Below are positions 1 through 64,000 of a DNA stretch of 64,000 nt, one piece after another. Source of the DNA: Terriglobia bacterium (GTDB lineage: Bacteria > Acidobacteriota > Terriglobia > Acidiferrales > UBA7541). The stretch covers positions 168,493-232,492 of the forward strand of contig JAIQGG010000006.1 in assembly GCA_020072785.1 (NCBI GenBank). The letters run 5' to 3'. Within the stretch, counting starts at the first letter, position 1, and every line of letters starts with the position of its first letter. The notes under the pieces were generated by a model. It made no database searches. It saw nothing but the letters and a program-made list of their open reading frames with translations, and was not told where the DNA came from. A program made the translations under genes and the position numbers.

Positions 1-613
1 CGACGTCCACAGGGGAGAGGCCCTTGGCCTGGAGGGCGGCGGGATCGATGTCCACGGAGATGAGGCGCTGCTTGCCTCCGTAAGGAAAGGGCATGGCGGC
101 GCCCTGGACGGTGGCGAGCTGGGTGCGGATAAAGTTGTTGCCGTAATCAAAGAGCTGCTGCTCGCTCATGGTGTCGCTGGTCATGCCGATCTGCAGGACC
201 GGGACGGTGGAAGCGGAATAAATGATGACCAACGGGGGGGTCGCGCCCGGGGGCAGAAACTTCAGGATGGATTGGGAGATGGCCGTCGTCTGGGCCATGG
301 CGGTCGAAATGTTGGCGCCGGGCTGAAAAAAGATCTTGATGACGGAGGTTCCTGGCAAGGATTGCGATTCGATGTGCTCGACATCGCTGACCAGAACGGT
401 GGTGGCGCGCTCCGACATGTTGGTGATGCGCTGCTCCATCTCCTGAGGAGCGAGGCCGGTGTAGGTCCAGACGACGCTGATGACGGGGATGTTGATGTCG
501 GGGAAAATGTCGGTGGGGGTGCGCTGGAGGGCCACCGGCGCGAGCAGCAGGATGACCAGCGCCAGCACGAGGAACGTGTAGGGGCGGGATAGAGCGATGC
601 GAACGATCCACAT
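1..613 (-). CDS. RND-family efflux permease, N-terminal part (gene runs off the window start)
   Basis: About 204 residues of the N-terminus are visible, read from ATG at 613 leftwards. The protein opens MWIVRIALSRPYTFLV, a first membrane helix, followed by LAPVALQRTPTDIFPDINIP and then a periplasmic porter-domain beginning with VWTYTGLAPQEMEQRI; this order is characteristic of inner-membrane AcrB/MexB/CzcA-type RND pumps, which use proton motive force to export drugs, lipids or metals through a tripartite envelope channel. The substrate cannot be told from this part. The adaptor and outer-membrane partners are not visible in the window. A promoter carrying the recurrent palindrome lies about 170 nt upstream (794-821). 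Confidence 0.85.
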   Translation of the reverse strand, partial: MWIVRIALSRPYTFLVLALVILLLAPVALQRTPTDIFPDINIPVISVVWTYTGLAPQEMEQRITNMSERATTVLVSDVEHIESQSLPGTSVIKIFFQPGANISTAMAQTTAISQSILKFLPPGATPPLVIIYSASTVPVLQIGMTSDTMSEQQLFDYGNNFIRTQLATVQGAAMPFPYGGKQRLISVDIDPAALQAKGLSPVDV

Positions 614-793
614 AAAGCTTCGAGTCCACCTGTCAGGGGGGCACCGTCCAGCGGCCCACGGCCCGGTATTTCGTTAGATTCGCGGCGCGGCCTCGCGGGT
701 ACGGAGTACTTCTGCCATGCGCACCGCTCCCGGCGGCGGCCCAGGCGAATTTTCCGGCGCGTTGCGGCAAGCCGGAGCGAACTGCGCGCGACT

Positions 794-821
794 ATTGTAT
801 GCGTGACCGCGAAGCGGTCAA
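794..821 (-). promoter_or_regulatory. Probable sigma70-type promoter of the RND pump gene
   Basis: Read on the minus strand: -35 TTGACC (complement of 816-821), 16-nt spacer, -10 TACAAT (complement of 794-799). The -35 and most of the spacer are formed by the palindrome at 804-820, so a protein bound there would block RNA polymerase. The expected leader is about 170 nt. Confidence 0.5.
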
Positions 822-826
822 CATAC
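798..826. repeat. Palindrome copy 1 (TGACCGC-GAA-GCGGTCA) with outer stem
   Basis: The 17-bp core at 804-820 is a perfect inverted repeat with a 3-nt centre. Here it is flanked by a further pairing stem, GTATG at 798-802 with CATAC at 822-826, making the longest palindrome of the family in this window. Confidence 0.85.
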
Positions 827-943
827 GATACCGCGTTTTCGGCTGGAAATTCGACAGGCAGCGTGTGACCCCGCGCCGCGGAAGGGCCGTCCGGGGAAAC
901 CCCTGCGAAGATGCGCGGGGAAAAAACCGCGCCCGCGCGGCTG

Positions 944-952
944 TGCTATGAT
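944..952 (+). promoter_or_regulatory. Extended -10 element upstream of the AsmA-like gene
   Basis: TG-C-TATGAT at 944-952 matches an extended -10 (TGnTATAAT) in 5 of 6 core positions. No good -35 is seen. Transcription would start near 959, only a few bases before palindrome copy 2, leaving a 75-nt leader to the ATG at 1034. Confidence 0.45.
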
Positions 953-962
953 GTCTCCGGCG

Positions 963-979
963 TGACCGCACCGCGGTCA
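963..979. repeat. Palindrome copy 2 (TGACCGC-ACC-GCGGTCA)
   Basis: Perfect 17-bp inverted repeat placed at about +4 to +20 of the predicted AsmA transcript, a classical operator position. Confidence 0.85.
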
Positions 980-1033
980 GCGCTGTTGTTCTTGCCTCGA
1001 GAAGCACGTTCCGGCCTCGCGCTGGAGGTTCCC

Positions 1034-2773
1034 ATGAGCACCAATCGCATTCGTACCCTCGCCATCGTTCTGGGTGTCTTGGTTGTACTACTGCTGCTGC
1101 TGCCTTCCCTCATCCCCGTGAATCAATTTCGTTCCACCGTCGAGGAGAAACTTTCCGCCGCGCTGGACCGCAAGGTGCATGTCGGGAATCTAAGTCTTTC
1201 GCTCTGGTCCGGCGCCCTGGCGGCCGAGGAGCTGTCTATCGCGGACGATGCGAAGTTCAGCGCCGCGCCGTTTTTGACGGCCAAGGCCCTCAAGGTCAAG
1301 GTCGAGGTCATGGCGCTGATTTTCTCGCGTGCGCTGCACATCACCGGTCTGACGATCGAGAAGCCCGAAGTGACGCTGCTGCGCGACGCGGCCGGGCGCT
1401 GGAATTTCTCGTCGCTGGGCGGGGCGCCGGCAAAGTCCGAGCCGCGGCGGGCGGCGCAAGCGCCGGCGCAGTCGTCGGATGCCGCCGCGGAACTTCTGGT
1501 GCAGAAAATGGAGTTGAAGGACGGGCGGCTGCTGATCGGGACCATGGGGTCGGCGAAGCGCGCCAGCTATGACAATGTGAACGCGGAAGCCTCGGATGTG
1601 TCCATGAGCGCGGCGTTTCCGGCGAAGGTGACGGCGAGCCTGCCGGGCGGGGGGAGCTTCAAGCTGGAGGGGCGTGTGGGCCCGCTGAACCCGAACGACG
1701 CCTCGCTTTCCCCGGTGGACGCGAAGATTTCCATCGACGGGCTGGACCTGGCTTCGACCGGGGTGATTGATGCCGCGGCGGGGCTTGGCGGAATCCTGGA
1801 CCTGGATGCCACGCTCACCTCGCAGAAAGGCGAAGTGCAGACCAAAGGCACGATGAAGCTGAAGAAGCTGCTGCTAGTGGCGGGCGGGTCTCCGTCCACG
1901 GTTCCCGTTACGCTGGATTTTTCCACGAAATCGGATATGCAGAGAAATACGGGGGTGCTGAACCCCTCGGCGATCAAGGTGGGCAACGCGGCCGCGCGCA
2001 TCGCAGGAACCTACGAGACGCGCGGAGAAGCCACGGTCGTGAATCTCAAGTTCGCCGGCCAGGACATGCCGGCGCGCGACCTGCAGGGCTTTCTCCCGGC
2101 GCTGGGCATCAACCTGCCCAAGGGGGCGTCGCTCTCATCGGGCATGCTCAGCGGGGATCTGAACATTCAGGGGCCGACGAACCGCCTGATCACCTCGGGG
2201 ACCCTGGGGCTGGCGAATGCCCGGGTGAGCGGGTTCGATCTGGGTTCGAAGCTCGCCGTGATTTCCGCGCTGGCCGGCGTGAAGACGGGATCGGACCTGG
2301 ACATCGAGAAGCTGACCACGAAAATCCGCATGGCCCCGGACGGGCTGCGCGCCGAGAATTTCAATGCGGTCATCCCCGCGCTGGGCACGCTGGTGGGCGC
2401 GGGGACGGTAGACGCGAAGAACAACCTGGACTTCAAAATGCTGGCGACGCTGACGGGCGGGCCGGCAGCCGCTGGTACAACGGGAGGTGCGGGCGCGGCG
2501 CCCGCGGGAGGAGCAGCTACGACTGGCGGGGGAGGAGTGGCCGGGATGCTCGGCGCGCTGCTCGGCCCGGCCAAGGGCGGACAGGCGCGGCGCATTCCGT
2601 TCCTGATTCAGGGCACGGCCTCCGATCCCAAATTTGTTCCCGATGTGCAGGGGCTGGCCACGGAAATGCTGAAGTCGCAGTTCAGCGGAAGCGGGGCGCA
2701 GAAGGACACCCAGCAGCCGGACAGCGGTCCCCTGGGCGGGCTGGGGGAACTGTTTAAGAAGAAAAAGCCGTGA
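1034..2773 (+). CDS. AsmA-like envelope protein
   Basis: 579 residues. The ATG at 1034 is preceded by GGAGG five bases upstream; an in-frame extension to 911 lacks this signal. The protein starts MSTNRIRTLAIVLGVLVVLL, a single N-terminal membrane helix, then ...SLIPVNQFRSTVEEKLSAAL and GRKV-like DRKVHVGNLSLSLWSG, the opening typical of AsmA/TamB-like proteins, which are anchored in the inner membrane and hold a long beta-rich periplasmic body implicated in moving phospholipids between membranes. The later part contains a Gly/Ala-rich low-complexity linker (about residues 475-510) and a basic C-terminus ending KKKKP. Monocistronic; the neighbouring thiolase is 212 bp away. Confidence 0.8.
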   Translation: MSTNRIRTLAIVLGVLVVLLLLLPSLIPVNQFRSTVEEKLSAALDRKVHVGNLSLSLWSGALAAEELSIADDAKFSAAPFLTAKALKVKVEVMALIFSRALHITGLTIEKPEVTLLRDAAGRWNFSSLGGAPAKSEPRRAAQAPAQSSDAAAELLVQKMELKDGRLLIGTMGSAKRASYDNVNAEASDVSMSAAFPAKVTASLPGGGSFKLEGRVGPLNPNDASLSPVDAKISIDGLDLASTGVIDAAAGLGGILDLDATLTSQKGEVQTKGTMKLKKLLLVAGGSPSTVPVTLDFSTKSDMQRNTGVLNPSAIKVGNAAARIAGTYETRGEATVVNLKFAGQDMPARDLQGFLPALGINLPKGASLSSGMLSGDLNIQGPTNRLITSGTLGLANARVSGFDLGSKLAVISALAGVKTGSDLDIEKLTTKIRMAPDGLRAENFNAVIPALGTLVGAGTVDAKNNLDFKMLATLTGGPAAAGTTGGAGAAPAGGAATTGGGGVAGMLGALLGPAKGGQARRIPFLIQGTASDPKFVPDVQGLATEMLKSQFSGSGAQKDTQQPDSGPLGGLGELFKKKKP

Positions 2774-2890
2774 AGAGCGTGAGCCGTGACCCTGGTTGGT
2801 GACTTGTAGGCAGGGAGTGCTCGCTGTGCGGGGGCGCGGGTAATCGTTTGCGCGCTTTTTCCTTTGCCGTCTATTCCGGTCCCTTTTTTT

Positions 2891-2921
2891 CTCCGTGACC
2901 TCTGTGACTCGGTGGCTATCC
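2891..2921 (-). repeat. CAC(A/C)GAG-type dispersed intergenic repeat, copy 1
   Basis: On the minus strand this reads TAGCCACCGAG followed by TCACAGAGGTCACGGAG, a short repeat of CAC(A/C/G)GAG units. A related copy in the opposite orientation lies at 6994-7020. The rest of the 2774-2985 gap shows no clear signal beyond a thymine-rich stretch near 2880. Confidence 0.5.
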
Positions 2922-2985
2922 CATCTTGCTTTTTCTGGCGCTGGGGCATCCAATATGAGGCAGAGTTTATGGAGCGAGGTGGGGC

Positions 2986-4194
2986 ATGGCTGAAGCCGTG
3001 ATTGTTTCCTCGATACGCACGCCGGTGGGCAGGGCGTTCAAGGGCGCGCTGCGCGCGACGCGCCCGGACGATCTTGCCGCGGAAGCCATCAAGGCGGCCC
3101 TGGCGCGGGTGCCGGGGCTGGATGCCAAGGAGATCGAGGACGTCATCCTGGGCTGCGCCATGCCCGAGGCCGAGCAGGGGATGAACGTGGCGCGCATCGC
3201 TTCGCTGCGCGCGGGCTTGCCTGTCGAGTGTTCGGCGATGACCATCAACCGCTTCTGCTCGTCGGGGCTGCAGGCCATCGCCATCGCGGCGGAACGCATC
3301 CGCTGCGGCGCGGCGGAGGTGATCCTCGCGGGCGGCACGGAGTCCATGAGCCTGGTGCCCATGGGCGGGAACAAGATTTCCCCGAATCCCTGGCTGGTGG
3401 ACAATAATCCGGATTCTTACATCAGCATGGGCCTGGGCACGGAGCATGTCGCCCGGAAGTACGGGATTACGCGCGAGGCGGCGGACAAGTTTTCCTACGC
3501 GAGCCACCAGAAGGCCCTGGCCGCGATTGCCGCCGGGAAGTTCAAGGACGAGACCGTGCCCGTGGAAGTGAGGATCACGGCGTGGCCCAGCGGCAACGGC
3601 GCCGGAAAAGGGAAGGGCGCGGCCAAGGCGGCGACGCAGACCTTTGTGTTTGACACCGACGACGGCCCGCGCGCGGATACTTCCATGGAAGCGCTGGCCA
3701 AGCTGAAGGCCGCGTTTCACGTGCAGGGCACGGTGACAGCAGGGAACAGCTCGCAGATGAGCGACGGTGCGGCGGCGGCGGTGGTGATGAGCGAGGCGCG
3801 CGCCAAGGCGCTGGGGCTGAAGCCGCTGGCGCGCTTTGTGTCGTTCGCCACGGCAGGGTGCCCGCCGGAGGAGTTCGGCGTCGGGCCGGTCTATGCGATC
3901 CCCAAGGCGCTGAAGCTGGCGGGGCTGAAGCTGGACGACATCGCGGTGATCGAGCTGAACGAAGCCTTCGCGGCGCAGTCGCTGGCGGTGATCCAACAGG
4001 CGGGGCTCGATCCGGCGCGGGTCAATCCCAACGGCGGCGCGATCGCTTTGGGCCATCCGCTCGGCTGCACCGGAGCGAAGCTGACGGCTTCGATCATCCG
4101 CGAGTTGCAGAGGCGCAATGCGCGCTACGGTCTGGTGACCATGTGCATCGGCGGCGGCATGGGCGCCGCGGGCATCCTCGAGCGGGTGTCGTAG
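2986..4194 (+). CDS. fadA: Acetyl-CoA acetyltransferase / 3-ketoacyl-CoA thiolase
   Basis: 402 residues, the usual thiolase length. It catalyses thiolytic cleavage of 3-ketoacyl-CoA (or the reverse condensation of two acetyl-CoA) in the cytoplasm. The nucleophilic Cys91 lies in [12 protein letters not shown], the catalytic His357 in GHPLGCTG and the second Cys387 in [18 protein letters not shown] of the loop domain is also present. A purine-rich ribosome site, GAGGTGGGG, precedes ATG 2986. The acyl-CoA dehydrogenase gene downstream supports a role in beta-oxidation, but no hydratase/3-hydroxyacyl dehydrogenase gene is adjacent, so FadA versus biosynthetic AtoB cannot be settled. Confidence 0.9.
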
Positions 4195-4195
4195 G

Positions 4196-4972
4196 ATGCG
4201 CTCCACGAAATCAGCCTGGTTCCTTGCAACGATTCTGTTGCTTTGCGGCGGGATGCTGCGCGGGCAGGCGCCGGCCGCGCCACCTGCTGCGGCGCCGCAG
4301 GCGGTTCCAGTGCGGGGCGAGCCGCGGCATCACCTGGCGTTTGAAAACGGCTACGTGCGGGTGTTCGCGGTGGAGGTGGCGCCGCACGACGCCACGCTGC
4401 TGCACGAGCACGCTCTCGACTATGTCTACGTCACGCTGGGCACGGCGGACATCGTCAACGCAGTTTTCGGCAAGCCGGAGGTCCATGCGCAGTTGAAGGA
4501 CGGGGAGGTGCACTTCGCGCGCGGGGGATTCGCGCATGTGGCGCGCAACCTGAGCGACCTGCCCTTCCGCAATCTCACCATTGAGTTCTTGAAGCCCCAG
4601 GGCGAGGTGCACAACCTCTGCGAGAAAATCGTGCCCGGCGACGCGGGGCCGTGCGAGAAAGTCCAGGGGAAAGGCCATGTGACCACGCCGCTGATGGAGA
4701 CGGCGGAAATGCGCATCGAGTTGGTTCGGCTGGACCCGCAAGCGCAGAAGATCGAAATGGCGCCCGGCACAGGAACCCTGGTGGCCGCGCTGGAACAGGC
4801 CGGTATCGAAGTGGAATCCGAGGGGCAGCCGCCGGCGAGCATCGCCACCGGGGGACTCTTGTGGCTTCCGGCCGGGTCGCGGCAAGTTTTCTCCAATCTT
4901 CGCAACACGCCTGCAAATTTTCTGCGGATCGCTTTCAAGGACAGCGGGGCGCAGGAAACAACCGTGCACTGA
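4196..4972 (+). CDS. Secreted cupin-like protein
   Basis: 258 residues, starting one base after the thiolase stop, so probably co-transcribed. Residues 1-23 form a signal peptide (MRSTKSAW, then a hydrophobic run ending LRGQ), followed by an Ala/Pro-rich linker. The body resembles two small cupin barrels: HHLAFENGYVRVFAVEV and HDATLLHEHALDYVYVTLG in the first, and GTGTLVAALEQAGIEVES with GGLLWLPAGSRQVFSN in the second. HEH could bind a metal. No enzyme activity can be assigned; the protein should act outside the cytoplasm. Similar exported cupins without known function occur next to metabolic genes, but the link to the thiolase is only positional. Confidence 0.65.
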   Translation: MRSTKSAWFLATILLLCGGMLRGQAPAAPPAAAPQAVPVRGEPRHHLAFENGYVRVFAVEVAPHDATLLHEHALDYVYVTLGTADIVNAVFGKPEVHAQLKDGEVHFARGGFAHVARNLSDLPFRNLTIEFLKPQGEVHNLCEKIVPGDAGPCEKVQGKGHVTTPLMETAEMRIELVRLDPQAQKIEMAPGTGTLVAALEQAGIEVESEGQPPASIATGGLLWLPAGSRQVFSNLRNTPANFLRIAFKDSGAQETTVH

Positions 4973-5156
4973 GGATTTCCCCCGGCCTTCCGGAGTTTTT
5001 CCCGGTGATATACCGTGTGGCAAACCTGTACTGCACGGCGTTTGCCGGGCGGGCAGACCCGGGAGTAAGATACCTTCCCAGCGGGCTCCTCGCACCCGCT
5101 TGGCACGCACGCGGCCTGGCCGCGTACCAGTTCACCACGCGCACCCGGAGGCAATC

Positions 5157-6956
<1,800 letters not shown>

Positions 6957-6962
6957 GAAAGT

Positions 6963-6979
6963 TGACCGCTTCGGGGTCA
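6963..6979. repeat. Palindrome copy 3 (TGACCGC-TTC-GGGGTCA, one mismatch)
   Basis: Lies seven bases behind the acyl-CoA dehydrogenase stop codon, between a gene end and its terminator, where no promoter is expected. This argues that at least some copies are mobile or inert repeats rather than operators. Confidence 0.75.
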
Positions 6980-6993
6980 CGCCTACGGAAGAT

Positions 6994-7020
6994 TAGCCAC
7001 AGAGACGCAGAGCCACGGAG
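6994..7020 (+). repeat. CACAGAG-type dispersed repeat, copy 2
   Basis: Reads TAGCCACAGAG then ACGCAGAGCCACGGAG. It matches the copy at 2891-2921 in the opposite orientation, including the leading TAGCCAC and trailing CACGGAG. Confidence 0.5.
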
Positions 7021-7023
7021 TTC

Positions 7024-7064
7024 AAAGAGGAAGCCCAGGAAACAACGGGCTTCCTCTTTTTGTT
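7024..7064. terminator. Bidirectional intrinsic terminator
   Basis: A perfect 13-bp stem (7024-7036 with 7047-7059) with a 10-nt loop is followed by TTTTTG on the plus strand and flanked by AAA on the other side. It sits between convergent genes and can end both the acyl-CoA dehydrogenase and the potassium-channel transcripts. Confidence 0.85.
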
Positions 7065-7113
7065 TGTGCCGGTACCGTAGCCAGCGGCTGGCAGCGCCGC
7101 AAATTCGTCAGCG

Positions 7114-8118
7114 TCAGGCGGAAGCGCTGGCCAGGGCTTCGAGTTTCTTGATTTGGGTGTCGCCGCCGATGACGATGAGGTTGTCGTTGGGGCGGATGGG
7201 GGTATCGGGGGCGGGGTTGAAGAGCATGGCGCCGTCGGCGGGCTTCAAGCCGAGGATGATGACGCCGGCCTGCTCGCGGATCCGGGCATCGGCGAGGGTT
7301 TTGCCGACCAGCGCGGACTTGGGGCGAATCTCGACCTCGCTGATTTCCACGTCCAGGCGCTCGGTGCCGAAAGCGGCGTCTATGAAATCGAGGACGTTGG
7401 GGCGCAGCAGAAGCTGGGCGATGCGGTGGCCGACGAAGTAGTAGGGAGAAATGACCTGGGAGGCGCCGGCGCGCAGCAGCTTGGAGGTGGCTTCTTCTTC
7501 GCTGGCCCGGGCGATGATCTTGAGGTCGGAGCGGAAGCCGCGCGCGGTCAGGACGATATAGAGATTTTCGGCGTCGGAGCTGACGGCGGCGACAAAGCCC
7601 TGCGCGCGGTCGATATGCGCCTGCTTGAGGTTTTCTTCCGAGGAAGCGTTTCCGACGATCACGGGGATCTTTTCGTTGATGGCCCACTGCGCGCGGTTGG
7701 CATCGCGCTCGATGAAGATGCAGCTCTGCCCGCGGGTGAGCAGTTCCCGCGCCACGGTGCGCCCCACGCGCCCGGCGCCGCAGATGATGTAGTGGCCCTT
7801 GAGCTTGGCGATTTCCCGTTCCATGCGGCGGCGCCCGAAAACCTTTCCGAACTCGAATTCTAGCAACGCCTGGGTGAAGGTGGCAATCGTGAAGCCGCCG
7901 GCAATCACGGAGGCCACGATGAGGAAGCTGTTGAAGACCCGGCCGGCATGGGAGAGCGGGTGGATCTCACCGTAGCCGACGGTGGTCATGGTGGTCAGGG
8001 TCATGTAGAAGGCGTCGAACCAGGGCCAGCCTTCGAGGTAGTGGAAGCCGGCGCAGCCGCTGAAGACCACCAAAGCGAGGAGAATCAAGACCAGGCTGAT
8101 GCGGTTGCGGAGGCTCAT
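7114..8118 (-). CDS. Potassium channel protein with TrkA-N (RCK) and TrkA-C domains
   Basis: 334 residues. Two membrane helices (about 7-25 and 60-85) flank a pore loop with the selectivity filter T46-V-G-Y-G50 in TTMTTVGYGE, the K+ channel signature. A cytoplasmic RCK domain follows, opening with HYIICGAGRVGRTVA (NAD/nucleotide-binding GAGRVG at 114-119) and a second acidic strand FIERD. Residues from about 245 onwards form a TrkA-C domain (SALVGKTLADARIREQAGVIILG, ending NLIVIGGDTQ), a ligand-binding module that may bind a nucleotide such as c-di-AMP. The architecture is that of MthK/Kch-like gated channels in the inner membrane. It is divergent from the nuoC operon and ends at the shared terminator. 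Confidence 0.88.
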   Translation of the reverse strand: MSLRNRISLVLILLALVVFSGCAGFHYLEGWPWFDAFYMTLTTMTTVGYGEIHPLSHAGRVFNSFLIVASVIAGGFTIATFTQALLEFEFGKVFGRRRMEREIAKLKGHYIICGAGRVGRTVARELLTRGQSCIFIERDANRAQWAINEKIPVIVGNASSEENLKQAHIDRAQGFVAAVSSDAENLYIVLTARGFRSDLKIIARASEEEATSKLLRAGASQVISPYYFVGHRIAQLLLRPNVLDFIDAAFGTERLDVEISEVEIRPKSALVGKTLADARIREQAGVIILGLKPADGAMLFNPAPDTPIRPNDNLIVIGGDTQIKKLEALASASA

Positions 8119-8321
8119 CGGGTCACCGGAGATGGCCAGGCATGGTGTTCCGCGGAGAAGGGAAAGTCAAGATGAGGGAAAGAAAGTGCCGGGAGGCGGG
8201 CGAAGGATTTGCGCCAAGAGAATAGGCCGGAGTGCGCAACAAAGCGGGAGACTCGGCGAACTTTCGCGCGTCCTTCCCGGGTCATTCCTTCGGCGATCTT
8301 CAGGCTGCGGTGCGTTCTTGA

Positions 8322-8351
8322 TTGACGCGGTTTGTGCGCCTGTGTTAGAAA
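8322..8351 (+). promoter_or_regulatory. Possible promoter of the first complex I operon
   Basis: -35 TTGACG at 8322-8327, 18-nt spacer, -10 TAGAAA at 8346-8351 preceded by an extended TG. This would give a leader of about 50 nt to nuoC. The remaining divergent gap (8119-8321) shows no clear element. Confidence 0.35.
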
Positions 8352-8406
8352 CGGCACGATGGTTCTCCGCGCTGCTCGTGTGTAAGCAGCTCATTCCGCT
8401 GGGGCT

Positions 8407-9036
8407 ATGGCCGACGATCCAAAGGAACAAAAACCACCTGTAAGTTCTGCGGGCGAACAACCCGTGGCGCCGAGTGCTGCCCCGGCACCACCCAAATCGG
8501 CCGCACCGCCCGCGCCCAAAGCCCCGCCCGTGGGCCCCGCCCCGCTCGAAAATGACCTGGTGCAGCGCTACCGCGCGCGGTTTGGCGATGCCCTTCGCGA
8601 AGCCGTGGAAGACCGCAAGCAGGCCATCCTGGTGGTGGAGCGTGAGCGCCTGGCGGAGATCGCCCGCTATACCCGCGACGAAGAAAAATTCGATCTGCTC
8701 AGCGACCTGACGGCGGTGGACTGGCCGAAGCGCGAGAAGCGCTTCGACGTGGTGCTGAACCTCTATTCGTTCGCGCACAACACGCGGCTGCGCCTCAAGG
8801 TGCAGGCGGGCGCGGATGAAAGCGTGGCCAGCGTGAGCGGGGTGTGGGCCACGGCGAACTGGCTGGAGCGCGAAGTCTATGACATGTTCGGGATCGACTT
8901 TGCCGGGCACCCGAACCTCAAGCGTATCCTGCTGCCGGAGGAGTGGCAGGGCTTTCCGCTGCGCAAGGATTACGACATTTTGACGCAGGATCAGGCGTGG
9001 GTGCGGGAGAATTTGGGGATTGAGAGCGGGCAGTAG
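8407..9036 (+). CDS. nuoC: NADH-quinone oxidoreductase subunit C (set 1)
   Basis: 209 residues. The first 47 are a Pro/Ala-rich, probably disordered tail ([19 protein letters not shown]) absent from the second-set NuoC. The folded part carries the complex I 30-kDa signature [20 protein letters not shown], then [19 protein letters not shown]. NuoC is a peripheral-arm subunit that docks NuoD and lies near the quinone site. First gene of an operon nuoCDHJKLMN-atpZIBE; nuoA and nuoB, which normally precede it, are absent and the upstream gene is a divergent potassium channel. Confidence 0.93.
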
Positions 9037-9062
9037 CGGAAGAAGGGTCGAAGAGCCAGAGA

Positions 9063-10193
9063 GTGGAGAACACGCTAAAAGCCGGACCGGGGACGCTGCT
9101 GGGGGCGGACGAGCTCATTCTGAACATGGGGCCGCAGCATCCCTCGACGCACGGCGTGCTGCGGGTGAAGCTCAAGCTCGACGGGGAGCGGGTGGTCGGG
9201 TCGGAGTGCGTGATCGGGTACCTGCACCGCGGCGTGGAGAAGATCGCGGAGCACCGCACCTACCAGCAGTTCGCCCCCTACGTGGACCGCATGGACTACG
9301 TCGCGGCGGTGAGCAACGGGCTGGGCTACTGCGAAGCCGTGGAGAAGCTGCTGGGAGTGGAAGCGCCGCCGCGGGCCAGGGTCATCCGCACGATCCTCAC
9401 GGAGCTGCAGCGCGTCGCCAGCCACCTGCTCTGGCTGGGCACGCACGCGCTGGATATCGGCGCGCTGACCCCGCTTTTTTACTGCCTGCGCGAGCGCGAA
9501 GAGATCCTCAAGATTTTCGAAAAATACTGCGGGGCGCGGCTGACCACGCACGCCTTCCGCATCGGCGGGCTGCAGTACGACGCCTACGACACGCTGGAGA
9601 AGGACACCGAGCGCTTCTGCAACGATTTTCACCGGCGCGTCGCGGAATACGAAGAGCTGCTGACGGGCAACCGCATCTGGATCGCGCGCACCAGGGGCGT
9701 CGGCATTCTTTCCGCCAAGGACGCCATCGCCATGGGCGTGACCGGCCCGGTACTGCGCGCCAGCGGCGTGCCGTGGGACATCCGCAAGGCCATGCCCTAT
9801 GCGGCCTACGACCAGTTCGAATTCGACATTCCGGTGGGCAAGACCGGCGACACCTACGACCGGTATCTGGTGCGCATGGAGGAGATGCGGCAGTCGGTGC
9901 GCATCTGCATGCAGGCGATTCAGAGCATCCCCGCGGGGCCGATCCTCGGCAAGGTCGGCAAGGTCCTGAAGCCGCCGGTGGGGGAGGTCTATCACGCGAT
10001 TGAGGCGCCCAAGGGCGAGCTGGGCTATTACGTGGTCAGCGACGGCACCGTGCAGCCCTACCGCGTGCGCATCCGGCCGCCGTCGTTCGTGAATCTGCAG
10101 GCTTTCGACAAGATGGTGCGCGGGCATCTGGTGGCCGACGTGGTGGCCATCATCGGCACGCTGGATATCGTGCTGGGGGAGGTCGACCGCTGA
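9063..10193 (+). CDS. nuoD: NADH-quinone oxidoreductase subunit D (set 1, short form)
   Basis: 376 residues from a GTG start 26 bases after nuoC; no ATG lies upstream of the conserved [11 protein letters not shown]. That His-containing loop and the Tyr of [11 protein letters not shown] line the ubiquinone/menaquinone pocket. Compared with the second-set NuoD (398 residues), it lacks about 20 residues of the segment that contains the HFK motif and instead runs [20 protein letters not shown] directly into LGYYVVSDG. From memory, this shorter form resembles NuoD homologues of complexes without the NuoEFG module (FpoD type), which agrees with the absence of nuoEFG from this operon. Overlaps nuoH (TGATG). 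Confidence 0.92.
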
Positions 10194-11551
10194 TGCCGGC
10201 CGCTCTGCACGCCACGCTGGAATTTCTGCGCGCCTACGCGGGGCCGCTCATCGCGGCGCTGGTGATCGTGGGAGTGCTGCCGCTGATCGCCGGCTACGTG
10301 GTGCTGGTGGAGCGCAAGGTGATGGCGGACATGCAGGCGCGGCTGGGCCCCATGCGCGTGGGCCCCCACGGGCTGCTGCAGCCGATCGCCGACGCGGTGA
10401 AGCTGCTGCTGAAGGAAGACATCATCCCGGAGCAGGCCGATTTCTGGATCTTCTGGCTGGCGCCGCTGGTTTCGGTGACCGCGGCGATGCTGTCCATGGC
10501 CGCGCTGGCCTTCGGCCCGGCGTTTCAGATTGCCCGCGACATCAACGTGGGCATCCTCTTCGTGGTGGGGATCAGCGCGCTGGGTATTTTCGGCATTGTG
10601 CTGGGGGGCTGGGCGTCGAACAGCCACTATTCGCTGATTGGGGCGCTGCGCAGCGCGGCGCAGTTGGTGAGCTACGAAACCGCCGCGGGGATGGCGCTGG
10701 TGAGCGGCTTGCTCCTGGGAGGCAGCCTGCAGATCCGCGCGATTGTGGAAGAGCAGGCCCGCCAGGGCGTGTGGTTCATTTTTCTCGCGCCGGTGGCCTT
10801 CTTCACTTATCTCGTGGCTTCCATCGCGGAGACCAACCGTGCGCCGTTCGATCTGCCGGAAGCGGAATCGGAGCTGGTGGCGGGCTACATGACCGAGTAC
10901 AGCGGCTTCCGCTGGTCGCTCTATTTCCTGGCGGAGTACGCGAATATGATCGTGGTGGCCTCGGTGGCCACCACGCTGTTCCTGGGCGGCTGGATGCGGC
11001 CGTTCGCGGGCGTGCGCTGGATGGGCTGGGTGGATTTCGCGCCGCCGCTGCTGGCGCTGGGGGTGGCGGGGTATTGCGTGTACCGCGCGCCGCGGCAGCC
11101 GGTGCCGGTTCAGAAGCTGGTGATGCTGGGCGTGGCCGGGCTGTGCGCGCTGGTGGCGCTGCTGCTGGCGGCGCCGCTGCTGCTGCCCGCCGCCTATTTC
11201 CTGAAGGCCGGAATTCACGGGGCCTTCTGGTTTCTGGCCAAGGTGGGCGCGTACATTTTCGTGTTCATGTGGCTGCGCTTCACGCTGCCACGCTACCGCT
11301 TTGACCAGTTGATGCGGCTGGGCTGGTATTTTCTGATTCCGGTGTCCATCGTGAACGTGATGGCCGTCGGGGTGGGGCTGGTGCTGCACTGGCAGTACCA
11401 GGTAAACCTCTGGCTGGCGCTGGGAGCCACGACGCTGCTCACCCTGCTGATCGCCCTGTGGCTGGTGTGGGCGGATCGCAAGCGCGAGGCGGAGGAGCTG
11501 CAGGCGCGCAGCGGGCCGGGCGCGCCGGCGACGGATTCCTATGCTGGATAA
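10193..11551 (+). CDS. nuoH: NADH-quinone oxidoreductase subunit H (set 1)
   Basis: 452 residues, about 40 more than the second-set copy. The membrane subunit forms the quinone access channel and links the quinone site to the proton path. Conserved features are ERKVMADMQARLGPMRVGPH and AETNRAPFDLPEAESELVAG, the latter with the charged loop residues. The final part has an additional hydrophobic stretch (RQPVPVQKLVMLGVAGLCAL onward) before IHGAFWFLAKV and a tail helix with RKREAEELQ after the usual end. ATG overlaps the nuoD stop; the 3' end overlaps nuoJ by 11 bases. Confidence 0.92.
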   Translation: MPAALHATLEFLRAYAGPLIAALVIVGVLPLIAGYVVLVERKVMADMQARLGPMRVGPHGLLQPIADAVKLLLKEDIIPEQADFWIFWLAPLVSVTAAMLSMAALAFGPAFQIARDINVGILFVVGISALGIFGIVLGGWASNSHYSLIGALRSAAQLVSYETAAGMALVSGLLLGGSLQIRAIVEEQARQGVWFIFLAPVAFFTYLVASIAETNRAPFDLPEAESELVAGYMTEYSGFRWSLYFLAEYANMIVVASVATTLFLGGWMRPFAGVRWMGWVDFAPPLLALGVAGYCVYRAPRQPVPVQKLVMLGVAGLCALVALLLAAPLLLPAAYFLKAGIHGAFWFLAKVGAYIFVFMWLRFTLPRYRFDQLMRLGWYFLIPVSIVNVMAVGVGLVLHWQYQVNLWLALGATTLLTLLIALWLVWADRKREAEELQARSGPGAPATDSYAG

Positions 11552-12065
11552 GGTGATTTTCTACATTTTCGCGGGGATCGCGGTGGTTTCCGCGGCGCTG
11601 GTGGTGACGCGGCGCAACGCGGTGCACAGCGCGGTCTTCCTGATCACCGCGCTGCTGGCCACCGCGGGGATTTTCCTGCAGTTGCGCGCCGAGTTTCTCT
11701 TCGTCGTGCAGATCATCCTGTACGTCGGCGGGATCATGGTGCTGTTCGTCTTCGTGATCATGCTGGTCAATCTGGACGTGGCCCTGCAGCAGATCCAGTT
11801 CAGCCGCCAGAAGTGGGTGGCGCTGCTGGTGACCCTGGCGCTGGCCGGGCAGGTGGGGGCCATGCTGTGGTGGGCGGGACAGCCGGGGAAGAAGACGCTG
11901 CCGCTGCCCGTCTCCGTGGCGGCGGCCGCGGAGAAGCTGCCGCCCAATGCCGAGGCGGTGGCGCACAGCCTGTTCGGGCCGTACCTGCTGCCGTTTGAGA
12001 TTGCCTCTCTGCTGCTGCTGGTGGCCATGATCGGCGCGGTGGTGATGGCCAAGAAGAAGTTGTGA
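11541..12065 (+). CDS. nuoJ: NADH-quinone oxidoreductase subunit J (set 1)
   Basis: 174 residues with five hydrophobic helices, beginning [20 protein letters not shown]. The signature [20 protein letters not shown] contains the pi-bulge helix characteristic of NuoJ/ND6. Membrane-arm subunit between the quinone module and the antiporter-like subunits. Directly follows nuoH: nuoI, usually located here, is missing. Confidence 0.92.
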
Positions 12066-12072
12066 GGCGACG

Positions 12073-12375
12073 ATGCTGTCCGTGAACCACTATCTGTTTC
12101 TGAGCCTGGCCCTGTTCACCATCGGGGTGATCGGGGTGCTGACGCGGCGCAACGTCATCGTCATCCTGATGTCCATCGAGCTGATTCTGAACGCGGTGAA
12201 CATCAACCTGGTGGCCTTTTCGCGGATGTTCGGAGACGTGGCCGGGCAGGTCTTCGCGATTTTCATCATTACCGATGCGGCGGCCGAGGCCGCGGTGGGG
12301 CTGGGCATCATCATCGCGTTTTTCCGGAACCGCGAGACCGTGCTGGCGGATGAAATGGATTTGTTGAAGTGGTAG
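12073..12375 (+). CDS. nuoK: NADH-quinone oxidoreductase subunit K (set 1)
   Basis: 100 residues, three membrane helices, the normal size. The two proton-path glutamates are present, Glu36 in [12 protein letters not shown] and Glu72 in [10 protein letters not shown]. Starts seven bases after nuoJ; a 40-base gap precedes nuoL. Confidence 0.94.
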
Positions 12376-12415
12376 CAGCGCAGGCCAAAGTTCGCAGGAA
12401 AGAAAAGACACAGGC

Positions 12416-14524
<2,109 letters not shown>

Positions 14525-14536
14525 AAGGCAAAGAGT

Positions 14537-16177
14537 ATGGGTCTTTTCGAGAATCATCTGCTGAGCGTGATCCTGTTTACGCCGCTCGCGGGGGCCATCC
14601 TGCTGCTGCTGGTGCCGCGCGCGTGGGACGACGCGCACCGCATCCTCGGCAACGTCTTCGGGGTTCTCGGCTTTGTGGTCTCCCTGCCGCTGCTCGCGCG
14701 CTTCCATGCCGGCCTGGCGGGGTATCAGCTCGGGGAGTCCGCGGAGTGGATTCCCTCCATCGGAGCGCGCTTCACGCTGGGGATTGACGGCATCAGCTTC
14801 CTGCTGGTGCTGCTGACCACGCTGCTGGGAATGATCTCCATCCTCTCCTCGTGGAGCGCCATCCAGACGCGCAAGAAGGAATACTACATCCTGTTTCTTC
14901 TGCTGCAGACGGGCATGCTGGGCGTCTTCATGGCCCTCGATTTCTTCCTCTTCTACGTCTTCTGGGAAGTGATGCTGGTGCCTATGTACTTCCTGATCGG
15001 CGTGTGGGGCAGCGAGCGGCGGCTGTACGCGGCCATCAAGTTCTTCCTGTACACCCTGGCGGGCTCGGTGCTGATGCTGCTGGCGATCCTGGCCGTCTAT
15101 TTCAACGCGGCCAAGACGGGCGCGCCGTACACCTTCGACGTGCCCACGCTGCTCGCGGCGGTGCAGCAGTTCCCAGATTCGCTGAAGGTCTGGCTGTTCT
15201 GGGGTTTCTTCTTCGCCTTCGCCATCAAGGTGCCGATGTTCCCGTTCCACACCTGGCTGCCGGACGCGCACACCGAAGCGCCCACCGCGGGCTCGGTGAT
15301 CCTGGCCGGCGTTCTGCTGAAGATGGGCACCTACGGTTTCCTCCGCTTCTCGCTGCCGCTCCTGCCCGGAGATCCCGCACTGCGCGCGCGCATCATTCAC
15401 ATCGTCATCGTGCTCTCCCTCATCGGCATCATCTACGGCGCGCTGGTGTGCATGATGCAGAAGGACATGAAGCGGCTGATCGCCTACAGCTCGGTCAGCC
15501 ACCTGGGCTTCTGCACGCTGGGGATTTTCGCGCTGACCCCGCACGCCCTTTCCGGCAGCGTGCTCCAGCAGATCAACCACGGCATCTCCACCGGGGCGCT
15601 CTTCCTCATCGTGGGCGTGCTCTACGAGCGCCGGCACACCCGCTTGATCTCCGAATTCGGCGGGCTCTCCACGCCCATGCCGAATTTCGCGGCGGTCTAT
15701 CTGATCATCACCCTGAGCTCGCTGGGCATGCCGCTGCTGAACGGTTTCATCGGAGAGTTCACCATTCTGCGCGGCACGTTTGAGGTCAACAAGGCCTGGG
15801 CGGCGTGGGGCGCGCTCGGCGTGATCCTCGGTGCGGCCTACCTGCTGTGGCTCTTCCAGCGGGTGATGTTCGGCCCGGTGACCAAGGCGGAAAACGAAAA
15901 GCTGCCGGATTTGAACTGGCGCGAGTATGCCACGCTGCTGCCGCTCATTGCCCTGGCCTTCTGGATCGGCATCTACCCCAAGCCCTTCTTCCGGTACCTG
16001 GAGAAGCCGGTGCAGCAGATCGTGGAGCGGGTAAATCCCGGCTACTACAAGGCCGAGCCGGCCAAGCTGCCCGCGGCGGCAGTTGCTGCCCAGCCGGCGG
16101 CGGAAACCGCCCCGGCGGCTGCGGCTCCAGTAAGCGCCCCAGCGGCGGAAGCGAAGCCGACCGGGACGGCGAGGTAG
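14537..16177 (+). CDS. nuoM: NADH-quinone oxidoreductase subunit M (set 1)
   Basis: 546 residues. Antiporter-like proton pump subunit with Glu144 in YVFWEVMLVPMYFLIG, Lys231 in AIKVPMFPFHTWLPDAH and TEAPTAGSVILAGVLLKMGT. After the last helix comes an Ala/Pro-rich cytoplasmic or periplasmic tail of about 40 residues (AAAPVSAPAAEAKPTG), absent from most NuoM. Nine bases separate it from nuoN. Confidence 0.94.
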   Translation: MGLFENHLLSVILFTPLAGAILLLLVPRAWDDAHRILGNVFGVLGFVVSLPLLARFHAGLAGYQLGESAEWIPSIGARFTLGIDGISFLLVLLTTLLGMISILSSWSAIQTRKKEYYILFLLLQTGMLGVFMALDFFLFYVFWEVMLVPMYFLIGVWGSERRLYAAIKFFLYTLAGSVLMLLAILAVYFNAAKTGAPYTFDVPTLLAAVQQFPDSLKVWLFWGFFFAFAIKVPMFPFHTWLPDAHTEAPTAGSVILAGVLLKMGTYGFLRFSLPLLPGDPALRARIIHIVIVLSLIGIIYGALVCMMQKDMKRLIAYSSVSHLGFCTLGIFALTPHALSGSVLQQINHGISTGALFLIVGVLYERRHTRLISEFGGLSTPMPNFAAVYLIITLSSLGMPLLNGFIGEFTILRGTFEVNKAWAAWGALGVILGAAYLLWLFQRVMFGPVTKAENEKLPDLNWREYATLLPLIALAFWIGIYPKPFFRYLEKPVQQIVERVNPGYYKAEPAKLPAAAVAAQPAAETAPAAAAPVSAPAAEAKPTGTAR

Positions 16178-16186
16178 CCTACGGCG

Positions 16187-17707
16187 ATGCCCAGCGCGCT
16201 CACCCCATTCACCTTCAACCGGCAGGACTTTAACCTCATCCTGCCGCAGCTTGAACTCACGCTGTTCGGGCTGGGCATCCTGCTGATCGATTTCTTCGTG
16301 GAAGCCCGCGTGAAGTATCTGAACGCGGTGCTGGCGGTACTGGGCACGCTCTTCAGCGCCTTCACGCTGTGGCGGCTGCGCGTGCAGTTGCAGATTGTGA
16401 CCGAGCTGAGCCCGCAGCACCCCGATCTTCTCGGTTTTCACAATACGCTGCTGGTGGATTCTTTCTTCCTCTATTTCGCGGCGATTTTTCTGGCGGCCAC
16501 GGCGCTGGTGGTGCTCCTCTCAGTGCGCTACATGGAAATCGAGGAAGAGCACCACGGCGAATACTACGCGCTGATCCTCTTCGCCTGCGTGGGCATGATG
16601 TTCATGGCCTCGGGCATCGACCTGCTGGTGCTCTTCCTGGGGCTGGAGACGATGGCCCTGAGCTTCTACGCGCTCACGGGCTTTCTGCGCCGCGACAAGC
16701 GCTCCAACGAGGCCGCGCTGAAATACGTTTTGCTGGGCGCGTTCAGCTCCGGGATTCTGGCCTACGGTTTCTCGCTGCTCTACGGCATGAGCGGTTCGAC
16801 GAACATCGGGCAGATCGGGCAGATGCTGGGGCGGCGGGCGATGATCTCGCAGATGGGCGGCCTGACGGACTGGTTCACCATCATAGCCTTCGTGACCGTG
16901 GCCGCGGGCCTGTTCTTCAAGATCGCCGCCGTGCCCTTCCACCAGTGGGCGCCGGACGTCTACGAAGGCGCGCCGACGCCGATCACCGCGTACGTCAGCG
17001 TGGCGTCCAAGACGGCCAGCTTCGCGCTGCTGCTGCGGCTGTTCATCGCGGTCTTCGGGGCCACGCACCAGAGCTGGATGTACCTCGTGGCCGGCGTGGC
17101 CGTGGCCTCGCTCACCTGGGGCAACTTTGCGGCCATTACCCAGACCAACGTCAAGCGCCTGCTGGCCTACTCCTCGATCGCCCACGTGGGCTTCATCCTG
17201 CTGGGCCTGGTGGGCGGCAACGACACCGGCTTCCAGGGCATCGCCTACTACCTCTTCGTCTACGTGTTCATGACCCTCGGGGCGTTCGCCGTAGTGATCG
17301 TGCTGCGCCGCAAGGGACTGATCGGCGACGAGCTTGAGGACCTCAACGGCCTCTACCAGCGCAGCCCCGCGGCGGCGCTGCTGCTGCTGATCTTCATGCT
17401 CTCGCTCGCGGGCATTCCGCCGACGGCGGGCTTCATGGGCAAGTACTACATTCTGCAGTCGCTGATCGAGACGCATCACCCGGTGCTGGCGGTGCTGGCG
17501 GCGCTGTACATCGTGCCGGCGCTGTACTACTACTTCCGCATCGTGGTGCACGCCTGGATGAAGCAGCCGGGCGACGCCCCGCTCCCGGAGATCACCGCGG
17601 CGCAGACCGTGGCGCTGACCGTCACCGTGTTTGTATCCCTCGCCGCAGGGGTTTATCCTGAACCCTTCGCGCAACTGGCGCGCTACGCGTTTGCCATTGG
17701 ACGATAA
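16187..17707 (+). CDS. nuoN: NADH-quinone oxidoreductase subunit N (set 1)
   Basis: 506 residues, antiporter-like subunit of the membrane arm. LFLGLETMALSFYALTGF carries the TM5 glutamate; FFKIAAVPFHQWAPDVYEGA and PITAYVSVASKTASFALLLR are the TM7-8 signatures; TNVKRLLAYSSIAHVGFILL holds the central lysine. The 3' end overlaps the presumed TTG starts of atpZ. Confidence 0.94.
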   Translation: MPSALTPFTFNRQDFNLILPQLELTLFGLGILLIDFFVEARVKYLNAVLAVLGTLFSAFTLWRLRVQLQIVTELSPQHPDLLGFHNTLLVDSFFLYFAAIFLAATALVVLLSVRYMEIEEEHHGEYYALILFACVGMMFMASGIDLLVLFLGLETMALSFYALTGFLRRDKRSNEAALKYVLLGAFSSGILAYGFSLLYGMSGSTNIGQIGQMLGRRAMISQMGGLTDWFTIIAFVTVAAGLFFKIAAVPFHQWAPDVYEGAPTPITAYVSVASKTASFALLLRLFIAVFGATHQSWMYLVAGVAVASLTWGNFAAITQTNVKRLLAYSSIAHVGFILLGLVGGNDTGFQGIAYYLFVYVFMTLGAFAVVIVLRRKGLIGDELEDLNGLYQRSPAAALLLLIFMLSLAGIPPTAGFMGKYYILQSLIETHHPVLAVLAALYIVPALYYYFRIVVHAWMKQPGDAPLPEITAAQTVALTVTVFVSLAAGVYPEPFAQLARYAFAIGR

Positions 17708-17969
17708 GCCCTCCACCACCGGAACCACACCGCCGCCGGGCAAGCGGCCCGCGCCGACCGCTGCGCAGCAGCTCGCCATGGCCATGGAACTGCCGTTCGT
17801 GCTCGTCTCGGCGATCGTCGTGGGCGGGCTGATGGGTTATTTTCTTGACCGCTGGCTGCACACCAAGCCCATTCTCATGCTGGTCTTTGGCGCGCTGGGC
17901 TTCTTCGCCGGCGTGCGGGACGTCCTGCGGCGGCTGCCGGGCAACGGCGGCGGAAGCCAGGGGCGCTGA
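17691..17969 (+). CDS. atpZ: AtpZ/AtpI-type F0F1 ATPase accessory protein
   Basis: About 92 residues from TTG 17691, or two fewer from TTG 17697 (reading MDDKPSTTG); both overlap the nuoN end, and an ATG at 17778 would remove only the hydrophilic start. After a Pro-rich segment come two membrane helices, PFVLVSAIVVGGLMGYFLDR and PILMLVFGALGFFAGVRDVL, the hairpin of small AtpZ/AtpI-like proteins that sit in front of F0 operons and are linked to Mg2+/Ca2+ transport or c-ring assembly. Followed by atpI four bases later. Confidence 0.75.
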   Translation: MPLDDKPSTTGTTPPPGKRPAPTAAQQLAMAMELPFVLVSAIVVGGLMGYFLDRWLHTKPILMLVFGALGFFAGVRDVLRRLPGNGGGSQGR

Positions 17970-17973
17970 GGGC

Positions 17974-18366
17974 GTGCAATTCCAACACATCGAAAAGAGG
18001 ATACTCTGGCTGACGCCTGTTTTTGGCGCTGTGGCGGGCGTGACCGTGGGGTTGCGCTACGGCTGGCGCTGGGGCCTGGGTCTGTTCGTGGGCGCCATTT
18101 TGGCCTGGCTGAATTTCCGCTGGCTGCAGGACGCTTTGGACGGGCTGCAGTTGCTCTCCACGGCGCAGGGGGACGCGCCCAAGCCGCGCGTTCCGGTGGG
18201 GACCTGGGTGCGCTTTGCGGGCCGCTACGGCTTGATCGGGATCGCGATCTATGTTAATTTTAAAATCCTTAAGGTTCCCATTTTGAGTATGTTAGTGGGT
18301 CTGTGTGCTTTGGGAGCCGCGACGCTGGCGGCGAGTGTGTACGAAATCCTGCATCCCCTGGAATAG
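17974..18366 (+). CDS. atpI: ATP synthase subunit I
   Basis: 130 residues from GTG 17974 (MQFQHIEKRILWLTPVF), four bases after the atpZ stop. Four predicted membrane helices; the charged GLRYGWRWGLGLFVGAILAW and the NFRWLQDALDGLQ loop resemble the ATP-synthase I family, which helps assemble the c-ring. A longer upstream reading lies antiphase over atpZ and is not credible. The last segment (LNFKILKVPILSMLVGL) is noticeably more AT-rich than the neighbours. Confidence 0.75.
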   Translation: MQFQHIEKRILWLTPVFGAVAGVTVGLRYGWRWGLGLFVGAILAWLNFRWLQDALDGLQLLSTAQGDAPKPRVPVGTWVRFAGRYGLIGIAIYVNFKILKVPILSMLVGLCALGAATLAASVYEILHPLE

Positions 18367-18371
18367 AGAGA

Positions 18372-19187
18372 ATGGAACATCACGTAAGCGGGCTGACTCA
18401 CTTCGTCAATCACTACCTGGGCTCCCTGGCCCTCGCGCTGCTCTCCGCGCTGCATATCCATCCGGCAAACCCCGAACTCCCCATTCCCGAGCATGTCGTG
18501 ATGGCCCTGGTTGTGCTTCTCCTGGGGACAGTCCTGGCGCTCTGGCTGCGTTCCCGGCTCTCGGTGGAGCGCCCAGGCGGCGCGCAGCAGGTCGCCGAAC
18601 TGCTGCTCACCAATCCCATTGGCTTTGGGATCCGCGACTTGCTGGAAGAAAACGCCGGCCATGAGGGGTTGCGCTGCGTGCCGGTGGTTGGCTCGATTTC
18701 CATCTTCATCCTGCTGTCCAGCGTCCTGGGCATTTTTCCGCTCTTCTCTTCGCCGACCACGGAGAAGACCGTGCCGCTCGCCTGCGCCATTCTCACGTTT
18801 TTCTATTTCAATTGGCAGGGCATTCGCCATCACGGTGTCGGCGGCTATTTGAAATCGTTCGCGGGGCCGGTCAAGGCCCTGTCCGGGCTGATTTTCCCCG
18901 TGGAGATCATCAGCACCTGCTCGCGCGTGCTTTCACTCACGGTTCGTCTGTGGGCCAATATTTTTGCCAGCGAGCTGCTGTATGTGATTTTCCTGGGCCT
19001 CCTGGTCCAGCCGGTGGCCTGGGGCTGGTCCAAGAGTCCGGTGCTGGGCGTGCTTCTGGGGGTCTTCCCGGCCAGCATCCCGCTGATCTTTATCGGCCTG
19101 CACCTCTTCGTTGCGATCATTCAGAGCTACGTGTTCACGCTGCTCCCGGCGATCTATATCGGGATGGCCACCGCGGAAGAGCACTAG
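18372..19187 (+). CDS. atpB: ATP synthase F0 subunit a
   Basis: 271 residues from ATG 18372, five bases after atpI. Subunit a forms the two proton half-channels next to the c-ring. The essential arginine is Arg192 in LSLTVRLWANIFASELL, and the C-terminal helix contains the conserved glutamine in LFVAIIQSYVFTLLPAIYI. NPIGFGIRDLLEEN and the TFFYFNWQGI segment are typical of bacterial a subunits. Co-directional with and close behind the complex I genes. Confidence 0.92.
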   Translation: MEHHVSGLTHFVNHYLGSLALALLSALHIHPANPELPIPEHVVMALVVLLLGTVLALWLRSRLSVERPGGAQQVAELLLTNPIGFGIRDLLEENAGHEGLRCVPVVGSISIFILLSSVLGIFPLFSSPTTEKTVPLACAILTFFYFNWQGIRHHGVGGYLKSFAGPVKALSGLIFPVEIISTCSRVLSLTVRLWANIFASELLYVIFLGLLVQPVAWGWSKSPVLGVLLGVFPASIPLIFIGLHLFVAIIQSYVFTLLPAIYIGMATAEEH

Positions 19188-19291
19188 ACGCGCGCGTTTT
19201 TCGGGTTTGTTCGGCCGCTCCAGTGTGAGACCTGTTTGCAGCACGTGGAACCGGAAACCACCTCCTGGCGGCCATTTCAAAGGAGGCAGTG

Positions 19292-19600
19292 ATGAAGAAA
19301 GTAACGTTCATGCTCAGTGCGCTCGTGACGGCTCTGCTGGTGGCGCCGGCCGCGTTTGCGCAGGGTACGGAAGCGGCAGGCAGCGGCAAGAGCGGGATCG
19401 CCATCGCGGCGGCGTTCGGTATGGCGCTGGCGGCCTTCGGCGGCGCGCTGGGGCAGTCCAGGGTGGCCTCCGCGGCTTGCGAAGGCATGGCGCGGAATCC
19501 CGGAGCAGCGGCCGCGATCCGCACAGCCATGATTCTCGGCCTGGTGTTCATCGAGACCCTCGCGCTGCTGACACTGGTCATCATCTTCGTGAAGGTCTAA
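19292..19600 (+). CDS. atpE: ATP synthase F0 subunit c with N-terminal signal sequence
   Basis: 102 residues from ATG 19292; AAAGGAGG lies six bases upstream and favours this ATG over the GTG three bases earlier. Residues 1-24 look like a cleavable signal peptide (MKKVTFMLSALVTALLVAPA, then AFAQ). The mature part is a normal c-subunit hairpin: helix 1 with GGALGQSRVASAACEG, the polar loop ARNPGA, and helix 2 with the ion-binding Glu88 in LGLVFIETLALL. Gln55 and Thr89 occupy positions that act as Na+ ligands in sodium c-rings, but the further Thr and Tyr ligands are replaced by Leu, so proton use is the safer guess. Neither atpF nor any F1 gene follows. Confidence 0.92.
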   Translation: MKKVTFMLSALVTALLVAPAAFAQGTEAAGSGKSGIAIAAAFGMALAAFGGALGQSRVASAACEGMARNPGAAAAIRTAMILGLVFIETLALLTLVIIFVKV

Positions 19601-19623
19601 GAGAAAAATAGAAGAGTTTCGAT

Positions 19624-19659
19624 AAATGCCCGGGGGCGCAAGCCTCCGGGCATTTTTTT
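19624..19659 (+). terminator. Intrinsic terminator of the nuo-atp operon
   Basis: A 14-bp stem (19624-19637 with 19642-19655, one G-T pair) capped by a GCAA tetraloop and followed by a run of T. It ends the nuoC-atpE transcript. Confidence 0.88.
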
Positions 19660-19700
19660 GTTTGTGGGACAACCCGGACGGAAGCAATAGCTCCGAGCTT

Positions 19701-19737
19701 TTAACTTTCAGCTCTTAACTGTCAACTGTTAACTATC
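19701..19737. repeat. AT-rich 14-bp tandem repeat
   Basis: TTAACT recurs at 19701, 19715 and 19729 with a 14-bp period (TTAACTTTCAGCTC, TTAACTGTCAACTG, TTAACTATC). It lies between the terminator and the end of the convergent nuoN and differs sharply in base composition from its surroundings. Confidence 0.6.
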
Positions 19738-19748
19738 TTCCCGCCGGC

Positions 19749-21173
19749 TCAGCGCCCGAAGAGACCGGGGCTCAGCGCGAAAGAGATGATGTGATTGGGG
19801 AAGAGGCCGAAATAGAGGGTGCCCAGGACGCAGATCGTCAGCACCATGCTCACCGCCGCCGGGAAGGGCGCGCCGGCCGCTTCCTCGCGCGGCTCGCGCA
19901 TGTACATCACCACGATCAGGCGCAGGTAGTAATAGGCGCCGATCACGCTGTTGAGGCCCATGAGCACGGCCAGCCAGATCAGGTGCGATTGCAGCGCGGC
20001 CTTGAAAATGTAGAACTTGCCGAAGAAGCCCGCGGTGACCGGAAGGCCCAGCAGCGAGAGCAGGAAGACGCTCAGGGCGGCGGCGGCAAAGGGCTGGCGC
20101 TGTCCCAGGCCGGCGTAATCCTCGAGGTCGAGGTGCTTCTCCCCGGCGCCGCCGAGATGCGCGAGCACGGTGAAGGCCCCGAGCTTCGCCAGGGCGTAGG
20201 CCAGCAGGTAAAAGAGCACCGCGGCGACGCCGATCTCGCTGCGCGCGGCGAAAGCCACCAGCAGGTAGCCGGCGTGGGCGATGGAGCTGTAAGCCAGCAT
20301 GCGCTTGACGTTGGTCTGCACCAGCGCGCCCAGGTTGCCGGTGAACATGGTCAGCACGGCCAGCAGCCAGAAAGCCCAGAACCACAGTTGCGTGGCCGCC
20401 GGCACCATCACGAAGATGCGCAGCAGCAGCGCGAACGCCGCAGCCTTGGGGCCGGCGGAAAACAGCGCGGTAACCGGCGTGGGCGCGCCTTCGTAGACGT
20501 CCGGGGCCCACACCTGGAAGGGAGCGGCGGCGACCTTGAAGCCCAGGCCGACGAGAATCAGCGCCAGGCCCAGCTTGAGAACCGTGTCGGAAGCGTCCGC
20601 GGTGCCCATCTGCGTCAGCACCGTGGTGCCGGTCTTGCCGTAAACCAGGGCGATGCCGTAGAGGAAGAACGCGGTGGCGAACGAGCCCAGCAGGAAATAC
20701 TTCATCGCCGATTCACTGGACTTCAGAGTGTCGCGGCGGTAGCCGGCCAGGATGTAGCTGGAGATGGAGCTCATCTCCAGGCCGATGAAGGCGGTGAGCA
20801 ATTCTTGCGCCGAGGCCAGGACGCCCATACCGGCGGCGGCGAACAGCACCAAGGCGTAGAATTCCGCCGGGGCCAGGCGCTCGCGCGCTAGATAGGACGA
20901 CGAGCCGAGAACCACCAGGAAGACGACCAGGCCGATCAGCAGATGAAAGAAAAAGCTGAAGCCATCGGCGCGGATTAGGCCGCCGAAGGCCGTGCCGGGA
21001 TTGAGGGCCGCGAAGACCGCGCTGAGCGTCGCGGCGGCGGAGGCCAGCAGGGCGAGGGAGGAAAAGGCCTGGCGGCTGCGCACGAACGGCTGCAGGAGCA
21101 TGAGCAGCGTGCCGCCGGCACAGAAGACCAGCTCCGGCAGGACACGCAGAAAATCTTCGCGGAGAGGGAACAT
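19749..21173 (-). CDS. nuoN: NADH-quinone oxidoreductase subunit N (set 2)
   Basis: 474 residues; ATG directly abuts the nuoM stop (TAAATG). Antiporter-like membrane subunit: AFIGLEMSSISSYILAGY with the TM5 glutamate, GFKVAAAPFQVWAPDVYEGA, PVTALFSAGPKAAAFALLLR and TNVKRMLAYSSIAHAGYLLV. It is the last gene of the minus-strand complex I operon. The sequence differs widely from the set-1 NuoN, so this is an old paralogue and not a recent duplication. Confidence 0.94.
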   Translation of the reverse strand: MFPLREDFLRVLPELVFCAGGTLLMLLQPFVRSRQAFSSLALLASAAATLSAVFAALNPGTAFGGLIRADGFSFFFHLLIGLVVFLVVLGSSSYLARERLAPAEFYALVLFAAAGMGVLASAQELLTAFIGLEMSSISSYILAGYRRDTLKSSESAMKYFLLGSFATAFFLYGIALVYGKTGTTVLTQMGTADASDTVLKLGLALILVGLGFKVAAAPFQVWAPDVYEGAPTPVTALFSAGPKAAAFALLLRIFVMVPAATQLWFWAFWLLAVLTMFTGNLGALVQTNVKRMLAYSSIAHAGYLLVAFAARSEIGVAAVLFYLLAYALAKLGAFTVLAHLGGAGEKHLDLEDYAGLGQRQPFAAAALSVFLLSLLGLPVTAGFFGKFYIFKAALQSHLIWLAVLMGLNSVIGAYYYLRLIVVMYMREPREEAAGAPFPAAVSMVLTICVLGTLYFGLFPNHIISFALSPGLFGR

Positions 21174-22769
21174 TTAACGGTTTCCGAGCCTTTCCACTGA
21201 AATTTGAGGTGCGCCGGGAATGCTGGCAGCCACGGGCGCGTTCAAAATTCCGGGCGCCTTCGGCGCGGCGGCTTCCTGGGCCTGGTTGCGCTGCATCTGG
21301 TCGAGGACGTTCTGGCAGGAGGCGGCGAAGCGCTGCGTGAACATGGCCGAGCCGATGCCCATCCACAGGATGACCACGGCCATGGCCGCTAGAATCCACT
21401 TTTCGCGCGCCGTGGCGTCCGGCAGCTCGCGGTTCTTTCCGTGGGTGACCTCGCCGAAGAAGACCCGCTGGTAGGACCACAGCAGGTAGCAGGCCGAGAG
21501 GATCACGCCCAGCGCGGCCCATACCGCCCAATTCCAGTGCCTCTGGTAGGTGCCCAGGAGGATCAGGTATTCCCCGACGAAGCCGTTGAGCAGCGGCAGG
21601 CCCAGCGAAGAGAGCGCCACGAAGAGGAAGAAGGCCGCGAGGCGCGGCATGGGCGTGGCCAGGCCGCCGTATTCCGCGATTTCGAAGGTGTGGCGGCGGT
21701 CGTAGAGCATGCCCACCAGGAGGAAGAGCGCGCCGGTGGAGATGCCGTGGTTGAGCATCTGGTAGACGGCGCCCTGCATGGAAATGTTATTGAAGGCGAA
21801 GATGCCCAGGACCACAAAGCCCAGGTGGCTGACCGAGGAGTAGGCCACCAGCTTCTTCAGGTTGGGCTGCACCAGCGCGACGAGCGCCCCGTAGATGATG
21901 CCGATGATGGCCAGCGCGGCCACCAGCGGCGCGGCGCGCCGCGATGCGCCGGGAAAGAGCGGCAGGCAGAAGCGGATCATGCCGTAGGTGCCCATCTTCA
22001 GCAGCACCCCAGCCAGGATCACCGAGCCCGCGGTGGGCGCTTCCACGTGCGCGTCGGGCAGCCAGGTGTGCAGCGGGAAGAGCGGCACCTTGATGGCGAA
22101 GGCCAGGAAGAAGGCGGCGAAGAGCAGCAGCTCGGCGCGCGGCGAGAGCACCACGAAGCCTGCCTGTAGCAGCTTCTGGATCGCCGGCAGGTCGAACGTG
22201 CCGGTAATGGTATAGAGCCAGACGATGCCCACCAGCATGAGGATCGAGCCGGCCATGGTGTACAGCACGAACTTGACGGCGGCGTAGATGCGCCGCTCGT
22301 GGCCCCAGATGCCGATCAGGAAGTACATGGGCAGAAGCATCACTTCCCAGAACAGGAAGAAGAGGAAGAGGTCCAGCGAGAGGAAGACACCGACAACGCC
22401 GACCTCCAGCAGGAGCAGCATGACGAAGAATTCCTTCACGCGGTGCTGGATGCTTTTCCACGACGCCAGGATGGAGATGGGCGTAAGGAAGGTCGTCAGG
22501 ATGACCAGAAAGAGGCTGATGCCGTCCACCCCGAGGTGATAGTGGATCGGCGGGGAAGCGATCCACGCGCGGAACTCTTCGAGGTGATAGCCGGCGGAGC
22601 CCAGCGGCACGGCCGGGATCAGCAGCAGCGAAAGGGCGAACTCGGCAACGGATATGGCCAGCGCCAGCCGGCGGATCCATTCCTGGTCCTCGCCGCGCAG
22701 CAGCAACAGACCCAGCGCGCCGAGCGCGGGAAGGAAAGTGAGAATCGTCAGCAAGTGTCCGCCAGCCAT
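21174..22769 (-). CDS. nuoM: NADH-quinone oxidoreductase subunit M (set 2)
   Basis: 531 residues. Proton-pumping antiporter-like subunit with Glu142 in FFLFWEVMLLPMYFLIG, AIKVPLFPLHTWLPDAHVEA and PTAGSVILAGVLLKMGTYGM, and LKKLVAYSSVSHLGFVVLG. The last 40 residues form an Ala/Pro-containing hydrophilic tail after the final helix. One base separates it from nuoL. Confidence 0.94.
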   Translation of the reverse strand: MAGGHLLTILTFLPALGALGLLLLRGEDQEWIRRLALAISVAEFALSLLLIPAVPLGSAGYHLEEFRAWIASPPIHYHLGVDGISLFLVILTTFLTPISILASWKSIQHRVKEFFVMLLLLEVGVVGVFLSLDLFLFFLFWEVMLLPMYFLIGIWGHERRIYAAVKFVLYTMAGSILMLVGIVWLYTITGTFDLPAIQKLLQAGFVVLSPRAELLLFAAFFLAFAIKVPLFPLHTWLPDAHVEAPTAGSVILAGVLLKMGTYGMIRFCLPLFPGASRRAAPLVAALAIIGIIYGALVALVQPNLKKLVAYSSVSHLGFVVLGIFAFNNISMQGAVYQMLNHGISTGALFLLVGMLYDRRHTFEIAEYGGLATPMPRLAAFFLFVALSSLGLPLLNGFVGEYLILLGTYQRHWNWAVWAALGVILSACYLLWSYQRVFFGEVTHGKNRELPDATAREKWILAAMAVVILWMGIGSAMFTQRFAASCQNVLDQMQRNQAQEAAAPKAPGILNAPVAASIPGAPQISVERLGNR

Positions 22770-22770
22770 C

Positions 22771-24759
22771 TCAGGGCACCATTCCCACGGCCGGTTTCAG
22801 CAGCGGCCAGAAAATCGCCAGAATCACCACGATCGCACCGATCACCACCCACACGGCGTAGCTCCGCGTGTTCCCGGACTGCACGCGGCGCAGGCGGTCG
22901 CCGAGGGCGGTGGCGCCCTGGGCCACGCCGTTGACCGCGCCGTCGATGCCCGCGGCATCCACGCTCCGCCACAGGACATTGTCGGAGATCCAGGCGAGCG
23001 GGCCGACGATCAGCGCGGCGTAGATTTCGTCCACGTAATATTTGTTGAGCAGCGTCGTGTAGACGCCCTGGAAGGAATTGGCCAGGCGCTCGGCCGTGCC
23101 GGGCTTGCGGATGTACATCCAGAAGGCGACCAGGAAGCCGGCCAGCGCCGTGAACACGGCGACCCCGGCCATGGTCAGTTCGAGCGAGCGCCCCGCGGCC
23201 TCCGCCGCCGGCCCCGCGGCTTCCGCAGCGGCCTCCGCGCCTCCGGCGCCGAAGACCGGGGCGAGGAACGCCGCGAAGTGATCCGGACCGCCCCAGAAGG
23301 CCGGCGCGGCCATCCAGCCGCCCGCAATCGAGAGCACGGCGAGAATCACCAGCGGCACCAGTATGCTCTTCGGCGATTCGTGCACGTGCACGTGATGCTC
23401 GTCGAAGCGCGGCTGGCCGTGAAAGGTCAGGAAAATCAGCCGGAACATGTAGAACGCGGTCAGCAGGGCGCTGAACAGGCCGGCGGCGTACAGGATATGC
23501 CCGCCCGTTTCGCTCTGGAAGGCGCTGAACAGGATGGCGTCCTTGCTGAAAAAGCCGGCAAAGAGCGGCGCGCCGGCGATGGCCAGCGTGCCCATGAGCA
23601 TGGTCAGGTAGGTCCAGCGAATCTTGCCGCTGAGGCCGCCCATGCGGCGCATGTCCTGCTCCCCGCCCATGGCGTGGATGACGCTGCCCGCGGCCAGGAA
23701 GAGCAGGGCCTTGAAGAAGGCGTGGGTCATCAGGTGGAAGATGCCCGCGGAAAACGCGCCCACGCCGCAAGCCAGGAACATGTAGCCGAGCTGGCTGACC
23801 GTCGAGTAGGCCAGCACTTTCTTGATGTCCGTCTGCACCAGGCCGATGGTGGCGGCGAAGAGAGCCGTGGCGGCGCCGGTGATGGCCACGACCAGCATGG
23901 CCGTGGGAGCGTGGGTGAAGAGCACGTGCGAGCGCGCCACGACGTAGACGCCCGCGGTGACCATGGTCGCGGCGTGAATCAGCGCGCTGACCGGCGTGGG
24001 GCCTTCCATGGCGTCCGGCAGCCAGACGTACAGCGGAATCTGCGCCGATTTTCCGGTGGCGCCCATGAACAGCAGCAGGCAGGCCGCGGTCACGACGCCC
24101 ACCTGACCCAGCGCGTCCGCCTGCAGCGGCGCGGCCTTGGCGAACAGCGGCACGAAATCCAGCGTGCCGAAGGTGCGGTAGAGCAGGAACATCCCGAGCA
24201 TGAAGCCGAAATCGCCGATGCGGTTGACGATGAACGCTTTCTTTCCGGCGTCGGAGGCCGACTTCTTCAGGAAGTAGAAGCCGATGAGCAGGTAGCTCGA
24301 CAGGCCCACGCCCTCCCAGCCCACGAAGAGCACCACGTAATTCGCGCCCAGCACCAGAATCAGCATGAAGAACATGAACAGATTCAGGTAGGAGAAGAAG
24401 CGGTAGTAGCCGCCCTCGTGCGCCATGTAGCCCATCGAATAGATGTGGATGAGCCAGCCGACCCCGGTGACCACCATAAGCATCACGATCGTGAGCTGGT
24501 CCACCTGCAGGTCGAAGCCGGCGCGGAAATTTCCGGCCGTGATCCAGGTGAAGTACTGCTGCACCCAGGGAATCTGGTCGGGACGAAGCTGCAGGAATTC
24601 GCGCACGCACTCCAGCGCGGCCAGGAACGACAGCCCGGTGGAACCGACGGCGACGGCGCTGACGGTCTTGTTCGGCCATTTCGCGCCCAAAAGGCCATTG
24701 ATGGCCGCACCCAGCAGCGGCAGCAGCGGAATGATCCACAGATGAGTGAGTATGGGCAT
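22771..24759 (-). CDS. nuoL: NADH-quinone oxidoreductase subunit L (set 2)
   Basis: 662 residues, distal antiporter-like subunit. VVLFVGWEGVGLSSYLLIGF, GKSAQIPLYVWLPDAMEGPT, PVSALIHAATMVTAGVYVVA and QTDIKKVLAYSTVSQLGYMF are present. The C-terminal lateral helix region contains Ala/Glu-rich sequence (AEAAAEAAGPAAEAAGR) and LLNKYYVDEIYAALIVG. ATG overlaps the nuoK stop (ATGA). Confidence 0.94.
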   Translation of the reverse strand: MPILTHLWIIPLLPLLGAAINGLLGAKWPNKTVSAVAVGSTGLSFLAALECVREFLQLRPDQIPWVQQYFTWITAGNFRAGFDLQVDQLTIVMLMVVTGVGWLIHIYSMGYMAHEGGYYRFFSYLNLFMFFMLILVLGANYVVLFVGWEGVGLSSYLLIGFYFLKKSASDAGKKAFIVNRIGDFGFMLGMFLLYRTFGTLDFVPLFAKAAPLQADALGQVGVVTAACLLLFMGATGKSAQIPLYVWLPDAMEGPTPVSALIHAATMVTAGVYVVARSHVLFTHAPTAMLVVAITGAATALFAATIGLVQTDIKKVLAYSTVSQLGYMFLACGVGAFSAGIFHLMTHAFFKALLFLAAGSVIHAMGGEQDMRRMGGLSGKIRWTYLTMLMGTLAIAGAPLFAGFFSKDAILFSAFQSETGGHILYAAGLFSALLTAFYMFRLIFLTFHGQPRFDEHHVHVHESPKSILVPLVILAVLSIAGGWMAAPAFWGGPDHFAAFLAPVFGAGGAEAAAEAAGPAAEAAGRSLELTMAGVAVFTALAGFLVAFWMYIRKPGTAERLANSFQGVYTTLLNKYYVDEIYAALIVGPLAWISDNVLWRSVDAAGIDGAVNGVAQGATALGDRLRRVQSGNTRSYAVWVVIGAIVVILAIFWPLLKPAVGMVP

Positions 24760-25061
24760 CAGAATTTCAACAGGTTCACGCGCTCGACGTTCAGCGACTG
24801 CCGGTTCCGCGCGATCAGAATAACAATCCCCAGTCCGACAGCGGCTTCCGCCGCCGCGACCACGATCACAAACAGCACGAACACCTGCCCGTCCAGCTTG
24901 CCTAGGGCCTGGCTGAAGGCCACGAAGGCCAGGTTGACGGCGTTGAGCATCAGCTCGATGGACATGAAAATGGTGATGATGTTGCGTTTGAAGACAAAGG
25001 CCACGACGCCCAATCCGAACAGGATTGCGCTGAGAACCAGGTAGTAGTTCGTCGGCACCAT
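24759..25061 (-). CDS. nuoK: NADH-quinone oxidoreductase subunit K (set 2)
   Basis: 100 residues, three helices. Glu36 in [12 protein letters not shown] and Glu72 in [10 protein letters not shown] are the conserved proton-path residues. Two bases separate it from nuoJ. Confidence 0.94.
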
Positions 25062-25063
25062 GC

Positions 25064-25564
25064 TTATTTCTCCCGCTGGGCCAACACCAGCGCGCCCAGG
25101 ATGGCCACTAGAATCAGGAACGACGTCAGCTCGAAGGGATAGACGAACTCGCGAAAGAGCAGGTTGGCCAGCGCCCGCGTGGAGGCGGCGCCCTGCGGAG
25201 CCGCGCCTGCGGCCGTCACCGGCGTGGACCGGGCCACGGCGGCGGCGAGAAAGCCGGCCAGGGCCACGGCCAGGGGGATGCCCGCCGTGCCCGCGAGGCG
25301 CGACACGTTCGTGCGCTCTTCCTCGCCGGCGTTGAGCAGCATGATCACGAAGACGAAGAGCACCATGATCGCGCCGGCGTAGACGATGATCTGCACCGCG
25401 GCCACGAACTCCGCGCCGAGCAGCAGGTACAGCCCGGCCAGCGCGACCATCACCACGATCAGCGCCAGCGCGCTGCGGATCGGATGCCGCGCTACGACCA
25501 GGCTCAGGGCTCCGCCCACGGCCAGCGCGGCCAGCACGAAGAAGAGGATCAGTTGCGGGGTCAT
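25064..25564 (-). CDS. nuoJ: NADH-quinone oxidoreductase subunit J (set 2)
   Basis: 166 residues from ATG 25564 ([16 protein letters not shown]); a 15-residue upstream extension would overlap nuoH and has no helix. The [20 protein letters not shown] segment contains the NuoJ signature. Immediately downstream of nuoH; the usual nuoI is missing between them (35-base gap). Confidence 0.92.
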
Positions 25565-25598
25565 CGTGGGCACGCTTCCCGGGAAATCGCGCGGGGCC

Positions 25599-26834
25599 TC
25601 ACTGTCCACCCCACTTCAGAATGGCCAGGCTGGTGAGCACCACGTTGGCGATGGAAACCGGCAGCAGCAGCTTCCAGCCGAAACTCATGAGCTGGTCGTA
25701 ACGCAGACGCGGCAGCGTGGCCCGCGCCCACACGTAAATGAACAGGAAGACGAAAATCTTGGAGAGAAACCAGAACGGCCCCTGGATGTACGAGGTCACG
25801 GGCGGCACCAGGGCGAAGAGCGCCCCCAGTCCGCAGAACGCCGCGCCCACGCCGGGCAGCACGAGCTTCCCGAAGATCGTCTCGTAGCGGATGCCGTCCC
25901 AGATGACGAACAGCCCGAAGCCCGCCAGCAGCACGCTGGGCAGGAAATGCGTCCAGGCCCAGGCCGGCGTGGAAGGGAAGGGCGAGATCCAGCCGCCGAA
26001 GAACAGGATGGTGGCCAGGCAGGAGACCGCGATCATGTTCGCGTATTCGCCCATGAAGAACATGGCGAACTTGAAGCTGGCGTATTCGGTGTGGAAGCCG
26101 GCGACCAGTTCGGATTCCGCTTCGGCCAGGTCGAATGGGGCGCGGTTGGTCTCCGCGACGGCGGCGATGAAGTAGCACAGGAAGCCGAGGATCTGCGGGG
26201 CCGGCCCGGCCAGGATGTTCCAGCGCGGCAGAATTCCCCACAGCATGCGGCCCTCCTGCGCGGTGATGATGTCGCGCAGGCTGAAGCTGCCGGCCAGCAG
26301 CAGCACGCCGACCACGGACAGCGTCAGCGCCAGCTCGTAGCTGATCATCTGCGCCGAGCTGCGCAGGCCGCCGAGCAGCGAGTACTTGCTGTTGGAGGCC
26401 CAGCCGCCCAGAGCGATGCCGTATACGCCGAGGGCGGTGATGGCGAAGAGCACCAGCAGGCCGATGTTGAGGTCGGCGATGCCCAGGTGCGTCTCGTAGC
26501 CGAAGATGCGGATGGGCTCCGGCCCGAAGGGAATGACCGCCAGCGTGGTCAGTCCCAGGGCCAGCGTGAGCGCGGGCGCGAGGAAGTACACCAGCCGATC
26601 CACGCCCGCGGGCGTGGGGTCTTCCTTGAAAAGAAACTTGAGGCCATCGGCCGCGGGCTGCAGCAGGCCGTGCGGCCCGACGCGGTACGGTCCCCAGCGC
26701 GACTGCATGTGCGCGATCATCTTGCGCTCGAACCAGGTGAGATAAGCGAGCACGGTCAGGACGATGAAGAGCAGCAAGCCGCTCTTGACGAGGGTGGTGA
26801 TCAGGAACGCATGTTGGAGGAAGAGTTCTTTCAC
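25599..26834 (-). CDS. nuoH: NADH-quinone oxidoreductase subunit H (set 2)
   Basis: 411 residues from GTG 26834, which overlaps the nuoG stop (GTGA); the in-frame ATG at 26876 would run deep into nuoG. Quinone-channel subunit with FERKMIAHMQSRWGPYRVGP, AETNRAPFDLAEAESELVAG and ARATLPRLRYDQLM. The length is normal for NuoH. Confidence 0.92.
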   Translation of the reverse strand: MKELFLQHAFLITTLVKSGLLLFIVLTVLAYLTWFERKMIAHMQSRWGPYRVGPHGLLQPAADGLKFLFKEDPTPAGVDRLVYFLAPALTLALGLTTLAVIPFGPEPIRIFGYETHLGIADLNIGLLVLFAITALGVYGIALGGWASNSKYSLLGGLRSSAQMISYELALTLSVVGVLLLAGSFSLRDIITAQEGRMLWGILPRWNILAGPAPQILGFLCYFIAAVAETNRAPFDLAEAESELVAGFHTEYASFKFAMFFMGEYANMIAVSCLATILFFGGWISPFPSTPAWAWTHFLPSVLLAGFGLFVIWDGIRYETIFGKLVLPGVGAAFCGLGALFALVPPVTSYIQGPFWFLSKIFVFLFIYVWARATLPRLRYDQLMSFGWKLLLPVSIANVVLTSLAILKWGGQ

Positions 26835-29071
26835 GGCTTGGCTTCGTTCTCCGGGAGTGCATCCATCAAAGTGCAATAGCGCCCCAGCGTGCCGCTGGTG
26901 AACAGCGTGTCCCGCGCCGAGAAGATCAGGCCCGCGGGCACGTCGTACGGGGCGTGGCCGTTGCGCGGCACCGCGATGCGCGCGGGCTCGGCGCCGCCGG
27001 TGAGCAACCCGGCCTGCGCCACGTCGTAGCCCTCGACCGCCTTGCCAATCTCTTCGAACACGGCTTCCGGCGTGCGGTAGTGGAAGGCCTTGCCCGCTCC
27101 CAGCTTTTCCATCTGGTGGGAGAGAATGCGCAGCAGGTCGAAATCGCTGCGCGGGCCCATCACTTCCGCTCCCTTGTGCAGGAGCTGGATCTCGCCGGCG
27201 GTGTTCGTCACCGAGCCGTCCTTTTCATAGGCGGACGCGGCGGGGAAGACGATGTCGGCCTGCTGCGCAGTTTCCGTCAGAAACAGTTCGTGCACGATGA
27301 GCAGCTCGAGATTGCCGCGGCCGCCGTCGCGCTTGCCAAAGTGCTTCAGCGGGTTGGCCCCGACCACGTACAGGGCCTTGAGCTTCCCGGCTTGCGCGGC
27401 CTCCACCATCTTCGATGCGCTCAGCCCGGCCCGGGCCGGAAGCGGGCTGCCCCAAAGCTTTTCGAAGGCATTGCGCGCATGGGCATCCTCCACGCTGGCG
27501 TAGCCCGGCAGACGGTCGGGGAGCAGGCCGAGGTCCGCGGCGCCGCGCGAATTCGCGTAATCGCCGAGGGCCATGTAGCGCACGCGGCCGGAAAGTTTTG
27601 AGCCGAAAGCGACGAGCTCGGCGATGGCCGCTCCGGTAATTTCCGCGCCGAAGACGATGGCCAGATCCGTTTCGGTCTCGAGCTGGGCCTTGAGCGCGGT
27701 GAGCTCGCTCACCAGTTCCGGCGTGAGCGCTTCCTTGCCCTGCGCCAGCCAGCGTACCGCGGCGGCTTCCTGCCCCGCGCCCAGCCGGAGGTACTGATTG
27801 GCTTTGCGGCGGAGCTTGATCTCGCCGGCGTTCAGGATGTAAAGCCGCGCGCCGTTGTGCCGGATGGCGGAGCGGATCTGCCAGGCCACCAGCGGATTCT
27901 GCTGCGTGGGGTCGTTGCCGATGAGCAGGACGGCCGTAGCTTGCTCGAGATCGCCCATGCCCAGCTGTTTTTCCGCGGCGTTTTCGCCGAGCGCGGCGTG
28001 CAGCCCGGCGTAGTCGGCGGTGCGGTGGTGGTCCATGTTGTTGGTGCCGAAGGTGGCGCGCGCCAGGCGCTGCAGCAGGTAGTTCTCTTCGTTGGAGGTG
28101 CGGTTGGAGCCGATGACTCCGATGGCATCCCCGCCTGAAGCGTCCAGCACCTGCTTCAGCCGCGTGGCCGCCGCCTCCGCGGCCTCTTCCCAGGAGACCG
28201 GGTAGAGCCTGCCGTCCTTGCGCAGCAGCGGCTGGCGGATGCGCTCGGGGTGCTTGGTGAAGTCGAAGCCGAAGCGGCCCTTCACGCACAGAAATTCCTT
28301 GTTGATGCCGGAGAGGTCGCGGTTGTTGGAGCGCAGGATCTCGTGATTGCGCACGCTCAGCGTCGTTTTGCAGCCGTTCGAGCAGTGCGTGCACACGGTG
28401 GAGACGTACTGCATCTCCCACGGCCGCGTCTTGTAGCGGTACGTGCCGCTGGTAAGCGCGCCGACCGGGCAGATGTCGATGCACATGCCGCACTCTTCGC
28501 ACTCCAGATGATCGCCGGCGTTGGGGATGATCACGCTGTTCACGCCGCGCAGGCCCACGCCCAGCGCCTTCACGTCCATGCCCTCATCGCACACGCGCAC
28601 GCAGCGGAAGCACAGGATGCACCGCGGCGCGTCGTAATAGACCAGCTCCGACCACTTCTCCTCTGGGCGGTGAACCTTCTCCTCGATGAAACGGCTGGAG
28701 TCCGCTCCGTAACGGAAAACCATGTCCTGCAGTTCGCACTCCCCGCCCTTGTCGCACACCGGGCAGTCCAGCGGGTGGTTGGTCAGCAGGAATTCCAGCA
28801 TGGCCTTGCGCGCCTGGCGCACCTGCTCGGAGTCCGTGCGCACCACCATGCCTTCGGCCGCCACCAGCGTGCACGCCGTGGCCAGCTTGGGCGCCTTTTC
28901 CACTTCCACCAGGCACATGCGGCAGGCCGCTTGCAGCGACAGGCCGGGGTAGTAGCAGAACGACGGAACCTCCGTCCCGATGCGCCGCGCCGCTTCGATC
29001 ACCAGCGTCCCCGGCGCGACCTGCACTTCCCGGTCGTTGATCTTCATCGTCACTAGCTTCTGGTCGGCCAT
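26831..29071 (-). CDS. nuoG: NADH-quinone oxidoreductase subunit G with an eight-cysteine double-cluster domain
   Basis: 746 residues from ATG 29071, five bases after nuoF. It carries the iron-sulfur wire of the NADH module. Ligands in order: [2Fe-2S] N1b Cys39, 50, 53, 67; N5 His99, Cys103, 106, 112; then CILCFRCVRVC (151, 154, 157, 161) and CEECGMCIDICP (191, 194, 197, 201), i.e. two CxxCxxCx3C sets where standard NuoG has only the four N4 ligands; then N7 Cys227, 230, 234, 262. The eight-cysteine arrangement is known from formate dehydrogenase and hydrogenase relatives. The remaining molybdopterin-oxidoreductase-like fold shows VVGANPLKHFG and FLTETAQQADIVFPAA. Overlaps nuoH. Confidence 0.93.
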   Translation of the reverse strand: MADQKLVTMKINDREVQVAPGTLVIEAARRIGTEVPSFCYYPGLSLQAACRMCLVEVEKAPKLATACTLVAAEGMVVRTDSEQVRQARKAMLEFLLTNHPLDCPVCDKGGECELQDMVFRYGADSSRFIEEKVHRPEEKWSELVYYDAPRCILCFRCVRVCDEGMDVKALGVGLRGVNSVIIPNAGDHLECEECGMCIDICPVGALTSGTYRYKTRPWEMQYVSTVCTHCSNGCKTTLSVRNHEILRSNNRDLSGINKEFLCVKGRFGFDFTKHPERIRQPLLRKDGRLYPVSWEEAAEAAATRLKQVLDASGGDAIGVIGSNRTSNEENYLLQRLARATFGTNNMDHHRTADYAGLHAALGENAAEKQLGMGDLEQATAVLLIGNDPTQQNPLVAWQIRSAIRHNGARLYILNAGEIKLRRKANQYLRLGAGQEAAAVRWLAQGKEALTPELVSELTALKAQLETETDLAIVFGAEITGAAIAELVAFGSKLSGRVRYMALGDYANSRGAADLGLLPDRLPGYASVEDAHARNAFEKLWGSPLPARAGLSASKMVEAAQAGKLKALYVVGANPLKHFGKRDGGRGNLELLIVHELFLTETAQQADIVFPAASAYEKDGSVTNTAGEIQLLHKGAEVMGPRSDFDLLRILSHQMEKLGAGKAFHYRTPEAVFEEIGKAVEGYDVAQAGLLTGGAEPARIAVPRNGHAPYDVPAGLIFSARDTLFTSGTLGRYCTLMDALPENEAKP

Positions 29072-29076
29072 GGTTC

Positions 29077-30891
<1,815 letters not shown>

Positions 30892-30948
30892 GATGTTTTT
30901 ACAGTCCAGTTCTTCCGCGGCCTTTTCGGCCGAATCTCTTCTGCGGCC

Positions 30949-32145
30949 TTACCGGTCGACTTCGCCCAGCACGATATCGATCGTGCCGATGCACGCCACG
31001 ACGTCCGCGATCAGCCGCCCTTCCGCCAGTTTCGGCAGAGCCTGCAGGTTCACGAACGACGGAGTGCGGAAATGCACGCGCAGCGGCTTGGGCGAGCCGT
31101 CGCTGGCCACAAAGACGCCCAGTTCGCCGCGCGGCGACTCGATCGTCACATAGGCCTCGCCGGGCGCCGGCGAAAAGCCCTCGGTGAAAATCTTGAAGTG
31201 GTAGATGAGCGCTTCCATCTCCGTCTTCATCTTCTCGCGCGGCGGCGGCACGATGCCCGGCGCGTCCGTCTTGATGGGGCCCTCGGCCGGAATTTTGGCC
31301 ATGGCCTGGCGGATGATCTTGACGCTCTCGCGCATCTCCGCGACCCGCACCAGGTAGCGCGCGTAGCAGTCGGACTCCGTGCGCAGCGGCACGCTGAATT
31401 CGAATTCCTCGTAGCTCGAATAGGGAAAGAGCTTGCGGTTGTCGTAGGGGAGGCCCGCGGCGCGCAGCGTCGGCCCGGTCATGCTCAGGGCCACGGCGTC
31501 TTCCGCGCTGATGCAGCCGATGCCCTGCGTGCGCGAGAGCCAGATACGGTTGCGCGTGAGCAGGTCTTCGTATTCGTCGATGCGTCCCGGCATCATGTTC
31601 ACGAAGCGCTCGACGGCCTTCAGCCAGCCCGGGGGCGGCTCCAGGGACAGGCCCCCGATGCGGAAGTAGCTGGTCATCATCCGCTGGCCCGCCACCATCT
31701 CGAAAATCTTGAGGATATCTTCGCGCTCGCGGAAGCAGTACAGGAAGACGGACATCGCGCCGAGGTCAATGGCGTGCGTCCCCAGCCACACCAGGTGCGA
31801 GGCGATGCGCGTCATCTCCGTCAGCAGCACGCGGATGTACTGCGCGCGCTTCGGCACTTCGAGGCCCAGCAGTTTTTCCACGGCCAGGCAGTAGCCCAGA
31901 TTGTTGGAGAGCGGCGCGAGGTAATCGATACGATCCGTCAGGGTAATCGCCTGCGAGTAGGTCTTGGCCTCGCAGGTTTTTTCGATGCCGGTGTGCAGGT
32001 AGCCCAGGTCCGGCACGGCCTTGACCACGGTTTCGCCGTCCAGCTCCAGCAGCACGCGCAGCACCCCGTGCGTGGACGGATGCTGCGGCCCCATGTTCAG
32101 GACCATGGTCTGTGCGGCGCCGGTGGCGGTCTGTACCGTTGTCAT
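30949..32145 (-). CDS. nuoD: NADH-quinone oxidoreductase subunit D (set 2)
   Basis: 398 residues. [15 protein letters not shown] provides the quinone-site histidine; TDRIDYLAPLSNNLGY the tyrosine; the C-terminal segment PPREKMKTEMEALIYHFK and [19 protein letters not shown] are canonical for 14-subunit enzymes. Quinone-reducing subunit at the junction of the arms. A 57-base gap separates it from nuoEF. Confidence 0.94.
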   Translation of the reverse strand: MTTVQTATGAAQTMVLNMGPQHPSTHGVLRVLLELDGETVVKAVPDLGYLHTGIEKTCEAKTYSQAITLTDRIDYLAPLSNNLGYCLAVEKLLGLEVPKRAQYIRVLLTEMTRIASHLVWLGTHAIDLGAMSVFLYCFREREDILKIFEMVAGQRMMTSYFRIGGLSLEPPPGWLKAVERFVNMMPGRIDEYEDLLTRNRIWLSRTQGIGCISAEDAVALSMTGPTLRAAGLPYDNRKLFPYSSYEEFEFSVPLRTESDCYARYLVRVAEMRESVKIIRQAMAKIPAEGPIKTDAPGIVPPPREKMKTEMEALIYHFKIFTEGFSPAPGEAYVTIESPRGELGVFVASDGSPKPLRVHFRTPSFVNLQALPKLAEGRLIADVVACIGTIDIVLGEVDR

Positions 32146-32170
32146 CCTCGGGGTCCTTTTGCCATCCTTC

Positions 32171-32647
32171 TCAGCGGAATCCTTCCACCGGGAAATCTTT
32201 GCGCAGCGGGTGGCCTTCCCAGTCGTCGGGGAGGAGAATGCGGCGCAGGTCGGGGTGCCCGTGAAAGTGCACGCCGAAGAGATCGAAAACTTCGCGTTCC
32301 ATCCAGTTGGCGCCGGGCCATACGGAGGTCACGGAATCGGCCGCGGGATTGTCGCCGGGGACGCGCACGCGCAGGCGGACCTTGTCGCGCCGGGAAATGG
32401 AGGTCAAATGATAGTTGAGTTCGAAGCGCGGCTCGACGGGAAAGCGGTCCACGCAGGTCATGTCGGAAAGCAGGTTGAACTGCAGCTCGGCGTTATCGCG
32501 CAGGCACTCGGCGGCGGCACGGAGCAGTTCGCGGGGAACGACGATAGTGGTTTCACCGTGGTATTCGACGACCGACTCGACCGCCCGGGGATTCCATCCG
32601 CGCAGCCGCTCGGTTACAACATTAGCGTTTGCTTCCGTATTCTCCAT
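32171..32647 (-). CDS. nuoC: NADH-quinone oxidoreductase subunit C (set 2)
   Basis: 158 residues, without the Pro/Ala tail of the set-1 copy. Signature GANWMEREVFDLFGVHFHGH followed by LRRILLPDDWEGHPLRKDFP. Lies 25 bases after nuoA with no room for nuoB, which normally stands between them. Confidence 0.93.
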   Translation of the reverse strand: MENTEANANVVTERLRGWNPRAVESVVEYHGETTIVVPRELLRAAAECLRDNAELQFNLLSDMTCVDRFPVEPRFELNYHLTSISRRDKVRLRVRVPGDNPAADSVTSVWPGANWMEREVFDLFGVHFHGHPDLRRILLPDDWEGHPLRKDFPVEGFR

Positions 32648-32672
32648 CGCGTATATGTTCCCGGGGAGCCGG

Positions 32673-33044
32673 CTAGCGGTTCCAGTCGAGAGCGCCCTTT
32701 TTCCAGAGATAGAGGTAACCGACCAGCAGGATGGCGATATACAGCACCATCTCCACGAAGCCGAACCACTTCAATTCTCGAAAAATGTAAGCCCAGGGGT
32801 ACAGAAAGATGGCTTCCACGTCGAACAGGATAAAGACCATCGCCACCAGATAAAATTTGACCGAGAACGGCTCGCGGGCGTCGCCCGTCGGCTCCATTCC
32901 GCACTCGTAAGGGAGCTGCTTGGCCCGGCTGGGCCGCCGCCAGCCCACCAGCACGGACAAGCTGACCAGGACGCCGGCGAGCAGAAAGGCCAGGGTAAGG
33001 AACAGTAGGAGTGGCGCGTACGCTTGCAGGTTCGGAGCGTTCAT
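32673..33044 (-). CDS. nuoA: NADH-quinone oxidoreductase subunit A
   Basis: 123 residues, three membrane helices. The conserved loop YECGMEPTGDAREPFSVKFY (with the quinone-site Cys) and ILFDVEAIFLYPWAYIF with its Asp/Glu pair identify it. The only nuoA in the window; first gene of the minus-strand operon, under a good promoter at 33056-33084. Confidence 0.95.
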   Translation of the reverse strand: MNAPNLQAYAPLLLFLTLAFLLAGVLVSLSVLVGWRRPSRAKQLPYECGMEPTGDAREPFSVKFYLVAMVFILFDVEAIFLYPWAYIFRELKWFGFVEMVLYIAILLVGYLYLWKKGALDWNR

Positions 33045-33054
33045 GGCGAAGAGG

Positions 33055-33084
33055 TATAATAACGTCTGACCGCCAAGTGGTCAA
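33055..33084 (-). promoter_or_regulatory. Strong nuoA promoter, overlapping a plus-strand -10
   Basis: Minus strand: -35 TTGACC (complement of 33079-33084), 17-nt spacer, -10 TATTAT (complement of 33056-33061). The -35 and spacer coincide with palindrome copy 4. On the plus strand TATAAT at 33055-33060 is a perfect -10 for the opposite gene (its -35, TTCGGA at 33031-33036, is weak), so the two promoters share their -10 sequence. Confidence 0.65.
33067..33083. repeat. Palindrome copy 4 (TGACCGC-CAA-GTGGTCA, one mismatch)
   Basis: Forms the -35 and most of the spacer of the nuoA promoter. A further half site GCGGTCA stands at 33094-33100. Confidence 0.75.
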
Positions 33085-33138
33085 ATGCACCGTGCGGTCA
33101 GAGGGGTTCTGGCGCCGCGTTGGGGCGCGCAAGTGAAG

Positions 33139-33768
33139 ATGGCCTTCGGACATAACAGCAACGCCGTCTTCGACGGCACCACCTACCACGTGCAGACGGA
33201 ATCGCGCGGTGTCGAGCATCCCATCATTGATAGCATGGTCTATTTCAAGGGCCGCGTTATGCACCGCCGCAAGAACGGCTATGAGGACCTGCTGCCGCTC
33301 ACCCCGGAGCACGAGGCGGTCCTGCAGCAGCGCGTGGACGCGCAGCATCTGGCGATTGTGGAAGAGATCCGTTCCGGCGCGCTGAAACTCGATCCCGGGA
33401 CAGCGGCGGCGCCCAAACCTGCGCCCGCTCCCCCCGCGGCTCCTGAGCCGCAGGAGCTGCACCTCGAAGTGCTCAATCCGCGCAACTGGCTGGCCGGCGG
33501 GCGCGCCCATCTGAAGGTGCGAGTAAGCCTGCGGCCGTCGCAGACGGCCGTGGCGAGAGCGCGCGTCGCGGCGCAGATCGAAGGCGTGGTGACGCCGCTG
33601 GAATTTGTGGCCGAGACGGGGCCGGACGGAAACGCCACGCTGGATTTTCCCATGCCGCGGCTGGGCGGCGGGGAAGCCGTGCTGGCGCTGCAGGCCACGC
33701 ACGGCGGCGGCAGCGCGCACGTGCGCTTCCAGTTGCGCGCCAAGTCCAAGCCGCCCGCGGCGCAATGA
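33139..33768 (+). CDS. Conserved protein of unknown function
   Basis: 209 residues from ATG 33139 (MAFGHNSNAVFDGTTYHVQT); a GTG two codons earlier is possible. Residues 1-85 form a compact domain with TYHVQTESRGVEHPIIDSMV and YFKGRVMHRRKNGYEDLLPL, which I remember as common in acidobacterial proteins but without a name. An Ala/Pro linker (about 100-120) leads to a beta-rich C-terminal domain (LHLEVLNPRNWLAGGRAHLKV through HVRFQLRAKSKP), possibly immunoglobulin-like. No signal peptide or membrane helix. Its ATGA-type end lies close to thiS, suggesting co-transcription. Confidence 0.6.
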   Translation: MAFGHNSNAVFDGTTYHVQTESRGVEHPIIDSMVYFKGRVMHRRKNGYEDLLPLTPEHEAVLQQRVDAQHLAIVEEIRSGALKLDPGTAAAPKPAPAPPAAPEPQELHLEVLNPRNWLAGGRAHLKVRVSLRPSQTAVARARVAAQIEGVVTPLEFVAETGPDGNATLDFPMPRLGGGEAVLALQATHGGGSAHVRFQLRAKSKPPAAQ

Positions 33769-33779
33769 GGAAGGGAAAA

Positions 33780-33992
33780 ATGCCCACAGATCTTTCCATC
33801 ACGGTGAACGGCGAAGAGCGCCAGGCGCAGCCCGGCGCCACGGTCGTGGACCTGCTGCGCGAACTGGGCCTGCAAGCCGGGCGCGTGGCCATCGAGCGCA
33901 ACCGCGAAATCCTCCCGCGCGCGGAGTGGACCGGAACGCGCGTCGCGCCCGGCGACCGCTACGAAATCGTGCAGTTTGTCGGCGGCGGATAA
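33780..33992 (+). CDS. thiS: Sulfur carrier protein ThiS
   Basis: 70 residues from ATG 33780, preceded by AGGAAGGGA; an ATG at 33765 overlapping the previous stop is an alternative. The beta-grasp fold opens with LSITVNGEERQAQPGATVVD and ends IVQFVGGG: the C-terminal Gly-Gly is adenylated and thiocarboxylated to donate sulfur to the thiazole of thiamine. The usual partner thiG does not follow; the next gene is ribA on the other strand, so the carrier is an orphan here and could serve another sulfur-transfer pathway. Confidence 0.8.
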   Translation: MPTDLSITVNGEERQAQPGATVVDLLRELGLQAGRVAIERNREILPRAEWTGTRVAPGDRYEIVQFVGGG

Positions 33993-34024
33993 ACGAAACC
34001 TGGGGCGGCGGACCTGGCGGGCGC

Positions 34025-34660
34025 TCAGAGCCCTTCGAGCAGGTGGCCCATCTTGGCTTTTTTGGTTTTCAGGTAGCCGCGGGAGACGTCGCAGACGCGG
34101 GGCTGGCAGGGGACGCGCTCGACGACGCGGATGCCGGCTTCCTCGAGTTGCTTCACTTTTTCCGGATTGTTGGAAAGCAGGCGGATCTTGCGGGCGCCGA
34201 GTTTTTTCAGGATTTCCGCGGAAAAGCGGTACTCGCGGACGTCGGCGGCGAAGCCCAGCGATTCGTTGGCTTCGACGGTATCCAGGCCGAGGTCCTGCAG
34301 TTCGTAGGCGCGCAGCTTGTTCATCAGGCCGATGCCGCGGCCTTCCTGGGGGAGATAGAGGAGCACGCCGCAGCGTGATTTGCCGATTTTTTCCAAAGAA
34401 AGTTCGAGCTGCGCGCGGCAATCGCAGCGCACCGAGGCCAGGACGTCTCCGGTGAGACACTGCGAATGCACGCGCACCAGCGGTGGCGCGCTTCCCCGCA
34501 GCGGACCGTGTACCAGGGCCACCGCCTCTTCCAGCGGGCCGCGTCCGGTGAAGCCGTAAATGGTGAAGCGGCCGTAGCGCGTGGGCAGGGCCGCGCGGGC
34601 CACCAGGCGCGGCGCCGTGTCCGTCTTTGCCGGCCTTTTCGGTCTTGATTTTGCGCGCAT
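34025..34660 (-). CDS. ribA: GTP cyclohydrolase II
   Basis: 211 residues from ATG 34660 (MRAKSRPKRPAKTD). It opens GTP to the pyrimidine precursor of riboflavin, releasing formate and pyrophosphate. The zinc ligands Cys68, Cys79 and Cys81 lie in HSQCLTGDVLASVRCDCRAQ; the substrate/catalytic segment is LLYLPQEGRGIGLMNK. This is a stand-alone RibA, without a RibB domain. A possible -10 TATACT lies only about 12 bases upstream on the minus strand, so the leader would be very short. A longer reading to 34792 is not supported. Confidence 0.9.
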   Translation of the reverse strand: MRAKSRPKRPAKTDTAPRLVARAALPTRYGRFTIYGFTGRGPLEEAVALVHGPLRGSAPPLVRVHSQCLTGDVLASVRCDCRAQLELSLEKIGKSRCGVLLYLPQEGRGIGLMNKLRAYELQDLGLDTVEANESLGFAADVREYRFSAEILKKLGARKIRLLSNNPEKVKQLEEAGIRVVERVPCQPRVCDVSRGYLKTKKAKMGHLLEGL

Positions 34661-34794
34661 AAGAAACAACCAGTATAACAGGGTCGCGGAAACCCCCCAA
34701 AAAGCCGGCGGGGCGCAGGCCCAACCGGTGAGCGGCGCTTTACATCGCTGCGCGGATTGGCTAGCGTTAACGGGAGCCCGCGCCGCGGCCAACC

Positions 34795-36117
34795 ATGGAT
34801 ACGCTATCCTCCATCAAAGAGCTGCTCTTCACCCTCCTGCTCAAGGTGGGCGTGGCTTCCTCGATCGCCGCGCTGCTGGCGCGCTGGACGATGTTCCGCA
34901 AGGTGCTTTTCACCGAAGAGCGCGATTCGGACCAGAAGCTCAAGCTGATGTTCTTCATGACCCCGCCGCTGCTCATCGGGGTGACGCTGCGGCTGTTCGG
35001 CCTGCCCTACCGCTTCGCCGATCTCACGCTGGAAGGCGCCTTCCTGCTGGGCCTGCTCGGCGGACGCGTGGTGGGGCCGATCGGAGGCGCGATCGTAGCC
35101 ATTCCGGCGCTGGCGGCGCATGAATGGCTGGCCATGCCCATGGCCTCGGCTGCCGGACTGCTCGGCGGGCTGATCCGCCAGGCCATCCCCAACAAGGAAG
35201 ACATCTGGAATTTCGGCCCGTTCACCTTTCTGAATATACCGCGGGCCACGGTGCGGCTGATGCGCCAGGCGACGATTTCCTGGGAGCTGCTGCCGCTGTT
35301 CACCTGCGTTTGGCTGGAGATCGGGCGCGTGGCGCTGGTGCGCGCCACCAAACCCACATGGCTCTTCGCCATCGACGCGCACCGCGAGTGGGGCATGGGG
35401 CTGGACGTGCTGGCCACGCTAATGGCCGTGGCCGTGCCGCTGAAGATCTGGAACAACACGCGCATCGAGATGAACCTGGAGCGGCACCAGCAGCTCCTGC
35501 TCAAAGCGCGCATGGACGCGCTGGCCAGCCAGATCAATCCGCATTTCCTCTTCAACACGCTGAACACGGTATCCGCGCTGATCCGCTTCGATCCGGACCG
35601 GGCGCGCGTGGTGGTGCTGAAGCTGAGCAATATCTTGCGGCGGCTGCTGCGCAAGCACGAGACATTCGTGCCGCTGCGCGAGGAGCTGCAGTTCATCGAC
35701 GATTACCTGGATATCGAGGTGGCGCGCTTCGGGCGCGACAAGCTGGAAATCGTCAAGCAGATCGACGAGGAGACGCTGGAGGCCTTCGTGCCCAGCATGC
35801 TGCTGCAGCCCATCGTGGAAAACTGCCTGAAGCACGGGCTGGCGCCGAAAATCGACGGAGGGAAGATCCAATTGCGCACCACCACGCGCGAGGGGCGGCT
35901 GCACATCGAAATCGAGGACAACGGCGTGGGCATCTCGGAAGAGCGGATGTCCGGGGTGTACGGCGAGGGCATCGGGCTGAGCAACGTGCGCGAGCGCCTG
36001 CAGGTGCTCTACGGCGCGGATTTCCACCTGGAGATCCGGAGCCGCCCCGGCGAAGGCACGCTGATCCGCATTGACATCCCCGAAGTGGTCTCCCCGATGC
36101 CGACCGTCGGAAGGTAG
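34795..36117 (+). CDS. LytS/YehU-type membrane sensor histidine kinase
   Basis: 440 residues. The N-terminal half has about six hydrophobic helices with the 5TM-LYT pattern (GAFLLGLLGGRVVGPIGGAI, LPLFTCVWLEIGRVALV). The kinase part begins with ASQINPHFLFNTLNTVSALI, whose His250 is the autophosphorylated residue of this family, then LREELQFIDDYLDIEVARFG, LLQPIVENCLKHGLAP (N box) and ENGVG-type DNGVGISEERMSGVYG, GIGLSNVRERLQVLYG (G boxes). It is an inner-membrane sensor that should pair with a LytTR-type response regulator. No such regulator is adjacent, so it is an orphan in this window. Confidence 0.88.
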   Translation: MDTLSSIKELLFTLLLKVGVASSIAALLARWTMFRKVLFTEERDSDQKLKLMFFMTPPLLIGVTLRLFGLPYRFADLTLEGAFLLGLLGGRVVGPIGGAIVAIPALAAHEWLAMPMASAAGLLGGLIRQAIPNKEDIWNFGPFTFLNIPRATVRLMRQATISWELLPLFTCVWLEIGRVALVRATKPTWLFAIDAHREWGMGLDVLATLMAVAVPLKIWNNTRIEMNLERHQQLLLKARMDALASQINPHFLFNTLNTVSALIRFDPDRARVVVLKLSNILRRLLRKHETFVPLREELQFIDDYLDIEVARFGRDKLEIVKQIDEETLEAFVPSMLLQPIVENCLKHGLAPKIDGGKIQLRTTTREGRLHIEIEDNGVGISEERMSGVYGEGIGLSNVRERLQVLYGADFHLEIRSRPGEGTLIRIDIPEVVSPMPTVGR

Positions 36118-36565
36118 ACGGAACGCCGCGGGTTTCCCTGAAAAGAAAAGAGTTGCGGCATAGAGCCTTTTTCCATGAAAAAGATTTTGTTTAGAAAGAC
36201 CAAGACTACCCCTACCCCCGGTGTTTTTCGTAAGAGCGGCAAACAATGGGGTTACGGGGCAGGGGTGTCTAAGAGCGGCAAACACAGGGCTTAAAGATGT
36301 GTGTTTGCATATTGATGCACAGAAGCGTGGATCAGTGGCCAAGAAAGAAGTTGGTGCGAGGGGCGAGCCAAAGAGCGTGTGATGGGAAGAGGGAAGCGCG
36401 GCCGCGCGCCCGAGGGGTGCGCGGGAGGGCGGAGGCGCCGAAAGCATGGAGCATGGTAGCTCGCAAGGTAACGACGTTCAATAATTTACTGAATAGTATT
36501 CGAATGGGCTGAGGAAAAGTGTTCGAATGCGGTGGTTGCGAATAGTTCTCGCGGCCTGCGGGGTG
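36118..36565. other. Repeat-bearing intergenic region (448 bp)
   Basis: Between the ends of two convergent genes. It holds an AT stem-loop, CTTTTTC-CAT-GAAAAAG at 36167-36183 followed by ATTTTGTTT (weak terminator candidate), a duplicated block at 36201-36290, and a relatively AT-rich end with ATTCGAATG and GTTCGAATG (about 36498-36532). No coding potential was recognised. Confidence 0.5.
36201..36290. repeat. Duplicated G/C-tract repeat unit
   Basis: TAAGAGCGGCAAACA occurs identically at 36231-36245 and 36270-36284 (39-bp spacing). The copies alternate with C-tracts (CTACCCC, TACCCCCG) and matching G-tracts (GGGGTTACGGGG, CAGGGGTG), so the block can also fold on itself. Confidence 0.7.
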
Positions 36566-37240
36566 CTATTCCGATGGATTGGGGCGGGCTTCTTTGGCGA
36601 AGTCTCTGCGCGCGCCCGCGGCCACGAGCGCCAGCCAGCGCGGGTAGGCTTTCTTGAGATCGGCGAGGATGGCGTCGTACGGCACGTCGGGATAGTGACC
36701 ACGCTGGCTGACGTACTCCATGTGGCGGCGGCCGCCGTCGGCGAACTCGTGGAAGAGCGAATCGTGGCGGCCATCGAACTCCAGGGGGCGCACACCGAAA
36801 CGCCGGCAGAGGCTGAGGTTGAAGGCGGGCGTAGCCTTTACCCAGCGGCCCGCCAGATGCAGCTCGGTATAGCCGTGCCAGATGAAGAGGTCGCCGCCAA
36901 GCAACTCGAGGAGTTTCTTCGTGGACAGGTGGTTGCGCACGTCGGCATAGCCGACCCGCGCGGGGATGCCCAGAGAGCGGGCAGCCGCAGCCAGCAGGGC
37001 CGCCTTGGGAATGCAGAATCCGCGCTGGGCACGGAGGCAATCGCTGGCGCGGAAGTAAGAGCGCGCTTCGCCCGCGTAGTAGGGATCGTAGGGAATGGCG
37101 TCGCGGACCGCGTAATAGAGCTGTACGGCGCGGGCGACATCATCGGGGGCGCCAGCCGCGGTTTTCTGCGCGAAGTCCCGCACGCCGGGATCGCTGCTGT
37201 CGATAAATTCACCTGCTGCCAAGTACGGGGCGAGATTCAT
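36566..37240 (-). CDS. Transglutaminase-like protein
   Basis: 224 residues from ATG 37240, with GGAGGAG just upstream. The core fold contains Cys76 in RAQRGFCIPKAALLAAAARS, GIPARVGYADVRNHL, and His122 in FIWHGYTELHLAGRWVKATP, matching Cys and His of the transglutaminase-like superfamily. The usual third residue (Asp in W..D.T) is replaced: the strand reads WVKATPAFN, with Asn141 as the nearest candidate. No signal peptide; probably cytoplasmic protease, amidase or cross-linking enzyme. Substrate unknown. Confidence 0.78.
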   Translation of the reverse strand: MNLAPYLAAGEFIDSSDPGVRDFAQKTAAGAPDDVARAVQLYYAVRDAIPYDPYYAGEARSYFRASDCLRAQRGFCIPKAALLAAAARSLGIPARVGYADVRNHLSTKKLLELLGGDLFIWHGYTELHLAGRWVKATPAFNLSLCRRFGVRPLEFDGRHDSLFHEFADGGRRHMEYVSQRGHYPDVPYDAILADLKKAYPRWLALVAAGARRDFAKEARPNPSE

Positions 37241-37369
37241 GACTCCTCCATAATCGCACAGACCGGAAGTTTTGTGGTACTTGCGAAGGGAGTGGGCGCT
37301 AACAGGATGCGGAAGAAGGGCTAGAACAAGAGTAGCGGCCGTTTCCAGGCGGGCAAAACAATGAAAACA

Positions 37370-37395
37370 AGATGCCGGGCTGAAGCCCGGCATCT
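37370..37395. repeat. Perfect 12-bp inverted repeat with 2-nt loop
   Basis: AGATGCCGGGCT-GA-AGCCCGGCATCT. On the minus strand it is followed by TGTTTTCATTGTTTTG, so it may end the bshA transcript; the sequence type is also familiar as a dispersed intergenic repeat. Confidence 0.75.
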
Positions 37396-37424
37396 ACAAA
37401 ATCGGGAGGAAAAAGAGTTTTTCC

Positions 37425-37442
37425 GCAGTCTGGTAAGACTGC
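37425..37442. repeat. Small hairpin GCAGTCT-GGTA-AGACTGC
   Basis: Perfect 7-bp stem with a 4-nt loop, preceded by AAAAAGAGTTTTTCC. Confidence 0.55.
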
Positions 37443-37552
37443 CGCCTGCACCCCCAGCATTTGCGGGTGTTGCAGCAGATCGCGGGGGAAGCGGAACACA
37501 GGCGGGCGAACTGAATCGTCCGCGTGCCAGCGTGCCACCTTTGAAAGCTTCG

Positions 37553-37580
37553 GAGAGATTCCTCGCTTCACTCAGAATGA
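37553..37580 (+). repeat. GATTCCTCGCTTCACTCAGAATGA-type dispersed repeat
   Basis: The phrase GAGAGATTCCTCGCTTC followed by ACTCAGAATGA belongs to a short repeat type seen in intergenic DNA of many unrelated bacterial genomes. Recognised from memory; only one copy lies in this window. Confidence 0.5.
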
Positions 37581-37616
37581 AGGTGTTTGGTTGGTCGTCT
37601 TTGCGAAAGGTGCGGG

Positions 37617-38756
37617 TCAGAGGCGGGGTGCGGGGGATTGCGCGAGGATCTGCCGGTAGTAATGCTCGTAGACGGGGATGACGTCGTTGGCGCAGTATTT
37701 TTTGCGGGCGTGGATGCGGGCGGTCTGGCCCATCTCGCGGCCGCGGTCGGCGCGGGAGAGGATGTCAATGGCGTGGCGCGCCGCATCCTCGACGTCGCCG
37801 GGGTCGATGAGATAGCCGTCCACGCCGTGCTCGACAACTTCGGGGAGGCCGCCGACGTCGCTGGCGATGACCGGGACTTCGCAGGCCATGGCTTCGAGGG
37901 CGGCCAGGCCGAAGGACTCGAGTTGCGAGGGCAGGAGGAAAAGATCGGCGAGGCCGAGCTTTTCATAGACGCGGTCGAGCTTGCCGAGGAAGAGCACATC
38001 CTTCTGCAGACGCTTTTTGCGCACGAGGAATTCCGCGGCGCCGCGGTCCGGGCCGTCGCCGATGAGCACCAGCTTGGCGGGCATCTTCTCGCGGACCTTG
38101 GCGAAGATCTCAATCACGTCGGGGACGCGCTTCACGGGGCGGAAATTGGAGAGGTGCATGAGGATGGGCTCGCCGCCAGGGGCCCATTCGGCGCGCAGGG
38201 CGGCGTCGGTGGAGCGGTGGTAGAGGTCGCAGTTTACGAAATTGGGGATAACCTCGATGGGGCGCTTGATGTCAAATTCCTGCAGAGTCTTCTGGCGGAG
38301 GTATTGGGAGATGGCGGTGACGCCGTCGCTTTGCTCGATGGAGAAGCGGGTGATGGGCAGGTAGCTGCGGTTGCTGCCGACCAGAGTGATGTCCGTGCCG
38401 TGCAGGGTAGTGATGAAGGGCAAGCGGCGGGGCGCGGCCATGGAGCGGGCCAGGAGCGCGCTCACGGAATGGGGAATGGCGTAGTGCACGTGGAGGAGGT
38501 CGAGGGATTCGGCCTCGAAGACCTCGAGCATCTTGGTGGCCAGGGCCAGGGTGTAGGGAGGGTGATCGAAGAGCGGGTAGGAGACGACTTCGACCTCGTG
38601 GAAATGGATGCGCGCGGTGCCCAGGTCCATGCGGACGGGCGGGGCATAGCTGATGAAGTGAATGTCGTGGCCGCGCGCGGCCAGCTCCATGCCGAGCTCG
38701 GTGGCCACGACGCCGGAGCCGCCGTAAGTGGGATAGCAGGTGATGCCGATGCGCAT
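37617..38756 (-). CDS. bshA: N-acetyl-alpha-D-glucosaminyl L-malate synthase (bacillithiol synthesis)
   Basis: 379 residues from ATG 38756 ([20 protein letters not shown]); upstream in-frame sequence lacks family resemblance. The GT4-type glycosyltransferase joins UDP-GlcNAc to L-malate, the first step of bacillithiol formation. The start motif, [65 protein letters not shown] and [20 protein letters not shown] (donor-binding E-x7-E) follow BshA closely, more than generic glycosyltransferases. No other bsh gene is adjacent. The palindrome copy 5 lies between it and the divergent SDR gene. Confidence 0.88.
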
Positions 38757-38828
38757 GGTTGTTCGCAGCCGCGAAACGTCCCGAGACACTACCACGCCGC
38801 GGCCCGGCTTGCGAGCCCGCGGCACGGG

Positions 38829-38837
38829 TGCTAGAGT
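38829..38837 (+). promoter_or_regulatory. Extended -10 upstream of the SDR gene
   Basis: TG-C-TAGAGT. Transcription would begin near 38844 and carry palindrome copy 5 in a 75-nt leader. On the opposite strand TGGTAGTGT, about 40 bases before bshA, may serve that gene. Confidence 0.35.
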
Positions 38838-38873
38838 CGCGCGGCGGCGTCTGCGGCCGCGCTTTGTTCCTGA

Positions 38874-38890
38874 TGACCGCAAAGCGGTCA
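38874..38890. repeat. Palindrome copy 5 (TGACCGC-AAA-GCGGTCA)
   Basis: Perfect copy, followed by A, so the minus strand reads TTGACCGC as at nuoA and RND. No convincing -10 is found at the right distance here. Located between divergent bshA and SDR genes. Confidence 0.85.
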
Positions 38891-38918
38891 ACACTTAGAC
38901 GCGGGAGCTGGAGAAAAC

Positions 38919-39683
38919 GTGACACGGCTGGCGGGGAAAATCGCGCTGATCACCGGCGGGGGAACGGGCCTGGGGCGCGCCTGCGCCCTGCGTTTTGCCC
39001 AGGAGGGCGCGCGAGTGGCGTTGGCTGGGCGGCGCCTGGAGCCATTGGAAAGCGCCGCTGCGGAGATACGCGCCGGGGGCGGAGAAGCACTGGCCATCGC
39101 CTGCGACGTGACCCGCGCGGGAGATGCGGCGCGCGCGGTACGCGAAACCGCAGCGCGCTTCGGCGGGCTGCACGTACTCGTCAACAACGCCGGAATGCTG
39201 CACGTTTCCAGCGTAGAGAGCATTTCCGAGGACGACTGGGACCGGGTGCTGGAGGTGAATCTCAAGGGGCCATTCCTGATGTCCCGGGCGGCGCTGCCGG
39301 AGTTGCGCAAGGCCGGCGGAGGCGCCATTGTGAACATCGGCTCGATTCTGGGACTGGTGGCCATGAAGGAGCGCGCCGCGTACTGCGCCTCCAAGGGGGG
39401 AGTGACGCTGCTAACCAAGGCCATGGCCTTGGACCACGCCCACGAAAATATTCGCGTCAACTGCATCTGCCCTGCGATCGTGGAGACGGACCTCGTGAAG
39501 GAGCTCTTCACCCGCGCACCTGATCCGGAAGCGGCGCGGCGCGCGCGCCTGGCCACCATTCCCCTCGGGCGCATGGGGCAGCCGGAGGACGCCGCGCATT
39601 TGGCCGTGTACCTGGCCTCGGAGGAATCGGCCTGGGTGACCGGGGCGGCCATTCCCCTGGACGGCGGGCTGACCGCGTATTGA
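38919..39683 (+). CDS. Short-chain dehydrogenase/reductase (FabG-like)
   Basis: 254 residues from GTG 38919, with GGGAGCTGGAG upstream. Classical SDR: nucleotide-binding T12-GGGTGLG19, NNAG (89-92), and the catalytic Ser142, Tyr155 and Lys159 (AYCASKGG). ARVALAGRR contains Arg pairs after the second strand, which favours NADP(H). The substrate is unknown. It is followed after 48 bases by a PaaI-type thioesterase, a pairing that suggests fatty-acid or aromatic acyl-CoA metabolism, but only by position. Confidence 0.88.
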   Translation: MTRLAGKIALITGGGTGLGRACALRFAQEGARVALAGRRLEPLESAAAEIRAGGGEALAIACDVTRAGDAARAVRETAARFGGLHVLVNNAGMLHVSSVESISEDDWDRVLEVNLKGPFLMSRAALPELRKAGGGAIVNIGSILGLVAMKERAAYCASKGGVTLLTKAMALDHAHENIRVNCICPAIVETDLVKELFTRAPDPEAARRARLATIPLGRMGQPEDAAHLAVYLASEESAWVTGAAIPLDGGLTAY

Positions 39684-39731
39684 AGAAGGAGAGAGGAAGA
39701 GACCGCACCGGAACAAGGAGCAGCAGAGCTT

Positions 39732-40178
39732 ATGACATCCAAACTGATCGAGCGGGCCCGCTGGCTGGAGAGAGAGGTGCGCAAGCGGATGAAAGAGAGC
39801 AGCGCGACGCAACTGCTGGGGTTTTCGCTGGAGGCGATCGAGGAGGGACGCGCCGTGCTGCGCATGGACATCCGCGAGCGGCACAAGCAAATCCACGGCG
39901 TGGTGCACGGCGGGGTGCTGGCGGCGCTGGCGGACAATACCGCGGCGATTGCCGCCTATACCATGATTGCGCGGGGCCGGGAGCTGGCCACGGTGGAAAT
40001 GAAGATCAATTTCCTGATGCCGGTGGCCGGCGAGCACGCCATCGCGGAGGCGCGGGTGCTACGCGCCGGACGGAATTTTATCGTTACGGAATGCGAGATC
40101 CGCACGCGCAAGGGGGAACTGGCGGCCAAGGCGCTGCTGACGTTCGGCGCCGCAGGGGGATATTCGCTGCGGCGGTAG
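39732..40178 (+). CDS. PaaI-family hotdog-fold thioesterase
   Basis: 148 residues. The hotdog core holds HKQIHGVVHGGVLAALADNT, where HGG and the Asp of ADN form the active site of PaaI-like acyl-CoA thioesterases, and ELATVEMKINFLMPV. It releases free acids from CoA thioesters in the cytoplasm. Preceded by a purine-rich AAGAAGGAGAGAGGAAGAGA region and AAGGAG before the ATG. Probably forms an operon with the SDR gene. Confidence 0.85.
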   Translation: MTSKLIERARWLEREVRKRMKESSATQLLGFSLEAIEEGRAVLRMDIRERHKQIHGVVHGGVLAALADNTAAIAAYTMIARGRELATVEMKINFLMPVAGEHAIAEARVLRAGRNFIVTECEIRTRKGELAAKALLTFGAAGGYSLRR

Positions 40179-40216
40179 AGTGGAGCGCCCCCGCGGGTTG
40201 CCTTCTTGAACCAGCG

Positions 40217-40555
40217 CTACTCGTTGCCGTTCGAGGAGCTTTCGTCGCCATCTTTGAAGACATACTTGATGGCTTGCTTGAAGACGAGCAGATTGGGGCT
40301 GCCGGTCCTGGTCAGCTTGATGCAGTCCCGGTCATACCACTCGATGACGCCGTGCAAGGTTTCGCCATCCAGTAGAACGACGGTCATGGGCAGGCGCGCC
40401 TGCATCTGCTTGACCCAGTAAAAATTCTCGGCGTGGGTCACTTCGGGCGGCGCGGGCTTCTTGGTAGGAGCCGGGCCTTGCGGAGTGCGCCCCGGGCCAG
40501 AGCCCATCTCCCGCCCCTCCGGGAAACCCGGACGGAATAATCTACGGTTCACCAT
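40217..40555 (-). CDS. hfq: Hfq-type RNA chaperone with long N-terminal tail
   Basis: 112 residues from ATG 40555, with GAGGAG upstream. Residues 1-40 are Gly/Pro/Arg-rich and probably disordered. The Sm fold spans about 43-102: FYWVKQMQARLPMTVVLLDG and ETLHGVIEWYDRDCIKL (Sm1), then VFKQAIKYVF in place of the usual (Y/F)KHAI Sm2 sequence, the His being replaced by Gln94. The ring binds small RNAs and mRNA. An acidic/Ser tail (DGDESSSNGNE) ends the protein. A 10-codon open frame with a perfect ribosome site lies in its leader. Confidence 0.82.
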   Translation of the reverse strand: MVNRRLFRPGFPEGREMGSGPGRTPQGPAPTKKPAPPEVTHAENFYWVKQMQARLPMTVVLLDGETLHGVIEWYDRDCIKLTRTGSPNLLVFKQAIKYVFKDGDESSSNGNE

Positions 40556-40589
40556 GGAAACTCCTCGACGAAATACAACCAGGTGAGAT

Positions 40590-40622
40590 CTAACTCTGAG
40601 GATAAGACGCGCCGCAATGCAT
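40590..40622 (-). other. Possible 10-codon leader ORF before hfq
   Basis: On the minus strand GGAGGT stands seven bases before ATG 40622, and the frame MHCGASYPQS closes with TAG 34 bases before hfq ATG. The ribosome site is stronger than that of hfq. It could be a chance frame, since no codon bias can be judged at this length. Confidence 0.3.
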
Positions 40623-40676
40623 TTTGGTTACCTCCACAAAGTATTTTCGTGAAGTGCCGCGGAGTTAGCGCGGCGG

Positions 40677-41828
40677 TCAGCGAGGCCGGGGAGTAGCGGA
40701 GGGCCGGGCCGGGGTGGCGGCTGCGAGTTCCGTGGCCAGGGCGTCCAGGCCGAGTTGCCGGTTGAGGTTGCGGCGGGCGCCGGCGGCCAGTTCGTCCATG
40801 CCGGCGATGGCGCGCTGGACCCAGGGGGCGTCCACGGCGCGGCTCAGGGCTTGCAGTTCGCGGGCCAACGCGGGATTGCGCAGCAGCGGCTGCTGCACCC
40901 CGGCGGTGAGCTCCAGGAGGTCGGTCAGGAGCATATAGAAGACCGCGAGCTGCTGGTCGAAGGAGGTCTCGCGGCTCTTGGCCAGGGCGGCGGTTTCCGC
41001 GAAGAGCTGGGCAAAGCCCTGGCCGCGCGCGGCGCATTCCAGAATGCGCAGGGCGTCGCGGCGCAGCTTCATTTCGACTTCCACATCCATGGCCATGGCC
41101 AGGCCGGGGCTGCCTTCGGAAAGCTGCGCGGCAAGCTTCAGGTCGGCGGGCGTGCATGCGGGCTGTTCGCCGGGAGGCAGCTTGCGCAGCAGCTCTTCGA
41201 CCTCGGAGGTCTCCAGCGGCGCAAAATGGAACTGCAGACAGCGCGAGACGATGGTCAACAGCAGCGCGGTGGGGGACGGCGCCAGGAGGATCAGGGTGGA
41301 AGACTCCGGCGGCTCTTCCAGGATTTTCAGGCAGACGTTGGCGACGTCCCAGCGCATGGTCTCTGCGCCGTCCAGGATGAACACCCTGCGCTTGCCCTGG
41401 GGCGCGAAGTAGGCGGCGCGCTGCATGGCGCGGATCTGCCCGATGCGCAGCATGGGCCGAGCCACCGGAGTGCGCAGACGCACGGGGTCCGGCACGAGGG
41501 CCCACACGTCGGGATGGGTCTGCAGGATGAGGGGCATGCGCTCGACCAGCGCAGCGTCGGCGCTTTCGCCGCGTTCGGTGAGCCCCTGGGCGATGAGCGG
41601 CTCGGGCTGCGCCAGCAGGCCGATGCGGCGGCAGGGATCGCATGCGCCGCAGAAATCATCGGTCATCCGCTCGCAGTTGGCGGCCTGCGCGAACATGCGC
41701 GCCAGGGTGAATTTGCCGAGGCCGCGCGGCCCGGTGAAAAGCAGCGCGTGGGGCACGCGTCCGGTGCGCAGGGCGCCGCGCAGGGCGGCCACGATGCGCG
41801 GGTTGCCATGAAAGTCGGAGAAGGGCAT
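40677..41828 (-). CDS. holB: DNA polymerase III subunit delta prime
   Basis: 383 residues. Clamp-loader AAA+ fold: HALLFTGPRGLGKFTLARMF, with the degenerate P-loop GPRGLGKF (33-40) usual for delta prime, a zinc module Cys52, Cys60, Cys63, Cys66 (DDFCGACDPC), ILDGAETMRWDVANVCLKIL, EEPPESSTLILLAPSP and the SRC sensor in TIVSRCLQF. It starts three bases after the tmk stop, the common tmk-holB pairing in bacteria. Ala/Pro-rich C-terminus. Confidence 0.9.
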   Translation of the reverse strand: MPFSDFHGNPRIVAALRGALRTGRVPHALLFTGPRGLGKFTLARMFAQAANCERMTDDFCGACDPCRRIGLLAQPEPLIAQGLTERGESADAALVERMPLILQTHPDVWALVPDPVRLRTPVARPMLRIGQIRAMQRAAYFAPQGKRRVFILDGAETMRWDVANVCLKILEEPPESSTLILLAPSPTALLLTIVSRCLQFHFAPLETSEVEELLRKLPPGEQPACTPADLKLAAQLSEGSPGLAMAMDVEVEMKLRRDALRILECAARGQGFAQLFAETAALAKSRETSFDQQLAVFYMLLTDLLELTAGVQQPLLRNPALARELQALSRAVDAPWVQRAIAGMDELAAGARRNLNRQLGLDALATELAAATPARPSATPRPR

Positions 41829-41831
41829 CGC

Positions 41832-42539
41832 TCAGCCTCGCTCCGCGGGGGCCGGGGCGGAGCCGAGGACGGGCTCGACCGCCGCGAGCACGTCGCGGGC
41901 AATCTCTTGCGGGGAGCGCATCGTGCCGCGCGCCGCGTCGATGCACTCGATGCACACCCAGCCGGGGCGCCGTGTCAGCTCGTCGTAGACGGCCGCGGCC
42001 TCTTCCAGGTGGCGAATGCTGGCCTCCTGGATATCGTGGCGCGCGGTGGTGTAGGCGCGTTCGGCCTTTTGGGCGATGAGAGTCTGTGCCTGGCGCGGCG
42101 GTACACGCAGGTAGATCACGCGGGCCTCGCGCGGCAGCGCATAGATGGTGTATTCCAGATGCTCGATCCAGGCGATGAAGGCATCGCGTCTCTCGCGCGG
42201 CGCGCGGGCGGTCTGGTGCGCCAGATTCGAGGCGATATAGCGGTCGGCAAGAACGACGGTACCCGCCGCCAGGGCCGCTTCGATGCGCGGGCGGGCCTCG
42301 AAGCGGTCGCCGGCATAGAGCAGCGCGGTGAAATGCGGGTCCACGGTTTCCAGGGGGCCGAATTCGCCGTTCAGGAACTGCGCGACCATCTGGCCGAACC
42401 ACGACTCGTACTGCGGAAAGCCCACGCGCACGACGGTGTGGCCGCGGGCCACGAGCGCCTTTTCCAGCAGCTCGACCTGCGTGCGCTTGCCGCTGCCGTC
42501 GATCCCCTCGACGGCGATGAGTTTGCCCGAATGGGACAT
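41832..42539 (-). CDS. tmk: Thymidylate kinase
   Basis: 235 residues from ATG 42539. It phosphorylates dTMP to dTDP. P-loop G12-IDGSGKR19 in VEGIDGSGKRTQVELLEKAL (Arg instead of the usual Thr after Lys), the DRY motif in VLADRYIASNLAHQ and the YLRVPPRQAQTLIAQKAER lid segment. It is about 25 residues longer than the E. coli enzyme. Heads the tmk-holB unit, with a promoter at 42556-42584 and a very short leader. Confidence 0.88.
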   Translation of the reverse strand: MSHSGKLIAVEGIDGSGKRTQVELLEKALVARGHTVVRVGFPQYESWFGQMVAQFLNGEFGPLETVDPHFTALLYAGDRFEARPRIEAALAAGTVVLADRYIASNLAHQTARAPRERRDAFIAWIEHLEYTIYALPREARVIYLRVPPRQAQTLIAQKAERAYTTARHDIQEASIRHLEEAAAVYDELTRRPGWVCIECIDAARGTMRSPQEIARDVLAAVEPVLGSAPAPAERG

Positions 42540-42555
42540 TGGCGAAGTCAGCGCC

Positions 42556-42584
42556 AGTCTAACCGCAGACGCGGGCCTCTGCAA
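42556..42584 (-). promoter_or_regulatory. Probable tmk-holB promoter
   Basis: Minus strand: -35 TTGCAG (complement of 42579-42584), 17-nt spacer, -10 TAGACT (complement of 42556-42561). The leader would be about 10 nt. Confidence 0.4.
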
Positions 42585-42593
42585 CGCCGCGCA

Positions 42594-42602
42594 TGTTAGG
42601 AT
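42594..42602 (+). promoter_or_regulatory. Extended -10 upstream of yggS
   Basis: TG-T-TAGGAT. It ends ten bases before ATG 42613, so the transcript would be leaderless or nearly so. Confidence 0.35.
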
Positions 42603-42612
42603 TCTGTCCGGG

Positions 42613-43317
42613 ATGAGCAGTCCTGCCATTGCCGAGAATCTGCGGGAGATCCGGGAGCGCATGGCGCGCGCGGCGGCCCGCGCGGGCCGCCGCGCAGAGG
42701 AGATTACGCTGATCGGGGTGTCGAAGACGCACGCCGCGGAAGCGATTCGCGAGGCCTTCGCCGCCGGGGTGCGCCACTTCGGGGAAAACCGCGTGCAGGA
42801 GTGGGAAGGGAAGCGCGGCGCCGTCCAGGATTTGCCGGCGACGTGGCACCTCATCGGCCACTTGCAGAGCAACAAGGCCGCGCGGGCCGCGCGGCTTTTT
42901 GATAGCGTGGACTCGCTGGACGATGCCGTTCTGGCGCTGCGGCTGGACCGGGCGCGGGCGGAAATGGCCGCCGCAAAGAAACTGCGCGTGCTCATCGAAG
43001 TGCGTGTCGCGCCGGAAGAGACCAAGAGCGGGGTTGCGGAGGCGGGACTTGGGGCGCTGGGAGAAAGGATTTGCGCGTTGCCGCAGCTCGATCTGGCCGG
43101 GCTAATGTGCATCCCGCCGTTCCTCGAGGATCCCGAGCAGGTGCGGCCGTATTTCCGGCGGCTGCGCGAACTGCGCGATGCTCTGGCGCAGCGGCTGGGG
43201 CGGCCGCTGGAGGCGCTGTCCATGGGCATGTCGCACGATTTTGAAGCGGCCATCGAAGAGGGGGCCACGGAAGTGCGCGTGGGCACGGCGCTCTTCGGCG
43301 AACGTCCAGGGACATAA
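42613..43317 (+). CDS. YggS-family pyridoxal phosphate homeostasis protein
   Basis: 234 residues from ATG 42613. PLP is bound by Lys38 in LIGVSKTHAAEAIREAF. HFGENRVQEWEGK, WHLIGHLQSNKA and SMGMSHDFEAAIEEGATEVR are family signatures, and FGER closes the protein. The family keeps cytosolic PLP levels balanced. It starts an apparent operon with a DUF167 gene, the classic yggS-yggU association. Confidence 0.9.
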   Translation: MSSPAIAENLREIRERMARAAARAGRRAEEITLIGVSKTHAAEAIREAFAAGVRHFGENRVQEWEGKRGAVQDLPATWHLIGHLQSNKAARAARLFDSVDSLDDAVLALRLDRARAEMAAAKKLRVLIEVRVAPEETKSGVAEAGLGALGERICALPQLDLAGLMCIPPFLEDPEQVRPYFRRLRELRDALAQRLGRPLEALSMGMSHDFEAAIEEGATEVRVGTALFGERPGT

Positions 43318-43330
43318 GGAGAGTGGCCGC

Positions 43331-43624
43331 TTGCTTGACATTCGCCAACGCGATGGAAGCGTCACCTTGTCCGTGCGGGTGCAGCCGCGCGCCAGCAAGG
43401 ACGAGATTGCCGGGGTGATGGGCGAGGCCCTGAAGGTGCGGCTGCAAGCGCCGGCGCTGGAGGACCGCGCCAACGAGGCGCTGTGCGAATTCCTGGCGCG
43501 GCTTTTGAAAACGCCCAAGTCGGCTGTTAGAATCGTGAGTGGAGCGCGCAGCCGCACGAAGCGCGTGGAAATCCGCGGGGTGACGCCGCAGCAGGTGCTG
43601 GCGCTGCTGGTGCACGAGGCCTAG
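43331..43624 (+). CDS. DUF167/YggU-family protein
   Basis: 97 residues from TTG 43331, seven bases after AAGGAGAG; other starts would lie inside yggS. The single domain shows LSVRVQPRASKDEIAGVMGE, ALKVRLQAPALEDRANEALC and SGARSRTKRVEIRG, typical of this small conserved family with no assigned activity. Starts 13 bases after yggS. Confidence 0.8.
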   Translation: MLDIRQRDGSVTLSVRVQPRASKDEIAGVMGEALKVRLQAPALEDRANEALCEFLARLLKTPKSAVRIVSGARSRTKRVEIRGVTPQQVLALLVHEA

Positions 43625-43675
43625 GAAGCTGCTGGAAGAAAAATCTCAGGGTTGTCATTTGGAGCTACCGCGACC

Positions 43676-44860
43676 ATGACTGCCGACCTATCCGCGATCC
43701 AGAGTGACCTGCGGGCCGCCAAGCTCGACGGGTGGCTGTTCTACGATTTTCGGGGGCGCGATCCCATCGCGCAGCGCATTCTGCAGTTGCCCGAGGGCAT
43801 GCGCACGCGCCGCTGGTTCTACTACGTGCCGGCCAAGGGCCGCCCGCGCAAGCTGGTGCACCGCATCGAGCAGGCTTCGCTGGCCGCGCTGCCCGGAGAG
43901 ACGCTGTACTACGCGGCGCAGGAGGAGCTGCAGAAGAATCTGCGCAAGCTGCTGGGGCGGGGCGGGCGCACCGCCATGCAGTACTCGCCGAAAAACGCCA
44001 TTCCCTACGTCTCCATGGTGGACGCCGGCACGATCGAGCTGGTGCGCGGCGCCGGGGCCAAGGTGGTCAGCTCGGCGGACCTGGTGCAGAAGTACGAAGC
44101 CTGCTGGAGCGCCGCGCAGCTGGAGTCGCACCTGGCGGCCGGCCGCGAGATCGACCGCATCGTGCGGGAAGCCTTTGCCTATGTGACGCGGTGCGTGCGC
44201 GAGAAGAGAACCATCACGGAATACGACCTGAAGCTGTGGTTTCTGGCGCAGTTCGATGCCGCCGGCCTCACTGCCGACCAGGGGCCGGACATCGCGGTGA
44301 ATGCGAATGCCAGCGACCCGCACTACGGACCCGGGCCTGAGAATTCCTCGCCAATCCGCGAAGGAGATCTGCTCCTTCTGGACATCTGGGGGAAGCAGAA
44401 GAAGCCGGGAAGCGTCTATTACGACATCACCTGGACGGGTTACTTGGGCGTGAAGGTGCCGGAAAAGTACGCCAAGATTTTCAACATTGTACGCGCCGCG
44501 CGGGACCGAGCCGTGGAATTTGTGCGCAAAGGATTGGCCGCGGGGAAGCCGCCCGAGGGCTGGCAGGTGGACAAGATTGCGCGCGGGGTGATCGAAAAGG
44601 CCGGGTACGGCAAATATTTCTTTCATCGCACGGGGCACAGCATCGGGGAAGAAGTGCACGGCAATGGCGCGAACATAGATGGCTGGGAGACGCACGACGT
44701 CCGGCACCTGATCCCGCGCACTTGCTTCTCGATCGAGCCGGGAATCTACCTTCCGGAATTTGGAATTCGCAGCGAAATCAACGTTTACGTGACGGAGCGC
44801 GAAGCGCGCGTCACCGGCGCGGTGCAGACGGAACTGCCCGCGCTGCTGGCGGAGCGATGA
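43676..44860 (+). CDS. M24-family aminopeptidase (Xaa-Pro type)
   Basis: 394 residues. An N-terminal creatinase-like domain (1-145, LDGWLFYDFRGRDPIAQRIL) precedes the pita-bread domain. Metal ligands are visible as Asp in LLLLDIWGK, Asp in YYDITWTGY, His in FHRTGHSIGEEVHG, Glu in CFSIEPGIYLP and Glu in IRSEINVYV. Such enzymes remove N-terminal residues before proline, or act on small substrates. No signal peptide, so cytoplasmic. The ATG overlaps nothing upstream; its stop overlaps the next gene (ATGA). Confidence 0.87.
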   Translation: MTADLSAIQSDLRAAKLDGWLFYDFRGRDPIAQRILQLPEGMRTRRWFYYVPAKGRPRKLVHRIEQASLAALPGETLYYAAQEELQKNLRKLLGRGGRTAMQYSPKNAIPYVSMVDAGTIELVRGAGAKVVSSADLVQKYEACWSAAQLESHLAAGREIDRIVREAFAYVTRCVREKRTITEYDLKLWFLAQFDAAGLTADQGPDIAVNANASDPHYGPGPENSSPIREGDLLLLDIWGKQKKPGSVYYDITWTGYLGVKVPEKYAKIFNIVRAARDRAVEFVRKGLAAGKPPEGWQVDKIARGVIEKAGYGKYFFHRTGHSIGEEVHGNGANIDGWETHDVRHLIPRTCFSIEPGIYLPEFGIRSEINVYVTEREARVTGAVQTELPALLAER

Positions 44861-45276
44861 CCGAAACCAACATGCCGAACAACGGAGATTTTCTCGCCCA
44901 TTCGAAGCGCGAAGGCTACGCCCTGGCCCTGGCCGTGGCCGGGTGGGCGGTGCCCGGCCTGGGCCACGCATTGCAGCGCATGTGGGGCCGCGCGCTGACC
45001 TTTTTTCTCTGTGTGGGGCTGCTGGTGGTCGTAGGGGCGCGCGCGCGGGGCAACGTCTTCACAGCGGGGCCCGGCGACGCCTTCGACACCCTCGGGTATG
45101 TCGCGGACCTGGGCACCGGAAGCTTCTATCTGGTGGCGCGCGACATGGAAACGGACGGTGCGGATGTTTCGCGTTCCGGGGGAGATTACGGTACGCGTTT
45201 TCTGGCCACTGCCGGCGTGCTGAACCTGTTGGCGGCGCTGCACGCCTACGAAACCGCGCGCGGACGAAAGGCCTGA
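44857..45276 (+). CDS. Small integral membrane protein, unknown function
   Basis: 139 residues, translationally coupled to the M24 peptidase (ATGA). Helices lie at about 24-42 (LALAVAGWAVPGLGHALQRM), 47-60 (LTFFLCVGLLVVVGA) and near the end (TRFLATAGVLNLLAALHAYE). The WAVPGLGHALQRMWGRA segment resembles the start of TM2-type small membrane proteins. Probably in the inner membrane; no enzyme motif. Confidence 0.65.
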   Translation: MTETNMPNNGDFLAHSKREGYALALAVAGWAVPGLGHALQRMWGRALTFFLCVGLLVVVGARARGNVFTAGPGDAFDTLGYVADLGTGSFYLVARDMETDGADVSRSGGDYGTRFLATAGVLNLLAALHAYETARGRKA

Positions 45277-45288
45277 CGGAATTCCCCC

Positions 45289-45465
45289 ATGACACTCACA
45301 CACCTGCACGGCATGCTGCTGTTCGCGCTAATCGTTTCGGTGGCCTTCGGCTTTCTCAGCCGGCGGCGCCCGCTGGACCGCGTGAAGTACATCGTGTGGT
45401 CGCTCTTCCTGTTTCTGCTGGTGGGCATCGGCATCGGCTGGGCCATGTATCCCTTCTCCCGGTGA
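45289..45465 (+). CDS. 58-residue two-helix membrane protein
   Basis: ATG 45289 to TGA 45463-45465, 12 bases after the previous gene. Reads MTLTHLHGMLLFALIVSVAF as helix 1, a positive loop (SRRRPLDRVKY), then a second helix VWSLFLFLLVGIGIGWAMYP. The clean helix-loop-helix pattern, the positive-inside loop and the tight spacing support a real gene. It probably completes an operon with the M24 peptidase and the preceding membrane protein. Function unknown. Confidence 0.6.
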   Translation: MTLTHLHGMLLFALIVSVAFGFLSRRRPLDRVKYIVWSLFLFLLVGIGIGWAMYPFSR

Positions 45466-45513
45466 ATTGCCGCGCAACCGAGGAAACGCAGGAATTGCGC
45501 GTGGCTGCGCGAA

Positions 45514-45543
45514 TTGACAGAAATTTTCCGCGAATGCTACAGT
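45514..45543 (+). promoter_or_regulatory. Promoter of tRNA-Thr
   Basis: Consensus -35 TTGACA at 45514-45519, 18-nt spacer, extended -10 TG-C-TACAGT (core 45538-45543). The start would lie just before the tRNA at 45555. Confidence 0.7.
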
Positions 45544-45554
45544 GGATTGGTTCA

Positions 45555-45629
45555 GCCGAGGTAGCTCAGTGGTAGAGCAGCCGATTCGTAATCGGCAGGT
45601 CCGGGGTTCAAATCCCCGCCTCGGCTCCA
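45555..45629 (+). tRNA. tRNA-Thr (anticodon CGU)
   Basis: 75 nt including an encoded CCA. The acceptor GCCGAGG pairs with CCTCGGC, the D stem is GCTC/GAGC, the anticodon stem GCCGA/TCGGC encloses loop TTCGTAA with anticodon CGT (decodes ACG), and the T arm is CGGGG-TTCAAAT-CCCCG. A T run follows 3 bases downstream. The rest up to 45727 is empty. Confidence 0.96.
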
Positions 45630-45727
45630 GATTTTTTCTAACTTACTTCTTTTCAATCAGTTATCTCATCCAATTTTGTACCCGCTAAAAACTCAGGGTT
45701 CCGAGAGAGGCGGCGGCCGCCTTCGTC

Positions 45728-47989
45728 CTAGTCTTGCGCGCCGATTACGGCCTGGCCGAGGGCAAGGCCGCCATCGTTGGGCGGGACAATTCTGTGGGTC
45801 AGCACTTCGAAATCAGCCTGGAGGAGGCGAGCCTTTGTTAGCTGGAGGAGGAGCACATTTTGAAAGACTCCTCCGGTGAGAGCGACGCGCTGAATTCCGG
45901 TTTCTCCGCGCAAGCGGTTGCAGACGCTAACGGCGCAATCCGCGACGGCGGTGTGAAATCGCGCGGAGATCACGGCCGGCGGAATCCCGCCCAGCAGTTC
46001 ACGGACGATGGACCGGAGAACCGGGGAGGAGTCCATCCCGATCTCCCCTTCGCCGGACAGGGCAAACTGGTAGCCCTCCACGGGCTGCGATTCCGCGCGC
46101 ATTTCGAGTTCGATGGCGGCCTGAGCTTCGTAGGATGCGAAGTGGCAGATTCCAAGCAGCGAGGCCACGGCGTCGAAGAGACGTCCCATGCTGCTGGTCT
46201 GGGCGCAGTGGAATCCCGTCTCCATCTGCCGTTGCAGGACGGCGAGTTCCTGCACGGAAGCGGCGGCCACGCAAGGCAGCTCCGGGAGCCAGGGGATTCC
46301 GGCGGCGTGCAGGTGCGCGAGAGCGATGCGGTAAGGACGTTTCACAGCGGCGTCGCCGCCCGGGAGCGGCACATAGTTCAGGTGTGCCGCCCGGCGGAAG
46401 GAAGAATAGTCCGCGAGGAGAATCTCGCCGCCCCAGATCGCGCCATCGGTGCCGTAACCGGTGCCGTCGAAAGACACCCCGATGACCGGTTGCGAACCAT
46501 CCAAGCCGTGCTCGGCCATCAGGGAGGCGACGTGGGCGTGATGATGCTGGACCTGCAGGAGCGGAATCCCATGCTCTTCCGAAAATTTCGTGGCCCAGCG
46601 CGTGGACAAATATCCAGGGTGGAGGTCGCAAATCACACGCTGCGGCGTGCAGCGAAAGAGGGACTGCAAATGGGAAAGGCTGCGCTCGAAGGCTTGCTGT
46701 GTTTCCAGGTTTTCCATGTCGCCGATGTGCGGGCTCAGGTAGGCGTAGCGGCCTTTTGTCAGGCAGAAGGTGGATTTCAACTCCCCGCCGACAGCCAGCA
46801 CGGCCTCTGCGCTCCGGGGGAGCCGCACCGGCAACGGAGCATAGCCCCGAGCCCGCCGCAGCGGCAGCTCGCGGCCCTCGTGGATGCGGGTGACGGAGTC
46901 GTCGCAGACCACGTGAATTTCGCGGTTGTGGAGGAGGAAGAGATCGGCGAGTGGGGAGAGGCGCTGGATGGCTTCCTCGTTGACTCTGCAAATCGGCTCA
47001 TCGCTCAGGTTGCCGGAAGTCATGACCAGGGGCCGGTCCGTGAGCAGGAGATGATGGAGCGGAGAGTAAGGCAGCAGGAAGCCAAGAAGAGCAGTGCCGG
47101 GAGCCACAAAGGGGGATAGAGGGGTGCTTTCCTTCCGACGCAAGAGGAGGATGGGCCGTTCGCGGCTGGTCAGAAGGGCCGCTTCCTCTTCGCTGACTTC
47201 CGCGAATTGGCTAACCTGCTCCAGATCGCGAGCCATGACGGCGAAGGGCTTGTCGCCGCGGCCCTTGCGGGAGCGCAATTCGCCGACGGCGTCCGAATTA
47301 GTGGCATCACAGGCCAGGTGGAATCCGCCGATGCCCTTGATGGCGACGATGCGGCCGGCGGCGAGGGCCTGGCGGACGGCCTCCAGTGCGGCTGGCCCCA
47401 CCTGGTTTCCGGGATGCAGCCACACGTGGGGACCGCAGACGGGACAGGCGTTGGGCTGGGCATGATAGCGGCGATTGAGCGGGTCCCGATATTCCGCGGC
47501 ACAGGCGGGGCACATCGGAAAGGAAGCCATGGTGGTGAGGGGGCGGTCATAAGGGATGTCCCGAATAATGGTGAAGCGGGGACCGCAGTTTGTGCAATTG
47601 ATGAAAGGATAGAGATAGCGGCGGTCAGCGGGGTCGAACAACTCCTGCAAACAATCCGGACAGGTGGCCACGTCGGGGGAGACGGGGGTGCTCGGCCCCG
47701 TCTGCGCCGTACTCTCGTGAATCTCGAAAGAAGAGCTGCCTTGGGGTGCGACGGATTGGACGTGGACGGAATCGATGTGGGCCAAGGGCGGGAGTTGCGA
47801 CTGCAGATCGGAGTGAAACTGTCGTAGAGCGTCGGGCTGGCCCTCGACCTCGATGTGGACTCCGTCGGAGCGATTGGCCACAAAGCCACACAAACGGTGG
47901 CGAGACGCGAGGGTGTAGATGAAGGGGCGAAAGCCGACTCCCTGCACCACCCCCTGCACCAGCAGCCGCCAGCGCGCCATGTCGTTCAT
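45728..47989 (-). CDS. hypF: Carbamoyltransferase HypF (hydrogenase maturation), orphan
   Basis: 753 residues from ATG 47989 (or 47980). Domains: acylphosphatase at the N-terminus (LLVQGVVQGVGFRPFIYTLA), two zinc fingers with Cys110, 113, 132, 135 and Cys160, 163, 182, 185, a YrdC-like domain (AGRIVAIKGIGGFHLACDAT, PLVMTSGNLSDEPIC) and a Kae1-like domain (VQHHHAHVASLMAEH, VSFDGTGYGTDGAIWGGE, LTGGVFQNVLL). HypF converts carbamoyl phosphate to carbamoyl-AMP for the CN ligands of NiFe hydrogenase. No hypA-E or hydrogenase structural genes lie within 16 kb downstream or 45 kb upstream. A long in-frame extension upstream is low-complexity and rejected. Confidence 0.92.
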   Translation of the reverse strand: MNDMARWRLLVQGVVQGVGFRPFIYTLASRHRLCGFVANRSDGVHIEVEGQPDALRQFHSDLQSQLPPLAHIDSVHVQSVAPQGSSSFEIHESTAQTGPSTPVSPDVATCPDCLQELFDPADRRYLYPFINCTNCGPRFTIIRDIPYDRPLTTMASFPMCPACAAEYRDPLNRRYHAQPNACPVCGPHVWLHPGNQVGPAALEAVRQALAAGRIVAIKGIGGFHLACDATNSDAVGELRSRKGRGDKPFAVMARDLEQVSQFAEVSEEEAALLTSRERPILLLRRKESTPLSPFVAPGTALLGFLLPYSPLHHLLLTDRPLVMTSGNLSDEPICRVNEEAIQRLSPLADLFLLHNREIHVVCDDSVTRIHEGRELPLRRARGYAPLPVRLPRSAEAVLAVGGELKSTFCLTKGRYAYLSPHIGDMENLETQQAFERSLSHLQSLFRCTPQRVICDLHPGYLSTRWATKFSEEHGIPLLQVQHHHAHVASLMAEHGLDGSQPVIGVSFDGTGYGTDGAIWGGEILLADYSSFRRAAHLNYVPLPGGDAAVKRPYRIALAHLHAAGIPWLPELPCVAAASVQELAVLQRQMETGFHCAQTSSMGRLFDAVASLLGICHFASYEAQAAIELEMRAESQPVEGYQFALSGEGEIGMDSSPVLRSIVRELLGGIPPAVISARFHTAVADCAVSVCNRLRGETGIQRVALTGGVFQNVLLLQLTKARLLQADFEVLTHRIVPPNDGGLALGQAVIGAQD

Positions 47990-48087
47990 GGATGAGGGGC
48001 CATAGTAAGCCGCAGATAGAGCAAGTTCATGCCACAAAACTGGAGACTTGCCTTGGTCATGCTCAGGTCCTAAAGGAGGATTGTGCC

Positions 48088-48249
48088 ATGGCGCCCAATA
48101 CTCCTGCACCGCTTTCTCCCCAGAAGCAACTGCAGGCACGGCGAAATGATGGCTGGATTTCTGCGGCGCGGGAGTCCGGGATTCCGAATCCCCGCCTGGG
48201 CTCCCTTGCAATTCCCGCCGCAGCCGGCGGGTATAACTCACCCACTTAA
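48088..48249 (+). CDS. Possible 53-residue small protein
   Basis: ATG 48088 is preceded, at eight bases, by AAAGGAGGA, one of the best ribosome sites of the window. The peptide begins MAPNTPAPLSPQKQLQARRN and contains no recognisable domain. It lies in the otherwise empty gap between hypF and the exported protein, both on the opposite strand, and its last bases overlap the end of the latter. May be chance. Confidence 0.3.
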   Translation: MAPNTPAPLSPQKQLQARRNDGWISAARESGIPNPRLGSLAIPAAAGGYNSPT

Positions 48250-49376
48250 CTGCGCGGATTCCAACTGGCGTAGAAGTCGTTGGAGTCGATGGGCTTGCTG
48301 TTGATGCCGAGCTGCAGGATCTGCATCTGGCTGGCGCGGTCGAAGACTTTGCCGGGGAAGAAGAACTTGGTGAGCATGCGCACGCCCCCGAAGGCCACGC
48401 CGAAGACGATGGCCACAACTAGGATGACGCCGGTGCCCAGGATAGTGTTGACGACCATGACCGGCCAGGGCGCATCGGTAAGAGTCTGCGATTTTTCGTT
48501 CCAGGTGACATTCGTTTCATAGCGCACGGCGTCGAGAAGGGCTTGCGAGCCACGCGGGACGCCTGCTGCGGGGGCCAGAACCAGCGAGAGCAGGGAACCC
48601 TTGCGCCGCAGAGGCAGCTCCGCCGGCGGCGCCACGGAGCGCAAAGCGGTTTCGATGTGCTTCTGGTGGAGTCCCGCGGCTTGTGGCGTGGGGTATTCGA
48701 ACAGCAGCACCAGGGACTCTTCGCGGCCGAGGCGGTAGCGGGCCAGCATGACCTCCGCGCCGGAAGCGAACCCGGCCTTGTCCGCAAGCGCCGCGATCTC
48801 GGGTTTCCCGAGAGCCACGGCCTCGGCGCGGAGCCCCGCCGGGCCAAGGAAATACTTTTCCGTACCGCTGAGCTTGCCGCGCAACGGGAGATAGGTGCGA
48901 ATGGGAGGCAGCGGAGTCTTGTCGGCGGTGCGCGCGAGAGTGGCCGCCAGCGCGCGCAGATCGGCGAGCGAGGCGCCAGCGAGCCCGCGGGCTTCCAGGA
49001 GCGAAGCGCCGGAAAGGATCAGCGCGGTGTCGCGGCTCACCGCAGCGTACTCCGCCAGATCGGAATCCGCCATCTCCGGGGTGCGCAGATAGGTGAAGGC
49101 GGCGTAAGCGCCGCTCGGATCGTGCAGTTGGTAAAGGGTCAGGGTCAGCGTGCGTCCGCTGCTGGCATAGGCACGGCGGGTCACGCCGTCCAGCCCGGCT
49201 TCCTGCAGGACAGCCACGGCTTCGCCCGAGGGCTTGCCGGGAGCATCCACGGCGGTCTTTACCGCGGGTGCCGAGGAACTCCAGCCCCCGAAATGGTCGG
49301 GCAGGCCCTGCTGGGCGCGGAGAGCCGGGGCCAGGCAGAGGCCGAGAAGAAACACGAAGATAAGAGCGCGACGCAT
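48246..49376 (-). CDS. Exported protein with C-terminal membrane anchor, unknown function
   Basis: 376 residues from ATG 49376. Residues 1-21 form a signal peptide (MRRALIFVFLLGLCLAPALR, cut near AQQG). The soluble part is mostly alpha/beta (LTLTLYQLHDPSGAYAAFTY, GREESLVLLFEYPTPQAAG) and a membrane helix near residue 320 (MVVNTILGTGVILVVAIVFG) precedes a cytoplasmic tail. Repeated occurrence of similar exported proteins in Acidobacteriota is a recollection only. Its start lies 28 bases behind the amidase gene stop, so both may share a transcript. Confidence 0.6.
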   Translation of the reverse strand: MRRALIFVFLLGLCLAPALRAQQGLPDHFGGWSSSAPAVKTAVDAPGKPSGEAVAVLQEAGLDGVTRRAYASSGRTLTLTLYQLHDPSGAYAAFTYLRTPEMADSDLAEYAAVSRDTALILSGASLLEARGLAGASLADLRALAATLARTADKTPLPPIRTYLPLRGKLSGTEKYFLGPAGLRAEAVALGKPEIAALADKAGFASGAEVMLARYRLGREESLVLLFEYPTPQAAGLHQKHIETALRSVAPPAELPLRRKGSLLSLVLAPAAGVPRGSQALLDAVRYETNVTWNEKSQTLTDAPWPVMVVNTILGTGVILVVAIVFGVAFGGVRMLTKFFFPGKVFDRASQMQILQLGINSKPIDSNDFYASWNPRS

Positions 49377-49404
49377 GGGTACAGTTATATTAGACACTAA
49401 CAGA

Positions 49405-51522
49405 CTACTGTTGGTTGCGTGATTGTTCAACTGCAGCGGCCGGGGCATGCGGGCGGGGGGGGGCATTCCGTGCCGGGAGGTTGTAGGTCACACTGTTGAG
49501 GCTTTTGAGGTAGCTGGCGACACCCTGGTAGAGGCCGTCGGCAACACGCTGCCGGTAGTCGGGCTTCTTGAGCAGCTTTTCGTCCGCGGGATTGCTGAGG
49601 AAGGAGATCTCCGTCAGGATCGAAGGCATATCCGCCCCGATCAGCACCACGAAGGGGGCCTTGCGCACGCCGCGGTTCTTCACCCGGCGGCTGGTCTTCT
49701 GGACGCGCTGGGCCAGAGAATCCTGGATGTCCGAAGCCAACTCGCGCGACTCTTCGATCTTTTCCGTGCGCGCGATCTTCTTGACCAGGTCCTGCAGTTC
49801 GTGGACGCCGCCGCTGGCCATGGCGTTTTCGCGGGCGGCCACGTCCATGGCTTCGGGCGAGCCACGCAGGTTCAGGTAGTAGGTTTCCACGCCGCGGGCC
49901 GCGTGATCGTGGCTGGAGTTGGCGTGGATGGAAATGAAGAGGTCAGCCTTGGCCTCGTTGGCGATTTCCGTGCGCCGCTCGAGGGGCACAAAGGTGTCGT
50001 CCGGGCGCGTGAAGATCACCTCCGCGCCGGGCAGCTTCTGTTCGATGACCTTGCCGAGGCGCAGGGCGATGTCCAGGCAGAGATCCTTCTCCAGCAGGCC
50101 GGTGGGGCCAATGGTGCCGGTGTCGTGGCCGCCATGTCCGGCATCAATCACGATACGCCCGATCTTCAAGCCCAGGGTGCGGGTGAGGGTGGCCTGGCCG
50201 TCGCGTGTTGGCAGCGGGGCACTCGGCGGGACGGCGTCGCGTTCCGGCCCGGCGGCTCCGTCCTTGCGGCTGTGCGTCAGGGAACTGTTATTCACCGCCG
50301 GGGAATCGTGCGCCGCGCCGCGAATCCTGGAATCCGCTAGTTCGGCGGAGCGGGCCGCGGCGGTATCCGCGGGCTCAACGGGAATCTTCCTGGCCACGGC
50401 GGGCTGCAGTGCGGGCTTCGCGGCTGTTTTTTCGGCGACGTTTTCGGGCGCGCCTTCCAGGCGGGTCTTGCGCGCCGCACGCAACGCCGCCGCGGAGGCA
50501 TACAGGTCCACCGTCAGGCGCGGGGGATTATCGCTGACCGCCGCGGTATAGCCGCGCACGCCGGCGACATCCAAAACCATGCGCACGGTGCCCGCGTGAT
50601 TCTGAGCCATGCGTACGGCCTTTAGCATCTCCCCGCTCACCGTGATCGTGCGGCTGGCCATTTCCGGGGTCAGCCGCGCAGCTTGCAAATCGAAATAGAT
50701 ACGGTCCGGATTGCGGATGCGCGCCGAGGTGTAAGTGACTTTGTCTTCGAGGTCGACGACCACGCGCGCGGAATTGGCCGTTATGGTCGTGGAGATCCCC
50801 TTGACGCGGGGAATTTCCATGGAAGCGGAGGGGGAGGGGGCTGCCGCTGCGGGCTCGGCCACCGCCGGCTCTTCCTTCATCTTGGCGGAGCGCGCGGGGG
50901 CTTCCTTTGTAACTGGGACCGCGAAGCGGTCAACGGGCGTGCCGGGAGGCGCCGGTAGTTCACCGCGCTGCAGCAAGGCCAGTTCGGCAAGCGCTTCCTG
51001 GGCTTCGCGGCGCCGCGGCGAACGGCGGTAGCGCTTCAGAAACTCTTCATAGGTTTTCGCCGCCAGCGCGGGATCGCCAAGCTGGTCTTTCTGCAGGTGC
51101 GCCATGCGCAACATGGCGTCGCTGCAGGAGTGGCTCGCGGGATATTCGTGCAGCAGAAACTGGTAGGTGTCCACGGCGGCCTGGAAATATCTGCGTCCGA
51201 AGCGGTCGCCCATCTCGGCATTCAGTTCGGCCACCGCCAGCAGCGCGTCCGGCACTTCCACGGCGTGCGGAGTGATCAGATAGACGCGGCGATAGGTGGA
51301 AACGACCTGCTTGTATTCGGCCAGAGTACGCTCGGCGAGCGGCTTGCTGTTCAGCGCGGCGCGCTGCTCTTCGCCGCGGGAAAACTGGGATTGCGCGGCT
51401 TGGCGCTTAAGGTCGGTGGTGTGGGTGGCGAAGGCGGGAAGGGTCAAGACAAAAGACAGCGAAGCGGCGGCGAAAGCCGCGCGAAGCCTGCGGCAGGTAA
51501 GCAATTCGAGCACGCCTAACAT
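49405..51522 (-). CDS. N-acetylmuramoyl-L-alanine amidase with AMIN domain
   Basis: 705 residues from ATG 51522, with GGGGGAAG just upstream. A signal peptide (about 1-32) is followed by TPR-like helices (65-187), an Ala/Pro/Glu linker, an AMIN domain (about 245-342: SARVVVDLEDKVTYTSARIR, RIYFDLQAARL), a second linker and an Amidase_3 domain (456-690). Zinc ligands and catalytic residues: His463 in DAGHGGHDTG, Glu478, His533 in SIHANSS, Glu639 in LTEISFLSNP. It cuts the amide between muramic acid and stem peptide in the periplasm, usually at division. In the first linker residues V197-D-R-F-A-V202 are encoded by palindrome copy 6. Confidence 0.9.
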   Translation of the reverse strand: MLGVLELLTCRRLRAAFAAASLSFVLTLPAFATHTTDLKRQAAQSQFSRGEEQRAALNSKPLAERTLAEYKQVVSTYRRVYLITPHAVEVPDALLAVAELNAEMGDRFGRRYFQAAVDTYQFLLHEYPASHSCSDAMLRMAHLQKDQLGDPALAAKTYEEFLKRYRRSPRRREAQEALAELALLQRGELPAPPGTPVDRFAVPVTKEAPARSAKMKEEPAVAEPAAAAPSPSASMEIPRVKGISTTITANSARVVVDLEDKVTYTSARIRNPDRIYFDLQAARLTPEMASRTITVSGEMLKAVRMAQNHAGTVRMVLDVAGVRGYTAAVSDNPPRLTVDLYASAAALRAARKTRLEGAPENVAEKTAAKPALQPAVARKIPVEPADTAAARSAELADSRIRGAAHDSPAVNNSSLTHSRKDGAAGPERDAVPPSAPLPTRDGQATLTRTLGLKIGRIVIDAGHGGHDTGTIGPTGLLEKDLCLDIALRLGKVIEQKLPGAEVIFTRPDDTFVPLERRTEIANEAKADLFISIHANSSHDHAARGVETYYLNLRGSPEAMDVAARENAMASGGVHELQDLVKKIARTEKIEESRELASDIQDSLAQRVQKTSRRVKNRGVRKAPFVVLIGADMPSILTEISFLSNPADEKLLKKPDYRQRVADGLYQGVASYLKSLNSVTYNLPARNAPPRPHAPAAAVEQSRNQQ
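50916..50932. repeat. Palindrome copy 6, inside the amidase coding sequence
   Basis: GGACCGC-GAA-GCGGTCA, one mismatch to the consensus. It encodes VDRFAV in a Pro/Ala linker between TPR and AMIN domains, where an insertion would be tolerated. Confidence 0.75.
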
Positions 51523-51535
51523 CTTCCCCCAACCC

Positions 51536-52240
51536 CTAATCGTTCCTGAAGATGATGCGGCCCTGGGCGTCCGTCTCCTTGTGGATGGCGCGCGAAAAAG
51601 TCCATCCCGAAGCAAGGCGGCCGGAGCCAGGCCGGAAATACGCATTCTGCACTTTCTGGACGTAATCCCGCGTTTCGCGGAATGGGGGAATCCCACCGTG
51701 GCGATCCACGGCCCCCTCACCCGCATTGTACGCCGCCAGGGCCAAATCCAGGTTGCCTTTGTATCGTTGTAGCAACCTCTTCAGATAGCGTACCCCGGCG
51801 TCCACATTTTCCTGCGGGTTGAACGCGTCGTCCACTCCAAATCGTTGTGCCGTCACTGGATGCAATTGCATCAGTCCCACTGCACCGCGCCGCGACACCG
51901 CCGAAGGATTCCAGCCGGACTCGGTCTGAATCACCGCGCGGACCAGTGCGGGGTCCACGTTGTGCCGGTCGGCGGCCTCCCGCACGATGCGCTCCGCCCC
52001 GTCGCGGTCGAGATGTACGGCCGGCCGGGACTGGCCGATAAGCGAGGGCGCAGGAGGGAGGTAGATGGCCGAACGTGGCTTTGCGGGAGTACCCTTGACG
52101 AGAGCTGGGGTGTTGCCGTTGATGAACAACCGCCGGCCGCTCTCGTCATGGACCGCAGCGATCTGGGCGCTCCCCGGAACAGCAAGCAAGAGCTGTATTC
52201 CCAGAAAGATAGAGCCCGTTATGGTTATGCGATGTGCCAT
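51536..52240 (-). CDS. Lytic transglycosylase (SLT domain)
   Basis: 234 residues. Signal peptide at 1-25 (MAHRITITGSIFLGIQLLLA, then VPGSAQ). The SLT fold spans about 80-205: catalytic Glu107 in AVIQTESGWNPSAVSRRGAV, GLMQLHPVTAQRFGV and LALAAYNAGEGAVDRHGGIP are the family motifs. It cleaves peptidoglycan glycan strands with 1,6-anhydro ring formation. The amidase gene starts 13 bases downstream, forming a cell-wall unit. Confidence 0.9.
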   Translation of the reverse strand: MAHRITITGSIFLGIQLLLAVPGSAQIAAVHDESGRRLFINGNTPALVKGTPAKPRSAIYLPPAPSLIGQSRPAVHLDRDGAERIVREAADRHNVDPALVRAVIQTESGWNPSAVSRRGAVGLMQLHPVTAQRFGVDDAFNPQENVDAGVRYLKRLLQRYKGNLDLALAAYNAGEGAVDRHGGIPPFRETRDYVQKVQNAYFRPGSGRLASGWTFSRAIHKETDAQGRIIFRND

Positions 52241-52348
52241 CGAACCCTGGGAAAGGCAAAACGATTTCCGTTACCGTAGCCCTATAGAAACCCGTGCCCA
52301 AGGCAGGGGTGTGTCTCCTGTCGGACACGTTTCTAGCGCTGCCCAAAA

Positions 52349-55099
<2,751 letters not shown>

Positions 55100-55130
55100 G
55101 GATACCTCAGTGGAAATCCACCCACAATTC

Positions 55131-55160
55131 ATTATCGCAGAGGGAGAAGAGATGCCGCAA
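55131..55160 (-). promoter_or_regulatory. Probable alaS promoter
   Basis: Minus strand: -35 TTGCGG (complement of 55155-55160), 18-nt spacer, extended -10 TG-C-GATAAT (core 55131-55136). The start near 55124 leaves a 25-nt leader to GTG 55099 and excludes the ATG at 55132. Confidence 0.45.
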
Positions 55161-55284
55161 TTGGAAGACGGGGCGCCGGGAGGTCCGGTGGGACTTATGT
55201 CACAGCGCGGGTTGCCAGCCGGGTTGTAGGCTTTCCGTGGAAGCCGTACGGGGGCAGCAGAACCCAGCCCTCGAAGGAGAGAAG

Positions 55285-56646
55285 ATGGCCAGCGCACCCG
55301 TGAGTAATACGAGCAAGCCGCGGTGGCTCGACGCGAAGACACAATCCATCATGGAGCGCACCATCACGCGCGAGAAGGCGCTCTCCACGCTGCTGATGAC
55401 CTACATCCTGACCGGGCTGGCCTTCATGCTCTTGCCGGGAACCTTTCTCGGCGTCTGGAACCTGATTTCCATCAGCAAGCTGCAGGCGGCCCAGTCGGTG
55501 GCTCCCGGCTGGATTCAGGCGCACGGTCACGCCCAGATCTTCGGCTGGGTGGCGACGTTCATTCTAGGCATCGGTTTTTATTCCATCCCCAAGCTGCGCA
55601 AGATGCAGCCGTTTTCGCTCTGGCGCGCATGGGTTTGCTGGGTGCTGTGGACGACGGGCGTCCTGCTGCGTTGGGGCGCGACCATCCAGCCCTGGCACTG
55701 GCGCGCGCTGCTGCCCCTTTCCGCGTTGCTCGAGCTGGCGGCCTTCGCCCTGTTTTTCTTCACCATCGGCCCCGCGCATGCCACCATCAAAAATGAAAAA
55801 ATGGCCTGGGACACCTGGGTGTATGTGGTCATTGCGGCCACGGCCGGACTGCTGCTCACCCTGCTCCTCCAGGTCTTGGAAACATTCTCGCTCGCGCTGA
55901 GTGGCGCCTCTCCCGCCTTTCCGCATCTCTTCGACCAGCGCTATCTCGTCGTCGCCACCTGGGGATTCCTCGTGCCGATGGTCTGGGGATTCAGCGCCCG
56001 CTGGGTGACCGTGTTTCTCGGGCTGCGGCCGCTGCGTTCGAGGCTGCTGACTCTGGCCGTCGTGGCGAATTCTCTCGGCGTCCTGGCTGCGCTTTTCGGA
56101 GCCTTCGCCCTGGCCGCCGATGTGCTCCTCGCGGGCGCCCTCTGCGCGGGAGCGGCGATCCGCATCTTCGAACCGCCGGTGAAAACGCCCAAGGTTGGCG
56201 GCGTGCATTCCAGCTTTCCGTATTTCGTGCGGAGCGCCTTCGTCTGGCTGGGCATCTCCGCGCTGCTGGGCATCTGGGCCTCGCGGAATCTCCTGGGGAG
56301 CGCCGGGATTCTGGGGGCTTCGCGGCACGCCCTGACCGTCGGCTTCGTCGCGGCCATGGTGTTCAGCGTGGGGCAGAGGATTCTGCCGTCGTTCTGCGGA
56401 ATGCGCGTGCTGGCCAGCCCGCGGCTGATGTTCGCCGGGCTGGCGCTGTTGATGACCGGCTGCACGCTGCGGGTCGGCTCGGAAATCCTGGCCTATCAGA
56501 ACTTCGCAGCCTGGGCCTGGAAGCTCCTGCCCGTCTCCGCCATCATCGAAATGACCGCCGTGACGCTCTTCGCGGTCAATCTTGGCTGGACGTTCCTGCG
56601 CCCGCCGGTCGTCGCACCCAGCCCGCTCACCCAATTTGCGGAGTAA
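55285..56646 (+). CDS. NnrS-like multi-helix membrane protein
   Basis: 453 residues from ATG 55285, preceded by GGAGAG. About twelve hydrophobic helices. HGHAQIFGWVATFILGIGFY with SIPKLR near residue 95, AIRIFEPPVK-type loops and SVGQRILPSFCGMRVL near residue 370 recall the NnrS family, haem/copper-containing inner-membrane proteins linked to the nitric oxide response. No NO reductase or regulator is adjacent. Divergent from alaS, convergent with recX. Confidence 0.7.
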   Translation: MASAPVSNTSKPRWLDAKTQSIMERTITREKALSTLLMTYILTGLAFMLLPGTFLGVWNLISISKLQAAQSVAPGWIQAHGHAQIFGWVATFILGIGFYSIPKLRKMQPFSLWRAWVCWVLWTTGVLLRWGATIQPWHWRALLPLSALLELAAFALFFFTIGPAHATIKNEKMAWDTWVYVVIAATAGLLLTLLLQVLETFSLALSGASPAFPHLFDQRYLVVATWGFLVPMVWGFSARWVTVFLGLRPLRSRLLTLAVVANSLGVLAALFGAFALAADVLLAGALCAGAAIRIFEPPVKTPKVGGVHSSFPYFVRSAFVWLGISALLGIWASRNLLGSAGILGASRHALTVGFVAAMVFSVGQRILPSFCGMRVLASPRLMFAGLALLMTGCTLRVGSEILAYQNFAAWAWKLLPVSAIIEMTAVTLFAVNLGWTFLRPPVVAPSPLTQFAE

Positions 56647-56718
56647 TCCTGATCCGCAGGGGCGCGATCCAGCGTGCCCTTACGGCGGTGAGCCGGAACG
56701 ATTGCGCGCCGTTGATCC

Positions 56719-57363
56719 TTACGCGGACTCTCCGGATGCATCTCCCATGTCCGGAACATCTTCCTTGGTCATGGCGCGCAGCTCGCGGCGGATGATGTCG
56801 GTGGGGAAGCCGGCGCGGAGCAGGCTGCGGTAGAGCGAAGCGATCTTGCGCACGTCGATCTCGCCGCGCAGCAGCTTGAGCTTGCGCGCGATGCGCTGGC
56901 GCACCAGGGCGGCCTCGTCGGTCACCTGGGAGATCTCTTCCAGGGCGGCTTCGATTTGCCGGTCGGGCACGCCGCGGGCGCGCAGGTCGCGGGCGATGCG
57001 GAACTTGCCCTGGCGGCGGATTTCGCTGCGCTGGCGCACGAACTGTCTGGCGTAGCGCGCGTCGTCGAGCAGCCCCGCGCGCTTCAGGCGCTCCAGGACG
57101 GGCTGCACCAGGGTCTTGTCCTCCGCGCGGCGCTCCAGCGCCTGCTTCATTTCGTGCACGGAGTGTGCGCGGCGCACCAGGGCGCGCAGCGCGGATTCAT
57201 AGAGGCCGGATTCGGAGTCGAGCTTGCGTGGGGAGCGCACCGGGGAAGGATAGAAGCAGGAGACGCAGGAAGCAAGGCGGGAAGGAAAGTTGAGGGTTTG
57301 CGGAGCCGAGCGGTGCAAAAGGGGAAGAGGTCCGGGCCTCCTCCGGTTCTCATTTCTTTCCAT
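56719..57363 (-). CDS. recX: Regulatory protein RecX
   Basis: 214 residues from ATG 57363. The RecX three-helix repeats are clear from about residue 55: ALRALVRRAHSVHEMKQALE, LERLKRAGLLDDARYARQFV, QGKFRIARDLRARGVPDRQI, IASLYRSLLRAGFPTDIIRR. RecX binds the RecA filament and limits its growth. The first 41 residues are not RecX-like; a GTG at 57240 would remove them (173 residues) and may be the real start. recA is not in the window. It starts 29 bases behind the pilT stop. Confidence 0.85.
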   Translation of the reverse strand: MERNENRRRPGPLPLLHRSAPQTLNFPSRLASCVSCFYPSPVRSPRKLDSESGLYESALRALVRRAHSVHEMKQALERRAEDKTLVQPVLERLKRAGLLDDARYARQFVRQRSEIRRQGKFRIARDLRARGVPDRQIEAALEEISQVTDEAALVRQRIARKLKLLRGEIDVRKIASLYRSLLRAGFPTDIIRRELRAMTKEDVPDMGDASGESA

Positions 57364-57392
57364 CTTTTCGAGTTTGCAGGGTTCAACTGCTT

Positions 57393-58538
57393 TTATTTTT
57401 TCGAGAAGCGCTCGAAATCCGCCATCTGCTTTTCCATCTCTTCGCGCGCGGCGTCGGCGGTGGAGCGGATGCCTTGCAGGCGCAGCTTGAATTCGTCGGG
57501 GTTGGTGGCGCGCGTGAGAGCTTCGTCCATAGTGATGAGTTGCTTGGTGTAGAGGTCGAAGAGCGACTGGTCGAAGGTCTGCATGCCGTACTGGCTGGTG
57601 CCGGCGGAGATGGCGTCGTGGATCATGCGCGTCTTGTCGGGATTGATGATGCAGTCGCGGATGTAGGCGGTGGCGATCATGATTTCCACGGCGGGCACGC
57701 GGCCCCTGTCGTCGGCGCGCCGCACCAGGCGCTGGCTGATCACGGCCTTGAGCGTGGAAGCGAGCTGCAGGCGGATCTGCTTCTGCTCGGGCGGCGGAAA
57801 GACGGCGATAATACGCTGAATGGTCTCGGTGGCGTCCAGGGTGTGCAGGGTGGAGAAGACCAGGTGGCCGGTTTCGGCGGCCAGCAGGGCGGTGGAAATG
57901 GTTTCCAGGTCGCGCATTTCGCCGACCAGAATCACGTCAGGGTCCTGCCGCAGGGCAGCCCGGAGCGCGGAAGCGAAATTGGCGGTGTCCACTTCGACTT
58001 CGCGCTGGTTGATGAAGCTGCGCTTGTCGCGGTGCAGGAACTCGATGGGGTCTTCGATGGTGATGAGGTGGTCGGCGCGATTGGCGTTGATGCGGTCGAT
58101 CATCGCCGCCAGGGAGGTGGATTTACCGGAACCCGTGGTGCCGGTGACCAGCACCAGCCCGCGCTGCTCTTCGCAGATCTTGTTGATGACCGCGGGAAGG
58201 TTCAGCTCTTCGATGGTGCGGATCTTGGTGGGAATGACGCGCAGCACCATGCCCACGTTGCCGCGCTGCTGGAAGACGTTGACGCGGAAACGCCCCAGGC
58301 CCGCCACGCCATAGGCCATATCCAGTTCCGCGGTTTCCTTGAATTTCTGCTTCTGGCGGTTGGTCATCATGCTGAACGCCATGGAGAGCATCTCTTCCGG
58401 CGTGATGCGGGAGACGTCGCTGATGGGAGTGAGCAGGCCGTCCACGCGCAGATAGGGATGGTTTCCGACCTTCAGGTGCAAGTCGGAGGCCTTGTTTTCG
58501 ACGGCGCGGCGGAGAAGATCGTCAATGCTCAGTGCCAT
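57393..58538 (-). CDS. pilT: Type IV pilus retraction ATPase PilT
   Basis: 381 residues. An N-terminal PAS-like domain (LLRRAVENKASDLHLKVGNH) precedes the RecA-like core: Walker A G133-TTGSGKS140, the Asp box ITIEDPIEFLHRDK, Walker B VILVGEMRDLETIS and the His box STLHTLDATETIQRI. The hexamer hydrolyses ATP at the pilus base to retract the fibre for twitching motility or DNA uptake. The C-terminal MIHDAISAG replaces the AIRNLIRE motif of classical PilT, so a PilU-like variant is possible. No other pil gene is adjacent. Confidence 0.92.
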   Translation of the reverse strand: MALSIDDLLRRAVENKASDLHLKVGNHPYLRVDGLLTPISDVSRITPEEMLSMAFSMMTNRQKQKFKETAELDMAYGVAGLGRFRVNVFQQRGNVGMVLRVIPTKIRTIEELNLPAVINKICEEQRGLVLVTGTTGSGKSTSLAAMIDRINANRADHLITIEDPIEFLHRDKRSFINQREVEVDTANFASALRAALRQDPDVILVGEMRDLETISTALLAAETGHLVFSTLHTLDATETIQRIIAVFPPPEQKQIRLQLASTLKAVISQRLVRRADDRGRVPAVEIMIATAYIRDCIINPDKTRMIHDAISAGTSQYGMQTFDQSLFDLYTKQLITMDEALTRATNPDEFKLRLQGIRSTADAAREEMEKQMADFERFSKK

Positions 58539-58583
58539 GTCGTGTAAACCCCGCAGAGGCCCGCCGAAGCGGGGCCAAAGCCG

Positions 58584-58612
58584 ACACTAGCACCGGCCCC
58601 TGGCGGCGGCAA
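58584..58612 (-). promoter_or_regulatory. Possible pilT promoter
   Basis: Minus strand: -35 TTGCCG (complement of 58607-58612), 17-nt spacer, extended -10 TG-C-TAGTGT (core 58584-58589). Confidence 0.35.
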
Positions 58613-58679
58613 GGCGCATGCCGCGCGGAGTTGCTCGACAGTAACCCGGGGGCCAAAGCGGGCCGCGCGATGGGCAGAT

Positions 58680-59366
58680 TCAGCTTTTCTTCAGGAACAG
58701 CGAATCGTAGAGCAGGCCGGCAAGGAAGCCTCCGGCCAGCGGCCCCACCCAGTAGACGCCATGATTGGCCCAGTGACCGGCGGCCAGCGCGGGACCGAAG
58801 GCCCGTGCGGGGTTCATGGCCGCGCCGGTCAGCGGGCCGCCCATGAGGACGTCCATGGTGATGGTCAGGCCGATGCCGAAGCCGGCGATCTTGTTAAAGG
58901 CGCCCTTCTCATCTACCGCGGTGGCAAAGACCACCAACACGAGGAAGAAGGTCATGACGCTCTCGAGGATCATGCCGTTGAGGCGCGTGAAGTCGCGCGC
59001 CAGGTCCGGCGTGCCCAGGGCCACGGCGCGCCAGGTGTCTTCGGGAACGAGCATCTTCAGCAGAAAGGCGGCCGCCACTGCGCCCGCCAGTTGCGCCGCC
59101 CAGTACCCCACGACCTCCAGAGTGCTGAAGCGCTTGGTCACCCAGAAGCCGATGGTCACCGCGGGATTGAAGTGGCCCCCGCAGATGTGGCCCAGTGCTG
59201 TGATCATGATTCCTATCGCCAGCCCATGCGCGACGGCAATCCCCAGGAGACCCGGCCCACCCGTGCCGTGCAGGAACTGATCCGCACAGATGGAGCCGGC
59301 TCCGATGAAGATCAAGGTGAACGTGCCGATGAATTCGGCGACAAGTTTCTGCGGCATGCTGTACAT
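58680..59366 (-). CDS. Aquaporin / MIP-family channel
   Basis: 228 residues from ATG 59366, with GGAGG eight bases upstream. Six helices and two half-helices bearing the signature boxes NPA67-69 (GGHFNPAVT) and NPA185-187 (GAAMNPARAFGP), the latter followed by the selectivity-filter Arg188. It conducts water or small uncharged solutes across the inner membrane. The second box context LTGAAMNPARAFGP is closer to archaeal or TIP-like channels than to E. coli AqpZ. Confidence 0.9.
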   Translation of the reverse strand: MYSMPQKLVAEFIGTFTLIFIGAGSICADQFLHGTGGPGLLGIAVAHGLAIGIMITALGHICGGHFNPAVTIGFWVTKRFSTLEVVGYWAAQLAGAVAAAFLLKMLVPEDTWRAVALGTPDLARDFTRLNGMILESVMTFFLVLVVFATAVDEKGAFNKIAGFGIGLTITMDVLMGGPLTGAAMNPARAFGPALAAGHWANHGVYWVGPLAGGFLAGLLYDSLFLKKS

Positions 59367-59491
59367 CGAGGTAGCCTCCGGCCGGATCAAGCAGGCGGGC
59401 AGCATCCGGCTGTGCCTATCGCGCGGATTCTACTCAAACCCGCGCGGGCAGTCAAAACAACTATTGAAAGATGGGAAAGGGTGGCGGAGCG

Positions 59492-59531
59492 CTGAACTGT
59501 TGAACAATTCAAACGTTCAACGGTTCAACGG
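59492..59531. repeat. GTTGAAC/GTTCAAC repeat
   Basis: AACTGTTGAACAATTC, then AAACGTTCAACGGTTCAACGG: a low-GC stretch with three GTTSAAC-like units, two forming an inverted repeat. It lies between the aquaporin start and the ilvE end. Confidence 0.5.
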
Positions 59532-59572
59532 CGTAGCGCAAGTGCCGCCGGAAGGAGAATGCGCCCCGCGGG

Positions 59573-60517
59573 TTACCGGGAAGTGCCTACGGCCGCGGCG
59601 CACGGCGTGAGCCAGTTGTGGCGGTCGGGCTTGGTACCGCTGGTCAGGGCGAAGAACTCTTCCTGCAGGCGCCTGGTGACCGGTCCGGCCACGCCCTTGC
59701 CCACCTGGATGTGGTCCACCGAGCGGATGGGCGTGACCTCCACGGCCGTGCCCACGAAGAAAACCTCATCCACGATGTACAGCATCTCGCGCGGGATGAT
59801 CTGCTCCTTCACCGGGATCTTCAGGTCCTCGCTCAGCGTGAGCACCGCGTCACGGGTGATGCCGGGGAGCACGCTTGCGCCCAGCGGCGGCGTATACAGC
59901 GTGCCGTTATGCACCAGGAAGACATTCATCCCCGAGCCTTCGCTCACGTAGCCGGCAGTGTCCAGGGCGATGCCTTCGGCAAAGCCGTTGGTGGCCGCTT
60001 CCATGCGGATGAGCTGCGAATTCATGTAATTGCCCGCGGCCTTGGACATCGCCGGAAGCGTGTTCGGGGCGATGCGCGTCCACGAGCTGACGCACACGTC
60101 CACGCCCTTGGCCAGCGCTTCCGGTCCGAGGTAGGCGCCCCACGACCAGCAGGCCATGTAGCACTCCACCGGAGAGTTCATCGGGTTCACCCCGACATCG
60201 CCGTAGCCGCGCAGCGCCAGGGGCTTGACGTAGCAGGACTTCAGGTTGTTGCGGGGCACCAGCTCGGTGGCCACCTTGCAGAATTCGTCCACGGAGTAGG
60301 GCAGCTCCATGCGGTAGATCTTGGCGGAGTTGATCAGCCGCTGCATGTGCTCCCGCAGGCGGAAGATCGCCGGGCCCTGCTTGGTTTCGTAGCAGCGGAT
60401 GCCCTCGAAGACCGCGGAGCCATAGCTCACCACGTGCGAAAGCACGTGCAGCGTCGCGTCGTCCCAGTTGATCCACTTCCCGTTGTGCCAGATCTTCTCC
60501 GTCTTCTGAATGGGCAT
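59573..60517 (-). CDS. ilvE: Branched-chain amino acid aminotransferase
   Basis: 314 residues. Fold-type IV PLP enzyme that aminates the 2-oxo acids of Leu, Ile and Val. PLP Lys159 lies in LPAMSKAAGNYMNSQLI; YGSAVFEGIRCYET, SEGSGMNVFLVHNG, GITRDAVLTLSEDL and FVGTAVEVTPIRSVD are IlvE signatures. It has a strong own promoter (60628-60656) and twin palindromic sites further upstream. No other ilv gene is adjacent. Confidence 0.92.
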   Translation of the reverse strand: MPIQKTEKIWHNGKWINWDDATLHVLSHVVSYGSAVFEGIRCYETKQGPAIFRLREHMQRLINSAKIYRMELPYSVDEFCKVATELVPRNNLKSCYVKPLALRGYGDVGVNPMNSPVECYMACWSWGAYLGPEALAKGVDVCVSSWTRIAPNTLPAMSKAAGNYMNSQLIRMEAATNGFAEGIALDTAGYVSEGSGMNVFLVHNGTLYTPPLGASVLPGITRDAVLTLSEDLKIPVKEQIIPREMLYIVDEVFFVGTAVEVTPIRSVDHIQVGKGVAGPVTRRLQEEFFALTSGTKPDRHNWLTPCAAAVGTSR

Positions 60518-60627
60518 GTGCTCTCTCCGGTAGTTGACTCTCGGCCCGCCTGGCTGCGCGGCGCGTGCGGCGTGGCTTGCTCTTTTTTGCCGCGCAGGTG
60601 CAGGAAGTCCTTGCGCCTGCTCCCGGC

Positions 60628-60656
60628 AGAATACGGCAGGGGTGGGGGAGCGTCAA
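60628..60656 (-). promoter_or_regulatory. ilvE promoter
   Basis: Minus strand: -35 TTGACG (complement of 60651-60656), 17-nt spacer, -10 TATTCT (complement of 60628-60633). The leader would be about 105 nt. Confidence 0.65.
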
Positions 60657-60689
60657 TGCGCCGTTGGTTCTGTTCCGCGGCCGCCGCAA

Positions 60690-60716
60690 CCAATTTGGCG
60701 CGCGGCCAATTTGGCG
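60690..60716. promoter_or_regulatory. Twin CCAATTTGGCG sites upstream of ilvE
   Basis: The 11-bp word CCAATTTGGCG occurs at 60690-60700 and 60706-60716 (16-bp period), each with the odd palindrome CCAA-T-TTGG. They stand 34-60 bp upstream of the ilvE -35 and between ilvE and the end of the exporter operon, a place where an activator or repressor could bind. Confidence 0.45.
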
Positions 60717-60743
60717 GTGCGCGTGCGCCGACTCCCGCAGGGC

Positions 60744-61655
60744 TCAGCGCGGAGCTTTGGCGGGTTCCGCGGGCGGCTCTGGCGCCGCCTCCGGTGCGGT
60801 CACCATCTTGTACGCCGACTTGGCCTGCCCCTGGATGTGCCCGTACTTGCTTTCCCAGGCGCCCAGAAGCAGGAACGGCAGAATCGTGGCCACGGCCCAC
60901 AGCTTGGCGCGGCTGGGCACCTTCTCGCCCGGCTCCCAGCGGAACAGTTGCGTCGAAATAAAAAACGCCAGGATCGCCCATGCGCCCAGCGCGGTGATCT
61001 CCACGCGCAGCGCCCAGAGGCCGGCTCCGAGCAACATAGCCTTCTGCAGGCCGATCACCACGTAGGTTGCGGGCAGGAAAACCGCCAGGTGCTGCACGAC
61101 GCGCGGCAGCATGGGCAGTGGAAACGTGGCGCCGGAGAAAAACATCAGCGCGTACCAGACGATCTGGCAAATCACCTGGGTCTCCTGCATCGAGTTGGTC
61201 ACGCTGGCCACGATCAGCCCCAGGGCCGCGAAAGAAATAGTCGCCACGCTCACCAGTATCGCCAGCGAGAGCAGGCTGCCGAACTGCGTGACGTGGAACA
61301 GCCAGCGCGCCAGCAGGATCTCGATGACCACCGTGGGCATCGTCAGGATGTAGTTCGCCGCGATGCTCGACGACAGCATGTCCGCCGCGGTCACCGGCGC
61401 CAGCCGGAAGCGCCGCAGGATGCCCTGCTCGCGGTACATCACCAGATTGGCGCTCAGGCCCCAGAAGCTGCCCATCACCGTCAGCGAAATGACGGGGCCG
61501 AGCAGGTAAGTCACCATGCGCGGCTCGCCCTTGGCGAAGATCCCCGCAAACAAGAAGAACAGCCCCAGCGGCATGAGCAGCGTGAAGAACAGGAAAATTT
61601 TGTTGCGCATCGTCAAGCGGATGCGGTTGCTGGCCAGTGTGACGAAGTGCTTCAA
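60744..61655 (-). CDS. ABC-2 type exporter permease
   Basis: 303 residues from TTG 61655, overlapping the ATPase stop (TTGA). Six helices: one near the N-terminus after RIRLTMRNKIFLFF, then LGPVISLTVMGSFWGLSANL, the ABC-2 core SVATISFAALGLIVASVTNS and FFSGATFPLPMLPRVVQHLA, and a seventh hydrophobic stretch before an Ala/Pro-rich cytoplasmic end. MYREQGILRRFRLAPV is the coupling segment typical of ABC-2 exporters. It forms a transporter with the ATPase; substrate unknown. Confidence 0.85.
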   Translation of the reverse strand: MKHFVTLASNRIRLTMRNKIFLFFTLLMPLGLFFLFAGIFAKGEPRMVTYLLGPVISLTVMGSFWGLSANLVMYREQGILRRFRLAPVTAADMLSSSIAANYILTMPTVVIEILLARWLFHVTQFGSLLSLAILVSVATISFAALGLIVASVTNSMQETQVICQIVWYALMFFSGATFPLPMLPRVVQHLAVFLPATYVVIGLQKAMLLGAGLWALRVEITALGAWAILAFFISTQLFRWEPGEKVPSRAKLWAVATILPFLLLGAWESKYGHIQGQAKSAYKMVTAPEAAPEPPAEPAKAPR

Positions 61656-62572
61656 TCCCGGAGTCTCCTTCCGGTCAGCTCGATGAACACATCCTCCAGC
61701 GAAGGCGTGGAAATCTCCAAATTGACCAGCTCGTTGCCTTCCGCTTCCAAGTGCTTCACCAGGGCCACGATGGCTTGCGGTGGGCGGTGGCAGTGCAGAA
61801 TGAAGGCGCCGTCCAGGGGATGGCAGTCGGTCACGCCGTCCAGGCCCTTGAGGGTCGCTTGCGAGGTGGGTTTGGCCAGGCGCACCTCGATCCGCGTGGT
61901 ATCCCCGGAGCGCTGCTTCAGTTCGCGCGGCGTGCCCTGCGCGATCACCTTGCCGTGGTCCACGATGGCCACGCGATCGCACAGCCGCTCGGCTTCCTCG
62001 ATGTAGTGCGTGGTCAGCACGATGGTCTTTTTCTCCCGCCGCAGCTCTTCGATGACGTCGTAGATCTCCCGGCGCACCTGGGGGTCCAGTCCCGCGGTCG
62101 GCTCGTCGAAAAAGAGCACCCGCGGGTCATTCACCAGGGCCATGGCCAGCGCCAGGCGCTGCTTCTGCCCGCCGGAAAGCGTGCTGTAGAAGGCGTTGCG
62201 CTTTTCGGCCAGCCCGAAGCGCTTCAGCAGCTCTTCCGGGCTGCGCCGCCGCTCGTAGAAAGTCGCGAACAACTTCAGCGCTTCCAGCACGCGCATCTTG
62301 TCCGGAAGGGAAGTGGCCTGCAGGGTGGCCCCGATCTCGCGCTTCAGTTTTTCGGGGTCGCGCTGCGGGTCCAGCCCGCAGACCGATACCCGCCCGCCGT
62401 CCAGCGTGCGCAGCCCTTCCAGAATCTCGATGGTGCTGGTTTTGCCCGCGCCGTTCGGCCCCAGCAGGCCAAAGACCTCGCCTTCCTGGACTTCGAAGCT
62501 CACGCCGCGAATCGCTTCGACGTCGCCGTAGCGTTTGCTCAGGTTTTCGACCTGCAAGATGGAGTTGGACAT
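61652..62572 (-). CDS. ABC exporter ATP-binding protein (DrrA/CcmA-like)
   Basis: 306 residues from ATG 62572. Walker A G38-PNGAGKT45, signature STLSGGQKQRLALAMALVND, Walker B VLFFDEPTAGLDPQ, H-loop in LTTHYIEEAERLCD. The C-terminal 80 residues carry the extension usual for drug or lipid exporters (LVNLEISTPSLEDVFIELTG). The leader contains three tandem palindromes immediately before the start codon; no normal ribosome site is visible, as GGTTGACC stands in its place, so translation initiation itself may be affected. Confidence 0.92.
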   Translation of the reverse strand: MSNSILQVENLSKRYGDVEAIRGVSFEVQEGEVFGLLGPNGAGKTSTIEILEGLRTLDGGRVSVCGLDPQRDPEKLKREIGATLQATSLPDKMRVLEALKLFATFYERRRSPEELLKRFGLAEKRNAFYSTLSGGQKQRLALAMALVNDPRVLFFDEPTAGLDPQVRREIYDVIEELRREKKTIVLTTHYIEEAERLCDRVAIVDHGKVIAQGTPRELKQRSGDTTRIEVRLAKPTSQATLKGLDGVTDCHPLDGAFILHCHRPPQAIVALVKHLEAEGNELVNLEISTPSLEDVFIELTGRRLRD

Positions 62573-62578
62573 GTTCGG

Positions 62579-62664
62579 TTGACCGCTTTGCGGTCGCACT
62601 CGAAAATTTGACCGCTCTGCGGTCACGCTCGAAAAATGACCGCTCTGCGGCCGCACTCTAAAAA
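62579..62664. repeat. Triple tandem palindrome array (copies 7-9, 29-bp period)
   Basis: Units begin at 62579, 62608 and 62636/62637. Cores are TGACCGC-TTT-GCGGTCG, TGACCGC-TCT-GCGGTCA and TGACCGC-TCT-GCGGCCG, each followed by a 12-nt tail of the type GCACTCGAAAAT. Read on the transcript (minus) strand, the hairpins of the two units farthest from the gene end in ATTTTT or AATTTT and so look like small terminators. The array fills the leader of the ABC exporter operon. Confidence 0.9.
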
Positions 62665-62668
62665 AGAA

Positions 62669-62677
62669 CCTATAGCA
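62669..62677 (-). promoter_or_regulatory. Extended -10 of the ABC exporter operon
   Basis: Minus strand TG-C-TATAGG, just outside the palindrome array. Transcription from here would carry all three palindromes in a leader of about 90 nt. No clear -35. Confidence 0.35.
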
Positions 62678-62721
62678 TACCGCACATTGCCGCCCGCACC
62701 TGCATCGCCGCGCGGCTGGCC

Positions 62722-63075
62722 CTATTTTTCTTTGCTGCGCAAGGGCGCACTCTTGCGTTTCGGGGGTTTACGGTTCGGAGTACCGGGGGTCCAGAGATAG
62801 CGCTTCAGGTCCACGCGCGATTCCACGACCAGCACGCCTTCCGTCTCCAGAAGTTTGCGCTGCAGACCGGCGTAGGGTTCGCGGATTAGGATGCGCCCGC
62901 CGGCGCCGAGCACGCGGTGCCAGGGGATGCCCCGCCCGGAGGGACTCGCGGCCATGGCGCGGCCTGCGGAGCGTGCCCCGCCGCGCAGGCGCAGGGCTCG
63001 CGCCAGCGCCCCATAGGTTAAAACCCGGCCGCGCGGAATTTGTTTCACCAGCTTGTAGACCGGCTCCCAGGACAT
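62722..63075 (-). CDS. Alkyltransferase-like (ATL) DNA-binding protein
   Basis: 117 residues from ATG 63075. It has the DNA-binding fold of O6-methylguanine methyltransferases (VYKLVKQIPRGRVLTYGALA, the RSAGRAMAAS helix-turn-helix) but the methyl-accepting Cys in PCHR is replaced by Trp52 in GIPWHRVLGAGG. Such ATL proteins flag alkylated guanine for nucleotide excision repair and do not remove the methyl group. The C-terminal 35 residues are basic (PNRKPPKRKSAPLRSKEK). Confidence 0.88.
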   Translation of the reverse strand: MSWEPVYKLVKQIPRGRVLTYGALARALRLRGGARSAGRAMAASPSGRGIPWHRVLGAGGRILIREPYAGLQRKLLETEGVLVVESRVDLKRYLWTPGTPNRKPPKRKSAPLRSKEK

Positions 63076-63269
63076 TGTCAGGCCGCCCTTCTCCCCGGAT
63101 GGAAACCGCGATGCTAGGCGCGCCGCCGTTTTCGCGCAAGACAAAAAGCGCTCCGCGGGGTTTAACAGGTGTGTGTTGCGGGCGAGCGGCGGGAAAGAGC
63201 GCGGCGAAGTACAGGTAAAGGACAGGTAACCGCTTGGAAGCAACCTTTGTTTCGAGGCGGCATCGAATC

Positions 63270-63299
63270 TTTACAGCGGTAGTGGAAGAGACGTACACT
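63270..63299 (+). promoter_or_regulatory. Promoter of the 63331 gene
   Basis: -35 TTTACA at 63270-63275, 18-nt spacer, -10 TACACT at 63294-63299; the leader would be about 25 nt. Confidence 0.5.
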
Positions 63300-63330
63300 A
63301 CACGCAGATTCGAGTTTGCGAGGTGCCCTG

Positions 63331-63771
63331 ATGGCTTTTGTTCGCCGCAAAGGCAATGTCTTCTACCTCGTGCACAACGTCCGCCGCGGCGGCAAGGTGC
63401 AGCAGCTGCACCTGGCGCGGCTCGGCGAACGCGCGCGCATCACCGACGAGGTGGTCCGCCAAGTCTCCAAGAAGCACCCCTTCGTCGAACTCAACTGGAA
63501 CGCCCTGCGCGAACAGCTCAACAGCCAGCTGGATCTCGCGGATCCCCAATCTCCCGCCGTCCAGAAACTTGTGGCCACGCTGCGGGCTCTCAATCTCGAC
63601 CTGGCGGATCTTTTTCCGCCGCTTCTCCGGCTTTCGGAATCCCCGCAGATGGCACAGGAGATCCTGCTGCAGCTTCGGCTGCTGCAATCCACCATCCAGG
63701 TCAAACTCGACCAGTTCGACCGCTCGCACGGAGGATTCATGAAAGCGAACGCGCAACTGCGGGCTCGCTAG
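63331..63771 (+). CDS. Conserved protein of unknown function
   Basis: 146 residues from ATG 63331, preceded by GAGGT. The N-terminal 35 residues form a basic beta-rich motif (MAFVRRKGNVFYLVHNVRRG, then KVQQLHLARLGERARI), which resembles short proteins associated with transposase- or DNA-related domains. The rest is helical with a leucine-rich segment (LVATLRALNLDLADLFPPLL, QEILLQLRLLQSTIQVKLDQ), probably a coiled coil. The next gene begins within ten bases, so the two likely work together. No function is known to me. Confidence 0.65.
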   Translation: MAFVRRKGNVFYLVHNVRRGGKVQQLHLARLGERARITDEVVRQVSKKHPFVELNWNALREQLNSQLDLADPQSPAVQKLVATLRALNLDLADLFPPLLRLSESPQMAQEILLQLRLLQSTIQVKLDQFDRSHGGFMKANAQLRAR

Positions 63772-63780
63772 GAGGCAGCC

Positions 63781-64000
63781 ATGGCCGCTCAGGCACTAAA
63801 ACTCGATCCTGGTTTACGCAGCACGGATACGCTGGAATTTGCCGAGGCGTTGCGGGCGAAAATCGTGGGGCAGGAAGAGGGCGTGCAGGCGCTGGTGGAC
63901 CTGTATCAGGTATTTTGCGCGGGGTTGAACTCGCCGGGGCGCCCGGTGGGCAACCTGCTGTTTCTGGGGCCGACGGGGTCGGGGAAGACGCGCATCGTGG
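63781..64000 (+). CDS. AAA+ ATPase (ClpB/ClpA C-terminal type), N-terminal fragment cut by window end
   Basis: About 73 residues visible. GGAGG lies just upstream of ATG 63781. The sequence runs LRAKIVGQEEGVQALVDLYQ, then NLLFLGPTGSGKTRIV with Walker A GPTGSGKT, as in Hsp100/AAA_2 ATPases with an IVGQ start. It lacks a preceding substrate-recognition domain, so it is a single-ring type. Coupled to the unknown protein upstream. Confidence 0.8.
   Translation, partial: MAAQALKLDPGLRSTDTLEFAEALRAKIVGQEEGVQALVDLYQVFCAGLNSPGRPVGNLLFLGPTGSGKTRIV

Follow-up and report, generated by a model that had tools for sequence, protein, structure and literature searches.

Nine copies of the palindrome TGACCGC-N3-GCGGTCA, allowing up to two mismatches, lie in the window, the whole stretch of 64,000 nucleotides analysed here. 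Four are perfect, four carry one mismatch, and one carries two. The initial annotation had reported the same nine sites in the same mismatch classes and had held that such a word should not occur by chance. The comparison bears this out, as 100 dinucleotide-preserving shuffles of the window, searched with up to two mismatches, gave a mean of 0.71 sites and never more than 2. Our own gene calls likewise place eight of the nine outside coding sequence and the site at 50916 within it, as that annotation had stated. The whole-genome scan that it had proposed (3,729,688 bases, 11 contigs) found 210 perfect copies, or 279 when one mismatch was allowed, and the reversed-pattern control had no match in this genome. 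Most statistics given below refer to a sample of 850,580 of the 3,729,688 bases, made up of the window and 40 further stretches; the consensus, orthologous-place, and foot/target analyses also took in loci from the genome scan and the three Y1 loci. Among perfect 7-bp stems with loops of 3-6 nt in that sample, TGACCGC/GCGGTCA ranks first with 62 copies, and the runner-up has 8.

Scored with a profile covering 13 nt upstream, the hairpin, and 2 nt downstream, six sites (804, 6963, 38874, 50916, 62580, and 62609) reach 29.6-48.2 and are clear copies of a 27-nt unit. Over 82 sampled sites, the median flank score is 13.2, with six below 0. The copy at 796..822 (+ strand) has a perfect stem and the loop GAA, stands behind the target pentamer actat (791-795), and corresponds to two copies in the genome of a sister species, G029. 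That at 6961..6987 (- strand) lies behind an acyl-CoA dehydrogenase gene, next to the target tcttc (6988-6992); it is common to both genomes, and its stem is perfect in G029. Between genes for a glycosyltransferase and a short-chain dehydrogenase lies the copy at 38866..38892 (+ strand, loop AAA), for which G028 has an exact 27-nt empty site. The copy at 50908..50934 (+ strand) is read in frame and antisense as VDRFAVPVT within the gene for an N-acetylmuramoyl-L-alanine amidase (49405..51447, - strand), which has Amidase_3 and AMIN domains.

The last three sites form an array on the - strand with spacings of 29 and 28. Its first copy (62578..62604) lies immediately upstream of the gene for an ABC transporter ATPase (61652-62572, - strand), and the second (62607..62633) has the loop AGA and the tail AA, not AC. 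The third unit (62635..62661) is a diverged array neighbour, with two stem mismatches and misfitting flanks (profile score 8.8 for the site at 62637, flanks -7.2), and counts as a copy by position only. The two remaining palindromes lack the unit flanks and are not copies. The one at 963..979, whose flank score is -6.4 or -10.6 depending on the strand, is a doubtful member, and its G029 orthologue is degenerate. The other, at 33067..33083 (flanks -6.5), stands behind a TATAAT that is conserved in the genus. Rfam models matched one tRNA in the window and, in 16 loci from the genus, only LSU rRNA (L019) and RNase P (L022).

The initial annotation had wavered between binding sites for a widely acting dimeric transcription regulator and a REP-like, at least partly mobile, repeat family. 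Operators would account for the dyad symmetry, the 7+7 layout, and the location of several copies upstream of genes, and the palindrome at 33067, just behind the conserved TATAAT, is kept in the sister. However, it has one mismatch in G029 and two in G016 and G024, and most congeners keep one half-word only. What 28 of 30 genus loci (our own included) keep is TATAAT followed by GGTCAA rather than the palindrome, which few retain; 33067 was rejected as a conserved operator on these grounds.

The 27-nt unit and its genomic placement

The unit consists of 8 nt (approximately TKTATGYG), the hairpin TGACCGC-NNA-GCGGTCA, and the tail AC, and is thus asymmetric over its 27 nt. In 132 copies, the consensus of the 5' part, or foot, from -8 to -1 is T, G/T, T, A, T, G, T/C, G, with neither a GTAG nor a CGTC tag at the unit end. 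This set pools three genomes and leaves out copies with an upstream neighbour, those that lack both the AC tail and the G at -1, and those near stretch ends. Copies were oriented by their purine-rich loop, which is GAA in 47, AAA in 18, and AGA in 5 of the 82 sampled copies. Each single strand folds into a 7-bp hairpin (z from -3.1 to -5.2). The folding energies are nearly equal, at -7.6 kcal/mol for the opposite strand vs -7.5, so the fold does not indicate which strand acts.

The host sequence 5' of the unit follows a rule of its own. Position -12 is C in 114 of the 132 copies, and the further preferences, for T/A at -13, T at -10, and T/C at -9, describe a WCNTY-like pentamer. Where no other copy lies upstream, the C at -12 is present in 86% of 64 copies in the genome under study, 83% of 52 in G029, and 69% of 26 in G016. 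In a search for the pairing of guide bases 5' of the hairpin with the cut sites that IS200/IS605-like transposition would entail, foot and target gave no strong covariation; the top pair of columns, -10/-2, had z 4.2 in 159 tests. Copies are either solitary or follow one another head to tail, repeating every 27 bp. Counting copies with at most one mismatch, 14 same-strand neighbour pairs are spaced exactly 27, and neighbours within 400 bp are direct in 19 cases and inverted in 4.

Intergenic DNA holds 56 of the 82 sampled copies, predicted genes hold 23, and 3 fall at stretch ends. Leaving out the last three, 23 of 79 copies are in genes, whereas 84.5% of the DNA is coding. The in-gene copies occupy the two open frames, read as DRFAV/DREAV in 19 and as TASRS/TAKRS in 4; five of them, at L055, share one gene and do not count as independent. 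Because the third frame has a TGA, no copies are expected in it. Intergenic copies show no promoter preference, since their distribution over codirectional, divergent, and convergent gaps (37/14/5) matches that expected from gap length (34.6/15.1/6.3; p=0.77), and convergent gaps are not enriched. Orientation is unrelated to gene strand (r=-0.03). It agrees in sign with the GC skew of the neighbourhood for 46 of 66 clusters (p=0.003); clusters from one stretch are not independent, and this is a weak hint of a replication-strand bias.

These features bear on two rival explanations. A widely acting dimeric regulator now appears extremely improbable. The genome holds 210 perfect copies and the genus from 0 to 210 per genome, the flanks and the loop are asymmetric, the sites are not concentrated at promoters, 19 of 26 orthologous places differ in copy number, and one 27-nt gain lies inside a coding sequence. 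The number of copies, their asymmetry, and the test of intergenic classes led to the rejection of operators, and nothing was found in support of the proposed link between efflux, envelope, respiration, and thiol synthesis through these sites. An RNA-level element (a terminator, an attenuator, or a hairpin at mRNA ends) could explain a stable single-strand fold in mostly intergenic positions, yet it too is highly unlikely. Orientation does not follow the gene strand, convergent gaps hold no excess, the consensus has no T run 3' of the stem, and the copies change greatly between sister species.

Presence and absence in whole 27-nt units

Perfect copies number 210 in the genome under study, 187 in G029, and 85 in G016. 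The remaining 33 congeners have 0-14, and 13 of the 36 have none. G029 and the genome under study share 83-95% identity in three proteins of the window. For a fourth (38919), the best G029 match reaches only 49%, so the orthologue is probably missing there.

Both flanks of 71 clusters from the genome under study were sought in G029 and G028 and found for 21 in the former and for 1 in the latter; reciprocally, 18 of 53 G029 clusters were found in our sample and none in G028. The union of both directions, merged by hand, comprises 26 orthologous places. Copy number is equal at 7 and differs at 19, a proportion in which differences are over-sampled because many G029 stretches were chosen for tandem pairs. 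At 11 of the 19, exactly 27 nt accompany each additional copy (27, 54, 81, or 162 in total), one of the other eight differs by 26 nt, and seven differ by other lengths. Arrays change between sisters by up to 1 vs 7 copies. The REP-like and mobile part of the proposal in the initial annotation stands, and more firmly than it was put, given presence and absence of 27-nt units between sister species; the regulatory part does not.

At eight places a relative has no copy, and the difference in length is an exact multiple of 27 nt; seven of these lie between the genome under study and G029, and one (38874) is against G028. Seven of the eight were aligned base by base, and the junctions fall after -9 and after the AC tail, without any visible target duplication. 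The junction is unambiguous for L116:7776 against L042, and several other empty sites have two or more mismatches beside it. All seven aligned filled alleles have C at -12, and L085 (unaligned, 54 nt) does not. In all, 11 pairs lack a copy in the relative; besides the seven aligned, these include L055:15299, L065, and L090, which differ by non-multiples of 27. The seven aligned sites, with the 114 of 132 copies overall, show the IS200/IS605-like pattern in which a unit sits behind a fixed short target that is not duplicated.

Whole units are also present or absent in frame inside genes. The amidase copy at 50908..50934 is absent from G029, with a difference of exactly 27 nt at that place, and the G029 product lacks VDRFAVPVT. 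The G029 amidase carries VDRFAVTHP in a different linker, beside a further length change. Neither insertion occurs in 11 other relatives compared, so both are most simply read as gains. Rickettsia palindromic elements are likewise found in frame within protein genes; they are larger than the 27-nt unit and unrelated to it in sequence.

Taken together, the palindrome is probably the hairpin of a 27-nt element that is cleanly present where relatives lack it, without visible target duplication. A Y1 (HUH) transposase supplied in trans is the likely agent of its movement, which would proceed through folded single-stranded DNA. The strand with the purine loop would be cut at the right end, after ...GGTCAAC, and joined behind a target pentamer. 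The right end of the element, TCAAC, itself satisfies the target rule, so a new copy could land directly behind an old one and yield head-to-tail arrays with a period of 27. Arrays may grow by local duplication too, since adjacent units are more alike than random ones, with 5.2 vs 3.6 of the 8 nt in the 5' part identical (14 pairs).

The similarity of adjacent units (5.2 vs 3.6 of 8) and the change of arrays by n x 27, up to 1 vs 7, would also suit a spread that needs no transposase, in which replication slippage at hairpins, template switching, and gene conversion multiply the units. However, slippage does not explain single copies at new sites, nor that singletons have a constant junction and, in three genomes, an identical C upstream, and we regard this explanation as unlikely on the whole. 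If the unit does transpose, its 27 nt may hold every signal needed in cis (the fold, the ends, and the choice of target), enter genes as an in-frame peptide of nine codons (VDRFAVT or DREAVN), and build its own arrays because its right end mimics the target. We consider the case for this fuller proposal, in which single palindromes are live transposons, to be evenly balanced.

The sister species provide before-and-after alleles of a single 27-nt unit, along with its ends and target rule, and the unit of movement could be tested with short synthetic single strands. The spread of such a unit would also give bacteria a route to nine-residue in-frame insertions in protein linkers. If the proposal is correct, single palindromes would join REPIN doublets as live transposons.

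Candidate transposases and related elements

The genome has three Y1 genes. The two that were scanned, and also the gene in G029, exceed the cut-off of the NCBIfam model REP_Tyr_transpos. No unit lies directly beside a Y1 gene at the three loci of this genome or at the one G029 locus, where loci are genes above the Pfam threshold. At L038 there is no copy within the stretch searched, and at L039 and L040 a pair of copies lies more than 1 kb off on one side. Nearest to the G029 gene is a two-mismatch palindrome about 600 bp away. Copy number bears no relation to RAYT number, counted for two RAYT types in 36 genomes. G034 (18 RAYT matches) and G004 (11 matches) have no copies, G029 has one match and 187 copies, and G014 has 10 copies and no Y1 match. 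Searches with Y1_Tnp in the genome under study, in 6 distinct genomes, and in 6 more gave no candidate for a cognate transposase, nor did the complete genes that lie between same-strand copies in our sample.

The spread of REP-like palindromes is described as poorly understood in passages of PMC8266576. The same passages describe the Y1/HUH transposases (IS200/IS605, TnpAREP) as inserting without duplication behind a short target, using a hairpin with a foot and a tail, and treating the two strands asymmetrically. As in the REP/REPtron (TnpAREP/RAYT) systems portrayed there, the unit is a short hairpin with a 5' foot, high copy number, mostly intergenic placement, strand asymmetry, and an implied single-strand handling (PMC8266576). 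In contrast to them, the foot is approximately TKTATGYG rather than GTAG, arrays are direct and repeat every 27 bp whereas theirs are inverted pairs, the rayt genes examined have no copy directly beside them, and empty sites are exact to 27 nt. With IS608, of the IS200/IS605 family, it shares the short target, the lack of duplication, and folded strand ends (PMC8266576, in part), but it has no internal transposase gene and a single hairpin in 27 nt.

An ordinary REP family served by its cognate RAYT, as in REPtrons, is a close alternative to consider. The short perfect hairpin, the conserved foot, the high copy number in mostly intergenic places, and the three Y1 genes with their REP_Tyr_transpos matches fit it well. 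We nonetheless find it doubtful, as the GTAG and CGTC tags are both missing, none of the rayt genes examined has copies directly beside it, inverted doublets do not predominate (19 direct, 4 inverted), and copy number bears no relation to the number of RAYTs. On the reading preferred here, of a 27-nt element moved in trans by a Y1 transposase, the unit may be grouped, for the way it works rather than by membership, with REP-like non-autonomous hairpin elements.

REPINs are inverted doublets; single REPs are regarded as remnants, and no deletion of a singlet was seen, as far as passages of PMC3116915 relate. The unit resembles them as miniature non-autonomous mobile DNA, and tandem clusters are known among REPINs (PMC3116915, in part). 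Here, however, the single hairpin is what is gained and lost, with neighbours 19 direct vs 4 inverted and gains of single 27-nt units, so no inverted doublet appears as the mobile entity (compare PMC3116915, in part). Passages of Di Nocera et al. (2013, PMC3733652) name no known transposase for the CGTC-tagged class of REPs and report TIR-associated or TIR-flanked Y1 genes (TIRtrons) from Acidobacteria. These elements too are palindromic repeats with a short unpaired tail, but with a CGTC tag, stems of 8-9 bp, and loops of 4-5 nt, whereas the unit has a 7-bp stem, a 3-nt loop, an AC tail, and direct arrays (PMC3733652, in part). Four exact stem-loops of the unit were not found in the literature searched.

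Outside the genus, the oriented pattern was found in a single genome out of 395 others sampled from the phylum, a sample that included no further member of the genus. That genome (G260) has it within an unrelated repeat with a period of about 60 bp. The tandem pattern has no match in viral contigs. In a genome collection, it matches 36 stretches in six genomes, 28 of the 36 in SRVP_26. The same collection search also returned one inverted pair in a Saprospiraceae record.

Palindromes at other loci of the genus

In three congeners (stretches L016, L017, and L029, around position 1501), a TGACCGC-CGG-GCGGTCA palindrome lies within a conserved leader, which is followed by a terminator-like hairpin and for which an Rfam search returned no family. 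The congener G013 carries a perfect palindrome within its RNase P RNA gene (L022:1379-1395; Rfam match 892-1426), looking like an insertion into a variable arm of the RNA. Four congeners (L020, L021, L025, and L028) have the palindrome, with a variable loop and similar flanks, at the apparent start of the same gene, possibly as a single old copy common to all four.

In the window, the promoter region at 33040-33100 adjoins an NADH dehydrogenase chain 3 gene, and its TATAAT followed by GGTCAA is conserved at 28 of 30 genus loci. The 227-residue protein encoded downstream had no match in Pfam.

An apparent larger repeat and an unrelated repeat family

At L072:3660, L077:14113-14139, and L077:14855 the 27-nt element seems to be part of a larger repeat, since the similarity among these copies extends further into their flanks (GTTCTGGG...ACGCGGGGTTCG or close variants). 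Between two of these copies is a small gene that by eye resembles ParD. A different repeat family, built around CGACCGCGGAGCGGTCG with a period of ~60 bp, occurs in another family of the phylum (L286, from G260).

Transposase genes and their repeats

Several GTAG-tagged repeats (TATGTAG, then GCCGGGC-loop-GCCCGGC) flank a RAYT gene of the genome under study (L039, G000:C1:419114-422428); they are a REP family of this genome that is distinct from, and rarer than, the 27-nt element. The Y1 transposase genes of L038, L040, and L122 are akin to one another, and each is bounded by its own inverted repeats (GGGGTGCCCCA.../...GTGGGGC), resembling the TIR-associated Y1 genes reported from Acidobacteria (PMC3733652). 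Their kin are multi-copy in some congeners, with 18 matches in G034.
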